In this document: positions 1 through 64,000 of the stretch, one piece after another
Layout of the letters: the number at the start of each line of letters is the position of its first letter
Position numbering within the stretch: the first letter of the stretch is position 1
Assembly (NCBI GenBank): GCA_024403455.1
Contig: JAKSRR010000015.1
Span: 1-64,000 of the forward strand
Direction: 5' to 3'
DNA: 64,000 nucleotides
Source of the DNA: Lachnospiraceae bacterium
Lineage (GTDB): Bacteria; Bacillota; Clostridia; Lachnospirales; Lachnospiraceae
Made by a program: the position numbers and the translations under genes
The notes under the pieces: generated by a model
What the model was told of the DNA's origin: nothing
The model's input: only the letters and a program-made list of their open reading frames with translations
Database searches by the model: none

Positions 1-14
1 GTATGATGCTTTAA

Positions 15-44
15 TTACTGTTTTTGCATCAGTATTGTTATAAT
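15..44 (+). promoter_or_regulatory. Candidate sigma-A promoter of the aldo/keto reductase
   Basis: TTACTG and a perfect TATAAT are separated by 18 bases, about 105 bases ahead of the first gene. The -35 box is weak, so the call rests mainly on the -10 box. The gene that lies upstream of the window is not visible. Confidence 0.4.
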
Positions 45-148
45 ATGAAAGATAGCAAATTGTAATTTTTACACCAACTTAGCATGAATCAGTTAGTGTT
101 TCTTCCATATTCGTAATGTACATTGTTACAAAGAAACAGGAGATAGAA

Positions 149-1174
149 ATGAAAAATATCACACTAGGTAGCACGGGCATCAAAATTCCACAAAATGCAT
201 TTGGTGCACTTCCCATTCAGCGAGATTCCGTAGAGGAAGCGGTTGCGTTACTGAGAAAAGCATACGATGGAGGTATGCGTTTTTTTGATACTGCTAGAGC
301 GTATAGTGATTCGGAGGAAAAGGTTGGCATTGCTTTCGAAAACATTAGAGATAAGGTATATATTGCGACCAAGACTATGGCAAAAACTCCTGATGCCTTT
401 TGGGAGCAATTAGACACATCATTAAGATTACTCCGAACAAATTATGTAGATATCTATCAGTTTCATTGCGTTGATCAGTGCTATACACCTGGGGATGGCA
501 CTGGAATGTATGAGTGTATGTTGGAGGCTAAAAAGCAGGGGAAAATAAAACATATTGGAGTTACTGCGCACAAACTGGAAGTTGCATTTGACTGTGTTAA
601 CTCTGGATTGTATGAGACACTACAGTATCCTTTTAGCTACTTAGCGGCTCCTAGAGAAATTGAACTGGTTAAATTGTGTAAGGAAAAGAATGTTGGATTT
701 ATCGCTATGAAAGGGCTCGCTGGAGGCTTGATTGTTAATTCGAAAGCGGCTATGGCGTATATGCTGCAGTACGATAATGTATTACCAATATGGGGAATCC
801 AGCGTGAGAATGAGCTTAATGAATGGCTATTATACATGCAGGAGGAACCTGTTCTGGATGATGATATCAGAATGTTTATTGAGAAAGAACAAGAAGAACT
901 AATGGGCGAATTTTGTAGAGGGTGTGGCTATTGTATGCCTTGTCCACAGGGGATTCTTATAAACAACTGCGCAAGAATGTCCTTAATGCTTAGAAGAGCC
1001 CCGTCTAAAAATTGGCTATCCGATTCTATGCAACTTGAAATGAAGAAGATAGAAAACTGCACTAACTGTGGGGCTTGTAAAAAGAGATGTCCCTATTCTT
1101 TAGATACGCCACGACTTCTGAAAAAGAATTATGAAGATTATCAGAGAGTCTTGGCTGGAGAAGTTCAGGTATAA
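149..1174 (+). CDS. Aldo/keto reductase with C-terminal 4Fe-4S ferredoxin domain
   Basis: NAD(P)H-dependent oxidoreductase of the AKR superfamily; the physiological substrate is unknown. The 341-residue protein has the TIM-barrel tetrad in place: Asp and Tyr in FFDTARAY (about residues 47-53), Lys in ATKTM (about 74) and His in QFHC (about 106). After about residue 255 two cysteine clusters follow, CRGCGYCMPCP and CTNCGACKKRCP, typical of two 4Fe-4S clusters, as in the ferredoxin-fused AKRs common in anaerobic Clostridia. I use the ATG at 149 because AGGAG lies just before it; an in-frame ATG at 116 has no such site. It is likely a single gene, as the next gene follows after 65 bases with its own leader. 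Confidence 0.9.
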   Translation: MKNITLGSTGIKIPQNAFGALPIQRDSVEEAVALLRKAYDGGMRFFDTARAYSDSEEKVGIAFENIRDKVYIATKTMAKTPDAFWEQLDTSLRLLRTNYVDIYQFHCVDQCYTPGDGTGMYECMLEAKKQGKIKHIGVTAHKLEVAFDCVNSGLYETLQYPFSYLAAPREIELVKLCKEKNVGFIAMKGLAGGLIVNSKAAMAYMLQYDNVLPIWGIQRENELNEWLLYMQEEPVLDDDIRMFIEKEQEELMGEFCRGCGYCMPCPQGILINNCARMSLMLRRAPSKNWLSDSMQLEMKKIENCTNCGACKKRCPYSLDTPRLLKKNYEDYQRVLAGEVQV

Positions 1175-1239
1175 TATATAGTAGTGTGCTTTGGAATGCG
1201 TGTATATAATATTATGTATATTAGGGAGAAAATGGGGTT

Positions 1240-2022
1240 ATGGCAGACTTTACAGTTCGTTTTTATTCAGAATGTTTAAATAGACCGACAACTTTTAAAA
1301 TGTTTCTTCCGAATGACTCAAGAGGTGAAGAAAAAACGGCAAAACAGGAGAAGACGCCGATTTATACTATATTTTTACTGCATGGCTACACCGGAGATGG
1401 AGATAATTGGGTGCCGACCTATTTGGCAGAAAAATATCACTTGGCAATTGTGTGTCCCTCTGGTGAAAATGGATTTTGGTTAAATGGTCTCTCTACAGGA
1501 CATGCATTCCAATCCTTTGTGGGAGAGGAGCTTGTGCAGTATATTCGTAAAACATTTGGTTTAGCAAAGACGGCAGAGACGACCGGTGTTATGGGAATGT
1601 CGATGGGCGGTTTTGGCGCGTTGCATACAGCATTAGCTTACCCAGAAACTTTTGGACGCGTCTTTGCATTTTCTTCAGCGTTAATCATTCATGGAATTGC
1701 GCATATGAAAGAGGGGGGCGGGGATCCGATTGCCAACTATGCATACTATCATGAATGCTTTGGGGATTTAGAAACGGTTGAAGAAAGTGATAATAATCCG
1801 GAAGTATTGGTGAAAAAATTAAAAGCAGAGGGGAAGAAGCTTCCGGAAATTTATATGAGCTGCGGAACAGAGGATTTTTTGCTGGAGCCGAATAGGGCGA
1901 TGCACCAGTTCCTTGAAGCAGAGGGCATTGAACATGTTTATCAGGAAAGTCATGGCGGTCACGACATGGAATTTTGGGCAGAATATGTAAAGAAATACAT
2001 TGAGATGGTTTGGGAAAGATGA
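1240..2022 (+). CDS. Alpha/beta hydrolase esterase (tributyrin esterase / EstA-like)
   Basis: A cytosolic serine esterase of the esterase D / tributyrin esterase group, acting on short acyl or acetyl esters; the real substrate cannot be read from sequence. It has 260 residues with no signal peptide. The nucleophile elbow is GMSMGG (Ser about 121), the acid is in CGTEDF (Asp about 212), and the catalytic His is in SHGGHD (about 241). An HGYTGD segment near residue 48 fits the oxyanion hole. A decayed copy of its C-terminus lies at 5834-5914, beyond the next two genes, so the locus probably once held two esterases. Such esterases often remove acetyl groups from plant polysaccharides, which would suit the carbohydrate genes nearby, but this is inference. 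Confidence 0.85.
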   Translation: MADFTVRFYSECLNRPTTFKMFLPNDSRGEEKTAKQEKTPIYTIFLLHGYTGDGDNWVPTYLAEKYHLAIVCPSGENGFWLNGLSTGHAFQSFVGEELVQYIRKTFGLAKTAETTGVMGMSMGGFGALHTALAYPETFGRVFAFSSALIIHGIAHMKEGGGDPIANYAYYHECFGDLETVEESDNNPEVLVKKLKAEGKKLPEIYMSCGTEDFLLEPNRAMHQFLEAEGIEHVYQESHGGHDMEFWAEYVKKYIEMVWER

Positions 2023-2077
2023 TTTGCCGATAGTGCCGTGACAGTATCGACAAATATTAGTTGATTGGGTGAGAGTT

Positions 2078-3793
2078 ATGGAATATTTGTATTTGATATG
2101 TCTTATAGTCGCCATTGGTATGTTGGTTTGGCTAAGGATATTTGATGTTAGAAACAGCGTTCCGCAGTACTTAAATTTAATTATTGTAATCATTTCAAGC
2201 TTGGGGTACTACTTCATGTCTATTTCAAGGACACTTGAAGAGGCTCTGTTTGCACAAATAGTAGGATATGTTGGCGGGGTATTTCTTCCAATATTCTATT
2301 TCTTTTTGGTTCTGGAATTATGTCATTTTGAATTGTCTAAATTTGTGAAAATTATCCTTGTATTATGCCAGGGCGGCATTTATGGCTTTGTCTGCACGAT
2401 TGGAAGAGGTGAATTGTTCTACAAAAGTGCAGAAATGCATATCGATAACGGGATGGTTGTACTTGAAAAGGTATATGGGCCATTTCATGTATTGGCGATA
2501 GGATCGATGTATTTATATTTGCTGCTCTCCTTTGTGGTTGTAATATATAGTCTTGCAAAAAAGAAGTCCGTAGACAGAAAAAATGCGATATCCATGTTGG
2601 TATTAATGGCAATTGCGACAGGGGTATATGCTATGGAAAAAGCACTTAAAATGGAATATACCATTATTCCGCTTGCTTATGATGTGCTGATGTTAGGTGC
2701 GTTGATTCCAATATATGATTCCAATATTTATACTGTTTATGAGAATAAGAATATTATTAATGAGCAGTTAGGGAATGTCGGTTTTTTGACCTTTGATAAG
2801 AACAAAGCATATAAGGGCTGTAATAACTACATGGAAAAGATATTTCCAGAACTGTCACAGTGCAGATTTGGTCAGATCATCAAGAATAGCAGTCAGGACT
2901 TACAGTGTGTTATAGAGAAGATTAACAACATAGAAGAGTCGTATAAAAGTAGTCTTCATAAGGAACATATTCATCTTAAAATTAGTGCATTATTAATCAA
3001 TGACAGATACTATGATGGCATGATCCATATTCTTACGAATTCTTTTAGAAAATTAAAAGGATACACGATAGAAATTCGTGATAATACAGAGCACTATAAA
3101 ACCTTGGCGCTGAAAGAACGATATAATGACGAATTAGCGAAAGAGGTTGAAGCAAAGACAAGTAAAATAAAAAGTATTCAGGAAAAAACAATATTAGGCA
3201 TGGCTCAGATGGTGGAATCGAGAGATCTCAGTACTGGCGGGCATATTAAAAGGACGAGTGATGTTGTAAGGATTTTTGCAAAGAAACTTGTAAATGCGGA
3301 CCTTGGTCTTACTTCGGAATTTTTGAACCTTGTTATAAGAAGCGCCCCTATGCATGATTTGGGAAAGATTGGTGTTGATGATGCTGTCCTGAGAAAACAG
3401 GGGAAATTTACGGATGAAGAATATGACAAGATGAAAAAACATTCAGAAATCGGATACCACATGGTTAACGAGATTTTATCCGATGTAGAAGACCCAGATT
3501 TCGTACATGTGGCAGAAAATGTTGCACATTATCATCATGAGAAAATCAATGGAACTGGTTATCCAGAGGGGTTGAAGGGAGAGGAAATACCTATAGAAGC
3601 CAGGATTATGGCACTCGCGGACGTGTTTGATGCACTAGTTTCAAAGCGGTGTTACAAAGACGCATTCTCTTATGAAAGAGCGTATGAAATCATAGAAAAG
3701 GATGCGGGAACACATTTTGATAAGCATCTGGCAATGGTCTTTTTATCCTGCAAAGAGGAACTGGAAAACTACTATAATGCCAGTGAAAAGTAG
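2078..3793 (+). CDS. Membrane HD-GYP domain protein, predicted c-di-GMP phosphodiesterase
   Basis: An integral membrane protein of 571 residues. About seven hydrophobic helices in the first 215 residues resemble a histidine-kinase-type 7TM sensor region. A linker (about 230-350) with a helical stretch before the output domain follows, then a complete HD-GYP domain: TGGHIKR, MHDLGK (about residue 425), HHEKINGTGYP (about 490) and ADVFDAL. HD-GYP proteins hydrolyse cyclic di-GMP to GMP. The start could be GTG at 2069 or ATG at 2078; GGGTGAG ahead of the ATG favours the latter. It is followed after 41 bases by an EAL protein, making a pair of c-di-GMP degrading enzymes on one transcript. The signal sensed by the membrane part is unknown. 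Confidence 0.88.
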   Translation: MEYLYLICLIVAIGMLVWLRIFDVRNSVPQYLNLIIVIISSLGYYFMSISRTLEEALFAQIVGYVGGVFLPIFYFFLVLELCHFELSKFVKIILVLCQGGIYGFVCTIGRGELFYKSAEMHIDNGMVVLEKVYGPFHVLAIGSMYLYLLLSFVVVIYSLAKKKSVDRKNAISMLVLMAIATGVYAMEKALKMEYTIIPLAYDVLMLGALIPIYDSNIYTVYENKNIINEQLGNVGFLTFDKNKAYKGCNNYMEKIFPELSQCRFGQIIKNSSQDLQCVIEKINNIEESYKSSLHKEHIHLKISALLINDRYYDGMIHILTNSFRKLKGYTIEIRDNTEHYKTLALKERYNDELAKEVEAKTSKIKSIQEKTILGMAQMVESRDLSTGGHIKRTSDVVRIFAKKLVNADLGLTSEFLNLVIRSAPMHDLGKIGVDDAVLRKQGKFTDEEYDKMKKHSEIGYHMVNEILSDVEDPDFVHVAENVAHYHHEKINGTGYPEGLKGEEIPIEARIMALADVFDALVSKRCYKDAFSYERAYEIIEKDAGTHFDKHLAMVFLSCKEELENYYNASEK

Positions 3794-3834
3794 ATATAAT
3801 TGAAGAGTGAAAGTGAAGCGAGAAAGGTACGAGA

Positions 3835-5796
3835 ATGAGTTTGGATGTAAAACATATACAAATGTCGGTTCTGCTGTTTGGTAGTATATTGTGCTTTTTT
3901 ATTTTTATATTCGGCAGTATTTTACAGTACCAGTCAAGAGGTAGAAAAATCGCACTTCTTCATATTGAACTGAGTACTTCCATACTGCTTCTTGCAGATT
4001 ACTTTGCATATTTGTTCCGAGGCGATATGTCCACACTGGGGTATTGGATGGTGCGTATTGCTAATTTTCTAGTGTTCTTTTTTGTATATGTGGAATTGAA
4101 TGGCCTAAATCAGTACCTGAGAACCTTTACTTACCAGAGTGCGAAGGGGGGAAAGGTCAAGTATCGATGCATTATGATTATGACCATTCTGGGAATGCTA
4201 TGTATTGTATTATCACAATTTACTGGGATCTTTTATCGTATCGATGAAAATAATCTTTATCAAAGGGGACCACTGTTCTATATTTCCTTTGTTGCGCCAT
4301 TAGTTATCTATGGATTAATACTATCCGTGGTCATTGAATATCGCCGGATTTTCACCAAGATGATTTTCTATGCACTGATTTTGTTTTCAACGATGCCAGT
4401 AGTCTGCTCGATTCTGCAGGCATTTTTCTATGGGCTGTCCCTTTTGAATTTGTCTATGGGAGTGTGTGCCATCATTTTATTTGTATTTTCTCTGGTGGAT
4501 CAAAATCTGCTTCTGGTACATATTTCCGAGTTGGATAAACTGACAGAACTGCCCAATGAACATGGTTTTATGCATGAGATTATGTTGCGGTTTCCAAAGT
4601 ATACCTGGCATGAGTATGATGCAATATATTTTGATGTGGTTCATATGGCGACCTACAATCGAAAGTATGGTAATGCCGTTGGTGATGAGATATTGAAGGA
4701 ATATGCAAGGGCTCTCTGTAAAAAAGTAGAAGATGATGAGGTTCTTGGATGCATCGGGGGGAATCGTTTTATAGCATTTATTCGAAGAAATCATACAAAA
4801 GACTTTTTGGAACTGTTGGATGGTATCGATATTAGGGTAATTAATAAAGATAACTCGGAGAAGATGCAGTTAACAATGAAGTCTGTGGCAGGTGTCTATG
4901 AGGTTCCCAACAGCAATATTGAACCAAGGCAGATCCTGAATTATATTATTACAACCTGTAATGTTGCCAAAAATGAAAAACATAAGCCGTTCTTATATCT
5001 TACACCTGACCTGTGGGAAGAAATTGTTAGAAAACGTGACTTGGAAGCTGAAATTCCACTGGCAATGGAAAAAAGAGAGTTTAAACCATTCTATCAGCCA
5101 AAGGTTGATTCTGAACAAAACAAACTTTGTGGTGCAGAAGCCTTAGTAAGATGGGATCGTAATGGTGAGATTATTCCGCCATATCGTTTTGTGCCTGTTC
5201 TTGAGCAGGCAGATGGAATCTGTAAATTTGATTTTTATATGTTGGATTATGTATGTCAGGATTTAAGAAAGTGGATTGATCAGGGGTTGAATCCTCCGAC
5301 GATATCAGTTAATTTTTCAAGAAAAAATCTTGGTAATCCGAATTTGGCAAAAGAGATCTATGATGTCATTTTAAAATATGCAGTACCGCCAGAACTGATA
5401 CAGATTGAAATTACGGAAACGGTAGATGAGTATCCGATGGAAGCGTTAAAAGACGTTATTGAGATGCTAAGGCAATATGGCGTGTCGACGGCTATTGACG
5501 ATTTTGGAACGGGTAGTGCCTCCATTAACCTTCTTATGGAAGTACCATTTAGTGTACTGAAAATCGATAAGAGTTTTGTAGATAATCTGAATGATAAAAA
5601 AGAGAAGATTCTTGAACATATTATTGTAATGTCAAGAGAAATGGGTGCAGATGTTATTGCAGAGGGTGTGGAAGAAAGAACACAGCTTGATACGTTGAAG
5701 AAACTTAATTGTGTGAAGATACAGGGTTATTTTTTCGATAAGCCTCTTGCAAAATCTGAATTTGAGCGTAGAATCAGGGATCCTTTCTATAGATAG
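3835..5796 (+). CDS. Membrane GGDEF-EAL protein with degenerate GGDEF, predicted c-di-GMP phosphodiesterase
   Basis: A 653-residue protein: about seven membrane helices (1-225), a GGDEF-like domain (about 240-390) and an EAL domain (about 405-645). The diguanylate cyclase signature is replaced by GGNRF (about 308-312), so cyclase activity is unlikely; the domain may bind GTP or be structural. The EAL domain keeps its metal and catalytic motifs: EALVRW, NFS, EITET, DDFGTG, KIDKSF, EGVE and QGYFF. The predicted role is conversion of c-di-GMP to pGpG. Start is ATG 3835 behind GAGAAAGG. It is co-oriented with the HD-GYP gene and probably co-transcribed. Confidence 0.88.
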   Translation: MSLDVKHIQMSVLLFGSILCFFIFIFGSILQYQSRGRKIALLHIELSTSILLLADYFAYLFRGDMSTLGYWMVRIANFLVFFFVYVELNGLNQYLRTFTYQSAKGGKVKYRCIMIMTILGMLCIVLSQFTGIFYRIDENNLYQRGPLFYISFVAPLVIYGLILSVVIEYRRIFTKMIFYALILFSTMPVVCSILQAFFYGLSLLNLSMGVCAIILFVFSLVDQNLLLVHISELDKLTELPNEHGFMHEIMLRFPKYTWHEYDAIYFDVVHMATYNRKYGNAVGDEILKEYARALCKKVEDDEVLGCIGGNRFIAFIRRNHTKDFLELLDGIDIRVINKDNSEKMQLTMKSVAGVYEVPNSNIEPRQILNYIITTCNVAKNEKHKPFLYLTPDLWEEIVRKRDLEAEIPLAMEKREFKPFYQPKVDSEQNKLCGAEALVRWDRNGEIIPPYRFVPVLEQADGICKFDFYMLDYVCQDLRKWIDQGLNPPTISVNFSRKNLGNPNLAKEIYDVILKYAVPPELIQIEITETVDEYPMEALKDVIEMLRQYGVSTAIDDFGTGSASINLLMEVPFSVLKIDKSFVDNLNDKKEKILEHIIVMSREMGADVIAEGVEERTQLDTLKKLNCVKIQGYFFDKPLAKSEFERRIRDPFYR

Positions 5797-5833
5797 GAGG
5801 TCCCAATTGGATAGGGATTACCGTGATAAGCGG

Positions 5834-5914
5834 GAATATGTTTAACAGGGAAGTCCGAGCGGTCATGATTTGGAATTCTGGATAGAATATATTAAGAAAT
5901 GGTTTAGGAAACTG
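5834..5914 (+). pseudogene. Remnant of a second esterase (C-terminal fragment)
   Basis: Read in one frame, 27 codons align without gaps to the last codons of the intact esterase at 1240-2022. Shared blocks include GHD-EFW and EY-KK, and identity at the DNA level is clear over the whole stretch. A TAA stands where the intact gene has TAT, and no esterase sequence is recognisable further upstream (the EAL gene ends at 5796). The stretch runs into the leader of the next gene. It is best read as the tail of a tandem esterase copy that was otherwise deleted. Confidence 0.8.
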
Positions 5915-5918
5915 ACAC

Positions 5919-7655
5919 ATGAGATTAAAGAAAATATCTTCTATGATTGTGGGAATATCTGTGGCGATCAACCTGCTAGCATGTGGGAAGACTGCACCAG
6001 AAGAAAATACGCCGAATGAAGTGAATCAGTCTGCAGAAACGAATGATGCAGGGATTGTATCCAGGGGACCATATTCTTATGAAAAGGAATTTTCTGAACG
6101 TGATCTTGTGGGTACATATGATGCTACTAACGTTGCAGATACCATTCAGCTTTCTGATGGTGAAATATATACGATTGCATCCAGTGGTACCTATGTGTTT
6201 TCTGGTACAGCATCGGAGGGGCAGATTGTCGTAGATGCTGAAGATGCAAAGGTGCAGATTGTGTTAAATGGCGTAGATATTACCAATTCTGCAGGTCCTG
6301 TTATATATGTAAAGAGTGCTGATAAAGTTTTCGTGACTCTTGCAGATGGTTCAAACAATACGTTCCGTACCACCGGAGAATTTCAGGCTGATGGTGATAC
6401 AAATGTGGATGGAACCATATTTTCTAAAAGCGATTTAACAATCAACGGCAGCGGTGCCCTTTCTATTGATTCAACAGAACATGGGATTGTTGGAAAAGAT
6501 GATGTAAAAATCTGCGGCGGAGACTTAGTGATTAAAGCGGCTGGACATGCCATCGAAGGCAAGGACTCCATCCGTCTGGCATCCAGCGGAAGTATGATCC
6601 TAGAGGCAGGGAAAGATGGACTTCACGCAGGAAATGATGAAGAAGATGAAAAGGGCTACATTTATATCTATGAAGCGAGTCTTACTATCAACTGTGAAAG
6701 TGATGCTATCGATGCAGAATATATTTGCCAGATAGATGGTGGTATCCTGACAATCAGCGCGGGGGATGATGCGATTCATGCAGATGGTGATTTATACTAC
6801 AACGATGGAAAATGCGAGGTCTTGTCGTGCTATGAAGGCTTAGAAGGTTCCACCATCACTGTGAATGGCGGTGATATCGATATTAATGCAAGCGATGATG
6901 GCATGAATGCAGCAGGAGATTCTATTGCGGGAAATCCTCCGAATATGAGTGAGGGCGCAGAGAGGAATGATATGTTCCCGCAAGATGATAGAATGCCAGG
7001 CATGTGGGAAGGAAATGCAGAACCAGATGGTGGACCTGGAGGAAAGCCGGGAGAAGTCCCTAGTGGAGAACCTGGGGAAAGGCCGGGTGGAGAACCCAGC
7101 GGAGAACCCAGGGAAAGGCCGGGAGAAAAACCCGGAGGCGGATTTGGCGGAAACATGGGTGGTGGCATGATGGATGGAAATGATGCCTATGTGCTTACCA
7201 TCAATGGCGGTAACATTTGCATAAAAGCCAATGGAGACGGACTAGACTCAAATGGATTACTTTATATCAATGGCGGAACGATTTTTGTGGAAGGTCCAAC
7301 GAATGATGGTAATGCATCGATTGATTTTGGAACGAATGCATATATCAATGGAGGAAGTGTGATTGCCATTGGTTCGAGCGGAATGGTAGAAAACTTTGCG
7401 GAAGCATCCTCGCAGGGGATAATTACTTTTGCGAACACAACCATTTCTGCTGGTGACGAGGTGATGCTATTAGATGCGAATGGAAATATATTATTGAGCT
7501 GTGCCGCTTCGATTGATTGTACCTGCGCGCAGTTTAGCTGTCATGAAATTAAGGCAGGAGAAACATACACAATTCAGATTGGTGATACTACAACGGAGAT
7601 TATGATGGAATCAGCCATATACAGTAACGTGTCAGGCTTTGGTAGGCCGCGCTAA
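5919..7655 (+). CDS. Carbohydrate-binding lipoprotein, Cthe_2159 (DUF4353) type
   Basis: A 578-residue predicted lipoprotein: N-terminal signal with lipobox LLAC, lipidated Cys about 22. The mature part is built of repeated short beta strands with motifs such as ITINGG, LTINGSG and GDGLDSNG, the pattern of the Cthe_2159 parallel beta-helix family, whose founding member binds cellulose-like and pectin-like glycans. A Gly/Pro/Glu-rich repeat linker (about residues 365-415, units like GEPGERPG) splits the beta-helix region. It was probably placed on the outer face of the membrane or wall. The linker repeats are almost pure Gly-Glu-Pro-Arg and may vary in length between strains. Substrate specificity cannot be inferred. 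Confidence 0.85.
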   Translation: MRLKKISSMIVGISVAINLLACGKTAPEENTPNEVNQSAETNDAGIVSRGPYSYEKEFSERDLVGTYDATNVADTIQLSDGEIYTIASSGTYVFSGTASEGQIVVDAEDAKVQIVLNGVDITNSAGPVIYVKSADKVFVTLADGSNNTFRTTGEFQADGDTNVDGTIFSKSDLTINGSGALSIDSTEHGIVGKDDVKICGGDLVIKAAGHAIEGKDSIRLASSGSMILEAGKDGLHAGNDEEDEKGYIYIYEASLTINCESDAIDAEYICQIDGGILTISAGDDAIHADGDLYYNDGKCEVLSCYEGLEGSTITVNGGDIDINASDDGMNAAGDSIAGNPPNMSEGAERNDMFPQDDRMPGMWEGNAEPDGGPGGKPGEVPSGEPGERPGGEPSGEPRERPGEKPGGGFGGNMGGGMMDGNDAYVLTINGGNICIKANGDGLDSNGLLYINGGTIFVEGPTNDGNASIDFGTNAYINGGSVIAIGSSGMVENFAEASSQGIITFANTTISAGDEVMLLDANGNILLSCAASIDCTCAQFSCHEIKAGETYTIQIGDTTTEIMMESAIYSNVSGFGRPR

Positions 7656-7704
7656 TCGTGCCTGTTAATTGGAGATGCTTTTTTGGCCATATCTTTTACG
7701 AACC

Positions 7705-7759
7705 GCTGATATACTACCTATATCAGCAAAGCAATACCCTTGACAGGCTATTGCTTTGC
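7705..7759 (+). repeat. Two overlapping perfect hairpins
   Basis: GCTGATAT (7705-7712) pairs with ATATCAGC (7720-7727), and GCAAAGCAATA (7726-7736) pairs with TATTGCTTTGC (7749-7759). The arms share two bases, so both stems cannot fully form at once. No T-run follows. They lie between the lipoprotein gene and the zinc-ribbon gene, in the leader of the latter. The function is unknown: transcript-end processing, attenuation or protein binding are possible. Confidence 0.6.
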
Positions 7760-7789
7760 AAATGTTTTGTCGATATATGGGAGAGAATC

Positions 7790-7969
7790 ATGGCGGTAAT
7801 GAGTTGTCCGCATTGCGGCAAAGAATTGTATGATGGTTTACTTGAGTGTCCACATTGCTTTGGACCTATAAGTCAGAATGTTGAATTGGCAATTGACGAA
7901 ATTGTTGCGGAACGAAATAGAAAAGAAAAAAAAGCACTATTCTTGGACCTGTTGCGTTCATCAAGATGA
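7790..7969 (+). CDS. Small zinc-ribbon protein
   Basis: A 59-residue cytosolic protein beginning with a four-cysteine zinc ribbon: CPHCGKELYDG then CPHC (about residues 5-25), followed by a charged helical tail rich in Lys and Arg. Such single zinc-ribbon proteins are often annotated as zinc-ribbon domain hypotheticals; no function is known to me. I use ATG 7790 because GGGAGAG precedes it by five bases; an in-frame GTG at 7658 would add an unlikely Cys/Phe-rich extension. Confidence 0.6.
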   Translation: MAVMSCPHCGKELYDGLLECPHCFGPISQNVELAIDEIVAERNRKEKKALFLDLLRSSR

Positions 7970-8034
7970 TGGCAAAGAAACCCTTGGTATCAAAAGAAAA
8001 GGTACTTAAAGAGTTGGCCAAAAAGACAGATTAA
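7966..8034 (+). CDS. Possible 22-residue basic peptide, overlapping the zinc-ribbon gene
   Basis: ATG at 7966 overlaps the TGA stop of the zinc-ribbon gene (ATGA arrangement) and opens 22 codons of Lys-rich sequence ending 23 bases before a terminator. The overlap would allow translational coupling. The peptide has no recognisable motif. It could equally be the decayed tail of a longer gene or noise. Confidence 0.3.
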   Translation: MMAKKPLVSKEKVLKELAKKTD

Positions 8035-8056
8035 CATATTAAATAAGTGTGATACG

Positions 8057-8085
8057 GGCTAGTCAGAATTGATTAGCCTTTTTTA
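8057..8085 (+). terminator. Rho-independent terminator
   Basis: GGCTAGTC and GATTAGCC form an 8-base stem (one G-U pair) around the loop AGAATT, followed directly by six T. It closes the transcript that holds the zinc-ribbon gene and separates it from the galactoside operon. Confidence 0.85.
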
Positions 8086-8159
8086 ATTGCCAAGTTTTTG
8101 TATGGCACATGAAGGAATTGTATAACATGAACAAAAAGTGGGGTAAAAGTTTTATGCGC

Positions 8160-8187
8160 GGAAACTAAAAATGTAAAAATAGTTTCT
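8160..8187. promoter_or_regulatory. TetR operator 1 (upstream)
   Basis: Palindrome GGAAACTA-N12-TAGTTTCT. Its last base touches the first base of the TTGTAA -35 box. It is nearly identical to the second site at 8219-8246, so both are probably bound by the adjacent TetR regulator. Confidence 0.75.
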
Positions 8188-8215
8188 TGTAAATGCAAGA
8201 AGACGATGTTAAGAT
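8187..8215 (+). promoter_or_regulatory. Promoter of the TetR / galactoside operon
   Basis: TTGTAA (8187-8192) and TAAGAT (8210-8215) are 17 bases apart. The promoter is sandwiched between the two palindromic operators, the classical layout for repression of an operon by its own first gene product. Confidence 0.6.
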
Positions 8216-8218
8216 AAT

Positions 8219-8246
8219 GGAAACTAAAAATATAAAAATAGTTTCC
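8219..8246. promoter_or_regulatory. TetR operator 2 (downstream)
   Basis: Perfect palindrome arms GGAAACTA and TAGTTTCC around an A+T-only 12-base spacer. It lies just downstream of the -10 box, in the leader 22 bases before the TetR start codon. The two operators are centred 59 bases apart. Confidence 0.78.
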
Positions 8247-8267
8247 GCAAGGTACGAAGGAGAGCAG

Positions 8268-8825
8268 ATGGATATAAAAACACAGATATTGGAAGCAACG
8301 ATAAAGGTATTTCACAAAAAAGGCATCAAGTTTACGATGGATGATCTTGCACAGACATTAGGGATGAGTAAGAAAACGATATATACCGTATTTAAAGATA
8401 AGAATGCTCTTTTTCTTTCTATGGTGGATTATCTGTTTGCGGCTATTAAGATGAGTGAGAATGAAATTATTCACAATGATAATCTAGCTACGGTGGATAA
8501 AATACAGGCAATTCTGTGTGTACTCCCTGAAGGCTATAAAGACCTGGATTTCGGGCAGCTGTACATACTAAAAGATAAGTATCCGGAAATATATAAAAAG
8601 GTTGAGAAGCACTTAGAAACCGGTTGGGAAAATACAATTATGCTTCTGGAAAAAGGGAAAGAAGAGGGCGTAATCAGGGATGTAAATATTCCAATCGTAA
8701 AGATGATGCTTGAAGCATCGTTGGAACAGTTTTTCCAAAGAGATATTTTGAAAAGAAATAAAATATCCTATCAGAATGCATTAAATGAAGTTGTGGAAAT
8801 ATTGATGGTTGGTATTAGCAAGTAA
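8268..8825 (+). CDS. TetR/AcrR family transcriptional regulator
   Basis: A 185-residue regulator with the TetR N-terminal helix-turn-helix: FTMDDLAQTLGMSKKTIY is at about residues 22-39, and the C-terminal helical ligand domain is not assignable. ATG 8268 is preferred since AAGGAG precedes it; longer in-frame starts at 8193 and 8217 would read through operator 2. It heads an operon of galactoside genes and sits beside two palindromic operators, so I infer autoregulation and control of the downstream genes, with a sugar or sugar derivative as likely inducer. TetR regulators of GH2 glycosidase operons are known in gut bacteria (GusR), but this GH2 enzyme is not a glucuronidase type. Confidence 0.88.
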   Translation: MDIKTQILEATIKVFHKKGIKFTMDDLAQTLGMSKKTIYTVFKDKNALFLSMVDYLFAAIKMSENEIIHNDNLATVDKIQAILCVLPEGYKDLDFGQLYILKDKYPEIYKKVEKHLETGWENTIMLLEKGKEEGVIRDVNIPIVKMMLEASLEQFFQRDILKRNKISYQNALNEVVEILMVGISK

Positions 8826-8839
8826 AGGGGGATAACAGG

Positions 8840-11242
8840 ATGGAAAGAATCTATCTAAACAACGATTGGAAATATCTGGAAGACTTTGCAGAACAGGAAC
8901 TTTCACAAAAAGAAACATGGGATGGAGCAAAGGAAGTCCGTATTCCACATACTGTGAAAGAAGTTCCGTTCCACTATTTCGATGAAAAGGAATATCAGAA
9001 ACTTACAGCATATAAGAAGAATATTTTTGGTAAAGAGGAATGGGAAGGGAAAAAATTATTACTTACCTTTGATGGCGTAGCGCATGACAGCCAGGTTTTT
9101 GTGAATGGAGTTTGTATAGCTGCACACCACTGTGGTTATACGGCATTTACTATTGATGCAACAGAATACATAAACATAGGTGAAGAGAATGAAATAATCG
9201 TAGTGGTTGACAGTCGCGAAAATCTCAACATTCCTCCCTTTGGATTTGTTATTGATTATATGACATACGGCGGCATATATAGAGACGTATACATCGATAT
9301 AAAAGAACAGAGCTATATAAAAGATGTTTTTGTGAAGACAAAGCTTGCGAAAGATGGAAACCGGTCTGCTACGGATAGTCAGATAACCATCGTGAATGCA
9401 GATGCTGGTATGAGCATTAAGCAATACATAAAAAAATACGGTACGGATGAAACTTATCGTTTGCTGCCAGAAGAATGCATTTTGCAGTCTGGTGAAACGA
9501 CTGAAATTGTACAAAATACTGGAAAAGTTGAATTGTGGGATACCGAAAATCCACACCTCTATATCTTAAAAACAGAACTTGTATATAACGGAAAAGTCAT
9601 TGATGAGAAAGAAGTTCGTTTTGGATATCGTAAAGCAGTATTCCATGCGGATGGTTTCTACCTTAACGGAAAAAAACTAAAAATCAGAGGACTGAACAGA
9701 CATCAAAGTTACGCGTATGTTGGATATGCAATGCCTAAGTCCATGCAGGTGTTGGATGCAGATATCTTAAAAAATGAATTAGGCGTAAATGCAGTCAGGA
9801 CCTCGCATTATCCGCAGTCACACTATTTTATTGATCGATGTGATGAACTCGGCTTGTTGGTATTCACGGAGATTCCAGGATGGCAGCATATCGGTGACCA
9901 GCAGTGGAAGGACCAGGCCGTAGAAAATACAAAAGATATGATAATGCAATATCGTAATCATGTATCGATTGTATTATGGGGCGTTCGAATCAACGAATCT
10001 GTGGATGATGACGAATTCTATGCAAGAACAAATGCTGTGGCCCATAAACTTGATCCCACAAGGCAGACAGGCGGTGTTCGTTGCTACAAGAAAGGAAGCC
10101 TGTTAGAGGACGTATACACCTATAATGACTTCTCCCACACAGGAAAAAATGCTGGTTGTGATAAGAAGACAGCAGTAAGTCCGGACAAGGATAAGCCCTA
10201 TCTTGTAAGTGAATATAACGGGCATATGTATCCCTGCAAAACGTTTGATTGGGAAGAACACAGGATGGAGCATGCCATCAGACACGCCAATGTGTTAAAT
10301 GACATTGCAAGAACGGCTGGAATTGCTGGAAGCTTTGGTTGGTGTATGTTTGACTACAATACACATAAAGACTTTGGCAGTGGAGACAGAATCTGTTATC
10401 ACGGCGTTATGGATATGTTTAGAAATCCCAAACTGGCTGCCTATGTGTATGCCATCCAACAGGAAGATAAACCAGTTCTTGAACTGAGTTCTTCTATGGA
10501 TATAGGAGAGCATCCCGGATGTAATCGTGGTGATATTTATATCTTTACAAATGCAAAAAGCGTAAAGATGTACAAGAATGAAACATTCATTAAAGAATAT
10601 CATACAGCAGATTCGAAATTTAAGAGTCTGAAACATGGACCTATAAGAATTGATGATTATATAGGAACTGCTTTAGAAGAAAATGAAAATATGAGCCATA
10701 GTCAGGCAGAAGCGGTTAAGGAGCTGCTCAATGAAACGGCAAGAGTTGGCTTGTATGGACTATCAAAGAAAATGTATATAAAGGCTGCAGGTCTGGTAGC
10801 AAGATATCACATGAAGATGTCGGACGCAGTTGAACTCTACAATATATATATTGGCGACTGGGGCGGAACCTCAACAACATACCGTTTTGAAGCGATGGAT
10901 AACGGTAAGGTAGTGAAGGAACTGGTAGTTCGACCAATGAGTAGCTGGAATGTAGATGCAGTTATTGATCATAGTGTTTTACAGGAAAGCGAAAGCTATG
11001 ATGTGGCAGCGATAAGAATTCGTGCTGTAGACGAAAACAAAAATGTATTACATTTCTTTAATGATCCTGTAGAAATAACAGCGGAAGGACCAATAGAGAT
11101 TATCGGACCCAAGATTGTTAGCCTTCAGGGCGGTATGGGAGGCACCTACATTAGGACGATTGGAAAAACAGGAGATGCTTCCGTTTCCATCAAGGGAATG
11201 AATGGAACTTGCAAGACAATTCAGCTAAGCGTAGAAGGTTAG
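8840..11242 (+). CDS. Glycoside hydrolase family 2, probable beta-galactosidase
   Basis: An 800-residue cytosolic GH2 enzyme. It has the jelly-roll sugar-binding domain (about 1-150), the immunoglobulin-like domain (about 155-260), the TIM barrel from about 270 (FYLNGKKLKIRGLNRH), and a C-terminal beta-sandwich region. The acid/base Glu is in LWGVRINES (about 386) and the nucleophile Glu in SEYNGH (about 457). The NxK motif that marks beta-glucuronidases is absent at the expected place after the barrel strand FDYNTHKDF. Genes for alpha-galactosidase, galactokinase and epimerase follow, so beta-galactosidase is the best call. RBS AAAGGGGG precedes the ATG. Confidence 0.85.
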   Translation: MERIYLNNDWKYLEDFAEQELSQKETWDGAKEVRIPHTVKEVPFHYFDEKEYQKLTAYKKNIFGKEEWEGKKLLLTFDGVAHDSQVFVNGVCIAAHHCGYTAFTIDATEYINIGEENEIIVVVDSRENLNIPPFGFVIDYMTYGGIYRDVYIDIKEQSYIKDVFVKTKLAKDGNRSATDSQITIVNADAGMSIKQYIKKYGTDETYRLLPEECILQSGETTEIVQNTGKVELWDTENPHLYILKTELVYNGKVIDEKEVRFGYRKAVFHADGFYLNGKKLKIRGLNRHQSYAYVGYAMPKSMQVLDADILKNELGVNAVRTSHYPQSHYFIDRCDELGLLVFTEIPGWQHIGDQQWKDQAVENTKDMIMQYRNHVSIVLWGVRINESVDDDEFYARTNAVAHKLDPTRQTGGVRCYKKGSLLEDVYTYNDFSHTGKNAGCDKKTAVSPDKDKPYLVSEYNGHMYPCKTFDWEEHRMEHAIRHANVLNDIARTAGIAGSFGWCMFDYNTHKDFGSGDRICYHGVMDMFRNPKLAAYVYAIQQEDKPVLELSSSMDIGEHPGCNRGDIYIFTNAKSVKMYKNETFIKEYHTADSKFKSLKHGPIRIDDYIGTALEENENMSHSQAEAVKELLNETARVGLYGLSKKMYIKAAGLVARYHMKMSDAVELYNIYIGDWGGTSTTYRFEAMDNGKVVKELVVRPMSSWNVDAVIDHSVLQESESYDVAAIRIRAVDENKNVLHFFNDPVEITAEGPIEIIGPKIVSLQGGMGGTYIRTIGKTGDASVSIKGMNGTCKTIQLSVEG

Positions 11243-11259
11243 GAAGTGAGGTACAGAGT

Positions 11260-12669
11260 ATGAGGTTATCAGGAAAAGAAAAAGTGGCATACGGTCTGGG
11301 GGCTGTTGGCAAAGATATGGTGTACATGCTGTCTGCAAGCTATGTACTCTATTATTATCAGGATATTTTAGGTGTAAGTACTGTAGCCATGGGAATCATC
11401 TTATTGGTTGCGAGAATATTTGATGCATTCAATGATCCCATTATGGGAATTGTTGTTGCAAGAACTAAGACGAAGTGGGGAAAATTTAGGCCGTGGCTTC
11501 TGATTGGTACGATAACAAATGCAGTGATGCTGTACTTCCTGTATGCTGCACCGCCTACGCTTTCCGGTGGTGGCCTCATCGCATACGCGGCAATATTCTA
11601 TATTTTATGGGGTGTGACCTATACCATGATGGATATTCCCTACTGGTCCATGGTTCCGGCATTTACACAAAGCGGAAAAGAACGAGAAAACCTCTCCGCA
11701 CTTGCAAGATCCTGTGCCGGTGTTGGGTCGGCGCTGATCTCAGTGGTAGCAATCATAACGGTTAACGCCATTGGTAAGGCTGTGGTAGGCGAAGAGGCTC
11801 CCTCTGCAATCATTGAACGAACTGGTTTTAAATGGTTTGCACTTATTGTAGCAGTTCTGTTTATTGTATTTACACTGGTAACCTGCATATGTATCAAGGA
11901 GAAATCTTCTGTTGATATGGAGGCGGCATCCGTAAAAGATATGTTTAAGTCGCTGATTCGTAATGACCAGGCGATGATTATGGTTATCGCAATTGTTCTT
12001 GTGAATACGGCAGTATATATTACAAACAACCTGGTAATCTACTTCTTTAAGTACGATATTGCGAATCTATCCTGGCAGAAGGATTATACATTATTTACCA
12101 TGTTTGGCGGTGGCATGCAGGTGCTTGCAATGATGCTGTTCTTCCCGCTTCTTCGAAAACTGTGGAATACGATGAAGATCTTCTACTTAAGCATTGGAAG
12201 TGCGATTCTGGGTTATGCTGTTCTACTGGCGATGGCATTAACGGGTACAAAGAATATTTATATTCTCTTCATCCCAGCATTTTTCATCATGTCAGCCGTA
12301 GGTATTTTAAATGTAATTGTAACAGTATTTCTTGCAAATACCGTAGACTACGGTGAATGGAAGAACAACAGACGAGATGAATCCGTTATTTTCTCAATGC
12401 AGACCTTTGTTGTAAAGCTTGCTTCCGGTCTGGCAGCGCTTGTTGCATCACTGTGTCTCCATGTATTTAAAATTGGCGGCGCGTCAAAGGATGAGGTTGT
12501 GACGGAAGTGGTAAAAGCTTCGGGAAGCTCCCTGTTTGGACTTCGTCTGACCATGACAATCATTCCGATTGTTGTATTAGCGATAGCGGTACTTATATTC
12601 CGAAAGAAGTACTGTCTGAATGATGAGAAATTAAAAGAAATCACGACTGAGTTATCAACCAGAAGATAA
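11260..12669 (+). CDS. GPH-family glycoside:cation symporter
   Basis: A 469-residue membrane protein with about 12 transmembrane helices, of the glycoside-pentoside-hexuronide:cation symporter group (MelB/LacS type, MFS superfamily). The N-terminal signature KEKVAYGLGAVGKDM is followed by the diagnostic ARIFDAFNDPIMG segment (helix II, cation site) and by GKFRPWLLIG. No PTS EIIA domain is attached, unlike LacS. Start ATG 11260 lies 17 bases after the GH2 stop, behind GGAAGTGAGG. The predicted role is uptake of galactosides such as melibiose or lactose with Na+ or H+ for the two flanking glycosidases. Confidence 0.88.
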   Translation: MRLSGKEKVAYGLGAVGKDMVYMLSASYVLYYYQDILGVSTVAMGIILLVARIFDAFNDPIMGIVVARTKTKWGKFRPWLLIGTITNAVMLYFLYAAPPTLSGGGLIAYAAIFYILWGVTYTMMDIPYWSMVPAFTQSGKERENLSALARSCAGVGSALISVVAIITVNAIGKAVVGEEAPSAIIERTGFKWFALIVAVLFIVFTLVTCICIKEKSSVDMEAASVKDMFKSLIRNDQAMIMVIAIVLVNTAVYITNNLVIYFFKYDIANLSWQKDYTLFTMFGGGMQVLAMMLFFPLLRKLWNTMKIFYLSIGSAILGYAVLLAMALTGTKNIYILFIPAFFIMSAVGILNVIVTVFLANTVDYGEWKNNRRDESVIFSMQTFVVKLASGLAALVASLCLHVFKIGGASKDEVVTEVVKASGSSLFGLRLTMTIIPIVVLAIAVLIFRKKYCLNDEKLKEITTELSTRR

Positions 12670-12699
12670 GTATGGCATAAAAGCAAAAGGAACAATACG

Positions 12700-15060
12700 A
12701 TGGATTGTAAATACATTAAGCCGCTGGATAATAATACGTTTGTACTGGATACAGAAAATACGACATATGCTTTTCGTGTAATGGAAAACTGTAGGTATCT
12801 TGAACATTTATATTATGGCAGAAAGATACATATAGATACCGCAGATGGGCTAGTAGAACAGCATGCGTTTGCCCCTGGCAATTCTATTGTTTGTGAGAAG
12901 GACTGTGACTGTCTTTCGCTGGAAGATGTATGCCTGGAGATATCCAGCCTTGGAAAAGGGGACATAAGGGAACCATTTATAGAAGCGGTAATGCCTGACG
13001 GCAGCACAACCCTTGATTTTAAGTATGAGAATGCGAGTGTTAGGAAGGGGAAAAAGCTTCTTGAGACATTGCCCAGTGCCTATGATGAGGCTGAAGAAGC
13101 GGAGCAGCTCATTGTCGATATGAAGGATGAAAACAACGGCATTGCGCTAAGCCTAATTTATTCCGTTTTCCCGTCCAGTAATGTTATTATCAAAAGTGTC
13201 ATTGTTCGCAATGTAGGTGGTGACCCTGTCAGATTGACTAGGGTGATGAGTAATCAGGTGGATTATGATACAGAGGACTTTGTATTTACGAGTTTTAATG
13301 GTGCATGGGCAAGAGAGATGAATCGGCATGATACCGTACTTAACCATGGCAAGATAGTGAATTCGTCCTATACAGGCACTTCATCAAACCGAGCGAATCC
13401 ATATGTCATGCTTTCGAAAGAAAATACCAGTGAGGGGCAGGGGGAGTGTTATGGATTCAACCTGATATATAGTGGTAATCATTATGAGGCGGTTGAAGTT
13501 AACGGATATGGCAAAAGCAGATTTGTTCAGGGCATCAATCCACAGAATTTTGAATTCCTTCTTTTACCAGGAGACTTTTTTGAATCCCCAGAAGCAATTA
13601 TGAGTTATGCGAAGGATGGATTGAATGCCTTAAGTCATAATATGCATTCTTTTATTAGAGAACATATCGTGCGTGGAAAATATAAAAAGAAAGAACGGCC
13701 TGTTCTGCTAAACAGCTGGGAAGCCTCATATTTTGATATTGATAAATCAGGACTGCTTAAACTGGCCAAGGAAGGAAAGAAGGTAGGCATTGAACTTTTT
13801 GTTATGGATGATGGCTGGTTTGGAGAACGGAATGATGACAGCCATTCATTGGGCGATTGGGAAGTAAATGAGAAAAAACTTCCAGGTGGACTAAAAGGGA
13901 TTGCAAGTGAAATAAAAAAACTTGGAATGGATTTTGGAATCTGGGTTGAACCAGAGATGATCAGTGTGAATAGTAAGCTTTACCAGAATCATCCGGAATG
14001 GGCGATGGATATTCCAGGCAAACCGCATGCAGAAGGAAGAAATCAGAGAGTACTCGATTTATGCAATGAAGAGGTGCAGAATTATGTGATTGAATCCATG
14101 ACTAAGGTTTTTAAAAGTGCTGAGATTTCCTATGTCAAATGGGATATGAACCGCATTATTTCTGATTACTATAGCAGGACATTGGGAAGTGACAGACAGA
14201 AAGAAGTGGGCCATAGATATGTACTAGGACTGTACAGATGTATGGATGAATTAACAAGAAGGTTTCCAGACATATTATTTGAAGGATGTGCAGCAGGCGG
14301 AAACCGATTTGATCTTGGAATGCTATGTTATTTCCCTCAGATATGGGCAAGTGATAATACAGATGCAATATGCAGAGCGGAGATCCAAAAAGGATACAGC
14401 TATGGATATCCCCAATCTGTCTTTACAGCGCATGTGTCTGGTGCTCCTAATCATCAGACGCTCCGAAAGACGCCGCTTGAAACAAGATTTGATATAGCGT
14501 CCTTTGGCATTCTTGGATATGAATGCAATTTGTGTGATATGAAGAAAGAAGACAAGGATGCCATTGCCGAGCAGATAGAAGTATATAAAAAATGGAGAAA
14601 GGTATTACAGTTTGGAACATTATTCAGAAATGATGATGGAAGCAATCATACGCAGTGGACGATTGTGTCAGAAGATGGGAAGAAGGCAGTTGGATTATTC
14701 TTACAAAAATTAGTCAATCCTAACTGGCAGTACGCTTGCTTTAAAGCAAAGGGTTTGAAGAGTGATGCGCTGTATCATTTCTACAGTAGAGAAGTAAAAA
14801 TCAATATTAAGGAATTTGGCGATTTAGTTAATACGGTTGCACCAATTCATATAAAGCCGGATTCCCTGATGCACAATATTGCAGCAAAATTTATAAAGAT
14901 GGATAGTGCAAAAGAGGACCATAAGATGTATGGCGATGCGCTGATGTATGCAGGCGTCAAACTAAAACAGGGATTTGGTGGGACTGGATATAACGAAGAA
15001 GTCCGGTATTTTCAGGATTTTTGCTCCAAACTTTATTTTATAGAAGAATGTGATGCATGA
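12700..15060 (+). CDS. Alpha-galactosidase, GH36
   Basis: A 786-residue cytosolic GH36 enzyme that releases terminal alpha-galactose from melibiose, raffinose or stachyose. It has the N-terminal beta-supersandwich, the barrel with DDGWFGERNDD (about 372-382), the nucleophile Asp in KWDMNR (about 482), EGCAAGGNRFD, and the acid/base Asp in WASDNTDA (about 551). It is slightly longer than the usual 720-750 residues. No signal peptide is present, which fits the import of intact oligosaccharides by the preceding symporter. RBS AAAGGAAC. Confidence 0.92.
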   Translation: MDCKYIKPLDNNTFVLDTENTTYAFRVMENCRYLEHLYYGRKIHIDTADGLVEQHAFAPGNSIVCEKDCDCLSLEDVCLEISSLGKGDIREPFIEAVMPDGSTTLDFKYENASVRKGKKLLETLPSAYDEAEEAEQLIVDMKDENNGIALSLIYSVFPSSNVIIKSVIVRNVGGDPVRLTRVMSNQVDYDTEDFVFTSFNGAWAREMNRHDTVLNHGKIVNSSYTGTSSNRANPYVMLSKENTSEGQGECYGFNLIYSGNHYEAVEVNGYGKSRFVQGINPQNFEFLLLPGDFFESPEAIMSYAKDGLNALSHNMHSFIREHIVRGKYKKKERPVLLNSWEASYFDIDKSGLLKLAKEGKKVGIELFVMDDGWFGERNDDSHSLGDWEVNEKKLPGGLKGIASEIKKLGMDFGIWVEPEMISVNSKLYQNHPEWAMDIPGKPHAEGRNQRVLDLCNEEVQNYVIESMTKVFKSAEISYVKWDMNRIISDYYSRTLGSDRQKEVGHRYVLGLYRCMDELTRRFPDILFEGCAAGGNRFDLGMLCYFPQIWASDNTDAICRAEIQKGYSYGYPQSVFTAHVSGAPNHQTLRKTPLETRFDIASFGILGYECNLCDMKKEDKDAIAEQIEVYKKWRKVLQFGTLFRNDDGSNHTQWTIVSEDGKKAVGLFLQKLVNPNWQYACFKAKGLKSDALYHFYSREVKINIKEFGDLVNTVAPIHIKPDSLMHNIAAKFIKMDSAKEDHKMYGDALMYAGVKLKQGFGGTGYNEEVRYFQDFCSKLYFIEECDA

Positions 15061-15063
15061 TGA

Positions 15064-16359
15064 ATGGATGTGGTGAAGATGGCGACATATAAAGAATATA
15101 TTAATAAGATAGAAAGCGGAGCTTATGATGAGAGATTAGTGGATGTTTATGCAGATCCGTCATTGCTTGCCTATCAGAAAACAAGATATGTAGATGCGAT
15201 TAGACATTTTGTGGAACTATTTGGCGTAGAAGAGGTGGCGGTATATAGTGCGCCAGGACGCAGTGAGGTATCTGGAAACCATACGGATCACCAAAGAGGA
15301 CATGTTCTTGCAGCAAGTATCAATCTTGATGCCGTTGGTATTGTTAGTAAAACTGAGGATAACATAGTGCATCTTGTTTCGGGGGATGCTGAACCAATTC
15401 ATATAGCATTAGATCATGTGAATGTGATTGAGGAAGAGAAGGGTACGACAGCGGCGCTCATTCGAGGGGTTGCAGCTGGTCTGCACAGTGCTGGTTATGC
15501 GATTGGCGGAGCAAACATATATGTAGTGTCCGATGTTCTTATGGGATCGGGGATGTCTTCATCGGCTGCATTTGAATGTTTAATGGGAACGATTATGTCT
15601 GGCCTATATAACGAAATGAAAGTTCCGCCCGTTGAGATTGCAAAGATAGGACAGTATGCAGAAAATGTATATTTTGGAAAACCATGTGGACTTATGGATC
15701 AGATGGCATGTAGTGTAGGTGGACTGATTCATGTGAATTTTGAAAGACCAGAGGATCCTGAAACGGAGAAATTAGAGTTCGATTTAAATGCGTACGATTA
15801 TAGCTTGTGCATCACCGATACAAAGGGTTCCCACGCAAACTTAACTGACGAGTATGCAGCGATTCCAGAAGAAATGAGAAGTATCGCCGAATACTTTAAG
15901 AAGGATGTTCTTTTGGAAATTTGTGTAGAGGATATCTATAACAACATGGGTGAACTTAGAAAACTCGCAGGAGATAGAGCGGTACTGAGAGCACTGCATT
16001 TTATCGGTGAAAATGAAAGAGTGCAAAATGAAGTAGAAGCGATTAAGGCTGGAAACATTGCAAGACTCTTTGAACTGATAAAAGAGTCAGGGAATTCATC
16101 CTATAAGTTTCTTCAGAATATTTATTCTAACAAAGATGTCAGAAGTCAGAACGTATCTCTAGCGCTTGCGGTAAGTGAATTGGTTCTTGGAAATCACGGA
16201 GTGTGCAGAGTCCATGGCGGTGGGTTCGCTGGAACCATACAGGCATTTGTAGAGAATGCAGCTGTTTATGATTATCAGAAGAGAATGGATGGCATGTTTG
16301 GAGAAAATGCTTGCAGGGTATTGAAGATTCGTAAATATGGCGGGATAAAAGTTTTGTAG
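15064..16359 (+). CDS. galK: Galactokinase (GHMP kinase family)
   Basis: Phosphorylates galactose to galactose-1-phosphate. About 430 residues with the three GHMP motifs. Motif 1 is APGRSEVSGNHTDHQ (about 64-78), divergent from the usual GRVNLIGEHTDY. The phosphate loop is GSGMSSSAAFE (about 160-170). The C-terminal motif is RVHGGGFAGT (about 381-390). GLMDQM also matches galactokinase. The start is uncertain: ATG 15064 has no clear ribosome site, and ATG 15079 (MATYKEY) follows GGTGAAG. It begins 3 bases after the alpha-galactosidase stop, so translational coupling is likely. The motif 1 changes suggest a subfamily variant; specificity for galactose is inferred mainly from context. Confidence 0.85.
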   Translation: MDVVKMATYKEYINKIESGAYDERLVDVYADPSLLAYQKTRYVDAIRHFVELFGVEEVAVYSAPGRSEVSGNHTDHQRGHVLAASINLDAVGIVSKTEDNIVHLVSGDAEPIHIALDHVNVIEEEKGTTAALIRGVAAGLHSAGYAIGGANIYVVSDVLMGSGMSSSAAFECLMGTIMSGLYNEMKVPPVEIAKIGQYAENVYFGKPCGLMDQMACSVGGLIHVNFERPEDPETEKLEFDLNAYDYSLCITDTKGSHANLTDEYAAIPEEMRSIAEYFKKDVLLEICVEDIYNNMGELRKLAGDRAVLRALHFIGENERVQNEVEAIKAGNIARLFELIKESGNSSYKFLQNIYSNKDVRSQNVSLALAVSELVLGNHGVCRVHGGGFAGTIQAFVENAAVYDYQKRMDGMFGENACRVLKIRKYGGIKVL

Positions 16360-16370
16360 GAGGTCTGAAA

Positions 16371-17366
16371 ATGGGAAGCATTTTAGTATTAGGTGGAGCA
16401 GGATATATTGGATCGCATACAGTATATGAATTGATTGATGCCGGTGAGGAGGTTGTTATTGTAGATAATCTTTTAACTGGTTTTAGAAAGGCAGTTCATC
16501 CGAAGGCAAAATTTTATGAGGGCGATATTAGAGACCGAGCATTTATGGATGCTGTATTTGAGAAAGAAGACATTGATGGAGTTATCCATTTTGCGGCAAG
16601 TTCTCAGGTGGGAGAGAGCATGAAGGATCCACTTAAGTATTATAGTAACAACCTTTGTGGTACGGAGGTCCTTCTTGAAAGTATGGTCGCACATGGAATA
16701 GATAAAATTGTGTTTTCTTCAACTGCTGCGACCTATGGTGAACCAGAAAGTATTCCCATTCTTGAAACTGATAGAACACTTCCAACAAATTGTTATGGAG
16801 AGACAAAGCTTTCCATGGAGAAAATGTTTAAGTGGACATCGAAGGCGCATGACTTAAGATTTGTATCCCTTAGATATTTTAATGCGTGTGGAGCGCATCC
16901 CAATGGGCAGATTGGTGAAGCGCATAATCCAGAAACCCATTTGATTCCGCTGATTTTGCAGGTACCTAACAATCAGAGAGAATATATTTCTGTGTTTGGA
17001 AATGATTACGATACGAAAGATGGAACCTGTGTTAGAGATTATATTCATGTTAATGATTTGGCGCAGGCACATATCTTAGCGATGAAGTACTTAAGAAATG
17101 GTGGAGAAAGTGACATCTTCAACCTGGGAAATGGTGTTGGATTTACTGTAAAAGAGGTTGTGGAAACCGCAAGAAAAGTTACTGGTCATGCTATACCGGC
17201 AAAGGAAGAAACAAGAAGAGCGGGTGATCCATCTACGCTCATTGCATCCAGCGAAAAGGCAAAAACAGTTTTGGGATGGAATCCGCAATTCGCAGATCTG
17301 GAAACGATTATTGATACTGCATGGAAATGGCACCAGTCCCATCCTCATGGATATGAGAGCGTATAG
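16371..17366 (+). CDS. galE: UDP-glucose 4-epimerase
   Basis: Interconverts UDP-galactose and UDP-glucose with bound NAD+. A 331-residue extended short-chain dehydrogenase with the Rossmann motif GGAGYIGSH (about 7-15), the catalytic Ser/Tyr/Lys set in FSSTAATYG and CYGETK (about 143-148), and the epimerase segments FNACGAHP and GTCVRDYIHV. Full family length. RBS AGGAGG precedes the ATG, 11 bases after galK. It is followed by a galT relic. Confidence 0.95.
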   Translation: MGSILVLGGAGYIGSHTVYELIDAGEEVVIVDNLLTGFRKAVHPKAKFYEGDIRDRAFMDAVFEKEDIDGVIHFAASSQVGESMKDPLKYYSNNLCGTEVLLESMVAHGIDKIVFSSTAATYGEPESIPILETDRTLPTNCYGETKLSMEKMFKWTSKAHDLRFVSLRYFNACGAHPNGQIGEAHNPETHLIPLILQVPNNQREYISVFGNDYDTKDGTCVRDYIHVNDLAQAHILAMKYLRNGGESDIFNLGNGVGFTVKEVVETARKVTGHAIPAKEETRRAGDPSTLIASSEKAKTVLGWNPQFADLETIIDTAWKWHQSHPHGYESV

Positions 17367-17378
17367 GAGGCGAACCAT

Positions 17379-17546
17379 ATGATTAACCGGTTAATCAACG
17401 AATTAATAAAATATGGTCTTGATATCCATACAATAGTTCAGAATGAAATTAGTAAGGTGTTTGTAAAAGTTCTTGCGTGCGCTGGTGTGTATAAGAGAAC
17501 AGAGGATGGAATGGCAGCATTTATGAGATTTGTTAATACACTATAA
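17379..17546 (+). pseudogene. Internally deleted galT (galactose-1-phosphate uridylyltransferase relic)
   Basis: A 55-codon open frame starts behind AGGAGGCG, 12 bases after galE, where galT is expected. The first 14 residues (MINRLINELIKYGL) look like the N-terminus of the Firmicutes GalT type. The rest (NEISKVFVKVLACAGV then YKRTEDGMAAFMRF) looks like the C-terminus of that family, which is normally about 500 residues. Almost 90 percent of the gene would be lost in an in-frame deletion, including the catalytic HPH region. The product cannot be active. The assignment rests on my memory of the family ends and should be checked by alignment. Confidence 0.65.
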
Positions 17547-17561
17547 ATGTCAGGTGCATTA

Positions 17562-17591
17562 TTGCCTTACCTTGTGTTATTTGTGTAAAAT
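17562..17591 (+). promoter_or_regulatory. Original ychF promoter, now cut off from ychF
   Basis: TTGCCT (17562-17567) and TAAAAT (17586-17591) are 18 bases apart, about 90 bases before the ATG of the disrupted ychF start at 17682. Since the mobile element entered right after that start, this promoter now reads into the left end of the element and a terminator at 17857-17882. Confidence 0.5.
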
Positions 17592-17605
17592 AATAGTGGT
17601 TTTTA

Positions 17606-17681
17606 AAACAACAGAGGACGATTTTCGCGGCAATAACCTAGGGTATGCCCAAAGCGGAACCGCCCTCAAAAGGAGAGAAAT
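17606..17681 (+). promoter_or_regulatory. Former 5' leader of ychF with ribosome binding site
   Basis: A leader of about 90 bases with local GC well above its surroundings. It can form GCGG-AA-CCGC, GGCA..TGCC and GAGG..CCTC pairings, and ends in AAAAGGAGAG, a good ribosome site for the ATG at 17682. The pairings may be a regulatory fold of the original ychF mRNA. I could not match it to a known riboswitch class. The stretch from 17547 to 17941 holds no real gene: only this promoter and leader, the att site, the element end repeat and a terminator. Confidence 0.4.
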
Positions 17682-17697
17682 ATGAAACTAGGAATCG
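17680..17697 (+). repeat. attL core (18-bp direct repeat)
   Basis: ATATGAAACTAGGAATCG, identical to 32068-32085. It includes the first 16 bases of the ychF coding sequence. After it the reading frame continues for 13 more codons of element sequence and stops, giving an 18-residue dead-end peptide behind the old ychF promoter and ribosome site. Confidence 0.93.
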
Positions 17698-17763
17698 GTA
17701 ATTCACCTAAAATGTTGGAAAGTGTGAAAATGCCGTAAAATAAAGGGTTTCATAGAATTGGAA

Positions 17764-17824
17764 ATTTGATATAATCCTCATAAAACTATTAAAAATTTAA
17801 AAAAGGTTGCGGAAAGGTTGCGGA
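17764..17824 (+). repeat. Left subterminal direct repeat of the element (integrase arm site candidate)
   Basis: 61 bases that match 31954-32014 at about 51 positions without gaps. Both copies begin ATTTGATATAA and end in two spaced GTTGCG boxes (AAAGGTTGCGGA). It lies about 66 bases inside the left att core. Paired GTTGCG boxes near both ends are plausible arm-type binding sites for the integrase. Confidence 0.75.
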
Positions 17825-17856
17825 CTGCAACAAAAAGACGAAAAATGCCAATTGAA

Positions 17857-17882
17857 AGGAGAGATGTAACTCTCCTTTTTAG
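17857..17882. terminator. Hairpin terminator at the left end of the element
   Basis: AAAGGAGAG and CTCTCCTTT form a 9-base stem around ATGTAA, with a T-run. It would stop transcription coming from the old ychF promoter before the first element gene. Confidence 0.8.
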
Positions 17883-17941
17883 ATGTTATAATAATTGATA
17901 GTTAGTTTTCTGATTCCAGATTATCGGACAAAGGAGATATT

Positions 17942-18754
17942 ATGGAGAAAGTTGAATTTGAGACAGTTCTTCTGGAGGCGGCTAAACTTCCGATGGTAAA
18001 AGTAGACCGTGAGCTGTTTTTGAGAAAAGAACTTCGCAATCGTTACAGTAAGGAAGTTGTTGATTTGGCAATAGAATATAATCCTGCTTATGCAGGTATC
18101 ACAGTAGCTGAGATTGATAAGATTGCAAAGAGTTGCATTAATGCAGAAACTACACGAGTGACGGCTATATCAGCTGCAGCTGGAATACCTGGAGGCTTTG
18201 CAATGATAGGAACTGTACCTGCTGACTTGGCACAGTATTTTGGACATATTTTACGTGTCCTTCAGGAACTTATTTATCTCTATGGTTGGCAAGATTTAAG
18301 TCTTGATGAAAGCGAACTGAATGAAGAAACAAAGAATATATTAACTTTGTTTGTTGGAATTATGTTCGGGGTCAATGGGGCTGTAGGTGCGGTTAATAAA
18401 ATTGCTGGACAGGTGGCAAAGCAGGTGGCAAAGAAATTGCCTCAAAAAGCATTAACAAAAGGTGTGATATATCCTATTGTCAAGAAAGTCTGCGCTTTGT
18501 TAGGTGTAAAAATGACGAAGGATATTTTTGCAAAAGGAGTTTCTAAGGCTGTTCCTGTCATCGGGGCTGTAGTATCAGGAGGGCTTACATTTGCTACTTT
18601 TAAGCCTATGTCAGGAAAACTTAAGAAGTATTTGGAATCGTGTAAGGTGGCAGATGTATCTTATTATGAGAAAACTCGTAATGAAGAAATCATTGAAGTA
18701 GATGTTGATGATATTGATGTAAGCGATATTGGTGACGGAGACCAAGAAAATTAG
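17942..18754 (+). CDS. EcsC-family-like protein
   Basis: A 270-residue protein. The centre (about 75-125) has the Gly/Ala-rich amphipathic pattern PGGFAMIGTVPADLAQYF followed by LRVLQELIYLYGW, which resembles the EcsC family (small membrane-associated proteins of unknown molecular role). Further hydrophobic Gly-rich stretches follow near 140-155 and 195-220, and the C-terminus is strongly acidic (about 250-270). It is the first gene of the element, on its own, behind AAAGGAGATATT and ahead of a terminator. EcsC-like proteins recur on mobile elements and plasmids, but I know no proven function there. Confidence 0.6.
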   Translation: MEKVEFETVLLEAAKLPMVKVDRELFLRKELRNRYSKEVVDLAIEYNPAYAGITVAEIDKIAKSCINAETTRVTAISAAAGIPGGFAMIGTVPADLAQYFGHILRVLQELIYLYGWQDLSLDESELNEETKNILTLFVGIMFGVNGAVGAVNKIAGQVAKQVAKKLPQKALTKGVIYPIVKKVCALLGVKMTKDIFAKGVSKAVPVIGAVVSGGLTFATFKPMSGKLKKYLESCKVADVSYYEKTRNEEIIEVDVDDIDVSDIGDGDQEN

Positions 18755-18786
18755 TGGTAAGAAAGTTGCGAATATCAATTGAGTAT

Positions 18787-18818
18787 AAAGAGAGGAGTTA
18801 CTTTTCCTCTCTTTTTTT
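18787..18818. terminator. Bidirectional terminator
   Basis: AAAGAGAGGA pairs with TCCTCTCTTT (10 bases) and is followed by a T-run on the plus strand. It lies between the convergent EcsC-like gene and the minus-strand gene ending at 18798, and can serve both; the minus-strand gene's last codons overlap the hairpin. Confidence 0.8.
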
Positions 18819-19151
18819 GATTCGGGGCAGAATTGTAAGTGCATCTTCAACAGACCATCCATTCGCTACACGCCATTTGTATGTTTTTCGGCAGATTCCA
18901 TACTTTTGACACATTAGCGTTTCGGAACGATATCTTATTCCCTTATGGTCATAGCATGTTGTTCCTCCATTGGCTTTAGCTGGCGTTGTCAGTGCTTTTT
19001 CGAGGTCCCACTTATAATAATTAAGCCTTCTGGACAAACAGGCTTGTGTAAGACTATAAGCCCTTGCCATCTCGGTAAGTGTTGAGTAGTTATTGCCTAG
19101 GTGGTCTTTGCATTCTTTGCTGTGAGTCCAGTTAAATTTTCGTTTGCGCAT
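18798..19151 (-). CDS. Small protein with two tandem helix-turn-helix-like modules
   Basis: 117 residues made almost only of two related modules of about 45 residues. The first starts DHLGNNYSTLTEMARAYSL and ends WDLEKALTTP; the second starts DHKGIRYRSETLMCQKYGI and ends WSVEDALTIL. The shared plan is D-H-x-G-x-x-Y, an S/T helix, R/K-rich turn, W-x-x-E/D-x-A-L. Such modules occur in phage and mobile-element proteins and are thought to bind DNA, so a DNA-binding role is likely but not shown. ATG 19151 has AAAAAGGAGATATAATC directly ahead. It lies just downstream of the unknown 208-residue gene and was probably co-transcribed with it. Confidence 0.65.
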   Translation of the reverse strand: MRKRKFNWTHSKECKDHLGNNYSTLTEMARAYSLTQACLSRRLNYYKWDLEKALTTPAKANGGTTCYDHKGIRYRSETLMCQKYGICRKTYKWRVANGWSVEDALTILPRIKKREEK

Positions 19152-19176
19152 GATTATATCTCCTTTTTGAGTTATC

Positions 19177-19803
19177 CTAGAAATCTGTGTCAAGGGTAAT
19201 GGTATGTAGATTATCGATGGCGTTTATTACATATGTTCTGAACAGACTGTTTTCTTGAAATGCCCTAATAAGATACATAAAATTGCTGACGCAAAACCCG
19301 ATATCTATTTTCCCCAAATCATCCAGTTTATCGACGAGTGAATCGAATATATCATCGTATTCAGCAATTTCATTGAAACTTTCGCACGTTAATTTATTGA
19401 TTTCCTTGTATATTTTTTCACTGTAGGAAGAAAAAGATATTGTCCAATTATCACGAGGTTCTAAAAGTTGAAAATCTCCGTTCATTTCTTGACGTGTCTG
19501 TTTTGAAAATAAAACATCATTTTTTTGCTCTAAAGCGATTTCGATACATACTGCTTCTTTAAACATATCTCTGAACTCCTCGTTTGCAATTAGCAGTAGA
19601 GTGATGAACGATATATTATTGAGCAAGTATAGAGCCAGATTTTTGTCTATAGCCTTGTACGAAGGTGGTGTATTGTAATCTACAGACAGTTTTATATTCT
19701 TTTGTATTGTCTTGGCATCCATATATGAGAATGAAGAGTAAATATTGGTCAGAAATTCGATGATAGCTGCCTCAGCATTAGGATCAACAGTTGGATTATA
19801 CAT
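19177..19803 (-). CDS. Unknown 208-residue protein
   Basis: I do not recognise this protein. It is predicted to be mainly helical and soluble, acidic, with one hydrophobic segment (LLNNISFITLLLIA, about 70-83) that is more likely a buried helix than a membrane anchor. No catalytic motif is visible. It shares a transcript with the small helix-turn-helix-like gene downstream (25 bases apart) and is divergent from the serine recombinase across a repeat-rich 190-base region. The position suggests element-specific cargo or regulation. Confidence 0.6.
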   Translation of the reverse strand: MYNPTVDPNAEAAIIEFLTNIYSSFSYMDAKTIQKNIKLSVDYNTPPSYKAIDKNLALYLLNNISFITLLLIANEEFRDMFKEAVCIEIALEQKNDVLFSKQTRQEMNGDFQLLEPRDNWTISFSSYSEKIYKEINKLTCESFNEIAEYDDIFDSLVDKLDDLGKIDIGFCVSNFMYLIRAFQENSLFRTYVINAIDNLHTITLDTDF

Positions 19804-19873
19804 AGTTGCGGCTCCTTTCTTGGTTGATTTTTGGTTTCACGATTGTAGCCAATGCGTTGGCTAACAGTATTTA

Positions 19874-19976
19874 GTATCAAAACTGACGAAGGTCAGAAAA
19901 GTATTAAAAAAATATATGTTTTGATTGAAAAAAATAACTACTTTTGATACAATAATGATATAGGTTAGTTTTGATA
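19874..19976. promoter_or_regulatory. Repeated TTTTGATA sites ahead of the serine recombinase (res or operator candidate)
   Basis: Four copies of a TTTTGATA-like half-site: GTATCAAAA at 19874-19882 (inverted), TTTTGAT at 19919-19925, TTTTGATAC at 19942-19950 and TTTTGATA at 19969-19976. There is also a CTGAC-GAAG-GTCAG hairpin at 19883-19896. Small serine recombinases often have their crossover and accessory sites just upstream of their gene, so this may be a res site; it may also be an operator between the divergent genes. Confidence 0.45.
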
Positions 19977-19995
19977 TTATTTTGGGGATTTTATT

Positions 19996-20697
19996 ATGAT
20001 ATATGGTTATTGTAGAATTTCAACAGCCAAACAATCGATAGAACGACAGATAAGAAATATTATAGCTGAATATCCGAGCGCAAAGATTATTCAAGAAGTT
20101 TTTACTGGTACGAAAATCCAAGGACGAGAAAAGTTCGAAAAATTAATTAAAGGCTTGAATGAAGGGGATACAGTTGTATTTGATTCGGTTTCGAGAATGA
20201 GTCGTGATGCGGAAGAAGGCATTGAGACATATTTTGAATTGTATGAACGAGGCGTTAATCTTGTTTTTTTGAAAGAACACTATATTGATACATCGCTCTA
20301 TGCCGAAAACTTGAAGGATAAGATTGAGCTGACAGGAGCAGACGAAGATGAAATATTTAAAGGCTTGAATAATTATTTTAGAAAACTTGCTGCTAAGCAA
20401 ATACGAATTGCTTTTGACCAGGCTGAGAAAGAAGTTGAAGATTTACGTCAAAGGACTAGAGAAGGTCTTGTTACTGCGAAAAATAATGGGAAACAAGTTG
20501 GTGCGGTGGCAGGTAAAAAGTTGGTTACCAAAAAATCTCTTGAAAGTAAGAAAAAGATGCAGAAACTTGCAAAAGATTTTGGTGGTCAAAACACTGATGA
20601 ACAAGTAATGGCAATTCTCGGAATTGCTCGAAATACATATTACAAGTATAAAAGAGAAATAATAGATGAAATTATAGAAAAAAGAGGTGACAAATAA
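19996..20697 (+). CDS. Small serine recombinase (resolvase/invertase type)
   Basis: A 233-residue protein with the N-terminal resolvase domain: catalytic Ser in YCRIST (about residue 9), the arginine motif SVSRMSRD (about 66-73), and a long helix, then a C-terminal helix-turn-helix (VMAILGIARNTYYKYKR, about 207-223). This is the size of resolvases and invertases, not of large serine integrases. Integration itself is probably done by the tyrosine integrase at the other end. The stop codon nearly touches dpnM, so it may be co-transcribed with the restriction-modification genes. A role in resolving multimers or plasmid-like dimers of the excised circle is inferred. Confidence 0.88.
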   Translation: MIYGYCRISTAKQSIERQIRNIIAEYPSAKIIQEVFTGTKIQGREKFEKLIKGLNEGDTVVFDSVSRMSRDAEEGIETYFELYERGVNLVFLKEHYIDTSLYAENLKDKIELTGADEDEIFKGLNNYFRKLAAKQIRIAFDQAEKEVEDLRQRTREGLVTAKNNGKQVGAVAGKKLVTKKSLESKKKMQKLAKDFGGQNTDEQVMAILGIARNTYYKYKREIIDEIIEKRGDK

Positions 20698-20698
20698 T

Positions 20699-21541
20699 AT
20701 GTCTTTTAAAAAGATGGGACCGTTCGTAAAGTGGGCAGGGGGAAAAGGACAGCTACTTGATAGAATACAGATGAGAATTCCAGATAATTTTAATTCGTAT
20801 TATGAACCATTTATTGGAGGTGGCGCTGTACTCCTTGGTGTTAAGCCAAGTAGTGCCGTTATAAATGACACAAATGAACAATTGATAAATGTTTATAGGC
20901 AACTAAAAAATGACCCAAGAGCAGTAATTAGAGCTGTGAATCAGTTGGATCAGTGCGGAAAGTGCGATAAAGATTTTTATTTAGAAACTAGAAATTTGTA
21001 CAATGAGAAAATAAAAAAACATGAGTTAGATGCTGAATGTGCAGGGCTTATGATATGGATAAATAAGCATTGCTTTAATGGATTGTACAGAGTTAATTCA
21101 AAAGGATTATTTAATGTTCCATATAATAATAAGCAGCTTGGTAAGTCAATAGATGAAGCAAATCTTATGAGTATAGGATATTATCTATCTCATTCAAACG
21201 TTGAAATATTATGTTCTGATTTTGAAGATGCATGTGAAAAAGTAAAAAAAGGTGATTTTGTGTATTTTGATTCACCGTATGTGCCAGTAAGCGAGACGGC
21301 ATCGTTCACGGATTATACAAAAGATGGATTCGGATATGAAGACCACAAGAGATTAGCGGAATTGTTTAGGCGACTTGATGGCTTGGGGGCTAAAGTTATG
21401 TTGTCGAATCATGATGTACAGTTAGTGCATGAATTGTATGATGGTTACAATATAGAATGTGTTGATGTAAAAAGAAATATAAATAGTGATGCAAAAAAAA
21501 GAAGTGGAAAAGAAGTAATAATAACAAATTATAAAATATAG
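20699..21541 (+). CDS. dpnM: DNA adenine methyltransferase, DpnM-type (GATC)
   Basis: A 280-residue D12-class N6-adenine methyltransferase. Motif I is FVKWAGGKGQLL (about 8-19), followed by YEPFIGGGA, and NGLYRVNSKGLFNVPY matches the M.DpnII/Dam group closely. Motif IV reads DSPY (about residue 198) instead of DPPY. It is the double-strand GATC methylase of a DpnII-type system. ATG 20699 follows AAGAGGTGAC by a good distance, one base after the recombinase stop. The next gene begins 1 base after its stop. The DSPY change affects a catalytic motif and is worth checking, although the rest of the protein is intact. Confidence 0.92.
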   Translation: MSFKKMGPFVKWAGGKGQLLDRIQMRIPDNFNSYYEPFIGGGAVLLGVKPSSAVINDTNEQLINVYRQLKNDPRAVIRAVNQLDQCGKCDKDFYLETRNLYNEKIKKHELDAECAGLMIWINKHCFNGLYRVNSKGLFNVPYNNKQLGKSIDEANLMSIGYYLSHSNVEILCSDFEDACEKVKKGDFVYFDSPYVPVSETASFTDYTKDGFGYEDHKRLAELFRRLDGLGAKVMLSNHDVQLVHELYDGYNIECVDVKRNINSDAKKRSGKEVIITNYKI

Positions 21542-21542
21542 G

Positions 21543-22343
21543 ATGAATATGAAAAAATATCTAAAACGGTCTGAAAAGATATACTATGAAGACGATTTGA
21601 GCGTCTTGGTTTTTGATGATACGTTTAATGCATTAAAAAAAATCAAACCAGGAACGATTGATATGATATTTTCGGACCCTCCGTACTTCTTGAGTAATGA
21701 TGGGGTTACGTGTAGTGGCGGAAAGATGGTATCAGTAAACAAGGGAAAATGGGATAAAGTTAATTCATTTAAGGAGAAACATTTGTTTAATCGTAAATGG
21801 TTGCGATTATGTTATAAGGCTTTAAGTCCAAATGGAACGATATGGATAAGTGGTACATATCATAATATTTATAGCGTTGGGGTTGCACTTGAAGAGGAAG
21901 GATTTAAGATACTCAATAATATTACTTGGAAGAAAACTAATCCACCACCTAATCTTGCGTGCAGATGTTTTACTCATAGTACAGAAACTATTATATGGGC
22001 AAAAAAAGATTTGAAAAAAGCAAGGCATACATTTAATTATGATTTGATGAAGGCGGAAAATGGTGGAAAACAAATGAAAGATGTTTGGGAGGGGAATCTT
22101 ACTAGTAAGAAAGAAAAAAAGTATGGCAAACATCCTACTCAAAAACCGATATATCTGCTTGAAAGAATTATAGCGGCATCCACCAACGAAGGGGACGTAG
22201 TTATGGACCCGTTTTGTGGTTCGTCAACGACTGGAATTGCGTGTAAAAAACTAGGACGTCAATATATAGGAATTGACAACAACGAAGAATATATTAAGTT
22301 ATCTAAAGCGAGGTTGGAAAATTATGGAAAAGAGGCTTTTTAG
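21543..22343 (+). CDS. dpnA: DNA adenine methyltransferase, DpnA-type
   Basis: A 266-residue beta-class N6-adenine methyltransferase. SDPPYFLSNDG (about 40-50) holds the catalytic DPPY, KHPTQKP is near 200, and DPFCGSSTTGIA (about 222-233) is the AdoMet loop. Segments such as KWDKVNSF and FKILNNITWKKTNP match DpnA closely. The known DpnA can methylate single-stranded DNA and so protects incoming plasmid strands in transformation; this would suit an element that moves as single-stranded DNA. It overlaps the restriction gene by 20 bases. The start may be ATG 21543 or 21549. Confidence 0.93.
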   Translation: MNMKKYLKRSEKIYYEDDLSVLVFDDTFNALKKIKPGTIDMIFSDPPYFLSNDGVTCSGGKMVSVNKGKWDKVNSFKEKHLFNRKWLRLCYKALSPNGTIWISGTYHNIYSVGVALEEEGFKILNNITWKKTNPPPNLACRCFTHSTETIIWAKKDLKKARHTFNYDLMKAENGGKQMKDVWEGNLTSKKEKKYGKHPTQKPIYLLERIIAASTNEGDVVMDPFCGSSTTGIACKKLGRQYIGIDNNEEYIKLSKARLENYGKEAF

Positions 22344-23178
22344 TTACTGGTTGGGAACGTTTAGAGAATCGATAAATGAATACACTTATTATACTGATTT
22401 TGAAAAAGTATATGAGAATGTAAATTCGGTGAAGGTAGAAATCAATATTTTGAATTCGCTTATTGGCTCTAAAAATATTGAGGTTGATTTTGAAAATATA
22501 ATCAATAGATATCCTGAGTGTTTAAATGTTATTCCGATTTTGTTGGCGGTGAGGTCTAATGAGATCTTCTGCCAAGATGAAAAAGGAGCTGTGAAATATA
22601 GGTTCGATAAGATGAGTGGTGGTGTAGAACAATATAAATATTTCATGAGAAAAACAGGATTGTTTGATATGCTACAAAACCATTTGATTGGAAATTTATA
22701 TGATTATGTTACAGGAGTTGAAGTTGGTCTTGGCTCTAACGGACGAAAAAATCGAGGTGGTCATCAAATGGAAGACCTTGTTGAGTCTTACATAAAGCAA
22801 AGCGGCGCAGAATATTATAAAGAGATGTATCTTACGGACATTGAAAATAAATGGGGAGTTGATTTGTCTTCGATTTCTGCTGAAGGAACGTCTACGAAAC
22901 GATGGGACTTTGTTGTAAAAACACCAGATAAAATATATGTTATTGAGACTAATTTTTATTCTGGAGGAGGCTCTAAATTAAATGAGACAGCTCGGTCATA
23001 TAAGATGATATCTGAAGAAAGTAAGTCGGTGAAAGACGTTGATTTTGTTTGGATAACAGATGGCGCTGGTTGGGTTTCTGCTAGAAGAAATCTGGAAGAA
23101 ACATTTAATACTATGGATTTAATATTTAATATAAAAGATATGGAAAACGGGATTCTTGTTGAACTATTCAATAAATGA
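22324..23178 (+). CDS. dpnB: Type II restriction endonuclease DpnII family (GATC)
   Basis: A 284-residue nuclease that cuts unmethylated GATC. It matches the DpnII/MboI family along its length: YYTDFEKVYENV, NSLIGSKNIEVDF, LQNHLIGNLYDYVTGVEVG, GRKNRGG, and the nuclease core WDFVVK...VIETNFYSGGGSKLNE with E and NFY at about residues 208-214. VWITDGAGW is also conserved. ATG 22324 lies inside the end of dpnA, behind AGGTTGG; a longer frame to 22273 would overlap dpnA by 71 bases. The full set dpnM-dpnA-dpnB is present and looks intact. Confidence 0.93.
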   Translation: MEKRLFSYWLGTFRESINEYTYYTDFEKVYENVNSVKVEINILNSLIGSKNIEVDFENIINRYPECLNVIPILLAVRSNEIFCQDEKGAVKYRFDKMSGGVEQYKYFMRKTGLFDMLQNHLIGNLYDYVTGVEVGLGSNGRKNRGGHQMEDLVESYIKQSGAEYYKEMYLTDIENKWGVDLSSISAEGTSTKRWDFVVKTPDKIYVIETNFYSGGGSKLNETARSYKMISEESKSVKDVDFVWITDGAGWVSARRNLEETFNTMDLIFNIKDMENGILVELFNK

Positions 23179-23219
23179 TATATATAGTATAATAAATAAA
23201 AACGTAGGAGGTATGTACT

Positions 23220-23480
23220 ATGGCTTGGGGTAGTTATGCGGAATGTCCTCAGTGTGGAGTTGTAGCGCACGGTGATGACGAAATTGAACAAATATTTGGC
23301 TTTAGATATGGGGGAACAAAGCCACAGTCGTGGTGTCGCTCTTGCAGAAGTTCTGGTAGTGGTTCAAGTAGTGAAAGGTTAAGCGTCTATGATGCAGCGG
23401 ATATCTGGATGAGTAGTGGAATGGATGAAGATTACACCTTTGGTTATTCCGAGGATGAACTTCGCAGAGCACTTAATTAG
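23220..23480 (+). CDS. Small zinc-ribbon-like protein downstream of the DpnII operon
   Basis: 86 residues: four cysteines in two pairs (CPQC at about 9-12 and CRSC at about 39-42) form a probable zinc ribbon, followed by a Ser/Gly linker and an acidic tail (DEDYTFGYSEDELRR). Function unknown. A very strong ribosome site (GTAGGAGGTATG) precedes the ATG. It lies 41 bases after the endonuclease gene and may be co-transcribed with it, though it is not a standard part of DpnII systems. Confidence 0.65.
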   Translation: MAWGSYAECPQCGVVAHGDDEIEQIFGFRYGGTKPQSWCRSCRSSGSGSSSERLSVYDAADIWMSSGMDEDYTFGYSEDELRRALN

Positions 23481-23513
23481 TATTAAAATGTTACATAGGA
23501 AGAAAAGAACGTT

Positions 23514-23696
23514 ATGTCGCAAAAGCTTCTTGATATGAGTAGCACGAGTAGGCTATCTGCCAGGGCAAACCAAGCCCTGAGGCGTGGGTATGCCTCTTTG
23601 CCTAATCACGATGTGCGGCGGAGGCTCATGTCAAGAAGAATGTGAAATAATGTGTTTTATCAGACCTAGAACTTATATGGTTCCAGGTCTTTTTTA
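23514..23696 (+). ncRNA. Candidate structured RNA with terminator (or 43-residue peptide gene)
   Basis: A GC-rich island in A+T-rich DNA. Two adjacent perfect stems, AGGGC-7-GCCCT (23562-23578) and GAGGC-8-GCCTC (23579-23596), are followed by a strong terminator at 23662-23696 (AGACCT, GAAC, GTTC, AGGTCT and a T-run). The same stretch also reads as 43 codons from ATG 23514 to 23645 behind AGGAAG, Arg- and Ser-rich. I cannot tell whether the product is RNA or peptide. Its place just before the replication iterons suggests a copy-control or antisense-type role, which is a guess. Confidence 0.45.
23662..23696 (+). terminator. Rho-independent terminator
   Basis: AGACCT-A-GAAC pairs with GTTC-C-AGGTCT around TTATATG, with six T following. 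It ends the transcript of the DpnII operon and/or the small structured RNA. Confidence 0.85.
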
Positions 23697-23727
23697 TTTG
23701 GTGTAAAAGAGTTTACTAGTATTATGT

Positions 23728-24098
23728 TGTGACATTTATTCGAAAAATATGTCACAAGCCAGAAATGCTGTAATTCAAGGGTTTGCGCATAATATGCTAT
23801 GTTGTGACATTTTTGCGTGACAAATAATATCTGGAAATATGTCACATGAGAATGCAGTATTTATGCGGGTTATAGACGATAAAACTCATATTGTGACAAA
23901 TGTGACATATTATTTTGTGACTATTATAATGATTTTATATTTTGATTAAAATATGTGTAATGGGTGTAATGGTGTATAATATGGTGTAATATGTGTAATT
24001 TAGTGTTGAAATACGTGGACATACGTGATATAATAAAGCTACGGCAAGAGGTAATTTGCTGTGTGATATTGTGTAATTTTGTGTAAATTTTGTGTAAT
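23728..24098 (+). other. Iteron array: candidate replication origin of the element
   Basis: Two kinds of short repeats fill a gene-free stretch right before the replication initiator. TGTGACA or its complement occurs at 23728, 23750, 23803, 23816 (CGTGACA), 23840, 23892, 23901 and 23916 (TGTGACT). GTGTAAT occurs at 23955, 23964, 23984, 23993, 24071 and 24092, with variants at 23972 and 24081. Two ATACGTG copies lie between them (24010-24027). This is the expected layout of Rep binding sites (dso or iteron origin). No clear pMV158-type nick sequence TACTACG was found. Nothing else was seen in this 630-base gap apart from the structured RNA. Confidence 0.7.
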
Positions 24099-24110
24099 GG
24101 AGGTGAGCTG

Positions 24111-25226
24111 GTGAAAAAGCTCAGGAAAGATTCTACATGCTCGACAATGGCTGTAAAGTGTTATGACGAGCAACTTTTAACTGGCGAGCGTGGATTGATA
24201 GAAGCAATAAAGGCTGTTTCAGCTGACGAAATTCAAATCTTAGCAATTCATCATAACCGAAGCATTTCCAAGGCTCATTGGCATGTCATTATGAAGACAA
24301 GTCGAAGAGAGAAAAAAATGAGAGTAGTTTCGACGCTAAAGAAGCTTTCGATAGTTTTCCGTGATGGCATAGATGATGAACTTTGGAATAATCGAGGTGT
24401 TGAAACAGTAGGGAACTTTAGCAATTACGCAACTTATCTTCTTCATGAAACAGAAGCTGCAAAGAAAGACGGTAAAGAGTCTTATGATAAAAAAGAGTAT
24501 ATTACAAATCTGATGCCAGATGAAGTGGAAAAGATTTTGGATGGATATACGGTAAGAAGTAAAAGCAAAATTTCTTCGAATGATTATTATGATATGGCGA
24601 GAGCGGCTGGTTATAACTTGGAAGATGTTAATGCTTTTATAAGTGGTCTTGGTGCTACTAATATGAAACCGACAGCAGAGGCAAGTATTAGAAAGGCTTA
24701 TGATTACGGTGTTAAGTCTAGAATGCAGAAGCATGAACGACTGCATAGATTGCTGATAAGTATTGTTAAGCCCAAAACATTAGATGATAAGAGACTTCGA
24801 TATTCGATTGAAAAGGCATTAGATGATAAACGACTGTTTGTTCATAGAAGCGGTGAGCCGCTTTTTGTGGAAGCAAGCACGGAAGTTCTAGTAACAGATG
24901 ATAGATATTTACGTCATTGCACATCGAATGATTACATAGTTGAGATTAAAGATGACATTGCTGGCAAAGTGATTTGGGCAGGAAATATTGTGATCTACAT
25001 TGATTCGATAGCTATCAAAGATGGTAATTGCTTTGTATGCAGTATTGAGAATGATAAACTTATTTGTGATATTGTTCCCAAGTTTGATGCTCCTAATTCT
25101 GAACAAGAGCGAATTAAAAGTGAATATTTGAAATTCCGTGATAGATTCAACGCAGCATATGCAGAGTATGCACAAGTTACAATAACTGAAAAAGTTGATT
25201 TCTCGGATATTAATAATTACAGCTAA
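24111..25226 (+). CDS. RepB-family (pMV158/pLS1) HUH replication initiator
   Basis: Rolling-circle replication initiator of 371 residues. The N-terminal domain resembles RepB of pLS1: the metal-binding His pair in SKAHWHVIM (about 55-63) and the segment NYATYLLHETEAAKKD (about 104-119), where RepB has its catalytic Tyr, then YDKKEYITN. RepB itself is about 210 residues, so about 200 C-terminal residues are extra; they are charged, with no motif I know. The GTG at 24111 lies behind GGAGGTGA; a longer frame would start within the last iteron. An iteron array directly upstream supports its role as initiator of the excised element. Confidence 0.82.
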   Translation: MKKLRKDSTCSTMAVKCYDEQLLTGERGLIEAIKAVSADEIQILAIHHNRSISKAHWHVIMKTSRREKKMRVVSTLKKLSIVFRDGIDDELWNNRGVETVGNFSNYATYLLHETEAAKKDGKESYDKKEYITNLMPDEVEKILDGYTVRSKSKISSNDYYDMARAAGYNLEDVNAFISGLGATNMKPTAEASIRKAYDYGVKSRMQKHERLHRLLISIVKPKTLDDKRLRYSIEKALDDKRLFVHRSGEPLFVEASTEVLVTDDRYLRHCTSNDYIVEIKDDIAGKVIWAGNIVIYIDSIAIKDGNCFVCSIENDKLICDIVPKFDAPNSEQERIKSEYLKFRDRFNAAYAEYAQVTITEKVDFSDINNYS

Positions 25227-25440
25227 ATATAGAAAGTCTTGAACTCGCAGGTCTGGTCGAGAAGAGGAGACGCCAGTGTGGCTTACCCGTTTGTATTCTC
25301 AAGGAATCGGTGTGGTGGAAAAACATCGAGGAAAAGTAGTGCGCTCCAGATATAGCAATCCAATCATGAAATATGAGACAAAAAAGCAGAGACGACAACA
25401 ATCCATTTTGCGTGGTTTGTTGTTGTCTCTTTTTTAATAT
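25227..25440 (+). ncRNA. Candidate structured RNA or single-strand origin between rep and mob genes
   Basis: A gene-free stretch with above-average GC. Possible stems are CTCG-10-CGAG (25243-25260), GCCA-GTG-TGGC (25272-25282) and a strong terminator at 25388-25437. Lying right behind rep, it may be a leader or small RNA, or a single-strand origin (sso), which rolling-circle replicons need. I see no convincing coding frame on the plus strand. Confidence 0.4.
25388..25437 (+). terminator. Rho-independent terminator
   Basis: AGAGACGACAACAA pairs with TTGTTGTTGTCTCT (14 bases, one G-U pair) and is followed by six T. It separates the replication transcript from the mobilization genes. Confidence 0.9.
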
Positions 25441-25462
25441 TTATAAAAAGGAGGTCATTGAT

Positions 25463-25762
25463 ATGAATGACGTAAGAAAGTATTTTGATGAAACAATTGA
25501 TGCACTTGAAAGTGAAATTTCAAGAAGGAGACAGGAACTTAAAGCTCTTGAGAAGATGCTTGAACTTAAGCGAGAACTTGGAGAAAAAAGTTCAAAAGAA
25601 ATTGAGGTTGAAAGAGAAAAAAGAACGAGATGGATGAAAAAAGAAATCAGTTACTGTAACCCATTTGAAACGTATGAGGCACAGATGGCTGATGAGGATA
25701 ATCCGTTTGCTTCATATGCAGCTATGATTCCGTTTGAAGCACCAAAACCGAGAATTTACTAA
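25463..25762 (+). CDS. Small coiled-coil protein of the mobilization region
   Basis: 99 residues. A highly charged helical first half (ETIDALESEISRRRQELKAL and on to about residue 60) predicts a coiled coil; the second half is Pro/Phe rich (NPFETYE, DNPFASYAAMIPFE) with a repeated NPF-xx-Y motif. No known family recognised. ATG 25463 lies behind AAAAAGGAGGTC; the longer frame would begin inside the terminator. It is the first of three or four genes leading to the relaxase, so a relaxosome or element maintenance role is possible. Confidence 0.6.
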   Translation: MNDVRKYFDETIDALESEISRRRQELKALEKMLELKRELGEKSSKEIEVEREKRTRWMKKEISYCNPFETYEAQMADEDNPFASYAAMIPFEAPKPRIY

Positions 25763-25780
25763 TGAATAGGGAGAAATAAT

Positions 25781-26101
25781 ATGGCACTTACTTATGACGA
25801 GCAAATTGCACTTGAAATGCAGAAGATTGCAAAATTGAAGCAAAAGAAAAAACAAGAAGAAAGAAAACGATTAGAAGAAATTGGTCAAAGAGTTGTTGAT
25901 AGATTTCCAAATGTTACGGCAGATACTATCGACGATGAAATCAATAATCTGGTGGCTATGTTGTCAAAAGATGACCCGATTTGTGCAAAATTGGGGCGAC
26001 TGATCATGACAAGATTGCCACAATATTTTTCAAAAGATTCTTCAGATTCTTTTGAAAATAATGTTGAAAAACTGGCAGAATTTATTGAACTAAATGAATG
26101 A
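25781..26101 (+). CDS. Small helical protein upstream of the relaxase
   Basis: 106 residues. A very basic coiled-coil N-terminus (KIAKLKQKKKQEERKRLEEI, about 12-31) is followed by a helical domain with acidic surface. It ends right before the oriT candidate. Position and charge suggest a relaxosome accessory protein, but no family is recognised and this remains inference. RBS AGGGAGAAATA. Confidence 0.55.
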   Translation: MALTYDEQIALEMQKIAKLKQKKKQEERKRLEEIGQRVVDRFPNVTADTIDDEINNLVAMLSKDDPICAKLGRLIMTRLPQYFSKDSSDSFENNVEKLAEFIELNE

Positions 26102-26117
26102 TGCTATTGTTATAGCT

Positions 26118-26204
26118 CCCTGCAAGGGCGAAAAACTGTTTGTTGTACTGCCAACGGCAGTATGACAAACGTTGTTTTGAGCAAGGTATGACAGAGCCAT
26201 ACCT
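26118..26204 (+). other. Candidate origin of transfer (oriT)
   Basis: Three hairpins in under 90 bases lie directly ahead of the relaxase gene. They are CCCT-GCA-AGGG (26118-26128); a 15-base stem GTTTGTTGTACTGCC with GGCAGTATGACAAAC (26138-26170, two G-U pairs, loop AAC); and AGGTATG-ACAGAGC-CATACCT (26184-26204, counted from the first A). MobV relaxases nick next to such inverted repeats upstream of their own gene. The exact nick site cannot be read. Confidence 0.6.
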
Positions 26205-26229
26205 GTGATAAAAGAAAATGAAAGGAAAT

Positions 26230-27360
26230 ATGAAAATGAAATTTACTATATCGAATAGCCAAGGCGGACATTCAGAGGAACATTCGAGGCGTTCGTATTC
26301 TCCGTTCTCATCGGAGTCATCATTAACAAAACATAATATTGTTGTCTACGATTGCGGAGACGATAGAGAACATCTTAATAGAATAGCAGAACCATACATT
26401 CGTGCATATAACATGAAACAGAAACGCAAAGATAGAATGAAGGATTATGAAAAAGATTATGTTGCTGCGCTTGAAGATGGTCGTGCCTGCTACGGAACAG
26501 GAGAGCAAAGAGAAAAAGCTTTTCATCATGATGTTATCCAAATCGGGAACCATGATAATCTTGGAGTTACAGACAAAATGTTTAACACGGATTATTGGCG
26601 TTCTCTTAAGCGCGATGCAAGATATGCAGAAGCAAGTGATTATGTTAAACGTCATCTGAATAGGAATCCTGATGTAAAAAGAGCGATTATGATTTTGAAA
26701 CAAATTGCGGAAGAAATTAGAGATAACAAAGATGATAAGTATAGTCATGTGTTGGTACATGGATTAACAATCCATGTAGATGAACCAGGGGGGACCCCAC
26801 ATCTGGATTTTCGTTATTCGATTTTTACTGATAATGAAAAGAAGGGACTTCCGTGGAGAATATCGGACCATAAGGGGCTTCAAAAAATGGGATATGAGAC
26901 AACTCCGACACAGACAGCGCTTCAAGCATTTCGCGAATCTGTTAATTCGAGAATAGAAGTGTTGATGCGCCAATATGGATGGGAGCGTGAATATAAAAAT
27001 GAGCATCGTAAGCATCTTACAACGGCGCAGTATGAAGCGGAGCAACGTTTGAAGCAAGCGGAAGAACTTGCAGAAAATATTGTTCAAGAAGCAAAAGAAA
27101 GTGCAGAGATTGAGCTTGCTCATGCAACGGAAATTAGAAAAGAAGCTGCAAGAAAGAAAAAAGAAGCGGAGCAAAAAATTAAGGATGCAATTGAATTTAA
27201 GAATCAGATGGAACAGCTTGTTTGCTCCGAAATTGGACAAAGAGTCGTCACAAATCAGCGAAATGATGAGGTTGAAATTTATCGACGGAAGAGGTCTAAG
27301 CGTGGAGGAAAGATTTGTAATGATGATTGCTCTATTGAACCAACAAAGGATGATAAGTAG
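26230..27360 (+). CDS. MobV-like relaxase (Pre/Mob plasmid recombination family)
   Basis: A 376-residue relaxase that would nick oriT and pilot the strand during mobilization. Family features are an N-terminal HN motif (KHNIVV, about 34-39), FHHDVIQIGNHDN (about 99-111) and the metal-binding region IHVDEPGGTPHLDF (about 182-195), then VNSRIEVLMRQYGWERE and a long charged coiled coil (about 260-330). In MobV the metal motif is HxDExxPHxH; here there are two extra residues and the third His is missing. I chose ATG 26230, next to AAAGGA; ATG 26218 or 26236 are alternatives. No coupling protein or secretion genes are present, so transfer needs a helper. Confidence 0.75.
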   Translation: MKMKFTISNSQGGHSEEHSRRSYSPFSSESSLTKHNIVVYDCGDDREHLNRIAEPYIRAYNMKQKRKDRMKDYEKDYVAALEDGRACYGTGEQREKAFHHDVIQIGNHDNLGVTDKMFNTDYWRSLKRDARYAEASDYVKRHLNRNPDVKRAIMILKQIAEEIRDNKDDKYSHVLVHGLTIHVDEPGGTPHLDFRYSIFTDNEKKGLPWRISDHKGLQKMGYETTPTQTALQAFRESVNSRIEVLMRQYGWEREYKNEHRKHLTTAQYEAEQRLKQAEELAENIVQEAKESAEIELAHATEIRKEAARKKKEAEQKIKDAIEFKNQMEQLVCSEIGQRVVTNQRNDEVEIYRRKRSKRGGKICNDDCSIEPTKDDK

Positions 27361-27376
27361 GGGAGGAACTTGAACG

Positions 27377-27616
27377 ATGGAAAATTACACGGATATTTAT
27401 TTTTATTTGCAAGAAGACGAGTTGTGGAGGCTCATAGATATGGTTGGGAATATTGTTGCCGAGATGATTAAAAGAGATGCGATACATATAGAGTACCATG
27501 GATATCCGCAGACTCCAGAAGTAATGGTTGATGTTTTGGAAAAAGGGAAATATGTTTTTGAGGGTTATGTGAAAAATAGACTTAAGGAAATTAATGATGG
27601 GTGTGACCGAGAATAA
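27377..27616 (+). CDS. Unknown 79-residue acidic protein
   Basis: Not recognised. A small acidic, probably alpha/beta protein with aromatic N-terminus (YTDIYFYLQEDELWRLI). It follows the relaxase by 16 bases behind GGGGAGGA and ends just before a bidirectional terminator, so it is the last gene of the mobilization transcript. Confidence 0.55.
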   Translation: MENYTDIYFYLQEDELWRLIDMVGNIVAEMIKRDAIHIEYHGYPQTPEVMVDVLEKGKYVFEGYVKNRLKEINDGCDRE

Positions 27617-27624
27617 AAAAATAA

Positions 27625-27661
27625 GCCATATGAGTCTCCTAAGTGGGGAGACTCGTATGGC
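27625..27661. terminator. Bidirectional terminator between convergent transcripts
   Basis: GCCATATGAGTCTCC pairs with GGAGACTCGTATGGC (15 bases, one G-U pair) around TAAGTG. The A-run to its left (27614-27624) gives a T-run for the minus strand. It serves the mob transcript and the minus-strand AAA+ operon, whose last gene ends at 27667. Confidence 0.9.
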
Positions 27662-27666
27662 TATTC

Positions 27667-27972
27667 TTATAAGTATTTACACAGCACGTCGAATGTGTCT
27701 TCGTCAAAATACTGATTAAGCATATTTAGTATTTCGTAGAAGCTATCTTGGTGGAAGAATACATGCTCGTGCTCAGTATTTAATACAATAACTGAATCGA
27801 GATGTGTTTCGAGGATTGCGCTAAACATCATAACATCGTTTAGCATGTCCCCTGTTACGAATTTGAACTCGTTGCTTGGATGGTGACTGTTCAATTCGTT
27901 TTTGATGATGTGCAGTTCTTTATTTGTGCAGCTTTGCCCAGTTGGAGTAATTACATATACTTGTTGTTCCAT
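27667..27972 (-). CDS. Unknown 101-residue protein, last gene of the AAA+ operon
   Basis: Not recognised. A soluble small protein, acidic in the C-terminal half, rich in His and Asn (NTEHEHVFFHQDSFYEIL). No motif known to me. It lies 17 bases after the DUF5688 gene on the same transcript, with GAGGAGATG-like ribosome site before its start. Confidence 0.55.
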   Translation of the reverse strand: MEQQVYVITPTGQSCTNKELHIIKNELNSHHPSNEFKFVTGDMLNDVMMFSAILETHLDSVIVLNTEHEHVFFHQDSFYEILNMLNQYFDEDTFDVLCKYL

Positions 27973-27989
27973 AAGCTATTGCATCTCCT

Positions 27990-28820
27990 CTAATCGTTCA
28001 CAGAAAAGATGAAGGCTTTTTCGGCGAGCTGTTCTTCTTTGGCGACACAGCCTTTATTTACATCCACGACCATTGCGGAGATTGCATCGAGGTCGGTATT
28101 ATCATCAGCTGGTAGAATGATAACTTCGTGAATGGACGAGAAAATGATGACAATCTTATCAAAACCCATAGCTTTTGCCCATTGCTTTACATAGTCCATA
28201 TTTGTTACAACGGCTGCACCTTTCATTCTCAGGTGGTTTGAAAATATGTACATAGGAACATCATCAATATTGTCATATATGGCTGCATCATCAGGCATCA
28301 TGGAGCAAAGCACTTCGGCCATTGTTTCGATTTTTATTTCCTGAGAAGTATGTTCTGAAGCGAGGCGCCAAGCTTCTTCTTCTGTAATATTCACGGACTT
28401 CAGATGTTCACTTGACATCTTTACGGAGAAAGTGCCATCTACATTAGCTTCATCACGGATATACAGATATTCTATAATGTCGTCAAATGCACTATCACGT
28501 GTCAAATATTTTGTGTCAGAGCCCTTTTTTTCAAGACCTAAGAACAGATGCTCTCGGATGTATGTGGGGTCTTTGAAGATGTCGATATCAATATCAATAC
28601 CTGCTTGGTCATAGCACTGCTTTACATAAACTGCTGCTTCTTCATCTGTGAAATCATCCGTTAAAAATCTGTCCACGTAGATGACGGGGGCGATATGTTG
28701 TTCGCCTTCGTGGAAACATAAACCGATGAATTCTACGCAATTTTTTTTGACAGTTTGAACTTTAGGGTACAAGTGATATTTCTTATTAATAACATTTACA
28801 ATTCCATTAATAGTAGCCAT
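27990..28820 (-). CDS. DUF5688 family protein
   Basis: 276 residues; the layout resembles DUF5688 proteins, which are common in Lachnospiraceae and other Clostridia and have no known function. The N-terminal VKKNCVEFIGLCF followed by ISPTIY-like APVIYVDRF is typical. A central helical part is followed by a second alpha/beta domain (about 180-270: AAVVTNMDYVKQWAKAMG, then IVIIFSSIHEVIILP), a pattern seen in domains that feed back a numeric response or bind peptides. No catalytic motif is seen. ATG 28820 is preferred, with TAAAAGGAGG ahead. It is 16 bases from the AAA+ gene, so the two products may act together. Confidence 0.65.
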   Translation of the reverse strand: MATINGIVNVINKKYHLYPKVQTVKKNCVEFIGLCFHEGEQHIAPVIYVDRFLTDDFTDEEAAVYVKQCYDQAGIDIDIDIFKDPTYIREHLFLGLEKKGSDTKYLTRDSAFDDIIEYLYIRDEANVDGTFSVKMSSEHLKSVNITEEEAWRLASEHTSQEIKIETMAEVLCSMMPDDAAIYDNIDDVPMYIFSNHLRMKGAAVVTNMDYVKQWAKAMGFDKIVIIFSSIHEVIILPADDNTDLDAISAMVVDVNKGCVAKEEQLAEKAFIFSVND

Positions 28821-28836
28821 TTTGTGATTCCTCCTT

Positions 28837-29880
28837 TTATAATTCATCAAAATGTTCAAATAAATAATTGTCTAGTTGGCACTGTATTGCCGAAGTAGTT
28901 GCTCGCACTCCGAGCCCAGAATTATAAGCGTTTTCGGCTATATTTGTGAGCTCATTTGCGGAAAGTACATGCTGGTTTATAAAACCTGTTTCGAGACCGT
29001 ACGTTTTCTCTAGCTTTTTTACTGGTGATGCATCGTGCGAAGTAAGTAGATACTTGTAATCATCAATAGATAAGGGATGAATATTAACGATGCGACCGAT
29101 TCGACTCGCGACTTCTGGTATCATGCCAAAATCGATAAGATTTTGGATTGTTAGCTCGTTTTCAAAAGCTTTAACTTGCTTTCTTTCTGCTCCAAATCCA
29201 AGACCGATGCTACTTGCCTTATTTGCTTCATTTTTAGCTGCAACGGCAAAGGAACCAGTAAAGATCCAACTGATTGTTTCGAGATTGACGTAACGAGTGT
29301 CCATTTCAGTTTTATACATGTAGTACTTAAACGAAGGTTGCAGCAATGTAAGAAGCTCTGATTGAACAGATGCGCTTACATTCTCACGGTCTCTAGTGAA
29401 AGATGGCGTCATCATTTTGTCTGCTTCATCGAAAACAATAATATAGGGTGTGTGGTCATGCTTTTGAATATTTATCTCTCGCAGTGGGGTACAGATTTTG
29501 TTTTGCCCTGTAAAACCACTTTTTGTCATGCTACTCGCATCGCATATATAAACGGCATCGTATAAATAATCTCTAACTGTCTGCCATAGTAGCGTCTTGC
29601 CAGAGCCAGGTGGTCCAACAAAAACAGCGCTGTTGGGAATTCCGTGAACATGGTTGTATAAACATATTGCGACGGCTTTTGCTGCTTCGTCTTGGTGGTA
29701 TACCTTTGTCTTTAAGAATTCATATATGAGACGGGGGTCGGATAATGTTTCATGGCGAAACATTTCTTCCTCATATTTTTCGAGTTCTCGTTCTTCAATA
29801 TCGAATGGGCAATCATCGAAATCAGTTTCTTCCCATTGAGAAGATAAGTTTTTATCTTTTACTTCAGCTTCGCATTTCAT
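28837..29880 (-). CDS. ClpX-like AAA+ unfoldase without zinc-binding domain
   Basis: A 347-residue AAA+ ATPase close to ClpX over its ATPase core. Walker A is GPPGSGKT (about 90-97), Walker B FDEADKM (about 149-155), the sensor region ends WIFTGSF, the IGF-loop-like segment reads SSIGLGFGAE, then IDFGMIPEVASRIG and the sensor 2 region GLGVRATTSAI. The pore-1 loop GYVG of ClpX is GFTG here. The N-terminal C4 zinc domain is replaced by about 50 acidic residues. It could unfold or remodel element proteins (Rep, relaxase, integrase), with or without host ClpP. It is in the middle of a four-gene minus-strand operon. Confidence 0.82.
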   Translation of the reverse strand: MKCEAEVKDKNLSSQWEETDFDDCPFDIEERELEKYEEEMFRHETLSDPRLIYEFLKTKVYHQDEAAKAVAICLYNHVHGIPNSAVFVGPPGSGKTLLWQTVRDYLYDAVYICDASSMTKSGFTGQNKICTPLREINIQKHDHTPYIIVFDEADKMMTPSFTRDRENVSASVQSELLTLLQPSFKYYMYKTEMDTRYVNLETISWIFTGSFAVAAKNEANKASSIGLGFGAERKQVKAFENELTIQNLIDFGMIPEVASRIGRIVNIHPLSIDDYKYLLTSHDASPVKKLEKTYGLETGFINQHVLSANELTNIAENAYNSGLGVRATTSAIQCQLDNYLFEHFDEL

Positions 29881-29898
29881 GGCGTATGCAGTCTCCTT

Positions 29899-30261
29899 TC
29901 AAGAAGCTGCATACGCATTTCTCGCTTCAATAATGAAGCGTTGGATGTCTGCGCATGACATTTTCTGCTTTTCATATTTGCCGTCTGCATTTTTAATGCT
30001 AATGTTACGCTGTTCAGTACTTTTGCCAAGAAAGAGGTTGTAACAGTTGTTTATGGTAGAACCATCGCGTCGCGTACTTTCTTTGACCATTGACAGCGGT
30101 AGTGTGAAAGTAGCCCAAGCATCATTAAGACGAAATGCTACAGACATGAAGATGTTATTGTTTTCGGATGCCCTTTTACGGCATAATGCACGTGGATAAT
30201 TATTAATGAATACAGATGATTCTTCTACTGTGGCATCGATATTGTTTTTCTTTTTAGCCAT
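29899..30261 (-). CDS. Unknown 120-residue basic protein, first gene of the AAA+ operon
   Basis: A small basic protein starting MAKKKNN, with the central segment SVFINNYPRALCRKRA and a C-terminal helix (SCADIQRFIIEARNAY). No known family. The even spread of Arg and Lys and the predicted beta-rich centre could suit nucleic acid binding, but there is no motif to prove it. ATG 30261 follows CAAGGAGAATAAC. The leader on its mRNA holds a perfect AAGCATTC-TT-GAATGCTT palindrome. Confidence 0.55.
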   Translation of the reverse strand: MAKKKNNIDATVEESSVFINNYPRALCRKRASENNNIFMSVAFRLNDAWATFTLPLSMVKESTRRDGSTINNCYNLFLGKSTEQRNISIKNADGKYEKQKMSCADIQRFIIEARNAYAAS

Positions 30262-30295
30262 ATTGTTATTCTCCTTGTTTTTTATAGCTACATTG

Positions 30296-30313
30296 AAGCA
30301 TTCTTGAATGCTT
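30296..30313. promoter_or_regulatory. Palindromic operator or hairpin ahead of the AAA+ operon
   Basis: AAGCATTC-TT-GAATGCTT, perfect over 8 bases per arm, 35 bases upstream of the start of the first minus-strand gene. The divergent excisionase gene starts at 30448, so the site lies in the control region shared by both directions. It may be bound by a regulator or fold in the mRNA. Confidence 0.5.
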
Positions 30314-30447
30314 GAATTTATAATTTTTTTCTTTATAGAATAGAGGGGGTATGGTATATTGTGATTGGTTAGTGTGAAGCATTTGCTTTGGAAAAAATTT
30401 ATGAATGTGTTTGCCGTAGTCACCGTCCTTTCAGGAAAGGCACACGA

Positions 30448-30678
30448 ATGAAAAACGCAAACACTAACCAGATGACGCTATCGATTGACAAAAAATATGC
30501 ACTCACAATTGAAGAAGCTTCTGTTTACTTTAGTATTGGTGAAACCAATTTACGTGAGATATGCAGAAATGATGTGCTAAACAATACTTTTACATGTAAG
30601 GTAAAAAGTAAAACTGTAATCATACGTGAAAAGTTTGAAAAACATATGGTTGAGCATCATGTTTTGTTAGCAGGATAG
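30448..30678 (+). CDS. xis: Excisionase (Tn916 Xis-like)
   Basis: 76 residues. A winged-helix excisionase that helps the integrase remove the element. The segment YALTIEEASVYFSIGETNLR (about 13-32) is the typical Xis helix-turn-helix, followed by KTVIIREKFEKHM. ATG 30448 lies behind AGGAAAGG; a longer frame from 30388 is unlikely. It precedes the integrase gene on the same strand but a strong terminator lies between, so the two are probably expressed separately. Confidence 0.85.
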   Translation: MKNANTNQMTLSIDKKYALTIEEASVYFSIGETNLREICRNDVLNNTFTCKVKSKTVIIREKFEKHMVEHHVLLAG

Positions 30679-30681
30679 TGG

Positions 30682-30717
30682 ATATGGTCAGAGAGTAAAA
30701 TCTCTGACCATATTTTT
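30682..30717 (+). terminator. Rho-independent terminator between xis and int
   Basis: ATATGGTCAGAGA pairs with TCTCTGACCATAT (13 bases, perfect) around GTAAAA, followed by TTTT. It ends the xis transcript. Confidence 0.9.
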
Positions 30718-30736
30718 GGTTCGTACTCTTAAAAAG

Positions 30737-30783
30737 GTTGCGCAACTTTTTTTCTCGACAAACGACGGAAAGCGTGGTATGAT
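30737..30783 (+). promoter_or_regulatory. Integrase promoter with GTTGCGCAAC palindrome
   Basis: TCGACA (30755-30760) and TATGAT (30778-30783) are 17 bases apart. Eight bases upstream of the -35 box lies GTTGCGCAAC (30737-30746), a 10-base palindrome made of two opposed GTTGC units, the same core as the GTTGCG boxes of the end repeats. The integrase may thus bind its own promoter; this is inference. Confidence 0.6.
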
Positions 30784-30820
30784 AAACGATGGCATTTTTT
30801 CGTCTTGGAAAGGGGAAACT

Positions 30821-31960
30821 ATGGGAAAGGATTTAAGAGGTAAAGAACTTGGCAAAGGCATAGTTCAACGAAAAGACGATAAAAAGTATGTTGCTTTTTA
30901 CAACGATAGTACTGGGAAAAGAGTTCAAAAAAGATTCGATACATTGACGGAAGCAAAACGCTGGCGTGAAAAGGCTGTATATGAAGAAAAAAATGACTTG
31001 GCACTTTTACAGCCAGAGATGACGGTGAATTCATGGTTCGAGTTTTGGATGAAGGAAAAAGCCACAACTATTAAATTCAATACAAAGCGTAACTATACTG
31101 AACGTTTTGAAAATGATATTAAACCCGTTGTTGGAAATATGCGAGTGAAGGATGTTCGTCCTATTCATTGTCAGGCCGTTTTGAATCGAATGGCGGAAAA
31201 TGAATATGCAGGATCAACGATAAAACAGACATTGAATACGATGGTTACAATGTTTTGGGCTGCTGTAGAAAATCGATTAATACATAGTACACCAGTAACA
31301 AAGAGTGGTGTGAAACTTCCGCGAGATGTAGAACAGAATATTGATTTTTTGACAAGGGAAGAACAAAAAGCTTTCCTGGAGGTGGCAAAAGACTATGCGT
31401 ATTATGAGCAATTTTTTTTGATACTACAAGAAGGATTTAGAACTGGTGAAATCATAGGCTTGAAGTGGGATTGTGTTGATTTTGAACGTCGAGAAATTAC
31501 AATTGATAAGACGCTAGAATATAGATATAGTACAGGAACTTGGCGCTGGGAAACACCAAAAACAAAAAATGGTTGTAGAGTTGTTAAGATGACTAGGGCT
31601 GCACATGATATGTTGAAAGAACTACAAGAAAAGCCTAGTAATGTTAATGAGAAAACACCTGAAGAATTTAAGAATCTAGTATTTTTAAATAGAACAGGCT
31701 TCCCAACCAAAAACTCCACATATGATGCGGCACTCGTGAAAAGATGTGAACAGGCGGGCGTTAAGAAAATATCAATGCATGACCTGAGGCATACAATGGC
31801 AACTAGGTTTTGTGAACAACCGATGCCTAATTATAAATTCCTCAGTAAAATGCTAGGACATTCTTCTATAAAAATAACTTTGGACTTATATGTTCATTTA
31901 GACGAAGAAACTAAAGTTGAGGCTATTGAATCGTTCAGTGATTATCTCGAAACGATTTGA
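30821..31960 (+). CDS. int: Tyrosine recombinase / integrase (Tn916 family)
   Basis: 379 residues. The N-terminal arm-binding domain (about 12-60: GIVQRKDDKKYVAFYND then RFDTLTEAKRW) is followed by the SAM-like core-binding domain (about 65-170) and the catalytic domain. Catalytic residues: Arg in GFRTGEIIGL (about 207), His-x-x-Arg in MHDLRHTMATRF (about 320-323), His in LGHSSI (about 347) and the Tyr nucleophile in TLDLYVHL (about 356). ATG 30821 follows AAAGGGGAAA. It lies about 110 bases from attR, reads towards ychF and would integrate the element there. Confidence 0.93.
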   Translation: MGKDLRGKELGKGIVQRKDDKKYVAFYNDSTGKRVQKRFDTLTEAKRWREKAVYEEKNDLALLQPEMTVNSWFEFWMKEKATTIKFNTKRNYTERFENDIKPVVGNMRVKDVRPIHCQAVLNRMAENEYAGSTIKQTLNTMVTMFWAAVENRLIHSTPVTKSGVKLPRDVEQNIDFLTREEQKAFLEVAKDYAYYEQFFLILQEGFRTGEIIGLKWDCVDFERREITIDKTLEYRYSTGTWRWETPKTKNGCRVVKMTRAAHDMLKELQEKPSNVNEKTPEEFKNLVFLNRTGFPTKNSTYDAALVKRCEQAGVKKISMHDLRHTMATRFCEQPMPNYKFLSKMLGHSSIKITLDLYVHLDEETKVEAIESFSDYLETI

Positions 31961-32014
31961 TATAAAGCTCATAAAACTTATTAAACTTGAAAATAAGTTG
32001 CGAAAAGGTTGCGG
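31954..32014 (+). repeat. Right subterminal direct repeat of the element (integrase arm site candidate)
   Basis: About 51 of 61 positions match 17764-17824 in the same orientation. It starts inside the last codons of int and ends with GTTGCGAAAAGGTTGCGGA, about 54 bases from the attR core. Within it TTGATA and TATTAA are 16 bases apart, a possible weak promoter towards ychF. Confidence 0.72.
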
Positions 32015-32035
32015 AAACAAAAATAAAATGAAAGG

Positions 32036-32056
32036 AACCCTTGAAAAATAAGGGTT
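32036..32056 (+). repeat. Hairpin between int and ychF
   Basis: AACCCTT-GAAAAAT-AAGGGTT, a perfect 7-base stem without T-run, 13 bases before the ychF start. It is carried by the element and now lies in the leader of ychF, next to its new ribosome site. Confidence 0.55.
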
Positions 32057-32067
32057 TGAGGTAAGAT

Positions 32068-32085
32068 ATATGAAACTAGGAATCG
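32068..32085 (+). repeat. attR core (18-bp direct repeat)
   Basis: Identical to 17680-17697. It supplies the start codon and the first bases of ychF; bases upstream of it (GAGGTAAG, 32058-32065) come from the element and replace the original ribosome binding site. Confidence 0.93.
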
Positions 32086-33197
32086 TTGGTTTACCCAATG
32101 TTGGAAAATCTACTTTATTTAATGCAATTACAGGTACTGCAAATGCACAGGCAGCGAACTATCCTTTCTGTACCATTGAACCCAATAATGGTATTGTCGC
32201 TGTACCAGATGAGAGACTGGATAAGCTGGCAGAACATTGGCAGACCGATAAGAAGACACCTGCAGTTGTAGAATTTGTTGATATTGCAGGCTTAGTGAAG
32301 GGTGCTAGTAAAGGTGCAGGTCTTGGAAATAAGTTCCTTGGTCATATCAGAGAATGTGATGCCATCATTCATGTGGTGCGCTGCTTTGATAATGAAAAGA
32401 TTATGCACGTGGTAGAGGATGCAACCAAGGCGGTTCCGGTAGATCCTGCTGGTGATATGGAATGTATCGATATGGAGCTGTTATTTGCTGATATGGAGAT
32501 GGTTGAGAATCGTCTTGCAAAGACCATCAAAGCATCGAAAACAGGTAACAAGGTAGCAAAGGAAGAAGCAGAATTCCTTGAGAAATTAAAGGAACACTTA
32601 GAAGCTGGTAAGAATGCTCGTACCTTTGAATTTGATCCTAAAAATGAAGTACAGGCGACTGCCATGAAGGAGATGGGACTTCTTTCTGGTAAGAGCATTA
32701 TCTATGCATGCAATATGGATGACGATGGCGTAGCAGATCCTACTGCAAATAAGTATTATCAGATTGTAAAAACAAAGGCAGAAGAGGAAGGCTCCGGTGT
32801 GATTCCGATTTGTGCAAAGACAGAAGAGGAACTTTCTGAGCTGGATGATGAAGAAAAGAAAGTGTTTATGGAAGATTTAGGACTGGCAGAGTCTGGACTA
32901 GATAAGCTGATTAAAGCTAGCTATAAGCTGCTTGGGTTAATCTCTTTCTTAACGGACGGAAAGAAGGAGTGCCGTGCATGGACCATCAAGGAAGGAACCA
33001 AAGCACCACAGGCGGCTGGAAAGATTCACTCTGATTTTGAAAGAGGATTTATCCGTGCGCAGGTTATTGCTTACAATGATCTTGTGGATGCAGATTTTGA
33101 TTATCTTGCTGTAAGAAACAAGGGGCAGCAGCGTACAGAGGGTAAAGAGTATGTTGTCAATGATGGCGATATCATTGAATTCTTATTTAATGTATAA
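32070..33197 (+). CDS. ychF: Ribosome-binding ATPase YchF (Obg-like)
   Basis: A conserved P-loop protein of the Obg group that prefers ATP and binds ribosomes; linked to translation and oxidative stress control. 375 residues: Walker A GLPNVGKST (about 6-14), FVDIAGLVKGASKGAGLGNKFL (G3 and switch region, about 67 onward), a coiled-coil insert (about 125-200), a changed G4 that gives ATP preference, and a C-terminal TGS domain (AWTIKEGTKAPQAAGKIH to the end). The protein sequence is intact despite the insertion, since the att core restores the first codons. Its promoter must now come from element sequence, perhaps by read-through from int. Confidence 0.95.
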   Translation: MKLGIVGLPNVGKSTLFNAITGTANAQAANYPFCTIEPNNGIVAVPDERLDKLAEHWQTDKKTPAVVEFVDIAGLVKGASKGAGLGNKFLGHIRECDAIIHVVRCFDNEKIMHVVEDATKAVPVDPAGDMECIDMELLFADMEMVENRLAKTIKASKTGNKVAKEEAEFLEKLKEHLEAGKNARTFEFDPKNEVQATAMKEMGLLSGKSIIYACNMDDDGVADPTANKYYQIVKTKAEEEGSGVIPICAKTEEELSELDDEEKKVFMEDLGLAESGLDKLIKASYKLLGLISFLTDGKKECRAWTIKEGTKAPQAAGKIHSDFERGFIRAQVIAYNDLVDADFDYLAVRNKGQQRTEGKEYVVNDGDIIEFLFNV

Positions 33198-33208
33198 GGA
33201 GAATTAGA

Positions 33209-34159
33209 ATGCCTGATCAAATGGGTGGTGGGGATATTGCATTCCCAGGACTTGGAATTTATCTAGAAGACGTACCCCAGGGATTTCATATTTTTGGTTT
33301 CTATGTAGCTTTTTATGGGCTGATCATCGGAATTGGTGTTGTGCTGGCATTCTTAACCATTAGTCATTTGGCGAAGAAGTATAAGCATAATCCAGATGAT
33401 TACTATCTGTTAGGATGCTTCTTAGTGCTGTTTGGTGTGCTGGGAGCACGACTCTACTACGTCATCTTCTCTTGGGATTATTACAAACATCACTTATCGA
33501 GTATCTTCAATATAAGACAGGGCGGACTGGCGATTTATGGTGGTATCATTGCGGGACTTCTTGTGATTATAGTATGGTGCAAGATTAAGAAAAGAAAGAT
33601 TCCCCAGGTTGGTGATATCGTTGTGCCGGGGGTGTTAGTCGGACAGATCCTTGGTCGTTGGGGGAATTTCTTCAATCGAGAGGTGTTTGGAACTTACTCG
33701 GATTCCTTTTTGGCCATGCGCCTTCCGGTGGAAGCGGTTCGTGCGGAAGATATTGATGAAGCGATTCGTGCACACATGGAACCAGGTACGAATTATATTC
33801 AGGTACATCCGACATTCTTATATGAAAGTCTATATAATTTAGTGCTGTTCATACTGATTATGATCTTCCATAAGAAGAAAAAGTTTAATGGCGAAGTGAT
33901 GCTTTGGTATTTTGGCGGCTACGGTATTGGACGTTTTGTGATTGAAGGCATTCGAACAGACCGTTTGCTTATCGGACATACGAATATCGCCGTATCCCAG
34001 CTATTAGGGATTGTGCTGTTTGCGGCTGCGCTAATTATCGATGTGGTGGTTCGCATTCTTATGAAGAAAAAAGGTATTACGAAAGCGGATGAGCAGGAGC
34101 TTGTAACAGAAGCAGCAGAGGAAACGGAAACTGTGAAAGCGACTTCAGAAGAAGTATAG
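33209..34159 (+). CDS. lgt: Prolipoprotein diacylglyceryl transferase
   Basis: Transfers diacylglycerol from phosphatidylglycerol to the lipobox cysteine of prolipoproteins, in the membrane. 316 residues with about seven membrane helices. It has the Lgt signature GRWGNFFNREVFG (about 150-162), GARLYYVIF, and an HPTFLYES segment near 205. The C-terminal 30 residues are a charged tail that many family members lack. RBS AAGGAG. It is 11 bases after ychF, hence the same operon. Confidence 0.94.
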   Translation: MPDQMGGGDIAFPGLGIYLEDVPQGFHIFGFYVAFYGLIIGIGVVLAFLTISHLAKKYKHNPDDYYLLGCFLVLFGVLGARLYYVIFSWDYYKHHLSSIFNIRQGGLAIYGGIIAGLLVIIVWCKIKKRKIPQVGDIVVPGVLVGQILGRWGNFFNREVFGTYSDSFLAMRLPVEAVRAEDIDEAIRAHMEPGTNYIQVHPTFLYESLYNLVLFILIMIFHKKKKFNGEVMLWYFGGYGIGRFVIEGIRTDRLLIGHTNIAVSQLLGIVLFAAALIIDVVVRILMKKKGITKADEQELVTEAAEETETVKATSEEV

Positions 34160-34182
34160 GGAAAAAGAACAAAATCATGCAG

Positions 34183-34208
34183 AAAGGAGCCTAAGGGCTC
34201 CTTTTTTT
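34183..34208 (+). terminator. Rho-independent terminator after lgt
   Basis: AAAGGAGCC pairs with GGCTCCTTT around TAAG, followed by a T-run. It separates ychF-lgt from the division cluster. Confidence 0.92.
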
Positions 34209-34264
34209 GATGCGGAAATGACTGTTCGCAACACCAAAATGTTTTTGAAATGCCCTTTATTTTG

Positions 34265-34293
34265 TTGCTTTTTCCACTAAAAATGTGTAAAAT
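34265..34293 (+). promoter_or_regulatory. Promoter of the mraZ division cluster
   Basis: TTGCTT (34265-34270) and TAAAAT (34288-34293) with a 17-base spacer, directly ahead of the MraZ repeat boxes. Confidence 0.6.
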
Positions 34294-34298
34294 AATCA

Positions 34299-34338
34299 TA
34301 AAAGTGGTGAAAAATGTCACAAAAGGGTGAAAAGTGGT
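34299..34338 (+). promoter_or_regulatory. MraZ operator: four repeats at 10-base spacing
   Basis: Four 10-base units in a row, three close to AAAAGTGGTG (the first and last identical) and one more divergent (AAAAATGTCA). MraZ is known to bind direct GTG-rich repeats with 10-base phasing upstream of its own gene. The last units also hold the ribosome site (AAGGGTGA) and the start codon, so binding would cover translation signals too. Confidence 0.8.
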
Positions 34339-34780
34339 GTTTAAAGGCGAATTTACACACGCAATGGATGCAAAAGGAAGAATTATTATTCCGGCGAAGC
34401 TAAGAGAACAGCTTACCGGTTCTTTTGTTGTGTGCAAGGGCTTAGATAACTGCTTATGGCTCTTGGAAGAGGCTGAGTGGCAGCGTATTGTAGACGCTCT
34501 GAATGCACTTCCGTTTACGGTGAAGGAAGCACGAACCCTGGTACGTTTTTTAATGGCTGGTGCCATTGATGGAGAAATGGATAAGCAGGGGCGTGTGCTT
34601 TTGTCTCAGGCACTACGAGATCATGGATGCTTGAACGCTGGTGAGGATGTAGTATTTGCTGGCGTAGGTAATAAAGTGGAAATCTGGAACAAAGAGAAGT
34701 ATGCGGATGCAGCAGTGTTAGATGATACATCTATGGATGCTGTTGCTGAAAAACTGAGTGAGATGGGTATCAGGTTATAA
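34337..34780 (+). CDS. mraZ: Transcriptional regulator MraZ
   Basis: A ring-forming DNA-binding protein of 147 residues that controls the division and cell wall (dcw) cluster. Two SpoVT/AbrB-type halves: [23 protein letters not shown] (about 2-24) and [16 protein letters not shown] (about 78-93). I used the second of two adjacent GTG codons (34334, 34337) because the family begins M-F-x-G-E. The repeat boxes over its start suggest autoregulation. Confidence 0.94.
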
Positions 34781-34781
34781 C

Positions 34782-35735
34782 ATGGCAGAAGAGATTACGT
34801 TCAACCATGCCCCAGTACTTTTGGAAGAGGTTCTGGAAGGATTAGACATTAAAGAAAATGGCTCCTACATGGATGGAACATTAGGGGGCGCAGGACATTC
34901 TTCAGAGATTGCTGCCAGGTTAGGGGAAGGCGGCAAGCTATATGGATTTGACCAGGATGCTACAGCCATCGAAGTTTCAACAAGACGCCTGGAAAAGTTT
35001 GGCGAAAAGATTTCTATCCATCGTTCTAATTATAGAGATGCAGTCAGCATTTTAAAGAGCGAAGGTGTGACGGGAGTGGATGGGATTCTTCTGGATTTGG
35101 GCGTTTCCTCTTATCAGTTAGATACGCCGGAAAGAGGTTTTTCTTATCAGCATGATGCACCATTAGATATGCGCATGGATCAAAGAAATCCGTTGTCTGC
35201 CGCAGAAGTAGTCAATGGTTATGACGAGATGCAGTTATTCCGTATCATTAGGGACTATGGTGAAGATAAATTCGCAAAGAATATTGCTAAACATATTGTG
35301 AAAGCAAGGGCAGAGAAGCCGATTGAAACGACCTTTGAATTAAATGAAATTATAAAGGCGGCTATTCCGGCGAAGATGCGAGCGGAAGGTGGACATCCCA
35401 GTAAAAGAACCTTTCAGGCGATTCGCATTGAGTGCAACAAGGAACTGGAAGTATTGACGGATGCACTGACAGAGATGATTGATTTCTTGCGTCCTGGTGG
35501 ACGATTTGCAATCATAACGTTCCAATCTTTGGAAGATCGTATTGTAAAGAATGCCTTTCGCGATACGGTAAATCCCTGCACATGTCCGCCGAGTTTTCCA
35601 GTATGTGTATGCGGTAAAAAGTCAAAGGGCAGGCTAGTGAATCATAAACCGATTATCTCGGGAGAAGAAGAGTTAAATGCAAACTCTCGTGCCAAGAGTG
35701 CAAAACTACGAGTTTTTGAAAAATGTAAAGAATAG
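34782..35735 (+). CDS. rsmH: 16S rRNA (cytosine1402-N4)-methyltransferase
   Basis: Methylates N4 of C1402 in the decoding centre. 317 residues: [13 protein letters not shown] (about 8-20), the AdoMet motif [21 protein letters not shown] and [17 protein letters not shown], and the C-terminal [11 protein letters not shown]. Four cysteines in [15 protein letters not shown] are typical of the Firmicutes type. It starts 1 base after mraZ; a weak ribosome site and the overlap suggest coupling. Confidence 0.95.
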
Positions 35736-35746
35736 AGGAAGATAAC

Positions 35747-36169
35747 GTGGCAGGAATTTATAGAATTGATGGTAGTGTAGTGCGTAAAGAAGAGGAATCT
35801 ACCAGAAATCTTCATAGTGTAAAGAAAGCATCTACCAAAAGGAAGAGTGCTGTATCTTTTGTTGGCGGTGTGGCACTTCTTATTATGACGGCAGTGGCAA
35901 TCGTTGGTTTTGCGCGTTTTATTAAAGCGCAGTCTGATGTAACCAATCTTAGAGAGGATTTAGCAAGAGTCAATGCGCAATACGAAGCTAAGAAGCTGGA
36001 GAATGATCTCTACGAGAAGCGTATTGAGAGCAACATTAACCTTGCAAATATTGAACAGATTGCAATGACAGAGCTGGGAATGACTTTAGCAGGTGCGGGT
36101 CAGATCGAGTTCTACGACAGCGATATGGAAGATTATGTGAAACAGTATGAAAATCTTCCTGGAAACTAA
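35747..36169 (+). CDS. ftsL: Cell division protein FtsL (FtsL/DivIC type)
   Basis: A 140-residue bitopic membrane protein: a basic cytosolic N-terminus (about 1-45), one membrane helix (VGGVALLIMTAVAIVGFA, about 45-62) and an outer coiled coil (about 65-110). Its place between rsmH and the penicillin-binding protein gene identifies it more than its sequence does. The start is GTG behind GAGGAAG. It would link the septal synthase to DivIB/DivIC. Confidence 0.85.
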   Translation: MAGIYRIDGSVVRKEEESTRNLHSVKKASTKRKSAVSFVGGVALLIMTAVAIVGFARFIKAQSDVTNLREDLARVNAQYEAKKLENDLYEKRIESNINLANIEQIAMTELGMTLAGAGQIEFYDSDMEDYVKQYENLPGN

Positions 36170-36181
36170 GGAACAAAGACA

Positions 36182-38407
36182 TTGAAATTTCCATTCCCAT
36201 TTAAGAAGAATTCGGAAGAAACTCCCAAAAAGAAGAAACCGAAGGTTAGAATTAAATATAGTGAGCGTTTGCAAAACTACATGGTCATGAAACTGAATGT
36301 TTTTGCCATCGTAGTTTTGATTCTTTTTGTTGTTTTGACGGCACGCCTTTTAAAAATAACTTCGGAAAAAGGTGAGCAGTATAAAAAGCAGGTGTTGTCG
36401 CAGCAAAAATATGACAGCAAAATCATTCCTTATCAGCGCGGTTCCATATTAGATCGTAATGGTACACTGCTTGCCTACAGTGAGCAGGTATACAATATCA
36501 TTCTGGATAGTTCCATGTTTAAAAGTGAAAAGGGCCAGGAAGAACTGGAACCCACGCTGGCAGCACTTCGTGATTGTTTTGGACTGGATATCGCAGATGT
36601 TCGTAATTTCATTGTAAATAATCCTGATTCTAAATATCACATTTTAAAGAAGCGTGTGACCCAGGATGTTAAGGATTCCTACGAACTGCTTCGTGATGCA
36701 GAAGAAAGCCAGATTACAAGGAATGGTATTTGGTTTGAAAGTGAATTTAAGCGATTTTATCCCAATGGTTCCTTAGCGGCAGATGTGATTGGATTTACTA
36801 CCAGAGATGGTATTGGTCAGTATGGTTTGGAAGAATACTACAATGATGTTCTTGCGGGAAATAACGGACGTGAATATGGCTATCTTTCTGGTGATAATGC
36901 GTTAGAAAGAACCATTATTCCGGCGGAAAATGGATATTCTATCGTGTCCACCATTGATGCACATATCCAGCAGATTTGCGAAGAGAATTTAGTCGCGTTC
37001 AACGAGGCGCATCGCGGTGAGTACCGTGAGGGAGAAGATGGTGCGAATAATAGTGCTGTCATCATTATGGATGTAAATACGGGGGAAGTTTTGGCTATGG
37101 CCAGCTATCCCTTCTATAACCTAAATGATCCCTATGATTTATCCCATATCTATACACAGGAAGACTTAGCATTAATGGAAACAGAAGGAACGCTGATGGA
37201 GGCGCGTAACGAGGTTTGGAAGAACTTCTGTATTAGCCAGTCCTACGAGCCAGGTTCCGTAAGTAAGACGTTTACCATTGCTGGTGGTATCGACTGTGGA
37301 GCACTGCATGATGGGGATGAATATTATTGTCCGGGTTATATAAGTCTGGGCGAGGGTACTGGTGTTACCATTCACTGTCATAATCGATATGGTGAAGGTG
37401 CATTAACTACCCAGAGTGCATTGGAGCAGTCTTGTAACGTAAGTCTTGTTATGATGAATAACAAGATTGGAAAGAAGCGATTCCTAGAGTACTTCAAGAA
37501 TTTTAATTTTGGCTTAAAGACAAACATTGATTTGGCAGGAGAGATGCGTACTGCAGGACTAGTATTTAATGAGGACACCATGCGTTACTCGGAGCTAGCA
37601 ACGGCATCCTTTGGACAAGGTTTCAATGTTACGATGATTGAAGAAATATCAGCATTCTGTTCTGTGGTTAATGGCGGATATTATCGCCAGCCACATATGG
37701 TCTCCAAGATTGTTGACGAGGATGGAGCTACTGTACAGAATATTGATCCAGTGCTCCTGAGACAGCCGATTTCGGAATCTACCTCTGAATTAATGCGTCA
37801 GTATCTCATCGGCGTTGTAGAGAATGGTACTGGTAAATATGCAAGACCGGCAGGATACAGAATTGGTGGAAAGACCGGTACGGCAGAACACTCTGGTGAA
37901 GGAAAGACAGACTACGTTATTTCATTCATGGGATTTGCACCGGCGAATGATCCGCAGATTGCAATATATGTTGTTATTGATAGACCGAACGTTGCCAGCC
38001 AGGATACGGCTACAAGATATGCATGTTTACTGTGCAGAGAGATTTTGCAGGATGTTCTTCCTTATAAGCATATTTTCATGACAGAAGTATTAACCAGTGA
38101 AGAGCAGAAGAGACTGCAGGAAGGTACAGCGCATGGTAACGCTGTTGCAATTCCAGAAGTGGTGCCTGAAGAGACGGATACAGAGGAAAGTACCGACACC
38201 TCTGACGTGCCTGTATATGAACTGGAACTGAACGTTATTATTGATAAGAACACTGGATATGCAATTGATCCTTCTACAGGAGAATATCTGGATCCTGATA
38301 CGGGCAGACCCATTAATGGAACGTCTGGTATTATTCAAGATGAGAATGGAAACAATGTTAACGTCACCCCTGGTGGTGTTCCAGTAGATGATAATAGTCC
38401 CTTCTAA
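36182..38407 (+). CDS. Class B penicillin-binding protein (FtsI / SpoVD-type transpeptidase)
   Basis: Cross-links peptidoglycan at the septum. 741 residues: short cytosolic part, one membrane anchor (about 38-62), dimerisation domain, and transpeptidase domain with SVSK (active Ser in EPGSVSKTF, about 360), SCN (about 421) and KTGT (about 563). The start is TTG at 36182 behind AAGGA. The C-terminus has no PASTA domain; instead about 110 residues rich in Glu, Asp, Thr and Gly (after about 630) form a probably disordered outer tail. FtsI versus sporulation SpoVD cannot be separated here; PASTA domains of SpoVD are lacking, favouring FtsI. Confidence 0.92.
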   Translation: MKFPFPFKKNSEETPKKKKPKVRIKYSERLQNYMVMKLNVFAIVVLILFVVLTARLLKITSEKGEQYKKQVLSQQKYDSKIIPYQRGSILDRNGTLLAYSEQVYNIILDSSMFKSEKGQEELEPTLAALRDCFGLDIADVRNFIVNNPDSKYHILKKRVTQDVKDSYELLRDAEESQITRNGIWFESEFKRFYPNGSLAADVIGFTTRDGIGQYGLEEYYNDVLAGNNGREYGYLSGDNALERTIIPAENGYSIVSTIDAHIQQICEENLVAFNEAHRGEYREGEDGANNSAVIIMDVNTGEVLAMASYPFYNLNDPYDLSHIYTQEDLALMETEGTLMEARNEVWKNFCISQSYEPGSVSKTFTIAGGIDCGALHDGDEYYCPGYISLGEGTGVTIHCHNRYGEGALTTQSALEQSCNVSLVMMNNKIGKKRFLEYFKNFNFGLKTNIDLAGEMRTAGLVFNEDTMRYSELATASFGQGFNVTMIEEISAFCSVVNGGYYRQPHMVSKIVDEDGATVQNIDPVLLRQPISESTSELMRQYLIGVVENGTGKYARPAGYRIGGKTGTAEHSGEGKTDYVISFMGFAPANDPQIAIYVVIDRPNVASQDTATRYACLLCREILQDVLPYKHIFMTEVLTSEEQKRLQEGTAHGNAVAIPEVVPEETDTEESTDTSDVPVYELELNVIIDKNTGYAIDPSTGEYLDPDTGRPINGTSGIIQDENGNNVNVTPGGVPVDDNSPF

Positions 38408-38435
38408 AAAAGGTGAGATAAGAGGAGTTAGATCG

Positions 38436-39395
38436 ATGGTAAAAGATATGATTTTTGCGACAATCATTGCCTTTGCAATTGCAGCAATTCTTGGACCGGT
38501 AACCATTCCGTTTTTGAGAAAACTAAAGATTGGTCAGACAGTTCGCGAAGAGGGATTAGAAAGTCACTATAAAAAGAATGGTACTCCCACCATGGGTGGT
38601 ATCATGATTATCATCGCTGTACTAGTAAGTTCTTTGATTTTCGTCAGAAATTATCCTACGACCTATCCTATTTTATTCCTTACCGTTGGATTTGGACTAG
38701 TTGGATTTTTGGACGATTATATTAAGGTAGTAAAGAAAAGATCCATGGGACTTCGTTCCTGGCAGAAGATGGGAATGCAGTTCCTAATTACTGGAGCCTT
38801 TTGCTTTTATACCATGAAGGTGCAGAACTGGGATCTTGCGATGAAGGTTCCCTTTGCCAATGGAGTCGTAATTGATTTCAAATGGGCTACCATTCCGATG
38901 ATGTTTCTGGTTATTTTGGGAACAGATACGGGAACCAACTTTACCGATGGGTTGGATGGATTGGCAAGCTCCGTTACGGCAGTGATTGCAGCCTTCTTTG
39001 CATTAGCTGCGATTCGCTTTAATAATCCTGTGGCACCTATTTGCGGAGCAGTGTTAGGTGGCCTCTTCGGGTTCTTATTATTCAATGCGCATCCTGCCAA
39101 GGTATTTATGGGAGATACCGGTGCGCTTGCGCTGGGTGGTTTTGTTGCTGGTACGGCCTATGCACTGCAAATGCCGTTATTCATTCTGATTGTAGGTGTG
39201 ATTTACTTGATAGAAGTATTATCTGTAATGTTACAGGTTTCCTTCTTTAAAATTACACATGGTAAAAGAATCTTTAAGATGGCGCCCATTCATCATCATT
39301 TTGAAAAGTGTGGGTGGTCAGAAACGATGGTAGTAACCATCTTTAGTATTGTAACAATTTTATTCTGTATGATTGCTTGGCTTGGTGTGTGGTAA
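38436..39395 (+). CDS. mraY: Phospho-N-acetylmuramoyl-pentapeptide transferase
   Basis: Makes lipid I from UDP-MurNAc-pentapeptide and undecaprenyl phosphate. 319 residues, ten membrane helices. Family motifs: GTPTMGGI (about 49-56), FLDDYIKV, DTGTNFTDGLDGLA (about 168-181), FMGDTGALALG and the C-terminal APIHHHFEKCGW. ATG 38436 lies behind GAGGAG. Confidence 0.96.
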   Translation: MVKDMIFATIIAFAIAAILGPVTIPFLRKLKIGQTVREEGLESHYKKNGTPTMGGIMIIIAVLVSSLIFVRNYPTTYPILFLTVGFGLVGFLDDYIKVVKKRSMGLRSWQKMGMQFLITGAFCFYTMKVQNWDLAMKVPFANGVVIDFKWATIPMMFLVILGTDTGTNFTDGLDGLASSVTAVIAAFFALAAIRFNNPVAPICGAVLGGLFGFLLFNAHPAKVFMGDTGALALGGFVAGTAYALQMPLFILIVGVIYLIEVLSVMLQVSFFKITHGKRIFKMAPIHHHFEKCGWSETMVVTIFSIVTILFCMIAWLGVW

Positions 39396-39398
39396 GAA

Positions 39399-40655
39399 AT
39401 GTCATTTGTAGATGCAATTAAATCTTTAGGAACAAAAAAGAATACTGCGGAAGGCAGAAAAAGGACAAAGCTCAGAAGGGTAGGCAATAGCCTGGATGTT
39501 TCTTTGATTCTGATGACCTGCCTTCTTCTTGTGTTTGGGCTGTTAATGATTTACTCTGCTAGTTCTTATGAAGCAAATCTGGACTGGGGAGATAGTGCAT
39601 ATTACTTTAAAAAGCAGGCATTTGCGGTAATTCTTGGTTTATTTGCAATGGTAGGTATTGGGTTATTCATGCCGTCGAGATTGCCGGAACGTGTTTTACT
39701 ACCTATCATGTTTGTTGCATTTGGACTTGTGATGCTGCTTCCTGTCATTGGACATGCCTCCCATGGTGCAACCAGATGGATTCGTCTTGGCCCCTTATCC
39801 ATTCAGCCGGCAGAAATTGTGAAGGTGGCTATCATTATTTTTGAAGCTACATTTTTAACAAAATATATGCATACATTGCATACATGGAAGGGGTTTTTGT
39901 ATTCTCTGATAGTTCCCATTGTTGGACTCCTTTTTGTTCGTGTGTTTTCAAACAACCTTTCCAGTGGTTTGATTATTTTCCTGATTGGTCTAGGAATGGT
40001 ATTCATTGCTTCTTATGATTATAAGAAGTATGCGCTGGGGGTTTTAGGAATTCTGATTGTCGCAGTCATTATTTACTTTGCTTTATCAAAAGTAGAATAT
40101 AGTGGCGATAAGAAGGTGGACTTTAGAGGGGAGCGCTTGATTGCTTGGGTAAATCCGGAAGCACAGTCTGACGACCTTGGTTATCAGACCATGCAGTCTC
40201 TGTATGCCATTGGATCCGGTGGTTTAACCGGAAAGGGATTAGGGCAGAGCGTGCAGAAGATGAACTTCATACCAGAAGCGCAGAATGATATGATTTTCTC
40301 TATTATCTGTGAGGAACTTGGTCTGGTAGGAGCAATTATTGTCTTCCTTATGTATATAGGCTTAATTGGTCGCATGTATCTAATTGCCAGAAGCACCAGA
40401 GATTTATATAAGTCGTTGCTTGTGGTGGGCGTTATGATGCAGATTACCATTCAGGTGCTATTAAATGTGGCGGTGGTTACCAACACGATTCCCAATACCG
40501 GCGTTAGCCTTCCGTTCATTAGTTATGGTGGTTCCTCTGTTACGATTCTTCTGGCGGAGATTGGACTAGTCCTCGCGGTACAGCGTGAAAATGCCTACGA
40601 GGAAGACATTAGAATGAGAAAGCGTATGGAAGCCGAAGAGGCAGAAGAAGCATAA
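39399..40655 (+). CDS. ftsW: FtsW/RodA/SpoVE-type glycosyltransferase
   Basis: SEDS-family peptidoglycan polymerase, partner of the class B PBP encoded two genes upstream. 418 residues, about ten helices, with GASRWIRLG-like GATRWIRLGPLSIQPAE (about 125-141), PEAQNDMIFSIICEELG (about 289-305) and NTIPNTGVSLPFISYGGSS (about 363-381). It starts 3 bases after mraY. FtsW and SpoVE are not separable by sequence alone. Confidence 0.93.
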   Translation: MSFVDAIKSLGTKKNTAEGRKRTKLRRVGNSLDVSLILMTCLLLVFGLLMIYSASSYEANLDWGDSAYYFKKQAFAVILGLFAMVGIGLFMPSRLPERVLLPIMFVAFGLVMLLPVIGHASHGATRWIRLGPLSIQPAEIVKVAIIIFEATFLTKYMHTLHTWKGFLYSLIVPIVGLLFVRVFSNNLSSGLIIFLIGLGMVFIASYDYKKYALGVLGILIVAVIIYFALSKVEYSGDKKVDFRGERLIAWVNPEAQSDDLGYQTMQSLYAIGSGGLTGKGLGQSVQKMNFIPEAQNDMIFSIICEELGLVGAIIVFLMYIGLIGRMYLIARSTRDLYKSLLVVGVMMQITIQVLLNVAVVTNTIPNTGVSLPFISYGGSSVTILLAEIGLVLAVQRENAYEEDIRMRKRMEAEEAEEA

Positions 40656-40663
40656 AGGTGCGT

Positions 40664-41407
40664 ATGAAGACCGACTTTGCATTGCAGAAAAGTATTCATA
40701 AAAAAATAGCCATTTGTATTGCCCTGGGACTTTTGCTAGCAGCGGTAATTATCATCAACGTACTTTTGGAAAAATACAGGATTACCACTGTATATGTAGA
40801 AGGAAACGAACACTACACAGCAGCCCAGATTCGATCCTTTGTGGAAACAGGAAAGTTTGGAGACAATTCGATTTACCTTTCCATGAAGTATAGAAACAAA
40901 AGTATTACGGACATCCCCTTTATTGAGAAGATGGATGTAGATGTGTGGGACAAAAATACCATTAAGATTACGGTGTATGAAAAGGCGCTGGCCGGTTATG
41001 TAGAATATCTTGATAAGTATATGTATTTTGACAGAGAGGGAATCGTCGTAGAGAGTTCTTCTCTGAAGACACCGGGAATCCCACTGGTCACGGGCCTATC
41101 CTTTGATCATTTCTTAATGAATGAACCTCTTCCGGTAGAAAATGAAAAGATATTTCAAACCATCCTTTCTGTAACCCAGCTTTTGAATAAGTATGAGATT
41201 GTAACAGATAGAATCTATTTTGATAGCCACTATGAGATGACATTGTACTTTGGTAAGGTCAGAGTGGCATTAGGTGATGATCGACTGATTGAAGAGAAGA
41301 TTCAACGGCTCTCTGCGATTCTTCCTTTATTAAAAGGAAAGCAGGGTGTGCTGAATATGAAGACGTACCAAACCGGTGATGAGGACTTAAAATTCGTGGT
41401 TGACTAA
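40664..41407 (+). CDS. divIB: Cell division protein DivIB/FtsQ
   Basis: A 247-residue bitopic protein of the divisome: short basic N-terminus, membrane helix (IAICIALGLLLAAVIIINVLL, about 14-34), POTRA domain (ITTVYVEGNEHYTAAQIRSF, about 40 onward) and a beta domain. ATG 40664 follows AAAGGTG; a GTG two codons earlier is possible. It ends the first part of the cluster; a fresh promoter precedes ftsZ. Confidence 0.9.
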   Translation: MKTDFALQKSIHKKIAICIALGLLLAAVIIINVLLEKYRITTVYVEGNEHYTAAQIRSFVETGKFGDNSIYLSMKYRNKSITDIPFIEKMDVDVWDKNTIKITVYEKALAGYVEYLDKYMYFDREGIVVESSSLKTPGIPLVTGLSFDHFLMNEPLPVENEKIFQTILSVTQLLNKYEIVTDRIYFDSHYEMTLYFGKVRVALGDDRLIEEKIQRLSAILPLLKGKQGVLNMKTYQTGDEDLKFVVD

Positions 41408-41487
41408 AAAGGTTAGTTAACCATAATAGGGAATGACTAAGGCGGTCAACGACCTATAAAAATGTTGCAAAAATTTGACAAAACATA

Positions 41488-41516
41488 TTGCATTCTTTCA
41501 GAAAAAGCCCTATTAT
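41488..41516 (+). promoter_or_regulatory. Promoter ahead of ftsZ
   Basis: TTGCAT (41488-41493) and TATTAT (41511-41516) with a 17-base spacer, 78 bases before the ftsZ start. A second possible -35 (TTGACA at 41475) lies close by. The 186-base gap otherwise holds a GGTTA-GT-TAACC palindrome near its start (41411-41422). Confidence 0.55.
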
Positions 41517-41593
41517 GTAGGATAGATTATGTAACTTTTGTGAAATAATGTGTTGAGACACAGTTTAAAGCATAGTGCAAGGAGGGAAAAGTC

Positions 41594-42859
41594 TTGTTAG
41601 AGATTACAAGCAGGGAAGCCGAATCAGGCGCAAGAATTCTAGTTATTGGTGTTGGTGGCGCAGGTAACAATGCGGTCAACAGAATGATTGATGAGAATAT
41701 TCAGGGTGTTGAATACATTGGAGTAAATACCGATAAGCAGGCACTCCAGCTTTGCAAGGCTCCTACCTTAATTCAAATTGGTGAGAAACTTACCAAGGGT
41801 CTGGGCGCAGGTTCCATTCCTGAAGTTGGTATGAAAGCAGCAGAAGAGAGCGTTGATACATTAGCAGATGTAATGGACGGCGCAGATATGGTATTCGTTA
41901 CCGCAGGTATGGGTGGCGGTACCGGAACTGGTGCAGCTGCAGTTATTGCTAGAACTGCAAAGGAGATGGGTATCTTAACCGTAGCTGTTGTTACTACTCC
42001 TTTCGTATTTGAGCAGAAGCGTCGTATGGAATATGCAATGATGGGTATTGAAAGCCTTCGTGGCAATGTTGATACCTTGGTTGTTATCCCTAACGAGAAG
42101 CTTCTTGAAATTTTAGATCGTCGCATTTCCTTTAAGGAAGGCTTCAAGAAGGCAGACGAAGTTCTGCAGCAGGCAGTACAGGGTGTAACAGACTTGATTA
42201 ATGTTCCTGCAGACATTAACCTTGACTTCGCTGATGTTAAGACTGTTATGAAGGATAAGGGTGTAGCTCACGTTGGTATCGGTGTTGGTAAGGGCGATGA
42301 CAAGGCGTTAGAAGCTGTTAAGGCCGCTGTAGAAAGCCCGTTACTGGAAACCTCTATTACCGAAGCTTCCCATGTGCTTCTTAACATTACTGGTGATCTT
42401 TGCATGTATGATCCTGCAGTTGCAGCAGAGTACATTAAGGATATTACCGGAGATAATGCATTCGTTATCTTCGGTGCAAGAACGGATGAAACTATGACGG
42501 ATACCTGTGTGGTTACCATTATTGCTACTGGTATCGAGCAGCCTGTAACGGGATCTGTAAAGCTTAGCCCTGCATCTACGCTTCACAATATGCGTAGCAG
42601 ACAGAATGCAGATGCAGCCGGCGGACGTCCTTTAGTAGCAGCTGGTTCTACGATGCAGGCAGGTGCGCCTGGTATGGCTCCTGGATACAGACCACAGCCT
42701 CAGATGCCTCAGATGAATACCATGGGTGGTATGACACAGCAGTCTCGTCCCATGACTACAGGAACAACCAATATTCCTAGAGTAGCACCTACTACTTTTG
42801 CACCTAAGAAGCCGGAAGACAAGACCTATAGCATTCCCTCCTTCTTAAAGAATAACTAA
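41594..42859 (+). CDS. ftsZ: Cell division protein FtsZ
   Basis: Tubulin-like GTPase that forms the division ring. 421 residues: [14 protein letters not shown] (about 18-31), the tubulin signature [11 protein letters not shown] (about 104-114), NLDFADV, a Pro/Met/Gln/Gly-rich flexible linker (about 335-400) and the C-terminal peptide [10 protein letters not shown] that binds FtsA/SepF-type partners. The start is TTG behind GGAGGGAAA. No ftsA gene sits next to it; an FtsA-like gene is at 61210. Confidence 0.97.
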
Positions 42860-42890
42860 TATAAAGAAATTTCCAGAATTTCCTTTTTTT

Positions 42891-42926
42891 GGAGCCACGC
42901 CTAGTGCGTGGCTCCGTTTGTTGTTT
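42891..42926 (+). terminator. Terminator after ftsZ
   Basis: GGAGCCACGC and GCGTGGCTCC form a perfect 10-base stem around CTAGT, followed by the imperfect T-tract GTTTGTTGTTT, which also holds the -35 box of the next promoter. Confidence 0.85.
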
Positions 42927-42946
42927 ATAGGGAGATATAGTATAAT
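42918..42946 (+). promoter_or_regulatory. Promoter of deoB
   Basis: TTGTTG (42918-42923) and TATAAT (42941-42946) with 17 bases between them, 40 bases ahead of the deoB start. Confidence 0.65.
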
Positions 42947-42985
42947 AATCATGGATTTTTGTGCATTCCTAGAAGGGGGTCATAT

Positions 42986-44146
42986 ATGGGAAAAAGAGTC
43001 TTTTTAATGGTTCTAGATAGTGTTGGCATTGGTGCAGAACCAGATGCGAAGGAGTTTGGGGATGAGGGAACCAATACCCTGAAGAGTTGTTCTACCAGCG
43101 CGCATTTTGCTATGCCTAATATGCAGAAATTAGGTCTGTTTAATATTGATGGAGTGAAGGATTGGGCAGAAACTGTAGAAAGTCCGTCCGCAAGTATTGC
43201 TAGATTGCAGGAGAAGTCCATGGGAAAGGATACCACAGTAGGGCATTGGGAAATTGCTGGCTATGTATCCGAAAGACCGCTTCCGACCTACCCTGAAGGA
43301 TTTCCGAAGGAAGTGCTGGATGCGTTTTCAAAGGCAACCGGCCGAGGCGTTATTTGTAATAAACCATACTCTGGAACGGTGGTCATTAATGAATTTGGTG
43401 ATGAGCACGTTAAGACAGGGGACCTTATTGTTTATACTTCCGCTGATTCTGTATTTCAGATTGCTGCCCACGAAGAGGTGGTTCCTTTAGAAACATTATA
43501 TGAGTACTGCCGTATTGCCAGAAAGATTCTGGTAGGGGAGCATGGTGTAGGAAGAGTGATTGCCAGACCTTTTGTAGGTTCTGGGAATGGCAACTATACG
43601 CGTACATCGAATAGACATGATTTCTCTTTAGAGTGTCCAGGTACAACGATTCTTGACCAGGTGAAAGAGGCTGGGATGGAAGTCCTTTCTGTCGGTAAGA
43701 TTAAAGATATCTTTGTGGGACGAGGTATTACAGATTATGTGTACACAACTGGAAATGAAGATGGAATTAATAAGACCTTAGAGTATATGGATAGGGACTT
43801 TGAAGGACTATGTTTTATTAACCTGGTAGATTACGATATGCTGTATGGCCATCGTCGTGATGTAGAAGGTTATGCAAAGGCGCTTCGATATTTTGATGAC
43901 AGATTGCCTGAAATTTTAGGAAAACTTCGTGAGGACGACATTCTCATGATTACAGCCGATCATGGATGTGACCCAGCCTATACGGCAACAACGGATCACA
44001 CCCGCGAATATATTCCCCTGGTGATGACGGGAAAGAACGTGACGCCGGTAAACTACGGAACAAGAAATGGTTTTGGAGATATTGGAGCCACTGTACTAAA
44101 ATATCTTGGCATTGAAAGCCAGATTACGGGCACTAGCCTTCTCTAG
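42986..44146 (+). CDS. deoB: Phosphopentomutase
   Basis: Converts (deoxy)ribose-1-phosphate and (deoxy)ribose-5-phosphate in nucleoside breakdown. 386 residues of the alkaline-phosphatase superfamily: metal site and active region LDSVGIGAEPDA (about 10-21), GHWEIAG, NLVDYDMLYGHRRD (about 278-291) and TADHGCDP (about 322-329). ATG 42986 follows GAAGGGGG. No other nucleoside salvage genes are adjacent. Confidence 0.95.
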   Translation: MGKRVFLMVLDSVGIGAEPDAKEFGDEGTNTLKSCSTSAHFAMPNMQKLGLFNIDGVKDWAETVESPSASIARLQEKSMGKDTTVGHWEIAGYVSERPLPTYPEGFPKEVLDAFSKATGRGVICNKPYSGTVVINEFGDEHVKTGDLIVYTSADSVFQIAAHEEVVPLETLYEYCRIARKILVGEHGVGRVIARPFVGSGNGNYTRTSNRHDFSLECPGTTILDQVKEAGMEVLSVGKIKDIFVGRGITDYVYTTGNEDGINKTLEYMDRDFEGLCFINLVDYDMLYGHRRDVEGYAKALRYFDDRLPEILGKLREDDILMITADHGCDPAYTATTDHTREYIPLVMTGKNVTPVNYGTRNGFGDIGATVLKYLGIESQITGTSLL

Positions 44147-44193
44147 AGATAGAAATACGAACTTAGATAATAAATGAAACGAGGAAAGTAACA

Positions 44194-45786
44194 GTGAATT
44201 TAGCAGAAGAAATCAACCGCCGCAGAACCTTTGCCATCATCTCTCACCCAGATGCTGGTAAAACAACACTAACGGAAAAATTCTTATTATACGGTGGAGC
44301 TATCAATCTGGCCGGTTCGGTAAAAGGAAAAGCGACAGCGAGACATGCTGTTTCTGACTGGATGGAAATCGAGAAGGAGCGTGGTATTTCCGTAACCAGT
44401 TCTGTTTTACAGTTTGAGTATGATGGATTCTGCATTAATATTTTGGACACCCCTGGACACCAGGATTTCTCTGAGGATACCTATCGTACACTGATGGCAG
44501 CGGACTCTGCAGTCATGGTAATTGATGCTAGTAAAGGTGTGGAGGCGCAGACTAGAAAGTTATTTAAAGTTTGTGGTATGCGTGGAATTCCCATTTTTAC
44601 ATTCATCAACAAGATGGACCGTGATGCCAACGATACTTTTGATTTGCTGGATGAGATTGAGAAGGAACTGGGGATTGAAACCTGTCCAGTAAACTGGCCC
44701 ATTGGTTCTGGTAAAAAATTTAAAGGTGTATATAGCCGAAAGAATGATTGCATCATTACCTTCGAAGATACAGAAAAGGGTACCAAAGAAGGCGAACGTC
44801 ATGAGATTCCAATGTCAGATGATGCAGCGGTACTTGCTGCCATTGGGCAGGACGCCAAGGACAAGTTAGAGGAAGAACTGGAATTATTAGAAGCGGGTGC
44901 TGAGTTTGATATTAAGGATGTGCAAGCCGGAAAATTAACGCCTGTATTCTTTGGCTCGGCGTTAACTAACTTTGGCGTGGAAGTTTTCTTACAGCATTTC
45001 CTGGAAATGACGACAACACCACTTCCTAGAAAATCAGATCAGGGAATTATCGATCCTGTTGACAATCCTTTCTCGGCATTTGTGTTTAAAATTCAGGCAA
45101 ATATGAATAAGGCGCATCGAGATCGTATCGCATTTATGCGTATCTGCTCTGGACATTTTGATGCAACCAAGGAAGTAAAGCATGTACAGGGAAATAAAAC
45201 CATGCGACTATTGCAGCCACAGCAGATTATGGCGAATGAGCGAAAAGTGCTAGAGGAGGCATATGCCGGGGATATCATTGGTGTATTTGATCCGGGCATC
45301 TTCTCGATTGGCGATACCATTTGTGCACCATCTGAAAAAATGGTATACGAAGGCATTCCGACCTTCGCTCCGGAGCATTTTGCAAGAGTGCGTCAGGTAG
45401 ATACCATGAAGCGTAAGCAGTTTGTAAAAGGTATCAATCAGATCGCTCAGGAAGGTGCGATTCAGATCTTCCAGGAAGTTGCTTCTGGTATGGAAGAAAT
45501 CATTGTAGGCGTTGTAGGTGTACTGCAGTTTGATGTGCTTCGCTATCGTCTGGAAAATGAATACAACGTTGAAATTCGTATGGAGCCTCTTCCTTACGAA
45601 CATATTCGATGGATTGAGAATAAGGATGAGGTAGATATTAAGAAATTGTCCGGAACCTCAGATATGAAGAAGGTACAGGATCTTAAGGGAAATCCTCTGC
45701 TTCTCTTTGTCAATGCTTGGAGTGTGGGCATGACGGTAGAGAGAAACCCAGGCCTTGTGCTTTCGGAGTTTGGAAGAAATAATTAG
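44194..45786 (+). CDS. prfC: Peptide chain release factor 3
   Basis: GTPase that recycles RF1/RF2 from the ribosome. 530 residues: P-loop SHPDAGKTTLTE (about 17-28), DTPGHQDFSEDTY (about 87-99), NKMDRD (about 141-146), then the domains II and III found in RF3. Typical length. The start is GTG behind GAGGAAAG. The gene after it begins 6 bases downstream. Confidence 0.96.
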   Translation: MNLAEEINRRRTFAIISHPDAGKTTLTEKFLLYGGAINLAGSVKGKATARHAVSDWMEIEKERGISVTSSVLQFEYDGFCINILDTPGHQDFSEDTYRTLMAADSAVMVIDASKGVEAQTRKLFKVCGMRGIPIFTFINKMDRDANDTFDLLDEIEKELGIETCPVNWPIGSGKKFKGVYSRKNDCIITFEDTEKGTKEGERHEIPMSDDAAVLAAIGQDAKDKLEEELELLEAGAEFDIKDVQAGKLTPVFFGSALTNFGVEVFLQHFLEMTTTPLPRKSDQGIIDPVDNPFSAFVFKIQANMNKAHRDRIAFMRICSGHFDATKEVKHVQGNKTMRLLQPQQIMANERKVLEEAYAGDIIGVFDPGIFSIGDTICAPSEKMVYEGIPTFAPEHFARVRQVDTMKRKQFVKGINQIAQEGAIQIFQEVASGMEEIIVGVVGVLQFDVLRYRLENEYNVEIRMEPLPYEHIRWIENKDEVDIKKLSGTSDMKKVQDLKGNPLLLFVNAWSVGMTVERNPGLVLSEFGRNN

Positions 45787-45792
45787 TCACCT

Positions 45793-47046
45793 ATGAAAAA
45801 ACATCCCAGAATGGAAAAGAAATATATCTTTCCCTGCGTACTTCTTACGCTGGTATTAACCGCTTGTGGGGGAAAAGCAGAGAGAGCGCAGGTAGAAAAT
45901 CTGCCGACAGAGGACACCTATGTATCTTCTTCCTATGTGACAGGATATGCGGCCCCATCGGTCGAGAAAGAATCTGTGGAAACGTCGGAGAAAGAGTCGG
46001 AGACTGCGCCGTCCTGGTATACAGAAGACGCTATTTTGGATGCGATGACACAGCAGGAGGGCCGTTATCATTTTGACAAGATGCAGCCTTCTTTGCACAG
46101 ATTGTACGCTGAGATATATTTGATTCTTATGAACCAGGGTGAGAAGGTGATTATTTCTACGCATTCGGCAGATGAGCTTTCCTATGCCTTTCAGTGCGTC
46201 TATAATGACCATCCGGAAATCTTTTGGATTGATGGCTATAAGTATATTCGAAGGACGCATGGGAGTCGGGAGTTTGATTTTGCATTCACAGGAAATTATA
46301 TCTACGATTTGACGGAGGTTGCATCCTTTCAGTTTCAAATTAGCAATTATGTATCCCGGGCAACGGTAGGATTGCAGCTGGCTTCCGATTATGAGAAGGT
46401 AAAACATGTATACGAATACGTGATTACCCATACGGAATATAAACTATCTTCTAAAGATAATCAGACGATCCTTTCGACAATGCTTTATGGAGAGAGTGTT
46501 TGTCAGGGATATGCCAAAACGGTGCAATATCTGTTAAATTATTTGGATGTGCCGACTACGATGGTGATTGGTACCAATGGGGATGGAGAAGGACATGCAT
46601 GGAATCTAGCCTGCGTAGATGGCAGTTACTATTACATTGATGCCACCTGGGGGGATGCCAGCTATGGGAGCAATCGTATCTTTGGCTCCAACCAGCCGTC
46701 TATTAATTATGATTATCTGAATATCACTACCCAGGAACTGGGAATTAATCATAATATTAATGCCATTGTGCCGCTACCTATGTGTGTTGCCATGGAAAGC
46801 AACTATTACGTCAAAGAGGGACTGTATTTTACATCCTACAGCGGTGCTGCCATTAATATGGCTTTTGAAAATGCCTACAACAGGCGTGAGAAATACATTA
46901 CACTGAAGGCTTCCGATGCCAGTGTTTATGAGTCTATGCGCTATGAACTTTTGGAGAGACAGGCGATTTTTGGATATTTGCGTGGCCGTGATACTGTGAC
47001 TTATATGGAGAATCCAATCAACCTTACGCTGACATTTTGGTTGTAG
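45793..47046 (+). CDS. Lipoprotein with transglutaminase-like protease domain
   Basis: 417 residues. N-terminal lipoprotein signal with lipobox LTAC (Cys about 25), a Ser/Glu/Thr-rich spacer, and a transglutaminase-like core: Cys in GESVCQGYA (about 238), His in EGHAWNLA (about 275), Asp in YYIDATWGD (about 290). Such surface proteins act as cysteine peptidases or cross-linkers of unknown substrate. The start codon at 45793 has only a weak ribosome site and the gene follows prfC by 6 bases, so coupling is likely. Confidence 0.82.
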   Translation: MKKHPRMEKKYIFPCVLLTLVLTACGGKAERAQVENLPTEDTYVSSSYVTGYAAPSVEKESVETSEKESETAPSWYTEDAILDAMTQQEGRYHFDKMQPSLHRLYAEIYLILMNQGEKVIISTHSADELSYAFQCVYNDHPEIFWIDGYKYIRRTHGSREFDFAFTGNYIYDLTEVASFQFQISNYVSRATVGLQLASDYEKVKHVYEYVITHTEYKLSSKDNQTILSTMLYGESVCQGYAKTVQYLLNYLDVPTTMVIGTNGDGEGHAWNLACVDGSYYYIDATWGDASYGSNRIFGSNQPSINYDYLNITTQELGINHNINAIVPLPMCVAMESNYYVKEGLYFTSYSGAAINMAFENAYNRREKYITLKASDASVYESMRYELLERQAIFGYLRGRDTVTYMENPINLTLTFWL

Positions 47047-47063
47047 GAAAAAAATGGCAGAAA

Positions 47064-47072
47064 TGATATAAT
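47064..47072 (+). promoter_or_regulatory. Extended -10 promoter of the asp23-nusB operon
   Basis: TG-A-TATAAT, an extended -10 box, 41 bases before the start codon, with no good -35 at standard spacing. A GTTTTC-like hairpin (TTTTCTTCGAAAA, 47085-47097) lies between it and the ribosome site. Confidence 0.55.
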
Positions 47073-47112
47073 AATTTATAATATTTTTCTTCGAAAACCA
47101 AAGGAGAATTTT

Positions 47113-47487
47113 ATGGATAATAAGAGAAAGATTCAGTCTAAAGATGTTCGTGGTACCATTGCGATTGCAGATGATGTGGTTGCAATGATTGCTTCTCTTG
47201 CTGCTACTGAGGTAGAAGGTGTTAGTGCGCTCGTTGGTAATATTACGAACGAATTAATGAGCAAGGTTGGTATGAAGAAACTTACCAAGGGTGTGAAGGT
47301 GGATATTCAGGAAAATCAGGTAGCTATCCGTCTTACCATTGTTGTAGGTTTTGGTTATAATATCCCTTCCGTTTGCAGTAAGGTACAGGAAAAAGTTAAG
47401 ACTGCTATTGAGAATATGACGGGATTAGATGTGACAGATGTGAATATTCGCATTGCCAACGTTCGTGTTGGGAAGGGGAATGCATAA
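47113..47487 (+). CDS. Asp23/Gls24 family protein
   Basis: 124 residues, the Asp23 (alkaline shock / YloU-like) fold: GTIAIADDVVAMIASLAATEVEG near the start (about 10-32), VDIQENQVAIRLTIVVGFGYNIPSV in the middle and VNIRIANV at the end. In Firmicutes a copy lies just before nusB, as here. Probably membrane-near envelope homeostasis. RBS AAAGGAGAA. Confidence 0.92.
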   Translation: MDNKRKIQSKDVRGTIAIADDVVAMIASLAATEVEGVSALVGNITNELMSKVGMKKLTKGVKVDIQENQVAIRLTIVVGFGYNIPSVCSKVQEKVKTAIENMTGLDVTDVNIRIANVRVGKGNA

Positions 47488-48002
47488 TGACAGCACACAG
47501 TAAACGAGTACAGGTTTTTAAAGTCCTGTTTGAGACAGAGTTTCATGAGATTCCGGATATGGAAAGACAGTGTGAACTGTTCTTTGATACGGTTGGAGTT
47601 TCTGATGAATTAGAAGAAGTGCGTCGGGAAATCTATCGTCTGGAAAAGCAGAGAGGAACCAAAGGTGTTAGAGCACTTTTGGATGACTGCTATGACAGAG
47701 AGAAGGAACTGATTGAGAAAGATAAGGAAAGCCAGGACGAGACTCTGCAAAGAGTTTCTAGCATTATGGAACTGCTTCCGGAAATCGATCGCGTTCTTTC
47801 TGAGAAGACAGATGGATGGGACCTGGATCGTATGGGTAAAGTGGAGTTAACCATTCTTCGTCTTGCAACCTATGAGATTCTTTATGACGATAGTATTGAT
47901 ACTGCAGTTTCCATTAATGAAGCGGTGGAAATCGCAAAAGAGTACGGAGCAGAAGAGTCTTATTCTTTCGTAAATGGAGTTCTTGCAAAGATTGCAGGCT
48001 AA
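47487..48002 (+). CDS. nusB: Transcription antitermination factor NusB
   Basis: 171 residues, helical; binds boxA RNA with S10 to aid rRNA transcription. It ends with the conserved LRLATYEILYDDSIDTAVSINEAVEIAKEYG-type segment (about 125-155) and FVNGVLAKIA. It is about 30 residues longer than E. coli NusB, mainly in the middle. The start codon overlaps the asp23 stop, and its stop overlaps the xseA start. Confidence 0.93.
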   Translation: MTAHSKRVQVFKVLFETEFHEIPDMERQCELFFDTVGVSDELEEVRREIYRLEKQRGTKGVRALLDDCYDREKELIEKDKESQDETLQRVSSIMELLPEIDRVLSEKTDGWDLDRMGKVELTILRLATYEILYDDSIDTAVSINEAVEIAKEYGAEESYSFVNGVLAKIAG

Positions 48003-49219
48003 TGAATAAAAATGTCTATACGGTTACGCAGGTAACCAATTACATTGCAAATATGTTTTCTCAGGAGCCCTTCCTGGGGAATGTTTCTGTCCGGGGTGAA
48101 CTTTCTAATGTTAAGTATCACAGCTCCGGACATGTTTATTTTACGCTGAAAGAAGGAACTACCCAGATTACGGGTGCGATGTGGAAGAGTAGTGCCCAGC
48201 GACTGAAAACCAGACTAAAGGATGGTATGGAGGTTGTTGTAAGGGGCAAGATAGAGGTGTATCCGGCGTATGGTTCCTACCAGTTGTATGCGGCGTCTAT
48301 TGATGCGGAAGAAGAAAGCAAAGGAAAACTCTTTGAAGCCTTTGAGAGACTCAAAGAGCAGTTAGAAGAGGAAGGGCTGTTTGCACCGGAATATAAACAG
48401 CCTATCCCGCATTATATTAAGAGACTGGGAGTAGTGACTGCTTCCACCGGAGCGGGAATTAGAGATATCATTACCGTTTCCAAGCGAAGAAATCCGGCTA
48501 TCCAGATTTTGCTTTACCCGGCTATTGTGCAGGGAGAGGAAGCGCCTACCAGTATTGTGAAAGGGATTGAAGCCCTAACAAAAGCAAAAGTAGATACGAT
48601 GATTGTAGGCCGTGGTGGCGGATCCTTCGAAGATCTGAATGGATTCAATGCAGAGATGGTGGCCAGAGCTGTATTTGACTGCCCTATACCGATCATTTCC
48701 GCAGTGGGACATGAGACAGATTTCACAATCATTGATTTTGTATCTGATTTGCGAGCAGCAACACCTTCTGCGGCAGCGGAACTGGCGGTGGATGATGTGT
48801 CGTTTTTATATGATACGGTGCAACAAAGCCGAAGAAGGTTAGATAGGGCGATGGAGGGGGTACTTCGAAATGCCAGACGGCAGCTGGAAGTAGCAAAGAT
48901 GCAATTGGAACGCCTCTCGCCGGAGAATAGACTGAGTGAAAAACGTATGCGCCTGATGCAGCTAGAAGAGAGGCTAGTTCGTGGTATGCAGGAGAATATC
49001 CTGCACAGACGACATAGTATATCCATTTACGCAGAAAGGCTGAAAGGCTTATCGCCGTTAGAAAAATTGTCCAAGGGTTATGGACATGTGGAGAAGGCGG
49101 AAGGGAAGAGTGTAAAGCACATTAAAGATGTGCAGAAGGATGATGCATTACAAATCTTTGTGCAGGATGGATGTATCCAGGCAACGGTAGTAGGCACAAA
49201 GTCCATGCAGTTTGAATAA
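48002..49219 (+). CDS. xseA: Exodeoxyribonuclease VII large subunit
   Basis: 405 residues: N-terminal OB fold (VYTVTQVTNYIANMF, then GNVSVRGELSN), core with GVVTASTGAGIRDI (about 140-153), GRGGGSFEDL (about 203-212), and a coiled-coil C-terminus that holds the small subunits. Degrades single-stranded DNA. Overlaps nusB by the TAATG junction. Confidence 0.96.
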   Translation: MNKNVYTVTQVTNYIANMFSQEPFLGNVSVRGELSNVKYHSSGHVYFTLKEGTTQITGAMWKSSAQRLKTRLKDGMEVVVRGKIEVYPAYGSYQLYAASIDAEEESKGKLFEAFERLKEQLEEEGLFAPEYKQPIPHYIKRLGVVTASTGAGIRDIITVSKRRNPAIQILLYPAIVQGEEAPTSIVKGIEALTKAKVDTMIVGRGGGSFEDLNGFNAEMVARAVFDCPIPIISAVGHETDFTIIDFVSDLRAATPSAAAELAVDDVSFLYDTVQQSRRRLDRAMEGVLRNARRQLEVAKMQLERLSPENRLSEKRMRLMQLEERLVRGMQENILHRRHSISIYAERLKGLSPLEKLSKGYGHVEKAEGKSVKHIKDVQKDDALQIFVQDGCIQATVVGTKSMQFE

Positions 49220-49236
49220 GGATGCAGAGGAAGAGT

Positions 49237-49461
49237 ATGGCAAAGAAAGAAGAAAAGAAACTTACGTTGGAAGAAAAGCTGGGGGCACTAGAGGAAACAA
49301 TCAAAGGGCTGGAGGCAGAGGATGTGTCTCTAGAGGATTCCTTTTCTTTGTATCAGAAGGGGATGAACTTGTTAAAGGATTGTAATGCAGAGATTGATTA
49401 TGTAGAAAAACAGGTGCAGATATTAAATGAGCAGGGAGAAACAATCGGTGAGTTACAGTGA
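49237..49461 (+). CDS. xseB: Exodeoxyribonuclease VII small subunit
   Basis: 74 residues, helical hairpin: LTLEEKLGALEETIKGLEAE and VSLEDSFSLYQKGMNLLKDC are typical of XseB. ATG 49237 follows GAGGAAGAG closely; an upstream ATG at 49222 lacks a site. It overlaps the polyprenyl synthase gene. Confidence 0.93.
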   Translation: MAKKEEKKLTLEEKLGALEETIKGLEAEDVSLEDSFSLYQKGMNLLKDCNAEIDYVEKQVQILNEQGETIGELQ

Positions 49462-50359
49462 TTTATTAGCATCGAAAACAGAGGAAACATTATCCATTGT
49501 GTCTTCGTTTCTGCCGAAAGAGGAAGGCTATCAAAAGACGGTCTTAGAAGCTATGAACTACAGCTTTCAGGCCGGAGGCAAGCGCCTGCGACCGTTAATT
49601 ATGCTCGAGACATATCGTCTTTTTGGCGGTAAGGGAAAAGTGATAGAACCATTTATGGCTGCCTTAGAGATGATTCATAATTATTCGCTGGTTCATGATG
49701 ATTTGCCGGAGATGGACAATGATTTACTCCGAAGGGGAAAGCCGACAACCCATGCAGTGTATGGACCTGGGATGGCGGTTCTTGCTGGAGATGGTCTGTT
49801 AAATTATGCGTTTGAGACGGCAATTTCTGCTTTTGATGTAGCAGAGGAAGAAGAACGTCTGTGGTGTATTGAAGCATTAAAGATTTTGTCCAAAAAAGCA
49901 GGAATCTATGGCATGATTGGTGGTCAGACGCTGGATGTGGAAGCGGATGAAAAAGAACTTGCATTATCTGAAGAAGCCATTGATTTTATAAATGCACACA
50001 AGACGGCAGCGCTTTTAGAAGCAGCTTTTATGATTGGCGGTATTCTGGCTGGTGCAAAATCCGAAGAAGTACAGATACTAGAGACCATCGGATATGATTT
50101 AGGAATCGCATTTCAGCTGCAGGACGATTTACTGGATGTGGAGAGTACCACGGAGGAGTTAGGAAAACCAGTCGGCAGTGATGAGCGAAATGGAAAGAGA
50201 ACGTATCTTGCACTAAAGGGAAAAGAGGAAACTGATAAACGACAGAAAGCACTTTCTAAGGAAGCGGCAGAGTATATGAAGTCTCTTTATGCAAAGATGG
50301 GAAAAGAAGATTTGTTTTTGGTTTCTTTGATACAGGAACTGGTGATGAGAAGAAAATAA
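49427..50359 (+). CDS. ispA: Polyprenyl synthetase, farnesyl/geranyl diphosphate synthase
   Basis: About 305 residues; condenses isopentenyl diphosphate units. It has the first Asp-rich motif DDLPEMDND (about 90-98), GGKRLRPL, GGQTLDVE, and the second motif QLQDDLLDVE (about 229-238). Start uncertain: ATG 49427 lies inside xseB; GTG 49448 (VSYSDLLAS), behind AGGGAG, fits family length better. It precedes dxs, as is common in Firmicutes. Confidence 0.92.
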   Translation: MSREKQSVSYSDLLASKTEETLSIVSSFLPKEEGYQKTVLEAMNYSFQAGGKRLRPLIMLETYRLFGGKGKVIEPFMAALEMIHNYSLVHDDLPEMDNDLLRRGKPTTHAVYGPGMAVLAGDGLLNYAFETAISAFDVAEEEERLWCIEALKILSKKAGIYGMIGGQTLDVEADEKELALSEEAIDFINAHKTAALLEAAFMIGGILAGAKSEEVQILETIGYDLGIAFQLQDDLLDVESTTEELGKPVGSDERNGKRTYLALKGKEETDKRQKALSKEAAEYMKSLYAKMGKEDLFLVSLIQELVMRRK

Positions 50360-50373
50360 ACCAGGGTGAAACT

Positions 50374-52263
50374 ATGGAAGAGAAGAAGTATCCAATATTG
50401 GATCAGATCAAAAAGGCAAATGATATTAAGAGGATATCTCCAGAAAATTATGAAGCGTTAGCGGCAGAAATCAGGGATTTTTTGCTTTGTCATATCAGTG
50501 AGACGGGAGGACATTTGGCATCGAATCTTGGGGCTGTGGAATTAACCATGGCACTCCATCTTTTTATGCGTTTTCCGGAAGACAGGCTAATTTGGGATGT
50601 TGGACATCAGTCCTATACACATAAACTACTGACGGGACGTCGGGAGGGATTTGATACTCTACGAAAGTTTGGCGGGATGAGTGGATTTCCTAAACGCCGG
50701 GAAAGCGATTGTGATGCTTTTGACACGGGGCATAGTTCTACGTCTCTCTCCGCAGGACTTGGACTTGTGAAAGCGAGAGATCTTGCAGGTAAAAAGCATA
50801 ATGTTGTGGCCGTTATTGGAGACGGAGCCATGACTGGCGGAATGGCATTTGAGGCACTAAATAATGCGTCAAAACTAAAGACCAATTACATTATGATTCT
50901 CAATGATAATGAGATGTCCATAGCAAAGAATGTGGGCGGCTTTAGTAACTATTTGCAGAGACTGCGAGCGAAGGAAGGCTATCTTGATTTAAAGGACAGC
51001 GTATTTAACCGATTGAATCGTTCTGAAGCAGGAAAGAGTGTGATTGGCGGTCTGCAGAGAGCAAAGGGATCGCTACGTTCCCTAGTACTTCCAGCAGGTA
51101 CCTATTTTGAAGAATTGGGAATTAAGTATCTTGGACCGGTGGATGGACACAACACATCTGCTGTACTTAAACTTTTGCGTTCGGCAAAGCATGTCAACGG
51201 ACCTGTTATTTTGCATGTGAAGACAAGAAAAGGTATGGGGTATACGCCTGCGATGCGACATCCTGCCAGATTCCACGGTGCGGAGCCGTTCTATGTGGAA
51301 ACAGGAATTCCGAAAAAGGAGCGCAGCAGGGACAGTTATACAGAGGTATTCTCCACGGTAATGAAGCGTGAAATAGGTCCCGGGTATCCGAATGTGGTTG
51401 CGATTACTGCAGCGATGCCGGACGGAACGGGACTAAAGAGATTTGCGAAAGCCTTTCCGGAGCGTTTCTTTGATGTGGGTATCGCAGAAGAGCATGCGGT
51501 GACCTTTGCAGCAGGACTATCTGCAGGAGGATATGTTCCTATTGTGGCGATATATTCGTCTTTCCTGCAGCGTGCCTATGATCAGATTCTCCATGATGTA
51601 TGTTTGCAGGAACTTCCAGTGGTATTTGCTGTTGATAGAGCAGGACTTGTAGGAAGTGATGGAGAAACGCACCAGGGTGTTTTTGATATCTCCTTCCTTT
51701 CTAGCATTCCGGGAATGCATATTATGGCTCCGAAGAATAAGTGGGAATTAGCAGATATGCTACTCTTTGCGGTACAGGCTGGATGTCCTATTGCCCTTCG
51801 TTATCCTAGGGGGGAAGCTTATGATGGACTGGCAGAGTACCGGCAGGAAATCACCATGGGTAAATCAGAAATGATTTATGATGAAAAAGATATTGCGATT
51901 TTTGCGCTGGGATCCATGGTTGCAACTGGTGAAAAGGTGAGAGAACTTCTGAAGGAGGAAGGAAAATCCTGCAGCTTAATCAATGCCCGTTTTGTGAAAC
52001 CAATCGATGAGGATGCCATTCTGAAAGCGATGGAAAAACATCAGCTCATTGTCACTATGGAGGAGAATGTCGCTGCCGGTGGTTTGGGAGAGAAAGTAAG
52101 ACAGATTCTTTGGGACCACGGATATAGTGGGAAGTTTTTACCGATTGCTGTTCCCGACACCTTTGTGGAGCATGGTAGTCCAGAACTATTAAAAGAACAC
52201 CTTAATATGCATCCTGTGGGGATTGTGGAGCGCATTCACAGATGCTTGGAGGAATCAATTTGA
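50374..52263 (+). CDS. dxs: 1-deoxy-D-xylulose-5-phosphate synthase
   Basis: First step of the MEP isoprenoid pathway (pyruvate plus glyceraldehyde-3-phosphate), thiamine-diphosphate dependent. 629 residues: HQSYTHKLLTGR (about 78-89), the TPP motif GDGAMTGGMAFEALNNA (about 150-166), DVGIAEEHAVTFAAGL (about 369-384) with the catalytic Glu, and the transketolase C domain. Full length. Its stop overlaps the tlyA start (TTGA). Confidence 0.97.
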   Translation: MEEKKYPILDQIKKANDIKRISPENYEALAAEIRDFLLCHISETGGHLASNLGAVELTMALHLFMRFPEDRLIWDVGHQSYTHKLLTGRREGFDTLRKFGGMSGFPKRRESDCDAFDTGHSSTSLSAGLGLVKARDLAGKKHNVVAVIGDGAMTGGMAFEALNNASKLKTNYIMILNDNEMSIAKNVGGFSNYLQRLRAKEGYLDLKDSVFNRLNRSEAGKSVIGGLQRAKGSLRSLVLPAGTYFEELGIKYLGPVDGHNTSAVLKLLRSAKHVNGPVILHVKTRKGMGYTPAMRHPARFHGAEPFYVETGIPKKERSRDSYTEVFSTVMKREIGPGYPNVVAITAAMPDGTGLKRFAKAFPERFFDVGIAEEHAVTFAAGLSAGGYVPIVAIYSSFLQRAYDQILHDVCLQELPVVFAVDRAGLVGSDGETHQGVFDISFLSSIPGMHIMAPKNKWELADMLLFAVQAGCPIALRYPRGEAYDGLAEYRQEITMGKSEMIYDEKDIAIFALGSMVATGEKVRELLKEEGKSCSLINARFVKPIDEDAILKAMEKHQLIVTMEENVAAGGLGEKVRQILWDHGYSGKFLPIAVPDTFVEHGSPELLKEHLNMHPVGIVERIHRCLEESI

Positions 52264-53075
52264 AAGAAAGATTAGATGTGCTGTTAGTAAAACAGAATCT
52301 TGCGGAGTCCAGAGAAAAAGCCAAAGCACTCATTATGTCAGGAATCGTCTATGTGAATGGACAGAAAGAGGATAAAGCAGGAAGTACTTTTGAAGAAGAA
52401 ACCAGCACCCTGGAAGTGCGTGGAAGTACATTAAAGTATGTTAGCCGCGGTGGACTAAAATTAGAAAAGGCTATGGCACAGTTCCCGGTAACACTAGAAG
52501 ATGCCGTTTGTATGGATATTGGTGCTTCCACTGGTGGATTCACAGATTGTATGCTGCAGAACGGAGCAAAAAAAGTATTTGCCATTGATGTAGGACATGG
52601 TCAGCTTGCCTGGAAGCTTCGTAATGACGAGCGGGTTGTCTGCATGGAAAAGACAAATTTTCGTTATGTGGAGCCTAAGGATATTGGCGAGGAAGTAGAT
52701 TTTGCTTCTGTAGATGTATCCTTTATTTCTCTGTCAAAGATTTTGCCTGCAGCGTATCCTATTTTGCGCGATGGTGGTCAAATGGTGTGCCTGATTAAGC
52801 CACAGTTTGAAGCTGGTCGAGATAAAGTTGGGAAAAAAGGCGTTGTACGTGAACCAGAAGTACATGAAGAAGTGATTGAGAATGTATTTGGATATATCAG
52901 AGAGACTGGTTTTAAACTTTTGGGACTGACGTATTCACCTGTTCGTGGACCAGAGGGAAATATTGAGTATTTGGTATATATTGCCAAAACAGACGCAGCG
53001 GATGCGATTGATGAAAGTATCATCAAAGAAACGGTGCAGGAAGCACATAAGACGTTAGAGAAGGAACCTTCATGA
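52260..53075 (+). CDS. tlyA: TlyA family rRNA (cytidine-2'-O)-methyltransferase
   Basis: 271 residues: N-terminal S4 RNA-binding domain (RLDVLLVKQNLAESREKAKALI, residues about 4-25) and FtsJ-like methyltransferase domain (MDIGASTGGFTDCMLQ, about 83-98; DVSFISL, about 153). Family members methylate 2'-O of 16S and/or 23S rRNA cytidines. I choose TTG 52260, placed 6 bases after GGAGGA and overlapping the dxs stop, since the family begins K-E-R-L-D; an ATG at 52242 would precede the ribosome site. The operon continues with nadK by an ATGA overlap. Confidence 0.93.
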   Translation: MKERLDVLLVKQNLAESREKAKALIMSGIVYVNGQKEDKAGSTFEEETSTLEVRGSTLKYVSRGGLKLEKAMAQFPVTLEDAVCMDIGASTGGFTDCMLQNGAKKVFAIDVGHGQLAWKLRNDERVVCMEKTNFRYVEPKDIGEEVDFASVDVSFISLSKILPAAYPILRDGGQMVCLIKPQFEAGRDKVGKKGVVREPEVHEEVIENVFGYIRETGFKLLGLTYSPVRGPEGNIEYLVYIAKTDAADAIDESIIKETVQEAHKTLEKEPS

Positions 53076-53896
53076 AAAACTTTGTGTTATTAACCAATCC
53101 TGTGAAAGATGCCGCAGGGATTGTTGCAAAAAAGGTAGAGGATGAACTGTTAGCGATTCGCAGTGATGTATCCGTGACCATTGTTTCCGGGGATGTGGAA
53201 TCGCCAGTCTTTCCCAAAGAAACCGAGTGTTTGATTGCCTTAGGTGGCGATGGAACGATGCTTCTTGCTGCCCAAAAGGTTATGGGCACAAGGATTCCTA
53301 TTATCGGAGTGAACTTAGGTCACATTGGGTACTTGTCGGAAGTAGAAGAGACGTCCTTGACGGAAAGCTTGAAAGCACTTTGCGAGGATAAATTGCAGGT
53401 AGAAGAACGTATGATGCTTTCCGGAGCCGTAGGGGAAAAGCAGGAAAGCGCATTAAATGATGTTGTTCTCTCCAGACGCGGTGATATGCAGCTTGTGGGA
53501 TACCGGGTATCGGTTAATGAAAGACATCTGTATGATTTTTATGCAGACGGTATGATTGTATCCACCCCTACAGGATCAACGGGATATAATCTGTCAGCAG
53601 GAGGTCCCATAGTTGAACCTTCAGCTAGACTGATGGTACTTACGCCAGTATGTCCGCATACACTACAATCAAGAAGTATTGTTCTTTCTCCGCAGGATCA
53701 AATAACCATTGAGATACTGCCGGCTAGAGGCGATAAGTTCTTGGAGGTAGGTTTGTCCTTTGACGGAAAGAAAGCCATCACCCTAGGAGAAGGGGAGAAA
53801 GTGAGTATCTGTGCAGCCAATGAGGTGACGAGAATCGTAAAATTAAACGATACAGGATTTCTCGATACGCTGCACCAGAAAATGGATCATAATTAA
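53072..53896 (+). CDS. nadK: NAD kinase
   Basis: 274 residues; makes NADP from NAD. GGDGTMLLAA (about 53-62) and the substrate region TPTGSTGYNLSAGGPIVEP (about 164-182) are clear. Start overlaps tlyA. In many Firmicutes argR follows nadK; here the 74-base gap to recN holds no argR. Confidence 0.96.
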   Translation: MKNFVLLTNPVKDAAGIVAKKVEDELLAIRSDVSVTIVSGDVESPVFPKETECLIALGGDGTMLLAAQKVMGTRIPIIGVNLGHIGYLSEVEETSLTESLKALCEDKLQVEERMMLSGAVGEKQESALNDVVLSRRGDMQLVGYRVSVNERHLYDFYADGMIVSTPTGSTGYNLSAGGPIVEPSARLMVLTPVCPHTLQSRSIVLSPQDQITIEILPARGDKFLEVGLSFDGKKAITLGEGEKVSICAANEVTRIVKLNDTGFLDTLHQKMDHN

Positions 53897-53970
53897 TACA
53901 CGATAATGTCTTGGCATTACGAATGGTTGCGATGTGTTTTGCGCCCGGAGCCGCATTTTAAGGAGCGCTC

Positions 53971-55662
53971 ATGTTAAATTATTTACACGTAAAAAATCTT
54001 GTCCTAGTAAAGGAAGCAGAGATTAATCTTTCAGAACAACTGAATGTACTTACTGGAGAAACTGGTGCAGGAAAGTCCATCATTATTGGATCGATTGCTT
54101 TGGCTTTAGGAGCTAAAGCGGATAAGGATATGATTCGAAGTGGACAGGAATATGCACTTGTGGAATTGGTGTTTTCGGAAGAAAGACAGGAAGTGAAGGA
54201 TCTGCTTAAGGAAATGGAACTGCCAGAGGAAGAGGACGGGACCATTATTTTATCCAGAAAATTACAACCGACAAGAAGTATCTATAAAATCAACGGAGAG
54301 ACCGTTACCGCCAAGCAGGTGAAGGAACTGGCAGAACTTCTCATAGACATGCATGGACAGCATGAACACGAGAGCCTTATGAAAGAAAGCAAACAAAAGG
54401 CGTTGCTAGATGACTATGCAGGAGAAACTCTTGTTTCACTAAAGAAAGAAATTGCAGAGGTATACAAACAGTATAAGGAATTGCAAGCCAAAATGGAAAG
54501 CCTCTCTATGGAAGAAGGTCAGCGGGAAAGAGCACTCAGTTTAGCATTATTTGAGGCAGAAGAAATTGAAAGAGCAGATCTGACGATAGGAGAAGGTGAG
54601 GAAATTCGCAGTCTTCTTCGTAAAATGCAGAATGGACAGAAAATATCCGAGGGCGTAGGAAAGGCATACTCTTTTCTTGCAGAGAATGATGGCAATGCTC
54701 TGGACCAGATTGGTTATGCAGCCAGAGAGTTAAATATTCTCGGCGGTGGGGATGCTTCCCTGCAGTCCATGATTAATCAGATATATGAGGCAGAAGATAT
54801 TGTTCGCGGTCTTTCTAGAGACTTAAAGGATTACTTAGAAAGCCTTTCTTTTGATGAAGAGACCTTCGTAGAAAAGTCAGAGAGGTTAGCTGTGATTGAC
54901 CACCTTACCATGAAGTATGGAAAGGATGAGGAAGCAGTTCTTTCTTATGGACAGCAGAAAAGAGAAGAAGCGGAGAATTTAAAGGATTTATCAGCAACCC
55001 TGGAAAAGCTGTCTAAAGAAAAAGAACAGGCAGGGAAGAAACTGCAGATGCTCTGTGAGAAAGCACATGTAGAGAGGGAACAGGCAGCAGAGGTTCTTTC
55101 GAAAGAGATTACAGAAGTGCTTTTGGATTTGAATTTCCTAAAAGTATCCTTCCGGATTGCGGTTGAAGGTGAAAAGGATTTTGGTAGTGATGGTTATGAT
55201 AGTGTTTCCTATCTAATCAGCATGAATCCTGGGGAACCAATGCGTCCTATTGCGCAGGTGGCCAGTGGCGGTGAGCTTTCCCGTATTATGCTTGCGTTAA
55301 AGTGTGTATTTGCAAGGAAAGATGCTATTAGTACGCTGGTATTTGATGAGATTGATACAGGAATCAGCGGAAAGACGGCATGGAAGGTTGCAACCAGGAT
55401 GGGATATCTGTCCAGAAATCACCAGGTAATTGCTATTACACATTTGCCACAAATTGCAGCTTTTGGCGACCGACATTTTGTGATTGAGAAAAATGAAGAG
55501 GATGCCATGACCGTAACAAATATTCGCAGCCTATCACAGGAAGAAATGGTTGCAGAGATTGCCAGGGTATTGGCAGCGGATACAGTATCGGATACGGTAC
55601 TAGAAAATGCTGCAGAATTAAAGGAAAAAGCAGATCAGGAAAAACAGAAGATGATGGTATAG
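53971..55662 (+). CDS. recN: DNA repair protein RecN
   Basis: SMC-like ATPase acting early in double-strand break repair. 563 residues: Walker A LTGETGAGKSIIIGS (about 26-40), a long coiled coil (about 150-370), signature VASGGELSRIMLALK (about 430-444) and Walker B TLVFDEIDTGISG (about 454-466). RBS AAGGAG. Confidence 0.96.
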   Translation: MLNYLHVKNLVLVKEAEINLSEQLNVLTGETGAGKSIIIGSIALALGAKADKDMIRSGQEYALVELVFSEERQEVKDLLKEMELPEEEDGTIILSRKLQPTRSIYKINGETVTAKQVKELAELLIDMHGQHEHESLMKESKQKALLDDYAGETLVSLKKEIAEVYKQYKELQAKMESLSMEEGQRERALSLALFEAEEIERADLTIGEGEEIRSLLRKMQNGQKISEGVGKAYSFLAENDGNALDQIGYAARELNILGGGDASLQSMINQIYEAEDIVRGLSRDLKDYLESLSFDEETFVEKSERLAVIDHLTMKYGKDEEAVLSYGQQKREEAENLKDLSATLEKLSKEKEQAGKKLQMLCEKAHVEREQAAEVLSKEITEVLLDLNFLKVSFRIAVEGEKDFGSDGYDSVSYLISMNPGEPMRPIAQVASGGELSRIMLALKCVFARKDAISTLVFDEIDTGISGKTAWKVATRMGYLSRNHQVIAITHLPQIAAFGDRHFVIEKNEEDAMTVTNIRSLSQEEMVAEIARVLAADTVSDTVLENAAELKEKADQEKQKMMV

Positions 55663-55753
55663 GAAACAAAGTATTCATAATTTTTGGAAGGCTTTGTGGT
55701 ATACTGTCTTTTGTGACGATTTTTGTTGTGGATATACAGAAAACCAAGTAAGG

Positions 55754-55844
55754 GTTTTCTTCGAAAACATAGGAGGTTAACCTCTCCTCGCCATGTGAGG
55801 GAAAACGCAAAAGTGCGTTGGGTTTCTCCGAAAACATAGGAGGT
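55754..55844 (+). promoter_or_regulatory. Duplicated hairpin plus Shine-Dalgarno leader of the PPIase gene
   Basis: Two direct repeats, GTTTTCTTCGAAAAC then ATAGGAGGT (55754-55777) and GGTTTCTCCGAAAAC then ATAGGAGGT (about 55821-55844). Each is a small hairpin followed by a strong ribosome site. The first AGGAGG can pair with a CCTCT downstream (55780-55785) and leads to an ATG-TGA start-stop; the second serves the gene. Between them lie CCTC-7-GAGG and AACGCA-AAAG-TGCGTT stems. A -10-like TATACT is at 55699-55704. Confidence 0.5.
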
Positions 55845-55849
55845 GTGAT

Positions 55850-57277
55850 TTGAAAAAGGAAGAAAAGACTACCGCGATTTTTGATGAGGTAGACGAAAAG
55901 GCAGAGGAAACGGTCAGCCAGGAGCAGGAAGAGGTTGAAGCAGAGGAAGAAGAGATTGCTGAAGACGAAGACAGCGCTGCTACGGATGATGCTGACGAAG
56001 AGGCAGTGGAAGACGACGTTCCGGCAGAAAAGCCCCATAAGAGTAATTTAGGCATCCTTATTGCGGAAGGCATTATTGCTGTTGCTGCCATTGGATTTAT
56101 TGGCTTTGCGGTAGGTAGCAGTATAGGAAAGAAAAATAAAGAGAATAACGAGAATGTCGTATCTGAAAATGTAGTTTCAGAGAATACAACCAGTGGACAA
56201 ACGGCCAATGTTCCTGGTGTAGAGGAAATGCCGACGATAGATAACTCAGCGCTTGAGGAAATGCGTCCTGCGGTTACAAAGGCTGATTCGTTAAATAAAA
56301 TGACTTTGGCAGAAGCAGATGCAGAGGTAAGCGATGGAACGATGCTGAAGCTTACATTAGCTACTGGTGAGAATATTTATGTTCCTAACTATGAGAATCC
56401 AGAGGTCTTGGCATCCATGGTAGAGTGTGATGACGATACCGTGATGGAATATATTAACGAGCAGTTTTTAAGCCAGATTTCTGAGATGCAGGCATCCGAT
56501 AAGACCGATTGTGAAGAGGGTGATGTTGTAAACATTGACTATCTTGGCACATTAGATGGTGTTGCCTTTGATGGCGGTACTGATCAGGGATGCAACTTAG
56601 AACTGGGAAGCGGCAGATTTATAGAGGGATTTGAGGAAGGCTTGATTGGCCATAAAGTAGGTGATGTCGTAGAACTTCCACTTACCTTCCCGGAAAATTA
56701 CTATGAGGATTTAGCAGGAAAGGATGTTGTATTCACGGTATCCATTAACTGCATTATGGAAGAGGTTTATCCGGAGCTTAGTGATGAACTGGTAGAGGAA
56801 TATTTTGGAGAAACCCAGGATATACATACCAGTGAAGAATGTATCGCTTTCTTCCGTGAGCAGTATATTTTAAATGAACTGTATGCTGCATTCTCTGAAA
56901 AGGTATATGAGAGTGCTCTTAATGAAGAGAATGTGCTTCTCTATTATGATTACAATCTTGACTATTACTGCTATATGTACAGTATGTATTATGGTATGGC
57001 ACTTACTGATATCTATGGTGATGAGGTGTCTACGCTTCTCGATGAAATCATGGCTACAGCAGCAGACTCTTCCTATAATGGCGCTATTTTCCGTGCGATT
57101 GCAGAAAAGGAAAATCTGAAAGTGGATGATAAGGATATTGAAGCCATGGCAAAAGACTTTGGGTATACATCTAACGAGGAATTCCTTGCAAACTACGATA
57201 GAGCTATCATTGATGATGCTGTGCTGATTGAAAAAGTATTACGTCATGTAAATGATAACTACTACAGCAAACTGTAA
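55850..57277 (+). CDS. Membrane-anchored FKBP-type peptidyl-prolyl isomerase, trigger-factor-like
   Basis: 475 residues. A very acidic N-terminal cytosolic part (about 1-60), one membrane helix (GILIAEGIIAVAAIGFIGFAVG, about 66-87), then outside a trigger-factor-like arrangement: an FKBP domain (GDVVNIDYLGTLDGVAFDGG, about 223-242; GSGRFIEGFEEGLIG; VVFTVSI) and a helical chaperone region to the end. It probably folds exported proteins at the outer membrane face, in the manner of PrsA but with an FKBP domain. The start is TTG, 6 bases after AGGAGG. Confidence 0.85.
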   Translation: MKKEEKTTAIFDEVDEKAEETVSQEQEEVEAEEEEIAEDEDSAATDDADEEAVEDDVPAEKPHKSNLGILIAEGIIAVAAIGFIGFAVGSSIGKKNKENNENVVSENVVSENTTSGQTANVPGVEEMPTIDNSALEEMRPAVTKADSLNKMTLAEADAEVSDGTMLKLTLATGENIYVPNYENPEVLASMVECDDDTVMEYINEQFLSQISEMQASDKTDCEEGDVVNIDYLGTLDGVAFDGGTDQGCNLELGSGRFIEGFEEGLIGHKVGDVVELPLTFPENYYEDLAGKDVVFTVSINCIMEEVYPELSDELVEEYFGETQDIHTSEECIAFFREQYILNELYAAFSEKVYESALNEENVLLYYDYNLDYYCYMYSMYYGMALTDIYGDEVSTLLDEIMATAADSSYNGAIFRAIAEKENLKVDDKDIEAMAKDFGYTSNEEFLANYDRAIIDDAVLIEKVLRHVNDNYYSKL

Positions 57278-57296
57278 GAAGATTTGAGAAAATGAA

Positions 57297-57327
57297 AGGG
57301 TCTCCACGATTGTGGGGACCTTTTTTA
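57297..57327 (+). terminator. Rho-independent terminator
   Basis: GGTCTCCAC pairs with GTGGGGACC (one T-G pair) around GATT, then six T. It closes the PPIase transcript ahead of the tRNA on the other strand. Confidence 0.9.
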
Positions 57328-57361
57328 GTAATAAAAAAACTCCCAATTTATGGGAGTTTAC

Positions 57362-57444
57362 TGCCGGCAGCGGGACTTGAACCCGCACGTAGTCACCTAC
57401 AACAGATTTTGAGTCTGCCTCGTCTGCCATTCCGACACGCCGGC
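57362..57444 (-). tRNA. tRNA-Leu (anticodon CAA)
   Basis: On the minus strand the 83 bases fold into a class II tRNA: acceptor GCCGGCG with TGCCGGC, anticodon stem GCAGA/TCTGT with loop CTCAAAA, i.e. anticodon CAA reading TTG, a long variable arm typical of tRNA-Leu, and T loop GGTTCAAGTCC. Discriminator A. CCA is not encoded. Confidence 0.95.
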
Positions 57445-57453
57445 GCTTTTGCT

Positions 57454-57482
57454 ATAGTATCACAAAACTGTCTTAGCCGCAA
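57454..57482 (-). promoter_or_regulatory. Promoter of tRNA-Leu
   Basis: On the minus strand TTGCGG (57482-57477) and TACTAT (57459-57454) are 17 bases apart, 9 bases before the mature 5' end. Confidence 0.6.
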
Positions 57483-57489
57483 GTTGATT

Positions 57490-57518
57490 TTGCATAAGAG
57501 ATATATATTTAGTAAAAT
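57490..57518 (+). promoter_or_regulatory. Promoter of the zinc-finger protein / polA transcript
   Basis: TTGCAT (57490-57495) and TAAAAT (57513-57518), spacer 17. Divergent from the tRNA promoter, which begins only 8 bases away. Confidence 0.6.
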
Positions 57519-57551
57519 ATAGGGGATGTCCGGAGGGCAAATGAAAGCAAA

Positions 57552-57890
57552 ATGAGTGAAAATAAAAACTGCAGAGAGTACCGAAAATGCATGGTTCCCT
57601 TTGTGAAGAAAAATTTATCTGATATTGAAAGCATGCGGCTCATTAAGCATACAGAGGTCTGCAAAGAGTGCAAGGAGGAATTGAAAATTCAGTTCCTTGT
57701 GCGGGAAGGCCTAAAGCGTCTGGAGACCGGTGGAAACTTTAATCTGGAAAAGGATTTTGAGGGACAGCTCTATGAGACTAGAAGACATAGCAGAGCACTC
57801 ATCTGGTTTCGACGAGCAGGGTATGTGTTAGATGGCGTCTTAGTGACCGCAGCGATACTGTTTTTATTGGTAACGATGGTCTTTAGGTAA
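57552..57890 (+). CDS. Small membrane protein with putative zinc finger (anti-sigma-factor-like)
   Basis: 112 residues: an N-terminal HxxxCxxC pattern (HTEVCKECKEEL, about 33-44) as in the zf-HC2 part of anti-sigma factors, and one C-terminal membrane helix (about 90-110). No sigma factor gene is adjacent, so its partner is unknown. The strong GGAGGG is nearer to an upstream ATG (57541) that opens a four-codon frame whose TGA overlaps this ATG; the true start may depend on coupling. Confidence 0.65.
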   Translation: MSENKNCREYRKCMVPFVKKNLSDIESMRLIKHTEVCKECKEELKIQFLVREGLKRLETGGNFNLEKDFEGQLYETRRHSRALIWFRRAGYVLDGVLVTAAILFLLVTMVFR

Positions 57891-57918
57891 AGACTGGCAG
57901 AAGATAGAGGAATAGAAG

Positions 57919-60582
57919 ATGGCAGAAAAACTAATGCTGATGGATGGCCACAGCATTTTAAACAGGGCGTTTTATGGAATGCCGGATTTAACAAATGCAG
58001 AGGGAAAGCATACAGGAGCAGTTTATGGTTTTTTAACCATGATGCTCCGATTTTTAAAGGAAGAGAATCCTGATTATTTTGTAGTGGCTTTTGATATGCA
58101 TGCACCAACCTTCCGTCACGAAATCTATAAGGAGTATAAGGGAACTCGTAAGCCGATGCCTGAGGAACTGAGAACGCAGGTTCCATTAATGCATGATGTA
58201 TTAAAAGCTATGGGCGTCTGCATTATGGAAAAGGAAGGCCTGGAGGCCGATGATATTCTGGGAACACTGGCTAAAACAGCAGCGGCCAGTGGGATGGATG
58301 TCACCCTAATCAGCGGGGACAGGGATTTACTACAGATTGCAGATGAAACCATAAAGATTCGTATTCCTAAGACCAAAATGGGAAAAACGGAAGTGGAAGA
58401 TTACTACGCAAAGGATGTTTTAGAAGCATATAAGGTTTCGCCCCAGGGATTTATTGATTTAAAAGCGCTTATGGGAGATACGGCGGATAATATTCCGGGT
58501 GTTCCCAAGGTGGGGGCCAAAACCGCAGAAGAACTCATGGTAACCTATGGGTCACTAGATGCTATCTACGAGCATGTAGAAGAAATTACTAAGAAGGCCA
58601 TTAGGGCGAGTTTAATTGCGAATAAAGACCTTGCAGATCTTAGTAAGGTTTTGGCAACCATTAATATCACAGCAGATATTCCTTTTGACAGAGAAGCGAT
58701 GCGCCTAGGTAATCTTTATACGGAGGCCGCTTATGCGATATTTGTAGAGTTATCATTCAAGAATCTGCTGTCTAATTTCTCTGAGGATCAGACAACTTTG
58801 GTCAAGAAGACAGATCCTAAGGATAGTTTTCATATCTGTGATTCTTTAAAAGAGATGAAGTCGCATTTACAGGAATTGTCAAAGGAAGAGCGTATAGGTG
58901 TATATTGTTTTTCTTCTCATCAGGAAGGTCTGGTGTTAGCGGTAGCAGGCAAGGAGAAAACAGCATGCGCTATTTTATGGAATGCAGATGCGGCAGAGGC
59001 AATAGCCCTTCTTCGTAAGTTGTATGAGGACAAGAAAGTAGGAATATCCTGTTTTGATGTGAAGCAGTTCTACCAAACCATTGGCCTTGCAGATCAGTCT
59101 AGTCTGATGGCCACTGAAAAAATGGATGATATTCATATTATGGCGTATCTACTGGATCCCAATCGCAGTGAGATGGATCTTTCGGATATTGCGAGAGATC
59201 AGCTGCAGGTTGTATTTTCGCCTCTGAAGGACAGTCTGGGGAAAATGGACCTAGACATGGCTCTTGTCATGCAGGCGGAGGATGTGACTAGTTATGCCTG
59301 TTATGGGGCATATACGGCTTATGCAGCACAGACAGAACTTGCTAAGAAACTTTCCGCGCAGGGAATGGATAAGTTATATAGGGAAATCGAAATGCCCCTT
59401 TCTTTTGTACTCTATCGTATGGAGATGGAAGGAGTACAGACGGACAAAGCAGTGCTGGATGAGATTTCGGTGGAACTGGAAGCACGCATTGGAAAACTGG
59501 AAGAAAAGATTTATGAAGCAGCGGGCTGTACTTTTAATATCAACTCTCCCAAACAGTTAGGGGAACTTCTTTTTGATAAAATGGGACTTCCCGGGGGAAA
59601 GAAAACAAAAACGGGATACTCTACATCTGCAGAAGTGTTAGAGGAATTGTCTGCTGATGTTCCCTTTGTACAGGACATACTAGAGTATCGTATGATGACA
59701 AAACTGCGAAGTACCTATGCAGAGGGGCTGAAGGACTACATTGGCAGCGATGGAAGGATTCACACACATTTTAACCAAACGGTTACGGCTACAGGACGTA
59801 TTTCTTCTACAGAGCCGAACCTGCAGAATATTCCCATGCGTTCTCCAGAGGGAAGACTGCTTCGAAAGGCATTTTGTGCAGGAGAGGGGAAAGTTTTCTG
59901 TGATGCCGACTATTCTCAGATAGAACTTCGTATTTTGGCAGCCTTATCAGAGGATGATAATTTAAAGCAGGCATTCCAGAATGGACAGGATATTCATAGG
60001 AGTACCGCTTCTCTGGTATTCCACACACCCTTTGAGGAAGTTACGGATTTGCAGCGAAGAAATGCAAAGGCTGTGAATTTTGGTATTGTTTATGGAATCA
60101 GTGCTTTTGGACTTGCAAAGGATCTAAAGATATCTAGAGAAGAGGCAAAAGGATATATCTCCTCCTATTTTGAAACTTATCCGGGGATTCATGCTTTCTT
60201 AGAGAATGCGAAAAAGGATGCGAAGGAAAGTGGCTATTCGGAGACATACTTTGGCAGAAAGAGACCGATTCCGGAACTGAAGAACTCAAATTTTGCAGTA
60301 CGCTCTTTTGGAGAGAGAGTAGCAATGAATGCACCCATCCAAGGAACGGCGGCAGATATCATGAAAATTGCAACCGTAAAGGTATATGATGCCCTTCTGA
60401 CAGAAGGACTGCAAGCTAAGATTGTTTTGCAGGTGCACGATGAACTGGTGGTAGAAACACCAGAAGAAGAGAAAGAAAAAGTGCTTACGTTACTGCGGCA
60501 GCAGATGGAGGCAGCAGCAAGTCTGTCCGTAAAGCTGGAGGCGGAGGCGCATGCAGGCAGAGACTTGTACGAGGCGAAGTAG
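57919..60582 (+). CDS. polA: DNA polymerase I
   Basis: 887 residues: 5'-3' exonuclease domain (LMLMDGHSILNRAFYG, about 5-20; DGDRDLLQIA-like SGDRDLLQIAD, about 132), a 3'-5' exonuclease-like middle domain that lacks the usual DxE metal residues (inactive in many Firmicutes), and the polymerase domain with DADYSQIELRILAALS (about 661-676), RRNAKAVNFGIVYG (about 713-726) and QVHDELVVE (about 837-845). Works in Okazaki fragment and repair synthesis. RBS AGAGGAA. Confidence 0.97.
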   Translation: MAEKLMLMDGHSILNRAFYGMPDLTNAEGKHTGAVYGFLTMMLRFLKEENPDYFVVAFDMHAPTFRHEIYKEYKGTRKPMPEELRTQVPLMHDVLKAMGVCIMEKEGLEADDILGTLAKTAAASGMDVTLISGDRDLLQIADETIKIRIPKTKMGKTEVEDYYAKDVLEAYKVSPQGFIDLKALMGDTADNIPGVPKVGAKTAEELMVTYGSLDAIYEHVEEITKKAIRASLIANKDLADLSKVLATINITADIPFDREAMRLGNLYTEAAYAIFVELSFKNLLSNFSEDQTTLVKKTDPKDSFHICDSLKEMKSHLQELSKEERIGVYCFSSHQEGLVLAVAGKEKTACAILWNADAAEAIALLRKLYEDKKVGISCFDVKQFYQTIGLADQSSLMATEKMDDIHIMAYLLDPNRSEMDLSDIARDQLQVVFSPLKDSLGKMDLDMALVMQAEDVTSYACYGAYTAYAAQTELAKKLSAQGMDKLYREIEMPLSFVLYRMEMEGVQTDKAVLDEISVELEARIGKLEEKIYEAAGCTFNINSPKQLGELLFDKMGLPGGKKTKTGYSTSAEVLEELSADVPFVQDILEYRMMTKLRSTYAEGLKDYIGSDGRIHTHFNQTVTATGRISSTEPNLQNIPMRSPEGRLLRKAFCAGEGKVFCDADYSQIELRILAALSEDDNLKQAFQNGQDIHRSTASLVFHTPFEEVTDLQRRNAKAVNFGIVYGISAFGLAKDLKISREEAKGYISSYFETYPGIHAFLENAKKDAKESGYSETYFGRKRPIPELKNSNFAVRSFGERVAMNAPIQGTAADIMKIATVKVYDALLTEGLQAKIVLQVHDELVVETPEEEKEKVLTLLRQQMEAAASLSVKLEAEAHAGRDLYEAK

Positions 60583-60585
60583 AGA

Positions 60586-61185
60586 ATGGTTACGATTGGT
60601 ATTACAGGCGGCGTTGGTGCAGGGAAAACAACGATTCTGGAGTTTCTAAAAAAGAACTATTCCTGTCGCGTTTTGGTAGCGGATGAGATTGCCCATTTTC
60701 TTGAAGGAAAAGGGCAGTCTTGTTATAATAAATTAGTTATGGCTTTTGGAAATGGGATTCTGGCAGCAGATGGTGAAATCGACAAAAAAGCCTTTGCACA
60801 GGTGCTGTTTGCCAGTGAAGAGAACAGACAAATTGTCAATGAGATTGTTCATCCGGAAGTAAAAAAGTATATTCTGGAAGCCATAGAGGAAGAACAAAAG
60901 AAGGGAACACCGGTTGTATTCCTAGAAGCGGCCCTTCTTATTGAGTGTGGTTACGACAAAATACTGGATGAACTCTGGTATATTTATGCGTCAGAAGAGA
61001 TCCGAAGAGTACGGTTAAAGGCATCCCGTGGATACTCGGATGAAAAGGTGGATGGCATCTTTAAGAGCCAGCTGTCAGATGAGATTTTTCGGAGTAAATG
61101 CAGATTGGTGATTGATAACGGGGCAGAGAAGGATGTTGCCACCAAACAGATTGCCACATATATGCAGACAAATTTTGGATTATAG
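60586..61185 (+). CDS. coaE: Dephospho-CoA kinase
   Basis: 199 residues; last step of coenzyme A synthesis. P-loop GITGGVGAGKTT (about 5-16), DEIAH (about 32-36), HPEVKKY and EAALLIECGYD (about 108-118). It begins 3 bases after polA, a common neighbour pair in bacteria. Confidence 0.95.
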   Translation: MVTIGITGGVGAGKTTILEFLKKNYSCRVLVADEIAHFLEGKGQSCYNKLVMAFGNGILAADGEIDKKAFAQVLFASEENRQIVNEIVHPEVKKYILEAIEEEQKKGTPVVFLEAALLIECGYDKILDELWYIYASEEIRRVRLKASRGYSDEKVDGIFKSQLSDEIFRSKCRLVIDNGAEKDVATKQIATYMQTNFGL

Positions 61186-61209
61186 ATAGTAAAAGGAATT
61201 TGATTACGC

Positions 61210-63378
61210 ATGGCTGAGAAAGCACTTAAGCCCCAGGGCGATTTGGTTTTTGGCTTGGATATCGGAACAAGAAGTATCGTCGGTACTGTAGGTTACAGGG
61301 AGGGCGATCAGTTTTTAGTTGTTGCGCAGGATATTAAAGAGCATGAAACTAGAGCCATGTTAGATGGTCAGATTCATGATATTGGACAGGTTGGGAATAC
61401 AATCACTGAAGTGAAGATGAACCTGGAGAAGAAACTGGGTGTGAAGCTGACAGATGTGTGCATCGCTGCTGCAGGTCGCGTTCTTCGTACCATAGAGACT
61501 TCGGTTACCTGGGAGCTTCCACAGGAAACGGTAATTACCAAGGAAGAAATTGTTTCTCTTACCAGTCTTGGAATTGAGAAAGCATATGAAGAGTTTCAGG
61601 ATCGACATGAGGATGAAGAGAAGTTCTATTGTGTCGGTAATTCAGTAATTCGTTACTATTTGAATGGAAACCAAATTTCTAATTTGGAGAATCATAAGGC
61701 CAAAAGCATTGGCGCAGATATCATTGCGACATTTCTGCCGGATGATGTGGTGGATGGCCTGTATAAGGCAGTAGAGCTTGCAGGACTTTCTGTTGTGAAT
61801 ATGACATTGGAGCCGATTGCAGCTATTGCCGTTGCGATTCCGGAAATGTATCGTATGCTGAATATCGCATTGGTAGATGTTGGCGCAGGTACATCTGATA
61901 TCTGCATCACCAAGGATGGATGTATCATTGCTTATGGTATGATTCCTGTTGCGGGAGATTCTCTGACAGAAGTGATTGCCAGAAATTGTCTGGTAGATTT
62001 TAATACAGCAGAAGAGATTAAACGTGGCATCGAAACAGAAGATGCTGTGGAATATAAAGACATTATGCTACTTCCGCAAAAGATTACTAGGGAAGACGTG
62101 CTTACTCAGTTAGAGCCAAACATCAATTCTATGACAGAGCAGGTTGCAAAACGAATCATGGAATTAAATGGTGGAAAGGCTGTGAGCGCGGTATTTGTTG
62201 TTGGCGGTGGCGGAAAGATTGCTGGTTATACAGAGAAACTGGCAGAGCACTTGGGGATTATTAAGGAACGTGTTGCACTTCGTGGCGAAGAAGTCATGCA
62301 GAAGATTAAATTCAAGAGTGAAGCACGCAAGGATTCCTTAATGGTTACACCGATTGGAATCTGCTTGAATTATTACGAACAGAGCAATAGTTTTATCTAT
62401 GTTACCTTTAATGAGAATCGGGTAAAACTATATGATAATGGTCATCTGGCAGTGGTGGATGCCGCTATGGCAGCAGACTATGCCAGTGAGAGTTTGTTCC
62501 CACGTCGTGGAAAAGAAATTAATTATACCCTGGGTGGTGCTAAGAAAATATGTCGAGGCGATCTTGGTGAGGCGGCTGTCATCCATGTAAATGGAGAAGA
62601 GACCGATTTGTATCATGAAGTCAGACAGAATGATGTCATTATGGTACAGGCTTCTACCGCTGGTGCACCGGCAAAGTTAACCCTTGGAAAACTTCCGGAG
62701 GCAAAGAAAAAGATCTCTGTTACCGTGAATGGTTCAAAGATTCTTTTGCCTGCCTATGCTATGGTAAATGGCAAACTCCAGACTTCCTACTATGATGTGC
62801 AGGATGGAGATGACATAGAGATTCTCGATTATTATACAGTCGCACAGGTAAGAGAGTTTATGGATGTTGTACTCGATGATAGTATGACGGTGATTGTAAA
62901 CAATGAAGAAGCGACGGATGAGACGAAGGTCTATGAGCAGTTTGTAATTCGGTGGGCGCTAAAGAGCGAGGTCACGGCGGCGAAGAATCCAGAACGTAAG
63001 GCAGGGCTTCCTGCGGAGGAAGAACTTCCGGAAGAGGATGACGAGGAAGTAACCTATAAGAAAACCCCGGAAAACTTACGACCGGGAAGAAATCCTTTAG
63101 AAGAAAAGGCTGAAGCAGTGCAGGAAGAGGTTGTAGAAGATACAGCTCCGGTAGAGGTAAAGAAGCTTCCTATCCCGATGTCAGTCATTGTAAATGGCCG
63201 TCCGATTACTATGAAGGGAAAAAGTGAATATGTCTTTGTAGACGTATTTGACTATATTGATTTTGATACTACGGTGGTGCAGGGAACGCGTCTGGTGACC
63301 CAGCAGAATGGACAGAATGCAGGTTACTTGGATGCTCTGTCAGAAGGTAGTGTAATCGATATTTACTGGGAAAAATAA
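61210..63378 (+). CDS. FtsA-like actin-family ATPase with long C-terminal extension
   Basis: 722 residues. The first 400 match FtsA/SHS2: VFGLDIGTRSIVGTV (about 13-27), the SHS2-like insert, EPIAAIAVAIP, NIALVDVGAGTSDI (about 218-231) and VFVVGGGGKIAGYTEKLAEHLG (about 324-345). Normal FtsA is about 420 residues. Here about 300 more follow: a repeat of beta-rich, ubiquitin-like segments (VTVNGSKILLPAYAMVNG; VIVNGRPITMKGK) and an acidic Pro/Glu linker (about 595-650). No C-terminal amphipathic membrane helix is evident. It may act as FtsA or in another polymer at the membrane. Confidence 0.82.
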   Translation: MAEKALKPQGDLVFGLDIGTRSIVGTVGYREGDQFLVVAQDIKEHETRAMLDGQIHDIGQVGNTITEVKMNLEKKLGVKLTDVCIAAAGRVLRTIETSVTWELPQETVITKEEIVSLTSLGIEKAYEEFQDRHEDEEKFYCVGNSVIRYYLNGNQISNLENHKAKSIGADIIATFLPDDVVDGLYKAVELAGLSVVNMTLEPIAAIAVAIPEMYRMLNIALVDVGAGTSDICITKDGCIIAYGMIPVAGDSLTEVIARNCLVDFNTAEEIKRGIETEDAVEYKDIMLLPQKITREDVLTQLEPNINSMTEQVAKRIMELNGGKAVSAVFVVGGGGKIAGYTEKLAEHLGIIKERVALRGEEVMQKIKFKSEARKDSLMVTPIGICLNYYEQSNSFIYVTFNENRVKLYDNGHLAVVDAAMAADYASESLFPRRGKEINYTLGGAKKICRGDLGEAAVIHVNGEETDLYHEVRQNDVIMVQASTAGAPAKLTLGKLPEAKKKISVTVNGSKILLPAYAMVNGKLQTSYYDVQDGDDIEILDYYTVAQVREFMDVVLDDSMTVIVNNEEATDETKVYEQFVIRWALKSEVTAAKNPERKAGLPAEEELPEEDDEEVTYKKTPENLRPGRNPLEEKAEAVQEEVVEDTAPVEVKKLPIPMSVIVNGRPITMKGKSEYVFVDVFDYIDFDTTVVQGTRLVTQQNGQNAGYLDALSEGSVIDIYWEK

Positions 63379-63380
63379 TT

Positions 63381-64000
63381 ATGCGAATGCTCAGTATTGC
63401 CAGTGGTTCCTCCGGAAATGCAATTTATGTTGGGAGTGAACGTACCCATCTATTGGTGGATGCAGGAATCAGTGGAAAAAGAATAGAAGAAGGTTTACAC
63501 CTAGCAGCATTAACGGGGGCAGACTTAGATGGAATTCTAATTACCCACGAACATTCTGATCATATAAAGTCTATTGGTGTCATGGCAAGGAAACATCATA
63601 TTCCTATGTATGCGACGCGAAAAACCATTGATACGATGGCGGCGGGGAATTATCTGGGGAAAGTTGACTGGGATTTATTTCAGGAAGTACGTGCAGATCA
63701 TAGCTTTGTGATTGGCGATATTGAAGTAAACCCTATGAAGATTTCTCATGATGCAGCAGATCCTGTTGCGTATAGATTTTATCAGGGTACGAAGAAGTGT
63801 GCGGTGTGTACTGATTTAGGAACTTATACAGACTACACGGTGAAGGCACTGCAGGGACTAGATGTCCTCCTGCTGGAATCCAATCATGATGTGCGTATGC
63901 TTCAGATGGGACCTTATACCTATCCTTTAAAGCAACGTATTCTCAGTGATCATGGCCATTTATCGAATGAATCTAGCGGGAGACTGTTATCAGAACTTCT
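63381..64000 (+). CDS. MBL-fold metallo-hydrolase, YycJ/WalJ type (partial)
   Basis: The gene runs off the window; 206 residues are visible. N-terminus MLSIASGSSGNAIYVGS with the metal motif THEHSDH (about 55-61), then DHSFVIGD, VCTDLGTYT and LLLESNHD, all typical of the YycJ/WalJ group, which are nucleases or hydrolases linked to wall and repair control. It starts 2 bases after the FtsA-like gene. Confidence 0.88.
   Translation, partial: MRMLSIASGSSGNAIYVGSERTHLLVDAGISGKRIEEGLHLAALTGADLDGILITHEHSDHIKSIGVMARKHHIPMYATRKTIDTMAAGNYLGKVDWDLFQEVRADHSFVIGDIEVNPMKISHDAADPVAYRFYQGTKKCAVCTDLGTYTDYTVKALQGLDVLLLESNHDVRMLQMGPYTYPLKQRILSDHGHLSNESSGRLLSEL

Follow-up and report, generated by a model that had tools for sequence, protein, structure and literature searches.

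The 14.4-kb segment of the window (the whole 64,000-nucleotide stretch analysed here) that lies between two copies of an 18-bp core is very probably an integrative element whose Tn916-type integrase targets the first codons of ychF for recombination with the att core of the element, and whose end rebuilds the start of that gene. The core, ATATGAAACTAGGAATCG, lies inside the 5′ end of this conserved gene, is identical at both ends of the element and is the sole 18-mer present more than once in the window. When the 2.23-Mb genome was searched with the 16-bp ATGAAACTAGGAATCG allowing up to two mismatches, both core sites (exact) and one other place (two mismatches) were found; the reversed ATGAAACTAGGAATCG used as a control gave no match. 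The first-pass annotation had placed the core over the ychF start codon and first codons at both ends, and both ATGs were found there. On the left, the ATG at 17682 has a good ribosome site ahead of it and is followed by a stop after 18 codons, the dead end that had been claimed. On the right, the ATG at 32070 opens the full 375-codon frame, restored behind element DNA, and the claim that the element rebuilds an intact ychF with its own ribosome site was likewise borne out. The 18-bp identity masks the crossover point in the window. Features are listed in Table 1.

Table 1. Features of the element and its two junctions (window positions).
Feature	Positions	Strand
Left leader with ribosome site AAAAGGAG (17668-17675), separated from ychF	17668-17679	+
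attL core, 18 bp	17680-17697	+
Dead-end frame, 18 codons, begins as ychF	17682-17738	+
Left-end repeats common to right end: ATTTGATATAA, CTCATAAAACT, two overlapping AAAGGTTGCGGA copies	17764-17824	+
Cargo, PDC-S30 match (PADLOC candidate defence family), E 1.6e-108	17942-18754	+
Serine recombinase, resolvase family	19996-20697	+
D12 N6-adenine DNA methyltransferase	20687-21541	+
Second DNA methyltransferase (N6_N4_Mtase)	21543-22343	+
DpnII-type restriction endonuclease, E 2.4e-108	22318-23178	+
Possible replication initiator; weak Rep_OBD match below curated cut-off	24090-25226	+
Protein of PHROG family of unknown function	26218-27360	+
ClpX-like AAA ATPase	28837-29880	-
Excisionase, Tn916-Xis family	30445-30678	+
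Tyrosine integrase of ychF-start group	30821-31960	+
Right-end copies of shared repeats: ATTTGATATAA, CTCATAAAACT, AAAAGGTTGCGGAAA	31955-32017	+
7-bp hairpin AACCCTT/AAGGGTT	32036-32056	
Element-supplied ribosome site GAGGT	32058-32062	+
attR core, 18 bp, contains ychF start codon	32068-32085	+
ychF, 375 codons, intact	32070-33197	+

The recombination module consists of a Tn916-type Xis and a tyrosine integrase with an N-terminal SAM-like domain (Pfam). The integrase gene is co-directional with ychF, and its stop lies 109 nt ahead of the ychF ATG. The best PDB sequence match of the integrase was 6emy, 'Int protein', which we take to be Int of Tn1549. The repeats shared by the two ends are candidate arm sites of the integrase. 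A Pfam search gave no match for the cargo protein at 17942-18754. For the protein at 26218-27360, a mobilization role is a guess from motifs; Pfam, NCBIfam and PDB gave no backing for a relaxase, the gene expected of an integrative mobilizable element. At E 1e-15, a single relative of this protein (34% identity) was found among 195 other genomes. Past the core at the left end, ychF-like letters (AATGTTGGAAA) gave p ~0.008 by shuffling in the window, and p values of 0.02-0.03 were obtained for 2 of 16 other left ends, all uncorrected for 17 tests. These letters hint that the att site may have been captured from a ychF gene.

The comparison of empty and occupied sites was possible in genus g27 of the Lachnospiraceae. 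The native leader is joined straight to ychF in three empty genomes (G475, G470, G432), as had been expected of element-free relatives, and to dead-end frames at attL in five others (G391, G443, G430, G448, G439; alignment A2). Alignment A2 was used without the row G436_attR, and G436 was taken from other sequence readings. A second, weaker pair was found in genus g106 (G156 attL versus empty G311). Comparison of the empty junction of G470 (ATGAAGCTGGGCATAG) with attL (ATGAAGCTGGGAATCG) and attR (ATGAAACTAGGCATAG) of G391 showed, as far as sequence can, that the element donates the ribosome site, the ATG, codons 2-3 and the GG of codon 4, the codons being swapped synonymously. Such natural pairs fix the letters that are exchanged. 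G391, G436 and G443 have the same right-end sequence over 120 nt and through ATGAAACTAGG, after which it becomes host-specific. Joints in five IMG/VR contigs (L179, L180, L182-L184) carry the ribosome site, the ATG and 30 nt for MKLGIVGLPN, followed by other DNA. Codon 3 is seemingly host-derived in some other elements (L118/L121, L062-L065), and the occupied start of G185 reads ATGAAGCTCGG, which suggests that elements donate varying numbers of codons or that their crossover points are not the same. As a sign of occupation in general, codon 3 was rejected: ATGAAATTAGG or ATGAAACTAGG is present in 77 of 91 occupied starts and also in 18 of 26 others, and the case for donated letters therefore rests on the g27 junctions. 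The first-pass statement that the element swaps the control region and keeps the protein holds by sequence for these relatives, and is presumed for the left side of the window. When the left leader of the window was searched in 34 other genomes of the same genus, the matches were confined to the core with a few adjoining bases and to scattered stretches no longer than 37 bases, and the exact pattern of this leader was not found in viral contigs. The left leader of G330 was also tried as an empty-site test and was discarded; it matched G473 ahead of another gene, with the start ATGAAACTAG.

The integrase sequence places it in a group tied to the ychF-start site. The ychF core followed 93 of 143 distinct integrases without internal stops. 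On a quick tree of these 143, the ychF-core label changed 9 times versus a mean of 41.6 with shuffled labels, and a second run was similar. The window integrase fell within a starred set of 11 rows, all 11 of which were followed by the core. Among 420 named loci, the 80 best include 70 with the ychF start directly downstream and two with a close integrase (L101, L115) that had neither core nor ychF there. Besides the window, 90 distinct occupied ychF starts have the same arrangement, and the hosts include many gut and rumen bacteria of several Clostridia families. A cultured commensal among the carriers of the group is Roseburia hominis An869 (L116). A single-sequence query with the window integrase found no relatives in viral contigs and an alignment query found 49; the plasmid collection gave no match. 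Near-identical integrases and right ends were present in differing host families (L103/L104/L106; L128/L130/L132/L134), which indicates that relatives of the element moved recently. The Tn916-Xis Pfam match and the 6emy PDB match are shared with the Tn916/Tn1549 module. Tn916 and Tn1549 have low target specificity, unlike this ychF-tied group.

Concerning the control region at the right end, the 7-bp hairpin noted in the first pass is present but is not a conserved trait of the family. An inverted repeat at or above the script threshold was detected in 13 of 80 distinct right ends, in 3 of 22 leaders without integrase and in 3-4% of shuffles. As a conserved RNA signal it was rejected and dropped as a family trait, because it is above the shuffles yet no commoner in occupied than in other leaders. 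Promoter-like matches were not clearly above chance either in 17300-18000 (4 found versus 2.3 expected, sd 1.4) or in 30300-32300 (8 versus 6.6, sd 3.0), and the window scan gave none between the integrase stop and the ychF ATG. The median ribosome-site pairing energy was -8.8 both in 91 occupied ychF starts and in 22 without integrase. An energy of -4 or better was reached in 88/91 and 22/22 of these starts, respectively, whereas 22% of 1820 positions within the same 400 nt reached it. The ribosome sites that elements supply match those of other ychF leaders in strength, which suggests upkeep rather than silencing.

We propose that recombination by the tyrosine integrase joins the att core of the element to the first few codons of the ychF gene. 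The right end would bring a ready-made ychF start consisting of the ribosome site, the ATG and, judging from G391, synonymous codons up to the GG of codon 4. Integration would cut off the native promoter and leader, which then lead to the 18-codon dead end, and would rebuild the YchF frame intact. Translation of the integrated ychF would begin at the element ribosome site, the RNA probably originating on the integrase side. Excision is expected to bring back the native leader, which the left leader of the window presumably is, and ychF expression may change as a result; the window copy is probably mobile. Whether the level of a conserved translation ATPase is set by mobile DNA and not by the host thereby becomes a testable question.

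It is conceivable, albeit rather unlikely, that the element acts as an expression switch like SpyCI at mutL, with ychF low when integrated and high when excised, to the gain of the host. The cited sections of two reports describe that pneumococcal strains with a satellite prophage kept integrated just upstream of ychF contain less ychF RNA (PMC6375853) and that SpyCI at the mutL 5′ end stops mutL transcription (PMC4689407), and the interval between integrase and ychF free of promoter-like matches would agree with such a switch. However, the strength of the ribosome sites speaks for upkeep, and the present sequence data give no sign of regulated excision. That the element is a fixed remnant, its core repeat being a non-recombining scar, is improbable; the single copy in a single assembly would fit, but xis, int and both cores are intact and relatives moved recently. 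A chance repeat or assembly error is refuted, since the arrangement recurs in the 90 other occupied starts, and no other 18-mer of the window is repeated, even though the assembly is incomplete (82%, 35 contigs).

The left flank could also derive from the right end of an older element that has since been deleted in part, the window then holding the remains of a tandem array, because the leader was unrecognised in the 34 congeners and no element-free conspecific was found. At the ychF start, a core often adjoins another left end (L067, L083, L258, L315-L321), and galE, the left neighbour gene, gave no tblastn match at 1e-6 in L002-L059, up to 20 kb around the ychF or int of relatives. We nevertheless regard this origin as unlikely. 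At E 1e-60 the genome itself yielded no other integrase of the group, nor did it contain an exact core beyond the two described. The core aside, no 9-mer is common to the right end and the final 80 bases of the left flank.

Elements that take over a 5′ end are known as a kind: SXT in prfC, dusA islands, SpyCI in mutL and the pneumococcal prophage upstream of ychF. The present family, found across several Clostridia families, adds to the few that do so at a housekeeping gene. According to the cited sections, dusA-specific integrases form a family tied to the 5′ end of dusA, and their islands replace this end and bring expression signals (Farrugia 2015, PMC4482086; IMEVchUSA3, PMC8409611). The cases are from Gammaproteobacteria, the DusA N-terminus is altered (61% identity over 35 residues) and the directionality factor is the PrtN-like RdfN, whereas the window element leaves YchF unchanged, carries a Tn916-type xis and, with ychF as its target, is not DusA-associated. 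SXT/R391 ICEs are described as using a tyrosine integrase at the 5′ end of prfC, a translation-factor gene (PMC2791158), where they provide a new promoter and N-terminus (discussion of PMC8409611); they are conjugative and gammaproteobacterial, and differ from the window element in changing the N-terminus. SpyCI islands of Streptococcus occupy the 5′ end of mutL; in one strain a promoter inside int transcribes mutL, integration makes every examined strain except one a mutator, and excision tracks growth (cited parts of PMC3430984). The term ribosome has no match in the main text of that paper. In the pneumococcal satellite prophage (PPH005 group), int lies immediately upstream of ychF and the ychF level is tied to the integration state (cited parts of PMC6375853 and PMC8637289). 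Its att site, CCCTTTTTGTGTTA, is intergenic and alters a predicted -35 region, whereas the window core comprises the start codon and first codons. In the papers searched, no report of a ychF start-codon att site in Clostridia, or of this att site for the element family, was found, and the site is not described in the available parts of a gut IME paper (PMC12904643, 2026) or of a staphylococcal prophage paper that names YchF (PMC8460829).

We tentatively consider a wider role of the site, in which the ychF start of Clostridia may be a shared landing pad for integrase elements, predicted viral genomes and integrase-less defence cassettes, which would line up in tandem, each with a portable ychF start. 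The module adjoining ychF would control the gene, and the integrase-less ones would move in trans by the resident integrase. The portable start would then comprise the ribosome site, the ATG and the first codons, with a promoter-like block added in many cassettes, and the output of ychF would reflect the right-hand member of the array. In genus g27, integrase-less cassettes stand in tandem at the ychF start, and most of them have a promoter-like block of their own. Defence genes of gut and rumen bacteria can also be sought at this site, which holds the DpnII system and the PDC-S30 match in the window; in relatives, it holds AbiE, YhcG/DUF1016, RhuM-Fic and a type IIG system.

The 18-bp core ATATGAAACTAGGAATCG is the sole 18-mer that occurs more than once in the window, and no further exact copy of the 16-bp ATGAAACTAGGAATCG was found beyond the two cores in the 2.23-Mb genome. 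The left core is preceded by AAAAGGAGAGAA and starts an 18-codon frame, MKLGIGNSPKMLESVKMP, followed by a stop. The right core is preceded by GAGGTAAGATAT and starts a ychF gene of 375 codons. Both the location of the element in the first codons of ychF and the 18-codon dead end behind the old leader, as proposed in the first-pass annotation, were thus recovered. The cores enclose 14.4 kb of DNA. The repeats AAAGGTTGCGGA, CTCATAAAACT, and ATTTGATATAA are common to both element ends and resemble integrase arm sites, a role that they may have. The serine recombinase adjoins the DpnII-type system, and the element bears a tyrosine integrase as well. The start of the short frame downstream of galE resembles galT, and we take this frame to be possibly a shortened galT.

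Features of the element and its left flank in the window
Feature	Position	Remark
Short frame	17380-17547	downstream of galE
attL core	17680-17697	left copy of the 18-bp repeat
Serine recombinase	19996-20697	inside element
Tn916-type excisionase		inside element, between cores
Tyrosine integrase		inside element, between cores
Two DNA methyltransferases and DpnII-type endonuclease		inside element
Match to candidate defence family PDC-S30		inside element
ClpX-like ATPase		inside element
Further element proteins		role unassigned
attR core	32068-32085	right copy of the 18-bp repeat

The first-pass annotation expected relatives lacking the element to join the left leader directly to ychF. This held in genus g27, where a native leader of ~95 bp is joined straight to ychF in G475, G470, and G432; no element-free genome of the window's own species was found, so that the window's left leader is only presumed to be native. 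The same g27 leader opens into dead-end frames in G391, G443, G430, G448, and G439 (the alignment was read without the G436 row, whose coordinates were mis-set). This pattern has exceptions. In G439, a further contig bears a ychF behind the native leader, and ychF was not found in G430. In G428 (L317, 1768-4276), ychF follows its native leader, and the leader occurs once more 2.4 kb upstream with small genes between, an arrangement that resembles an insertion that is old or has been reduced.

In G391, a single contig contains both junctions, separated by 52 kb. The attL sequence is ATGAAGCTGGG followed by AATCGAAAG, and that of attR is ATGAAACTAGG followed by CATAGTTGG. Comparison with the empty G470 start, ATGAAGCTGGGCATAGTTGG, indicates that ATG AAA CTA GG at attR is derived from the element, whose letters swap AAG CTG synonymously. 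G443 agrees with G391, its two junctions being on different contigs. G391, G436, and G443 have one common right end, which is identical over 120 nt and through ATGAAACTAGG and diverges from the next base. In genus g106, the G156 attL leader and the leader of the empty G311 ychF have AAAATACGCTT and GAAATGAGGTTTTTA in common. This reading has limits: codon 3 looks host-derived in L118/L121 and L062-L065, and the occupied start of G185 reads ATGAAGCTCGG. In L248 (G473), a kinase-like gene starts with ATGAAACTAG (MKLDIIGSVASGKTT), and its leader matches the left flank of the G330 element with 98% identity across 111 bp; this gene start is a possible secondary att site.

We collected 117 distinct ychF starts, of which 91 had an integrase related to that of the window (the group integrase) upstream, 22 lacked one over at least 1500 nt, and the remaining 4 had too little upstream DNA. 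The median anti-Shine-Dalgarno pairing energy was -8.8 in both the 91 occupied starts and the 22 without integrase, although the latter are not a purely native comparison group because some of their leaders resemble element right ends (L003 shares 38 identical nt with the integrase-bearing L024). The threshold of -4 was reached in 88 of the 91 and in all 22, compared with 22% of 1820 positions from the same 400 nt. The gap between the integrase stop and the ychF ATG was 50-200 nt in 82 of the 91; 4 gaps were shorter and 5 were longer. It was 6 nt in L091 and L092, where the ribosome site would therefore fall at the end of the integrase gene and co-transcription with ychF is likely. In the window, no promoter-like match was found in this gap, and the best matches, within and upstream of the integrase gene, were at chance level. 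In G014 (RUG13912; L054 near 2850, L070 6735), ychF behind the element right end begins with MKLG followed by LFNSL; relative to L053, eleven residues including the P-loop are absent, in frame and exactly at the att site, in this one assembly.

The best supported reading is that the element would integrate site-specifically at the start of ychF, sever the native leader, and rebuild the gene with its own signals. Positions, recurrence, junctions in relatives, and ribosome sites can be read directly from the sequences, and the core, the dead end, the intact ychF, and the recurrence confirm the original observation of a ychF-start element. We infer that YchF levels may change with integration and that the window's copy is probably mobile; any RNA source for ychF in the integrated state is likewise putative. 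dusA islands (PMC4482086; PMC8409611), SXT in prfC (PMC2791158), and SpyCI in mutL (PMC3430984) work in a similar way. In pneumococcus, a satellite prophage is located immediately upstream of ychF, and a link between its state and ychF RNA is reported (PMC6375853; PMC8637289; PMC10383233). Open-access literature searched under the name ychF yielded no report of this start-codon site in Clostridia. The interest lies chiefly in the breadth of the group, the synonymous rebuild, and the arrays.

An integrase match at E 1e-60 or better was present in 8 of 35 same-genus genomes, one of them the window's own. In seven, again including its own, at least one match lay directly upstream of ychF; in the eighth, G017, the match is followed by the core and then other DNA. 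Among 30 ychF loci from the window's genome and relatives, 8 (its own among them) had a group integrase within 1.6 kb upstream, some of the others being on short contigs. Scanning species genomes gave 420 loci that encode a relative. Among the best 80, which we retained, a ychF start followed directly in 70 (including L070, whose ychF carries the deletion), the core and then other DNA or the contig end in 7, and neither core nor ychF in 2, while 1 contig stopped too early. Of 392 genomes sampled across the order, 48 matched at E 1e-70 or better; among 30 loci fetched from this sample, ychF lay downstream in 16 (the window's own included), the core with other DNA in 1, and neither in 13, most of which scored lower.

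A quick tree was built from 143 distinct integrases that lack internal stops. On it, the trait of preceding the ychF core (93 of 143) required 9 changes versus a mean of 41.6 with shuffled labels, a clustering that near-copies favour; the integrases with this trait do not form one clean clade. Host families share near-identical integrases whose right ends are equal or differ by one base: in Agathobaculum, a Lachnospiraceae genome, and Faecalibacterium (L103, L104, L106; all MAGs), and in Massilioclostridium, Faecalicatena, an Oscillospiraceae MAG, and a Clostridium (L128, L130, L132, L134). Five IMG/VR contigs of 12-104 kb (L179, L180, L182-L184) contain the integrase, a ribosome site, and an ATG, from which 30 nt encode MKLGIVGLPN before other DNA; this joint reads as attP or a tandem joint. 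In L156 and L157, related integrases lie upstream of a different gene, perhaps another 5'-end target, with a start resembling that of dipicolinate synthase subunit B.

Cores abutting another left end (L067, L083, L258, L253) point to insertion in tandem or to a circular joint. In g27 (G446, G447, G460), stretches of ~2.7-6.8 kb between cores have no group integrase. Most g27 cassette right ends bear a TTTACA-17-TAATAT block, an inverted repeat, a ribosome site, and ATGAAACTAGG; the block, which could be a promoter, a terminator, or both, is absent at one of four cores in G446, and one copy is cut short in G312. Among the selected proteins searched, cassette cargo includes YhcG/DUF1016, AAA_14/DUF4143, AbiEi/AbiEii, and RhuM-Fic, and a type IIG system is present in the integrase-bearing unit of G447.
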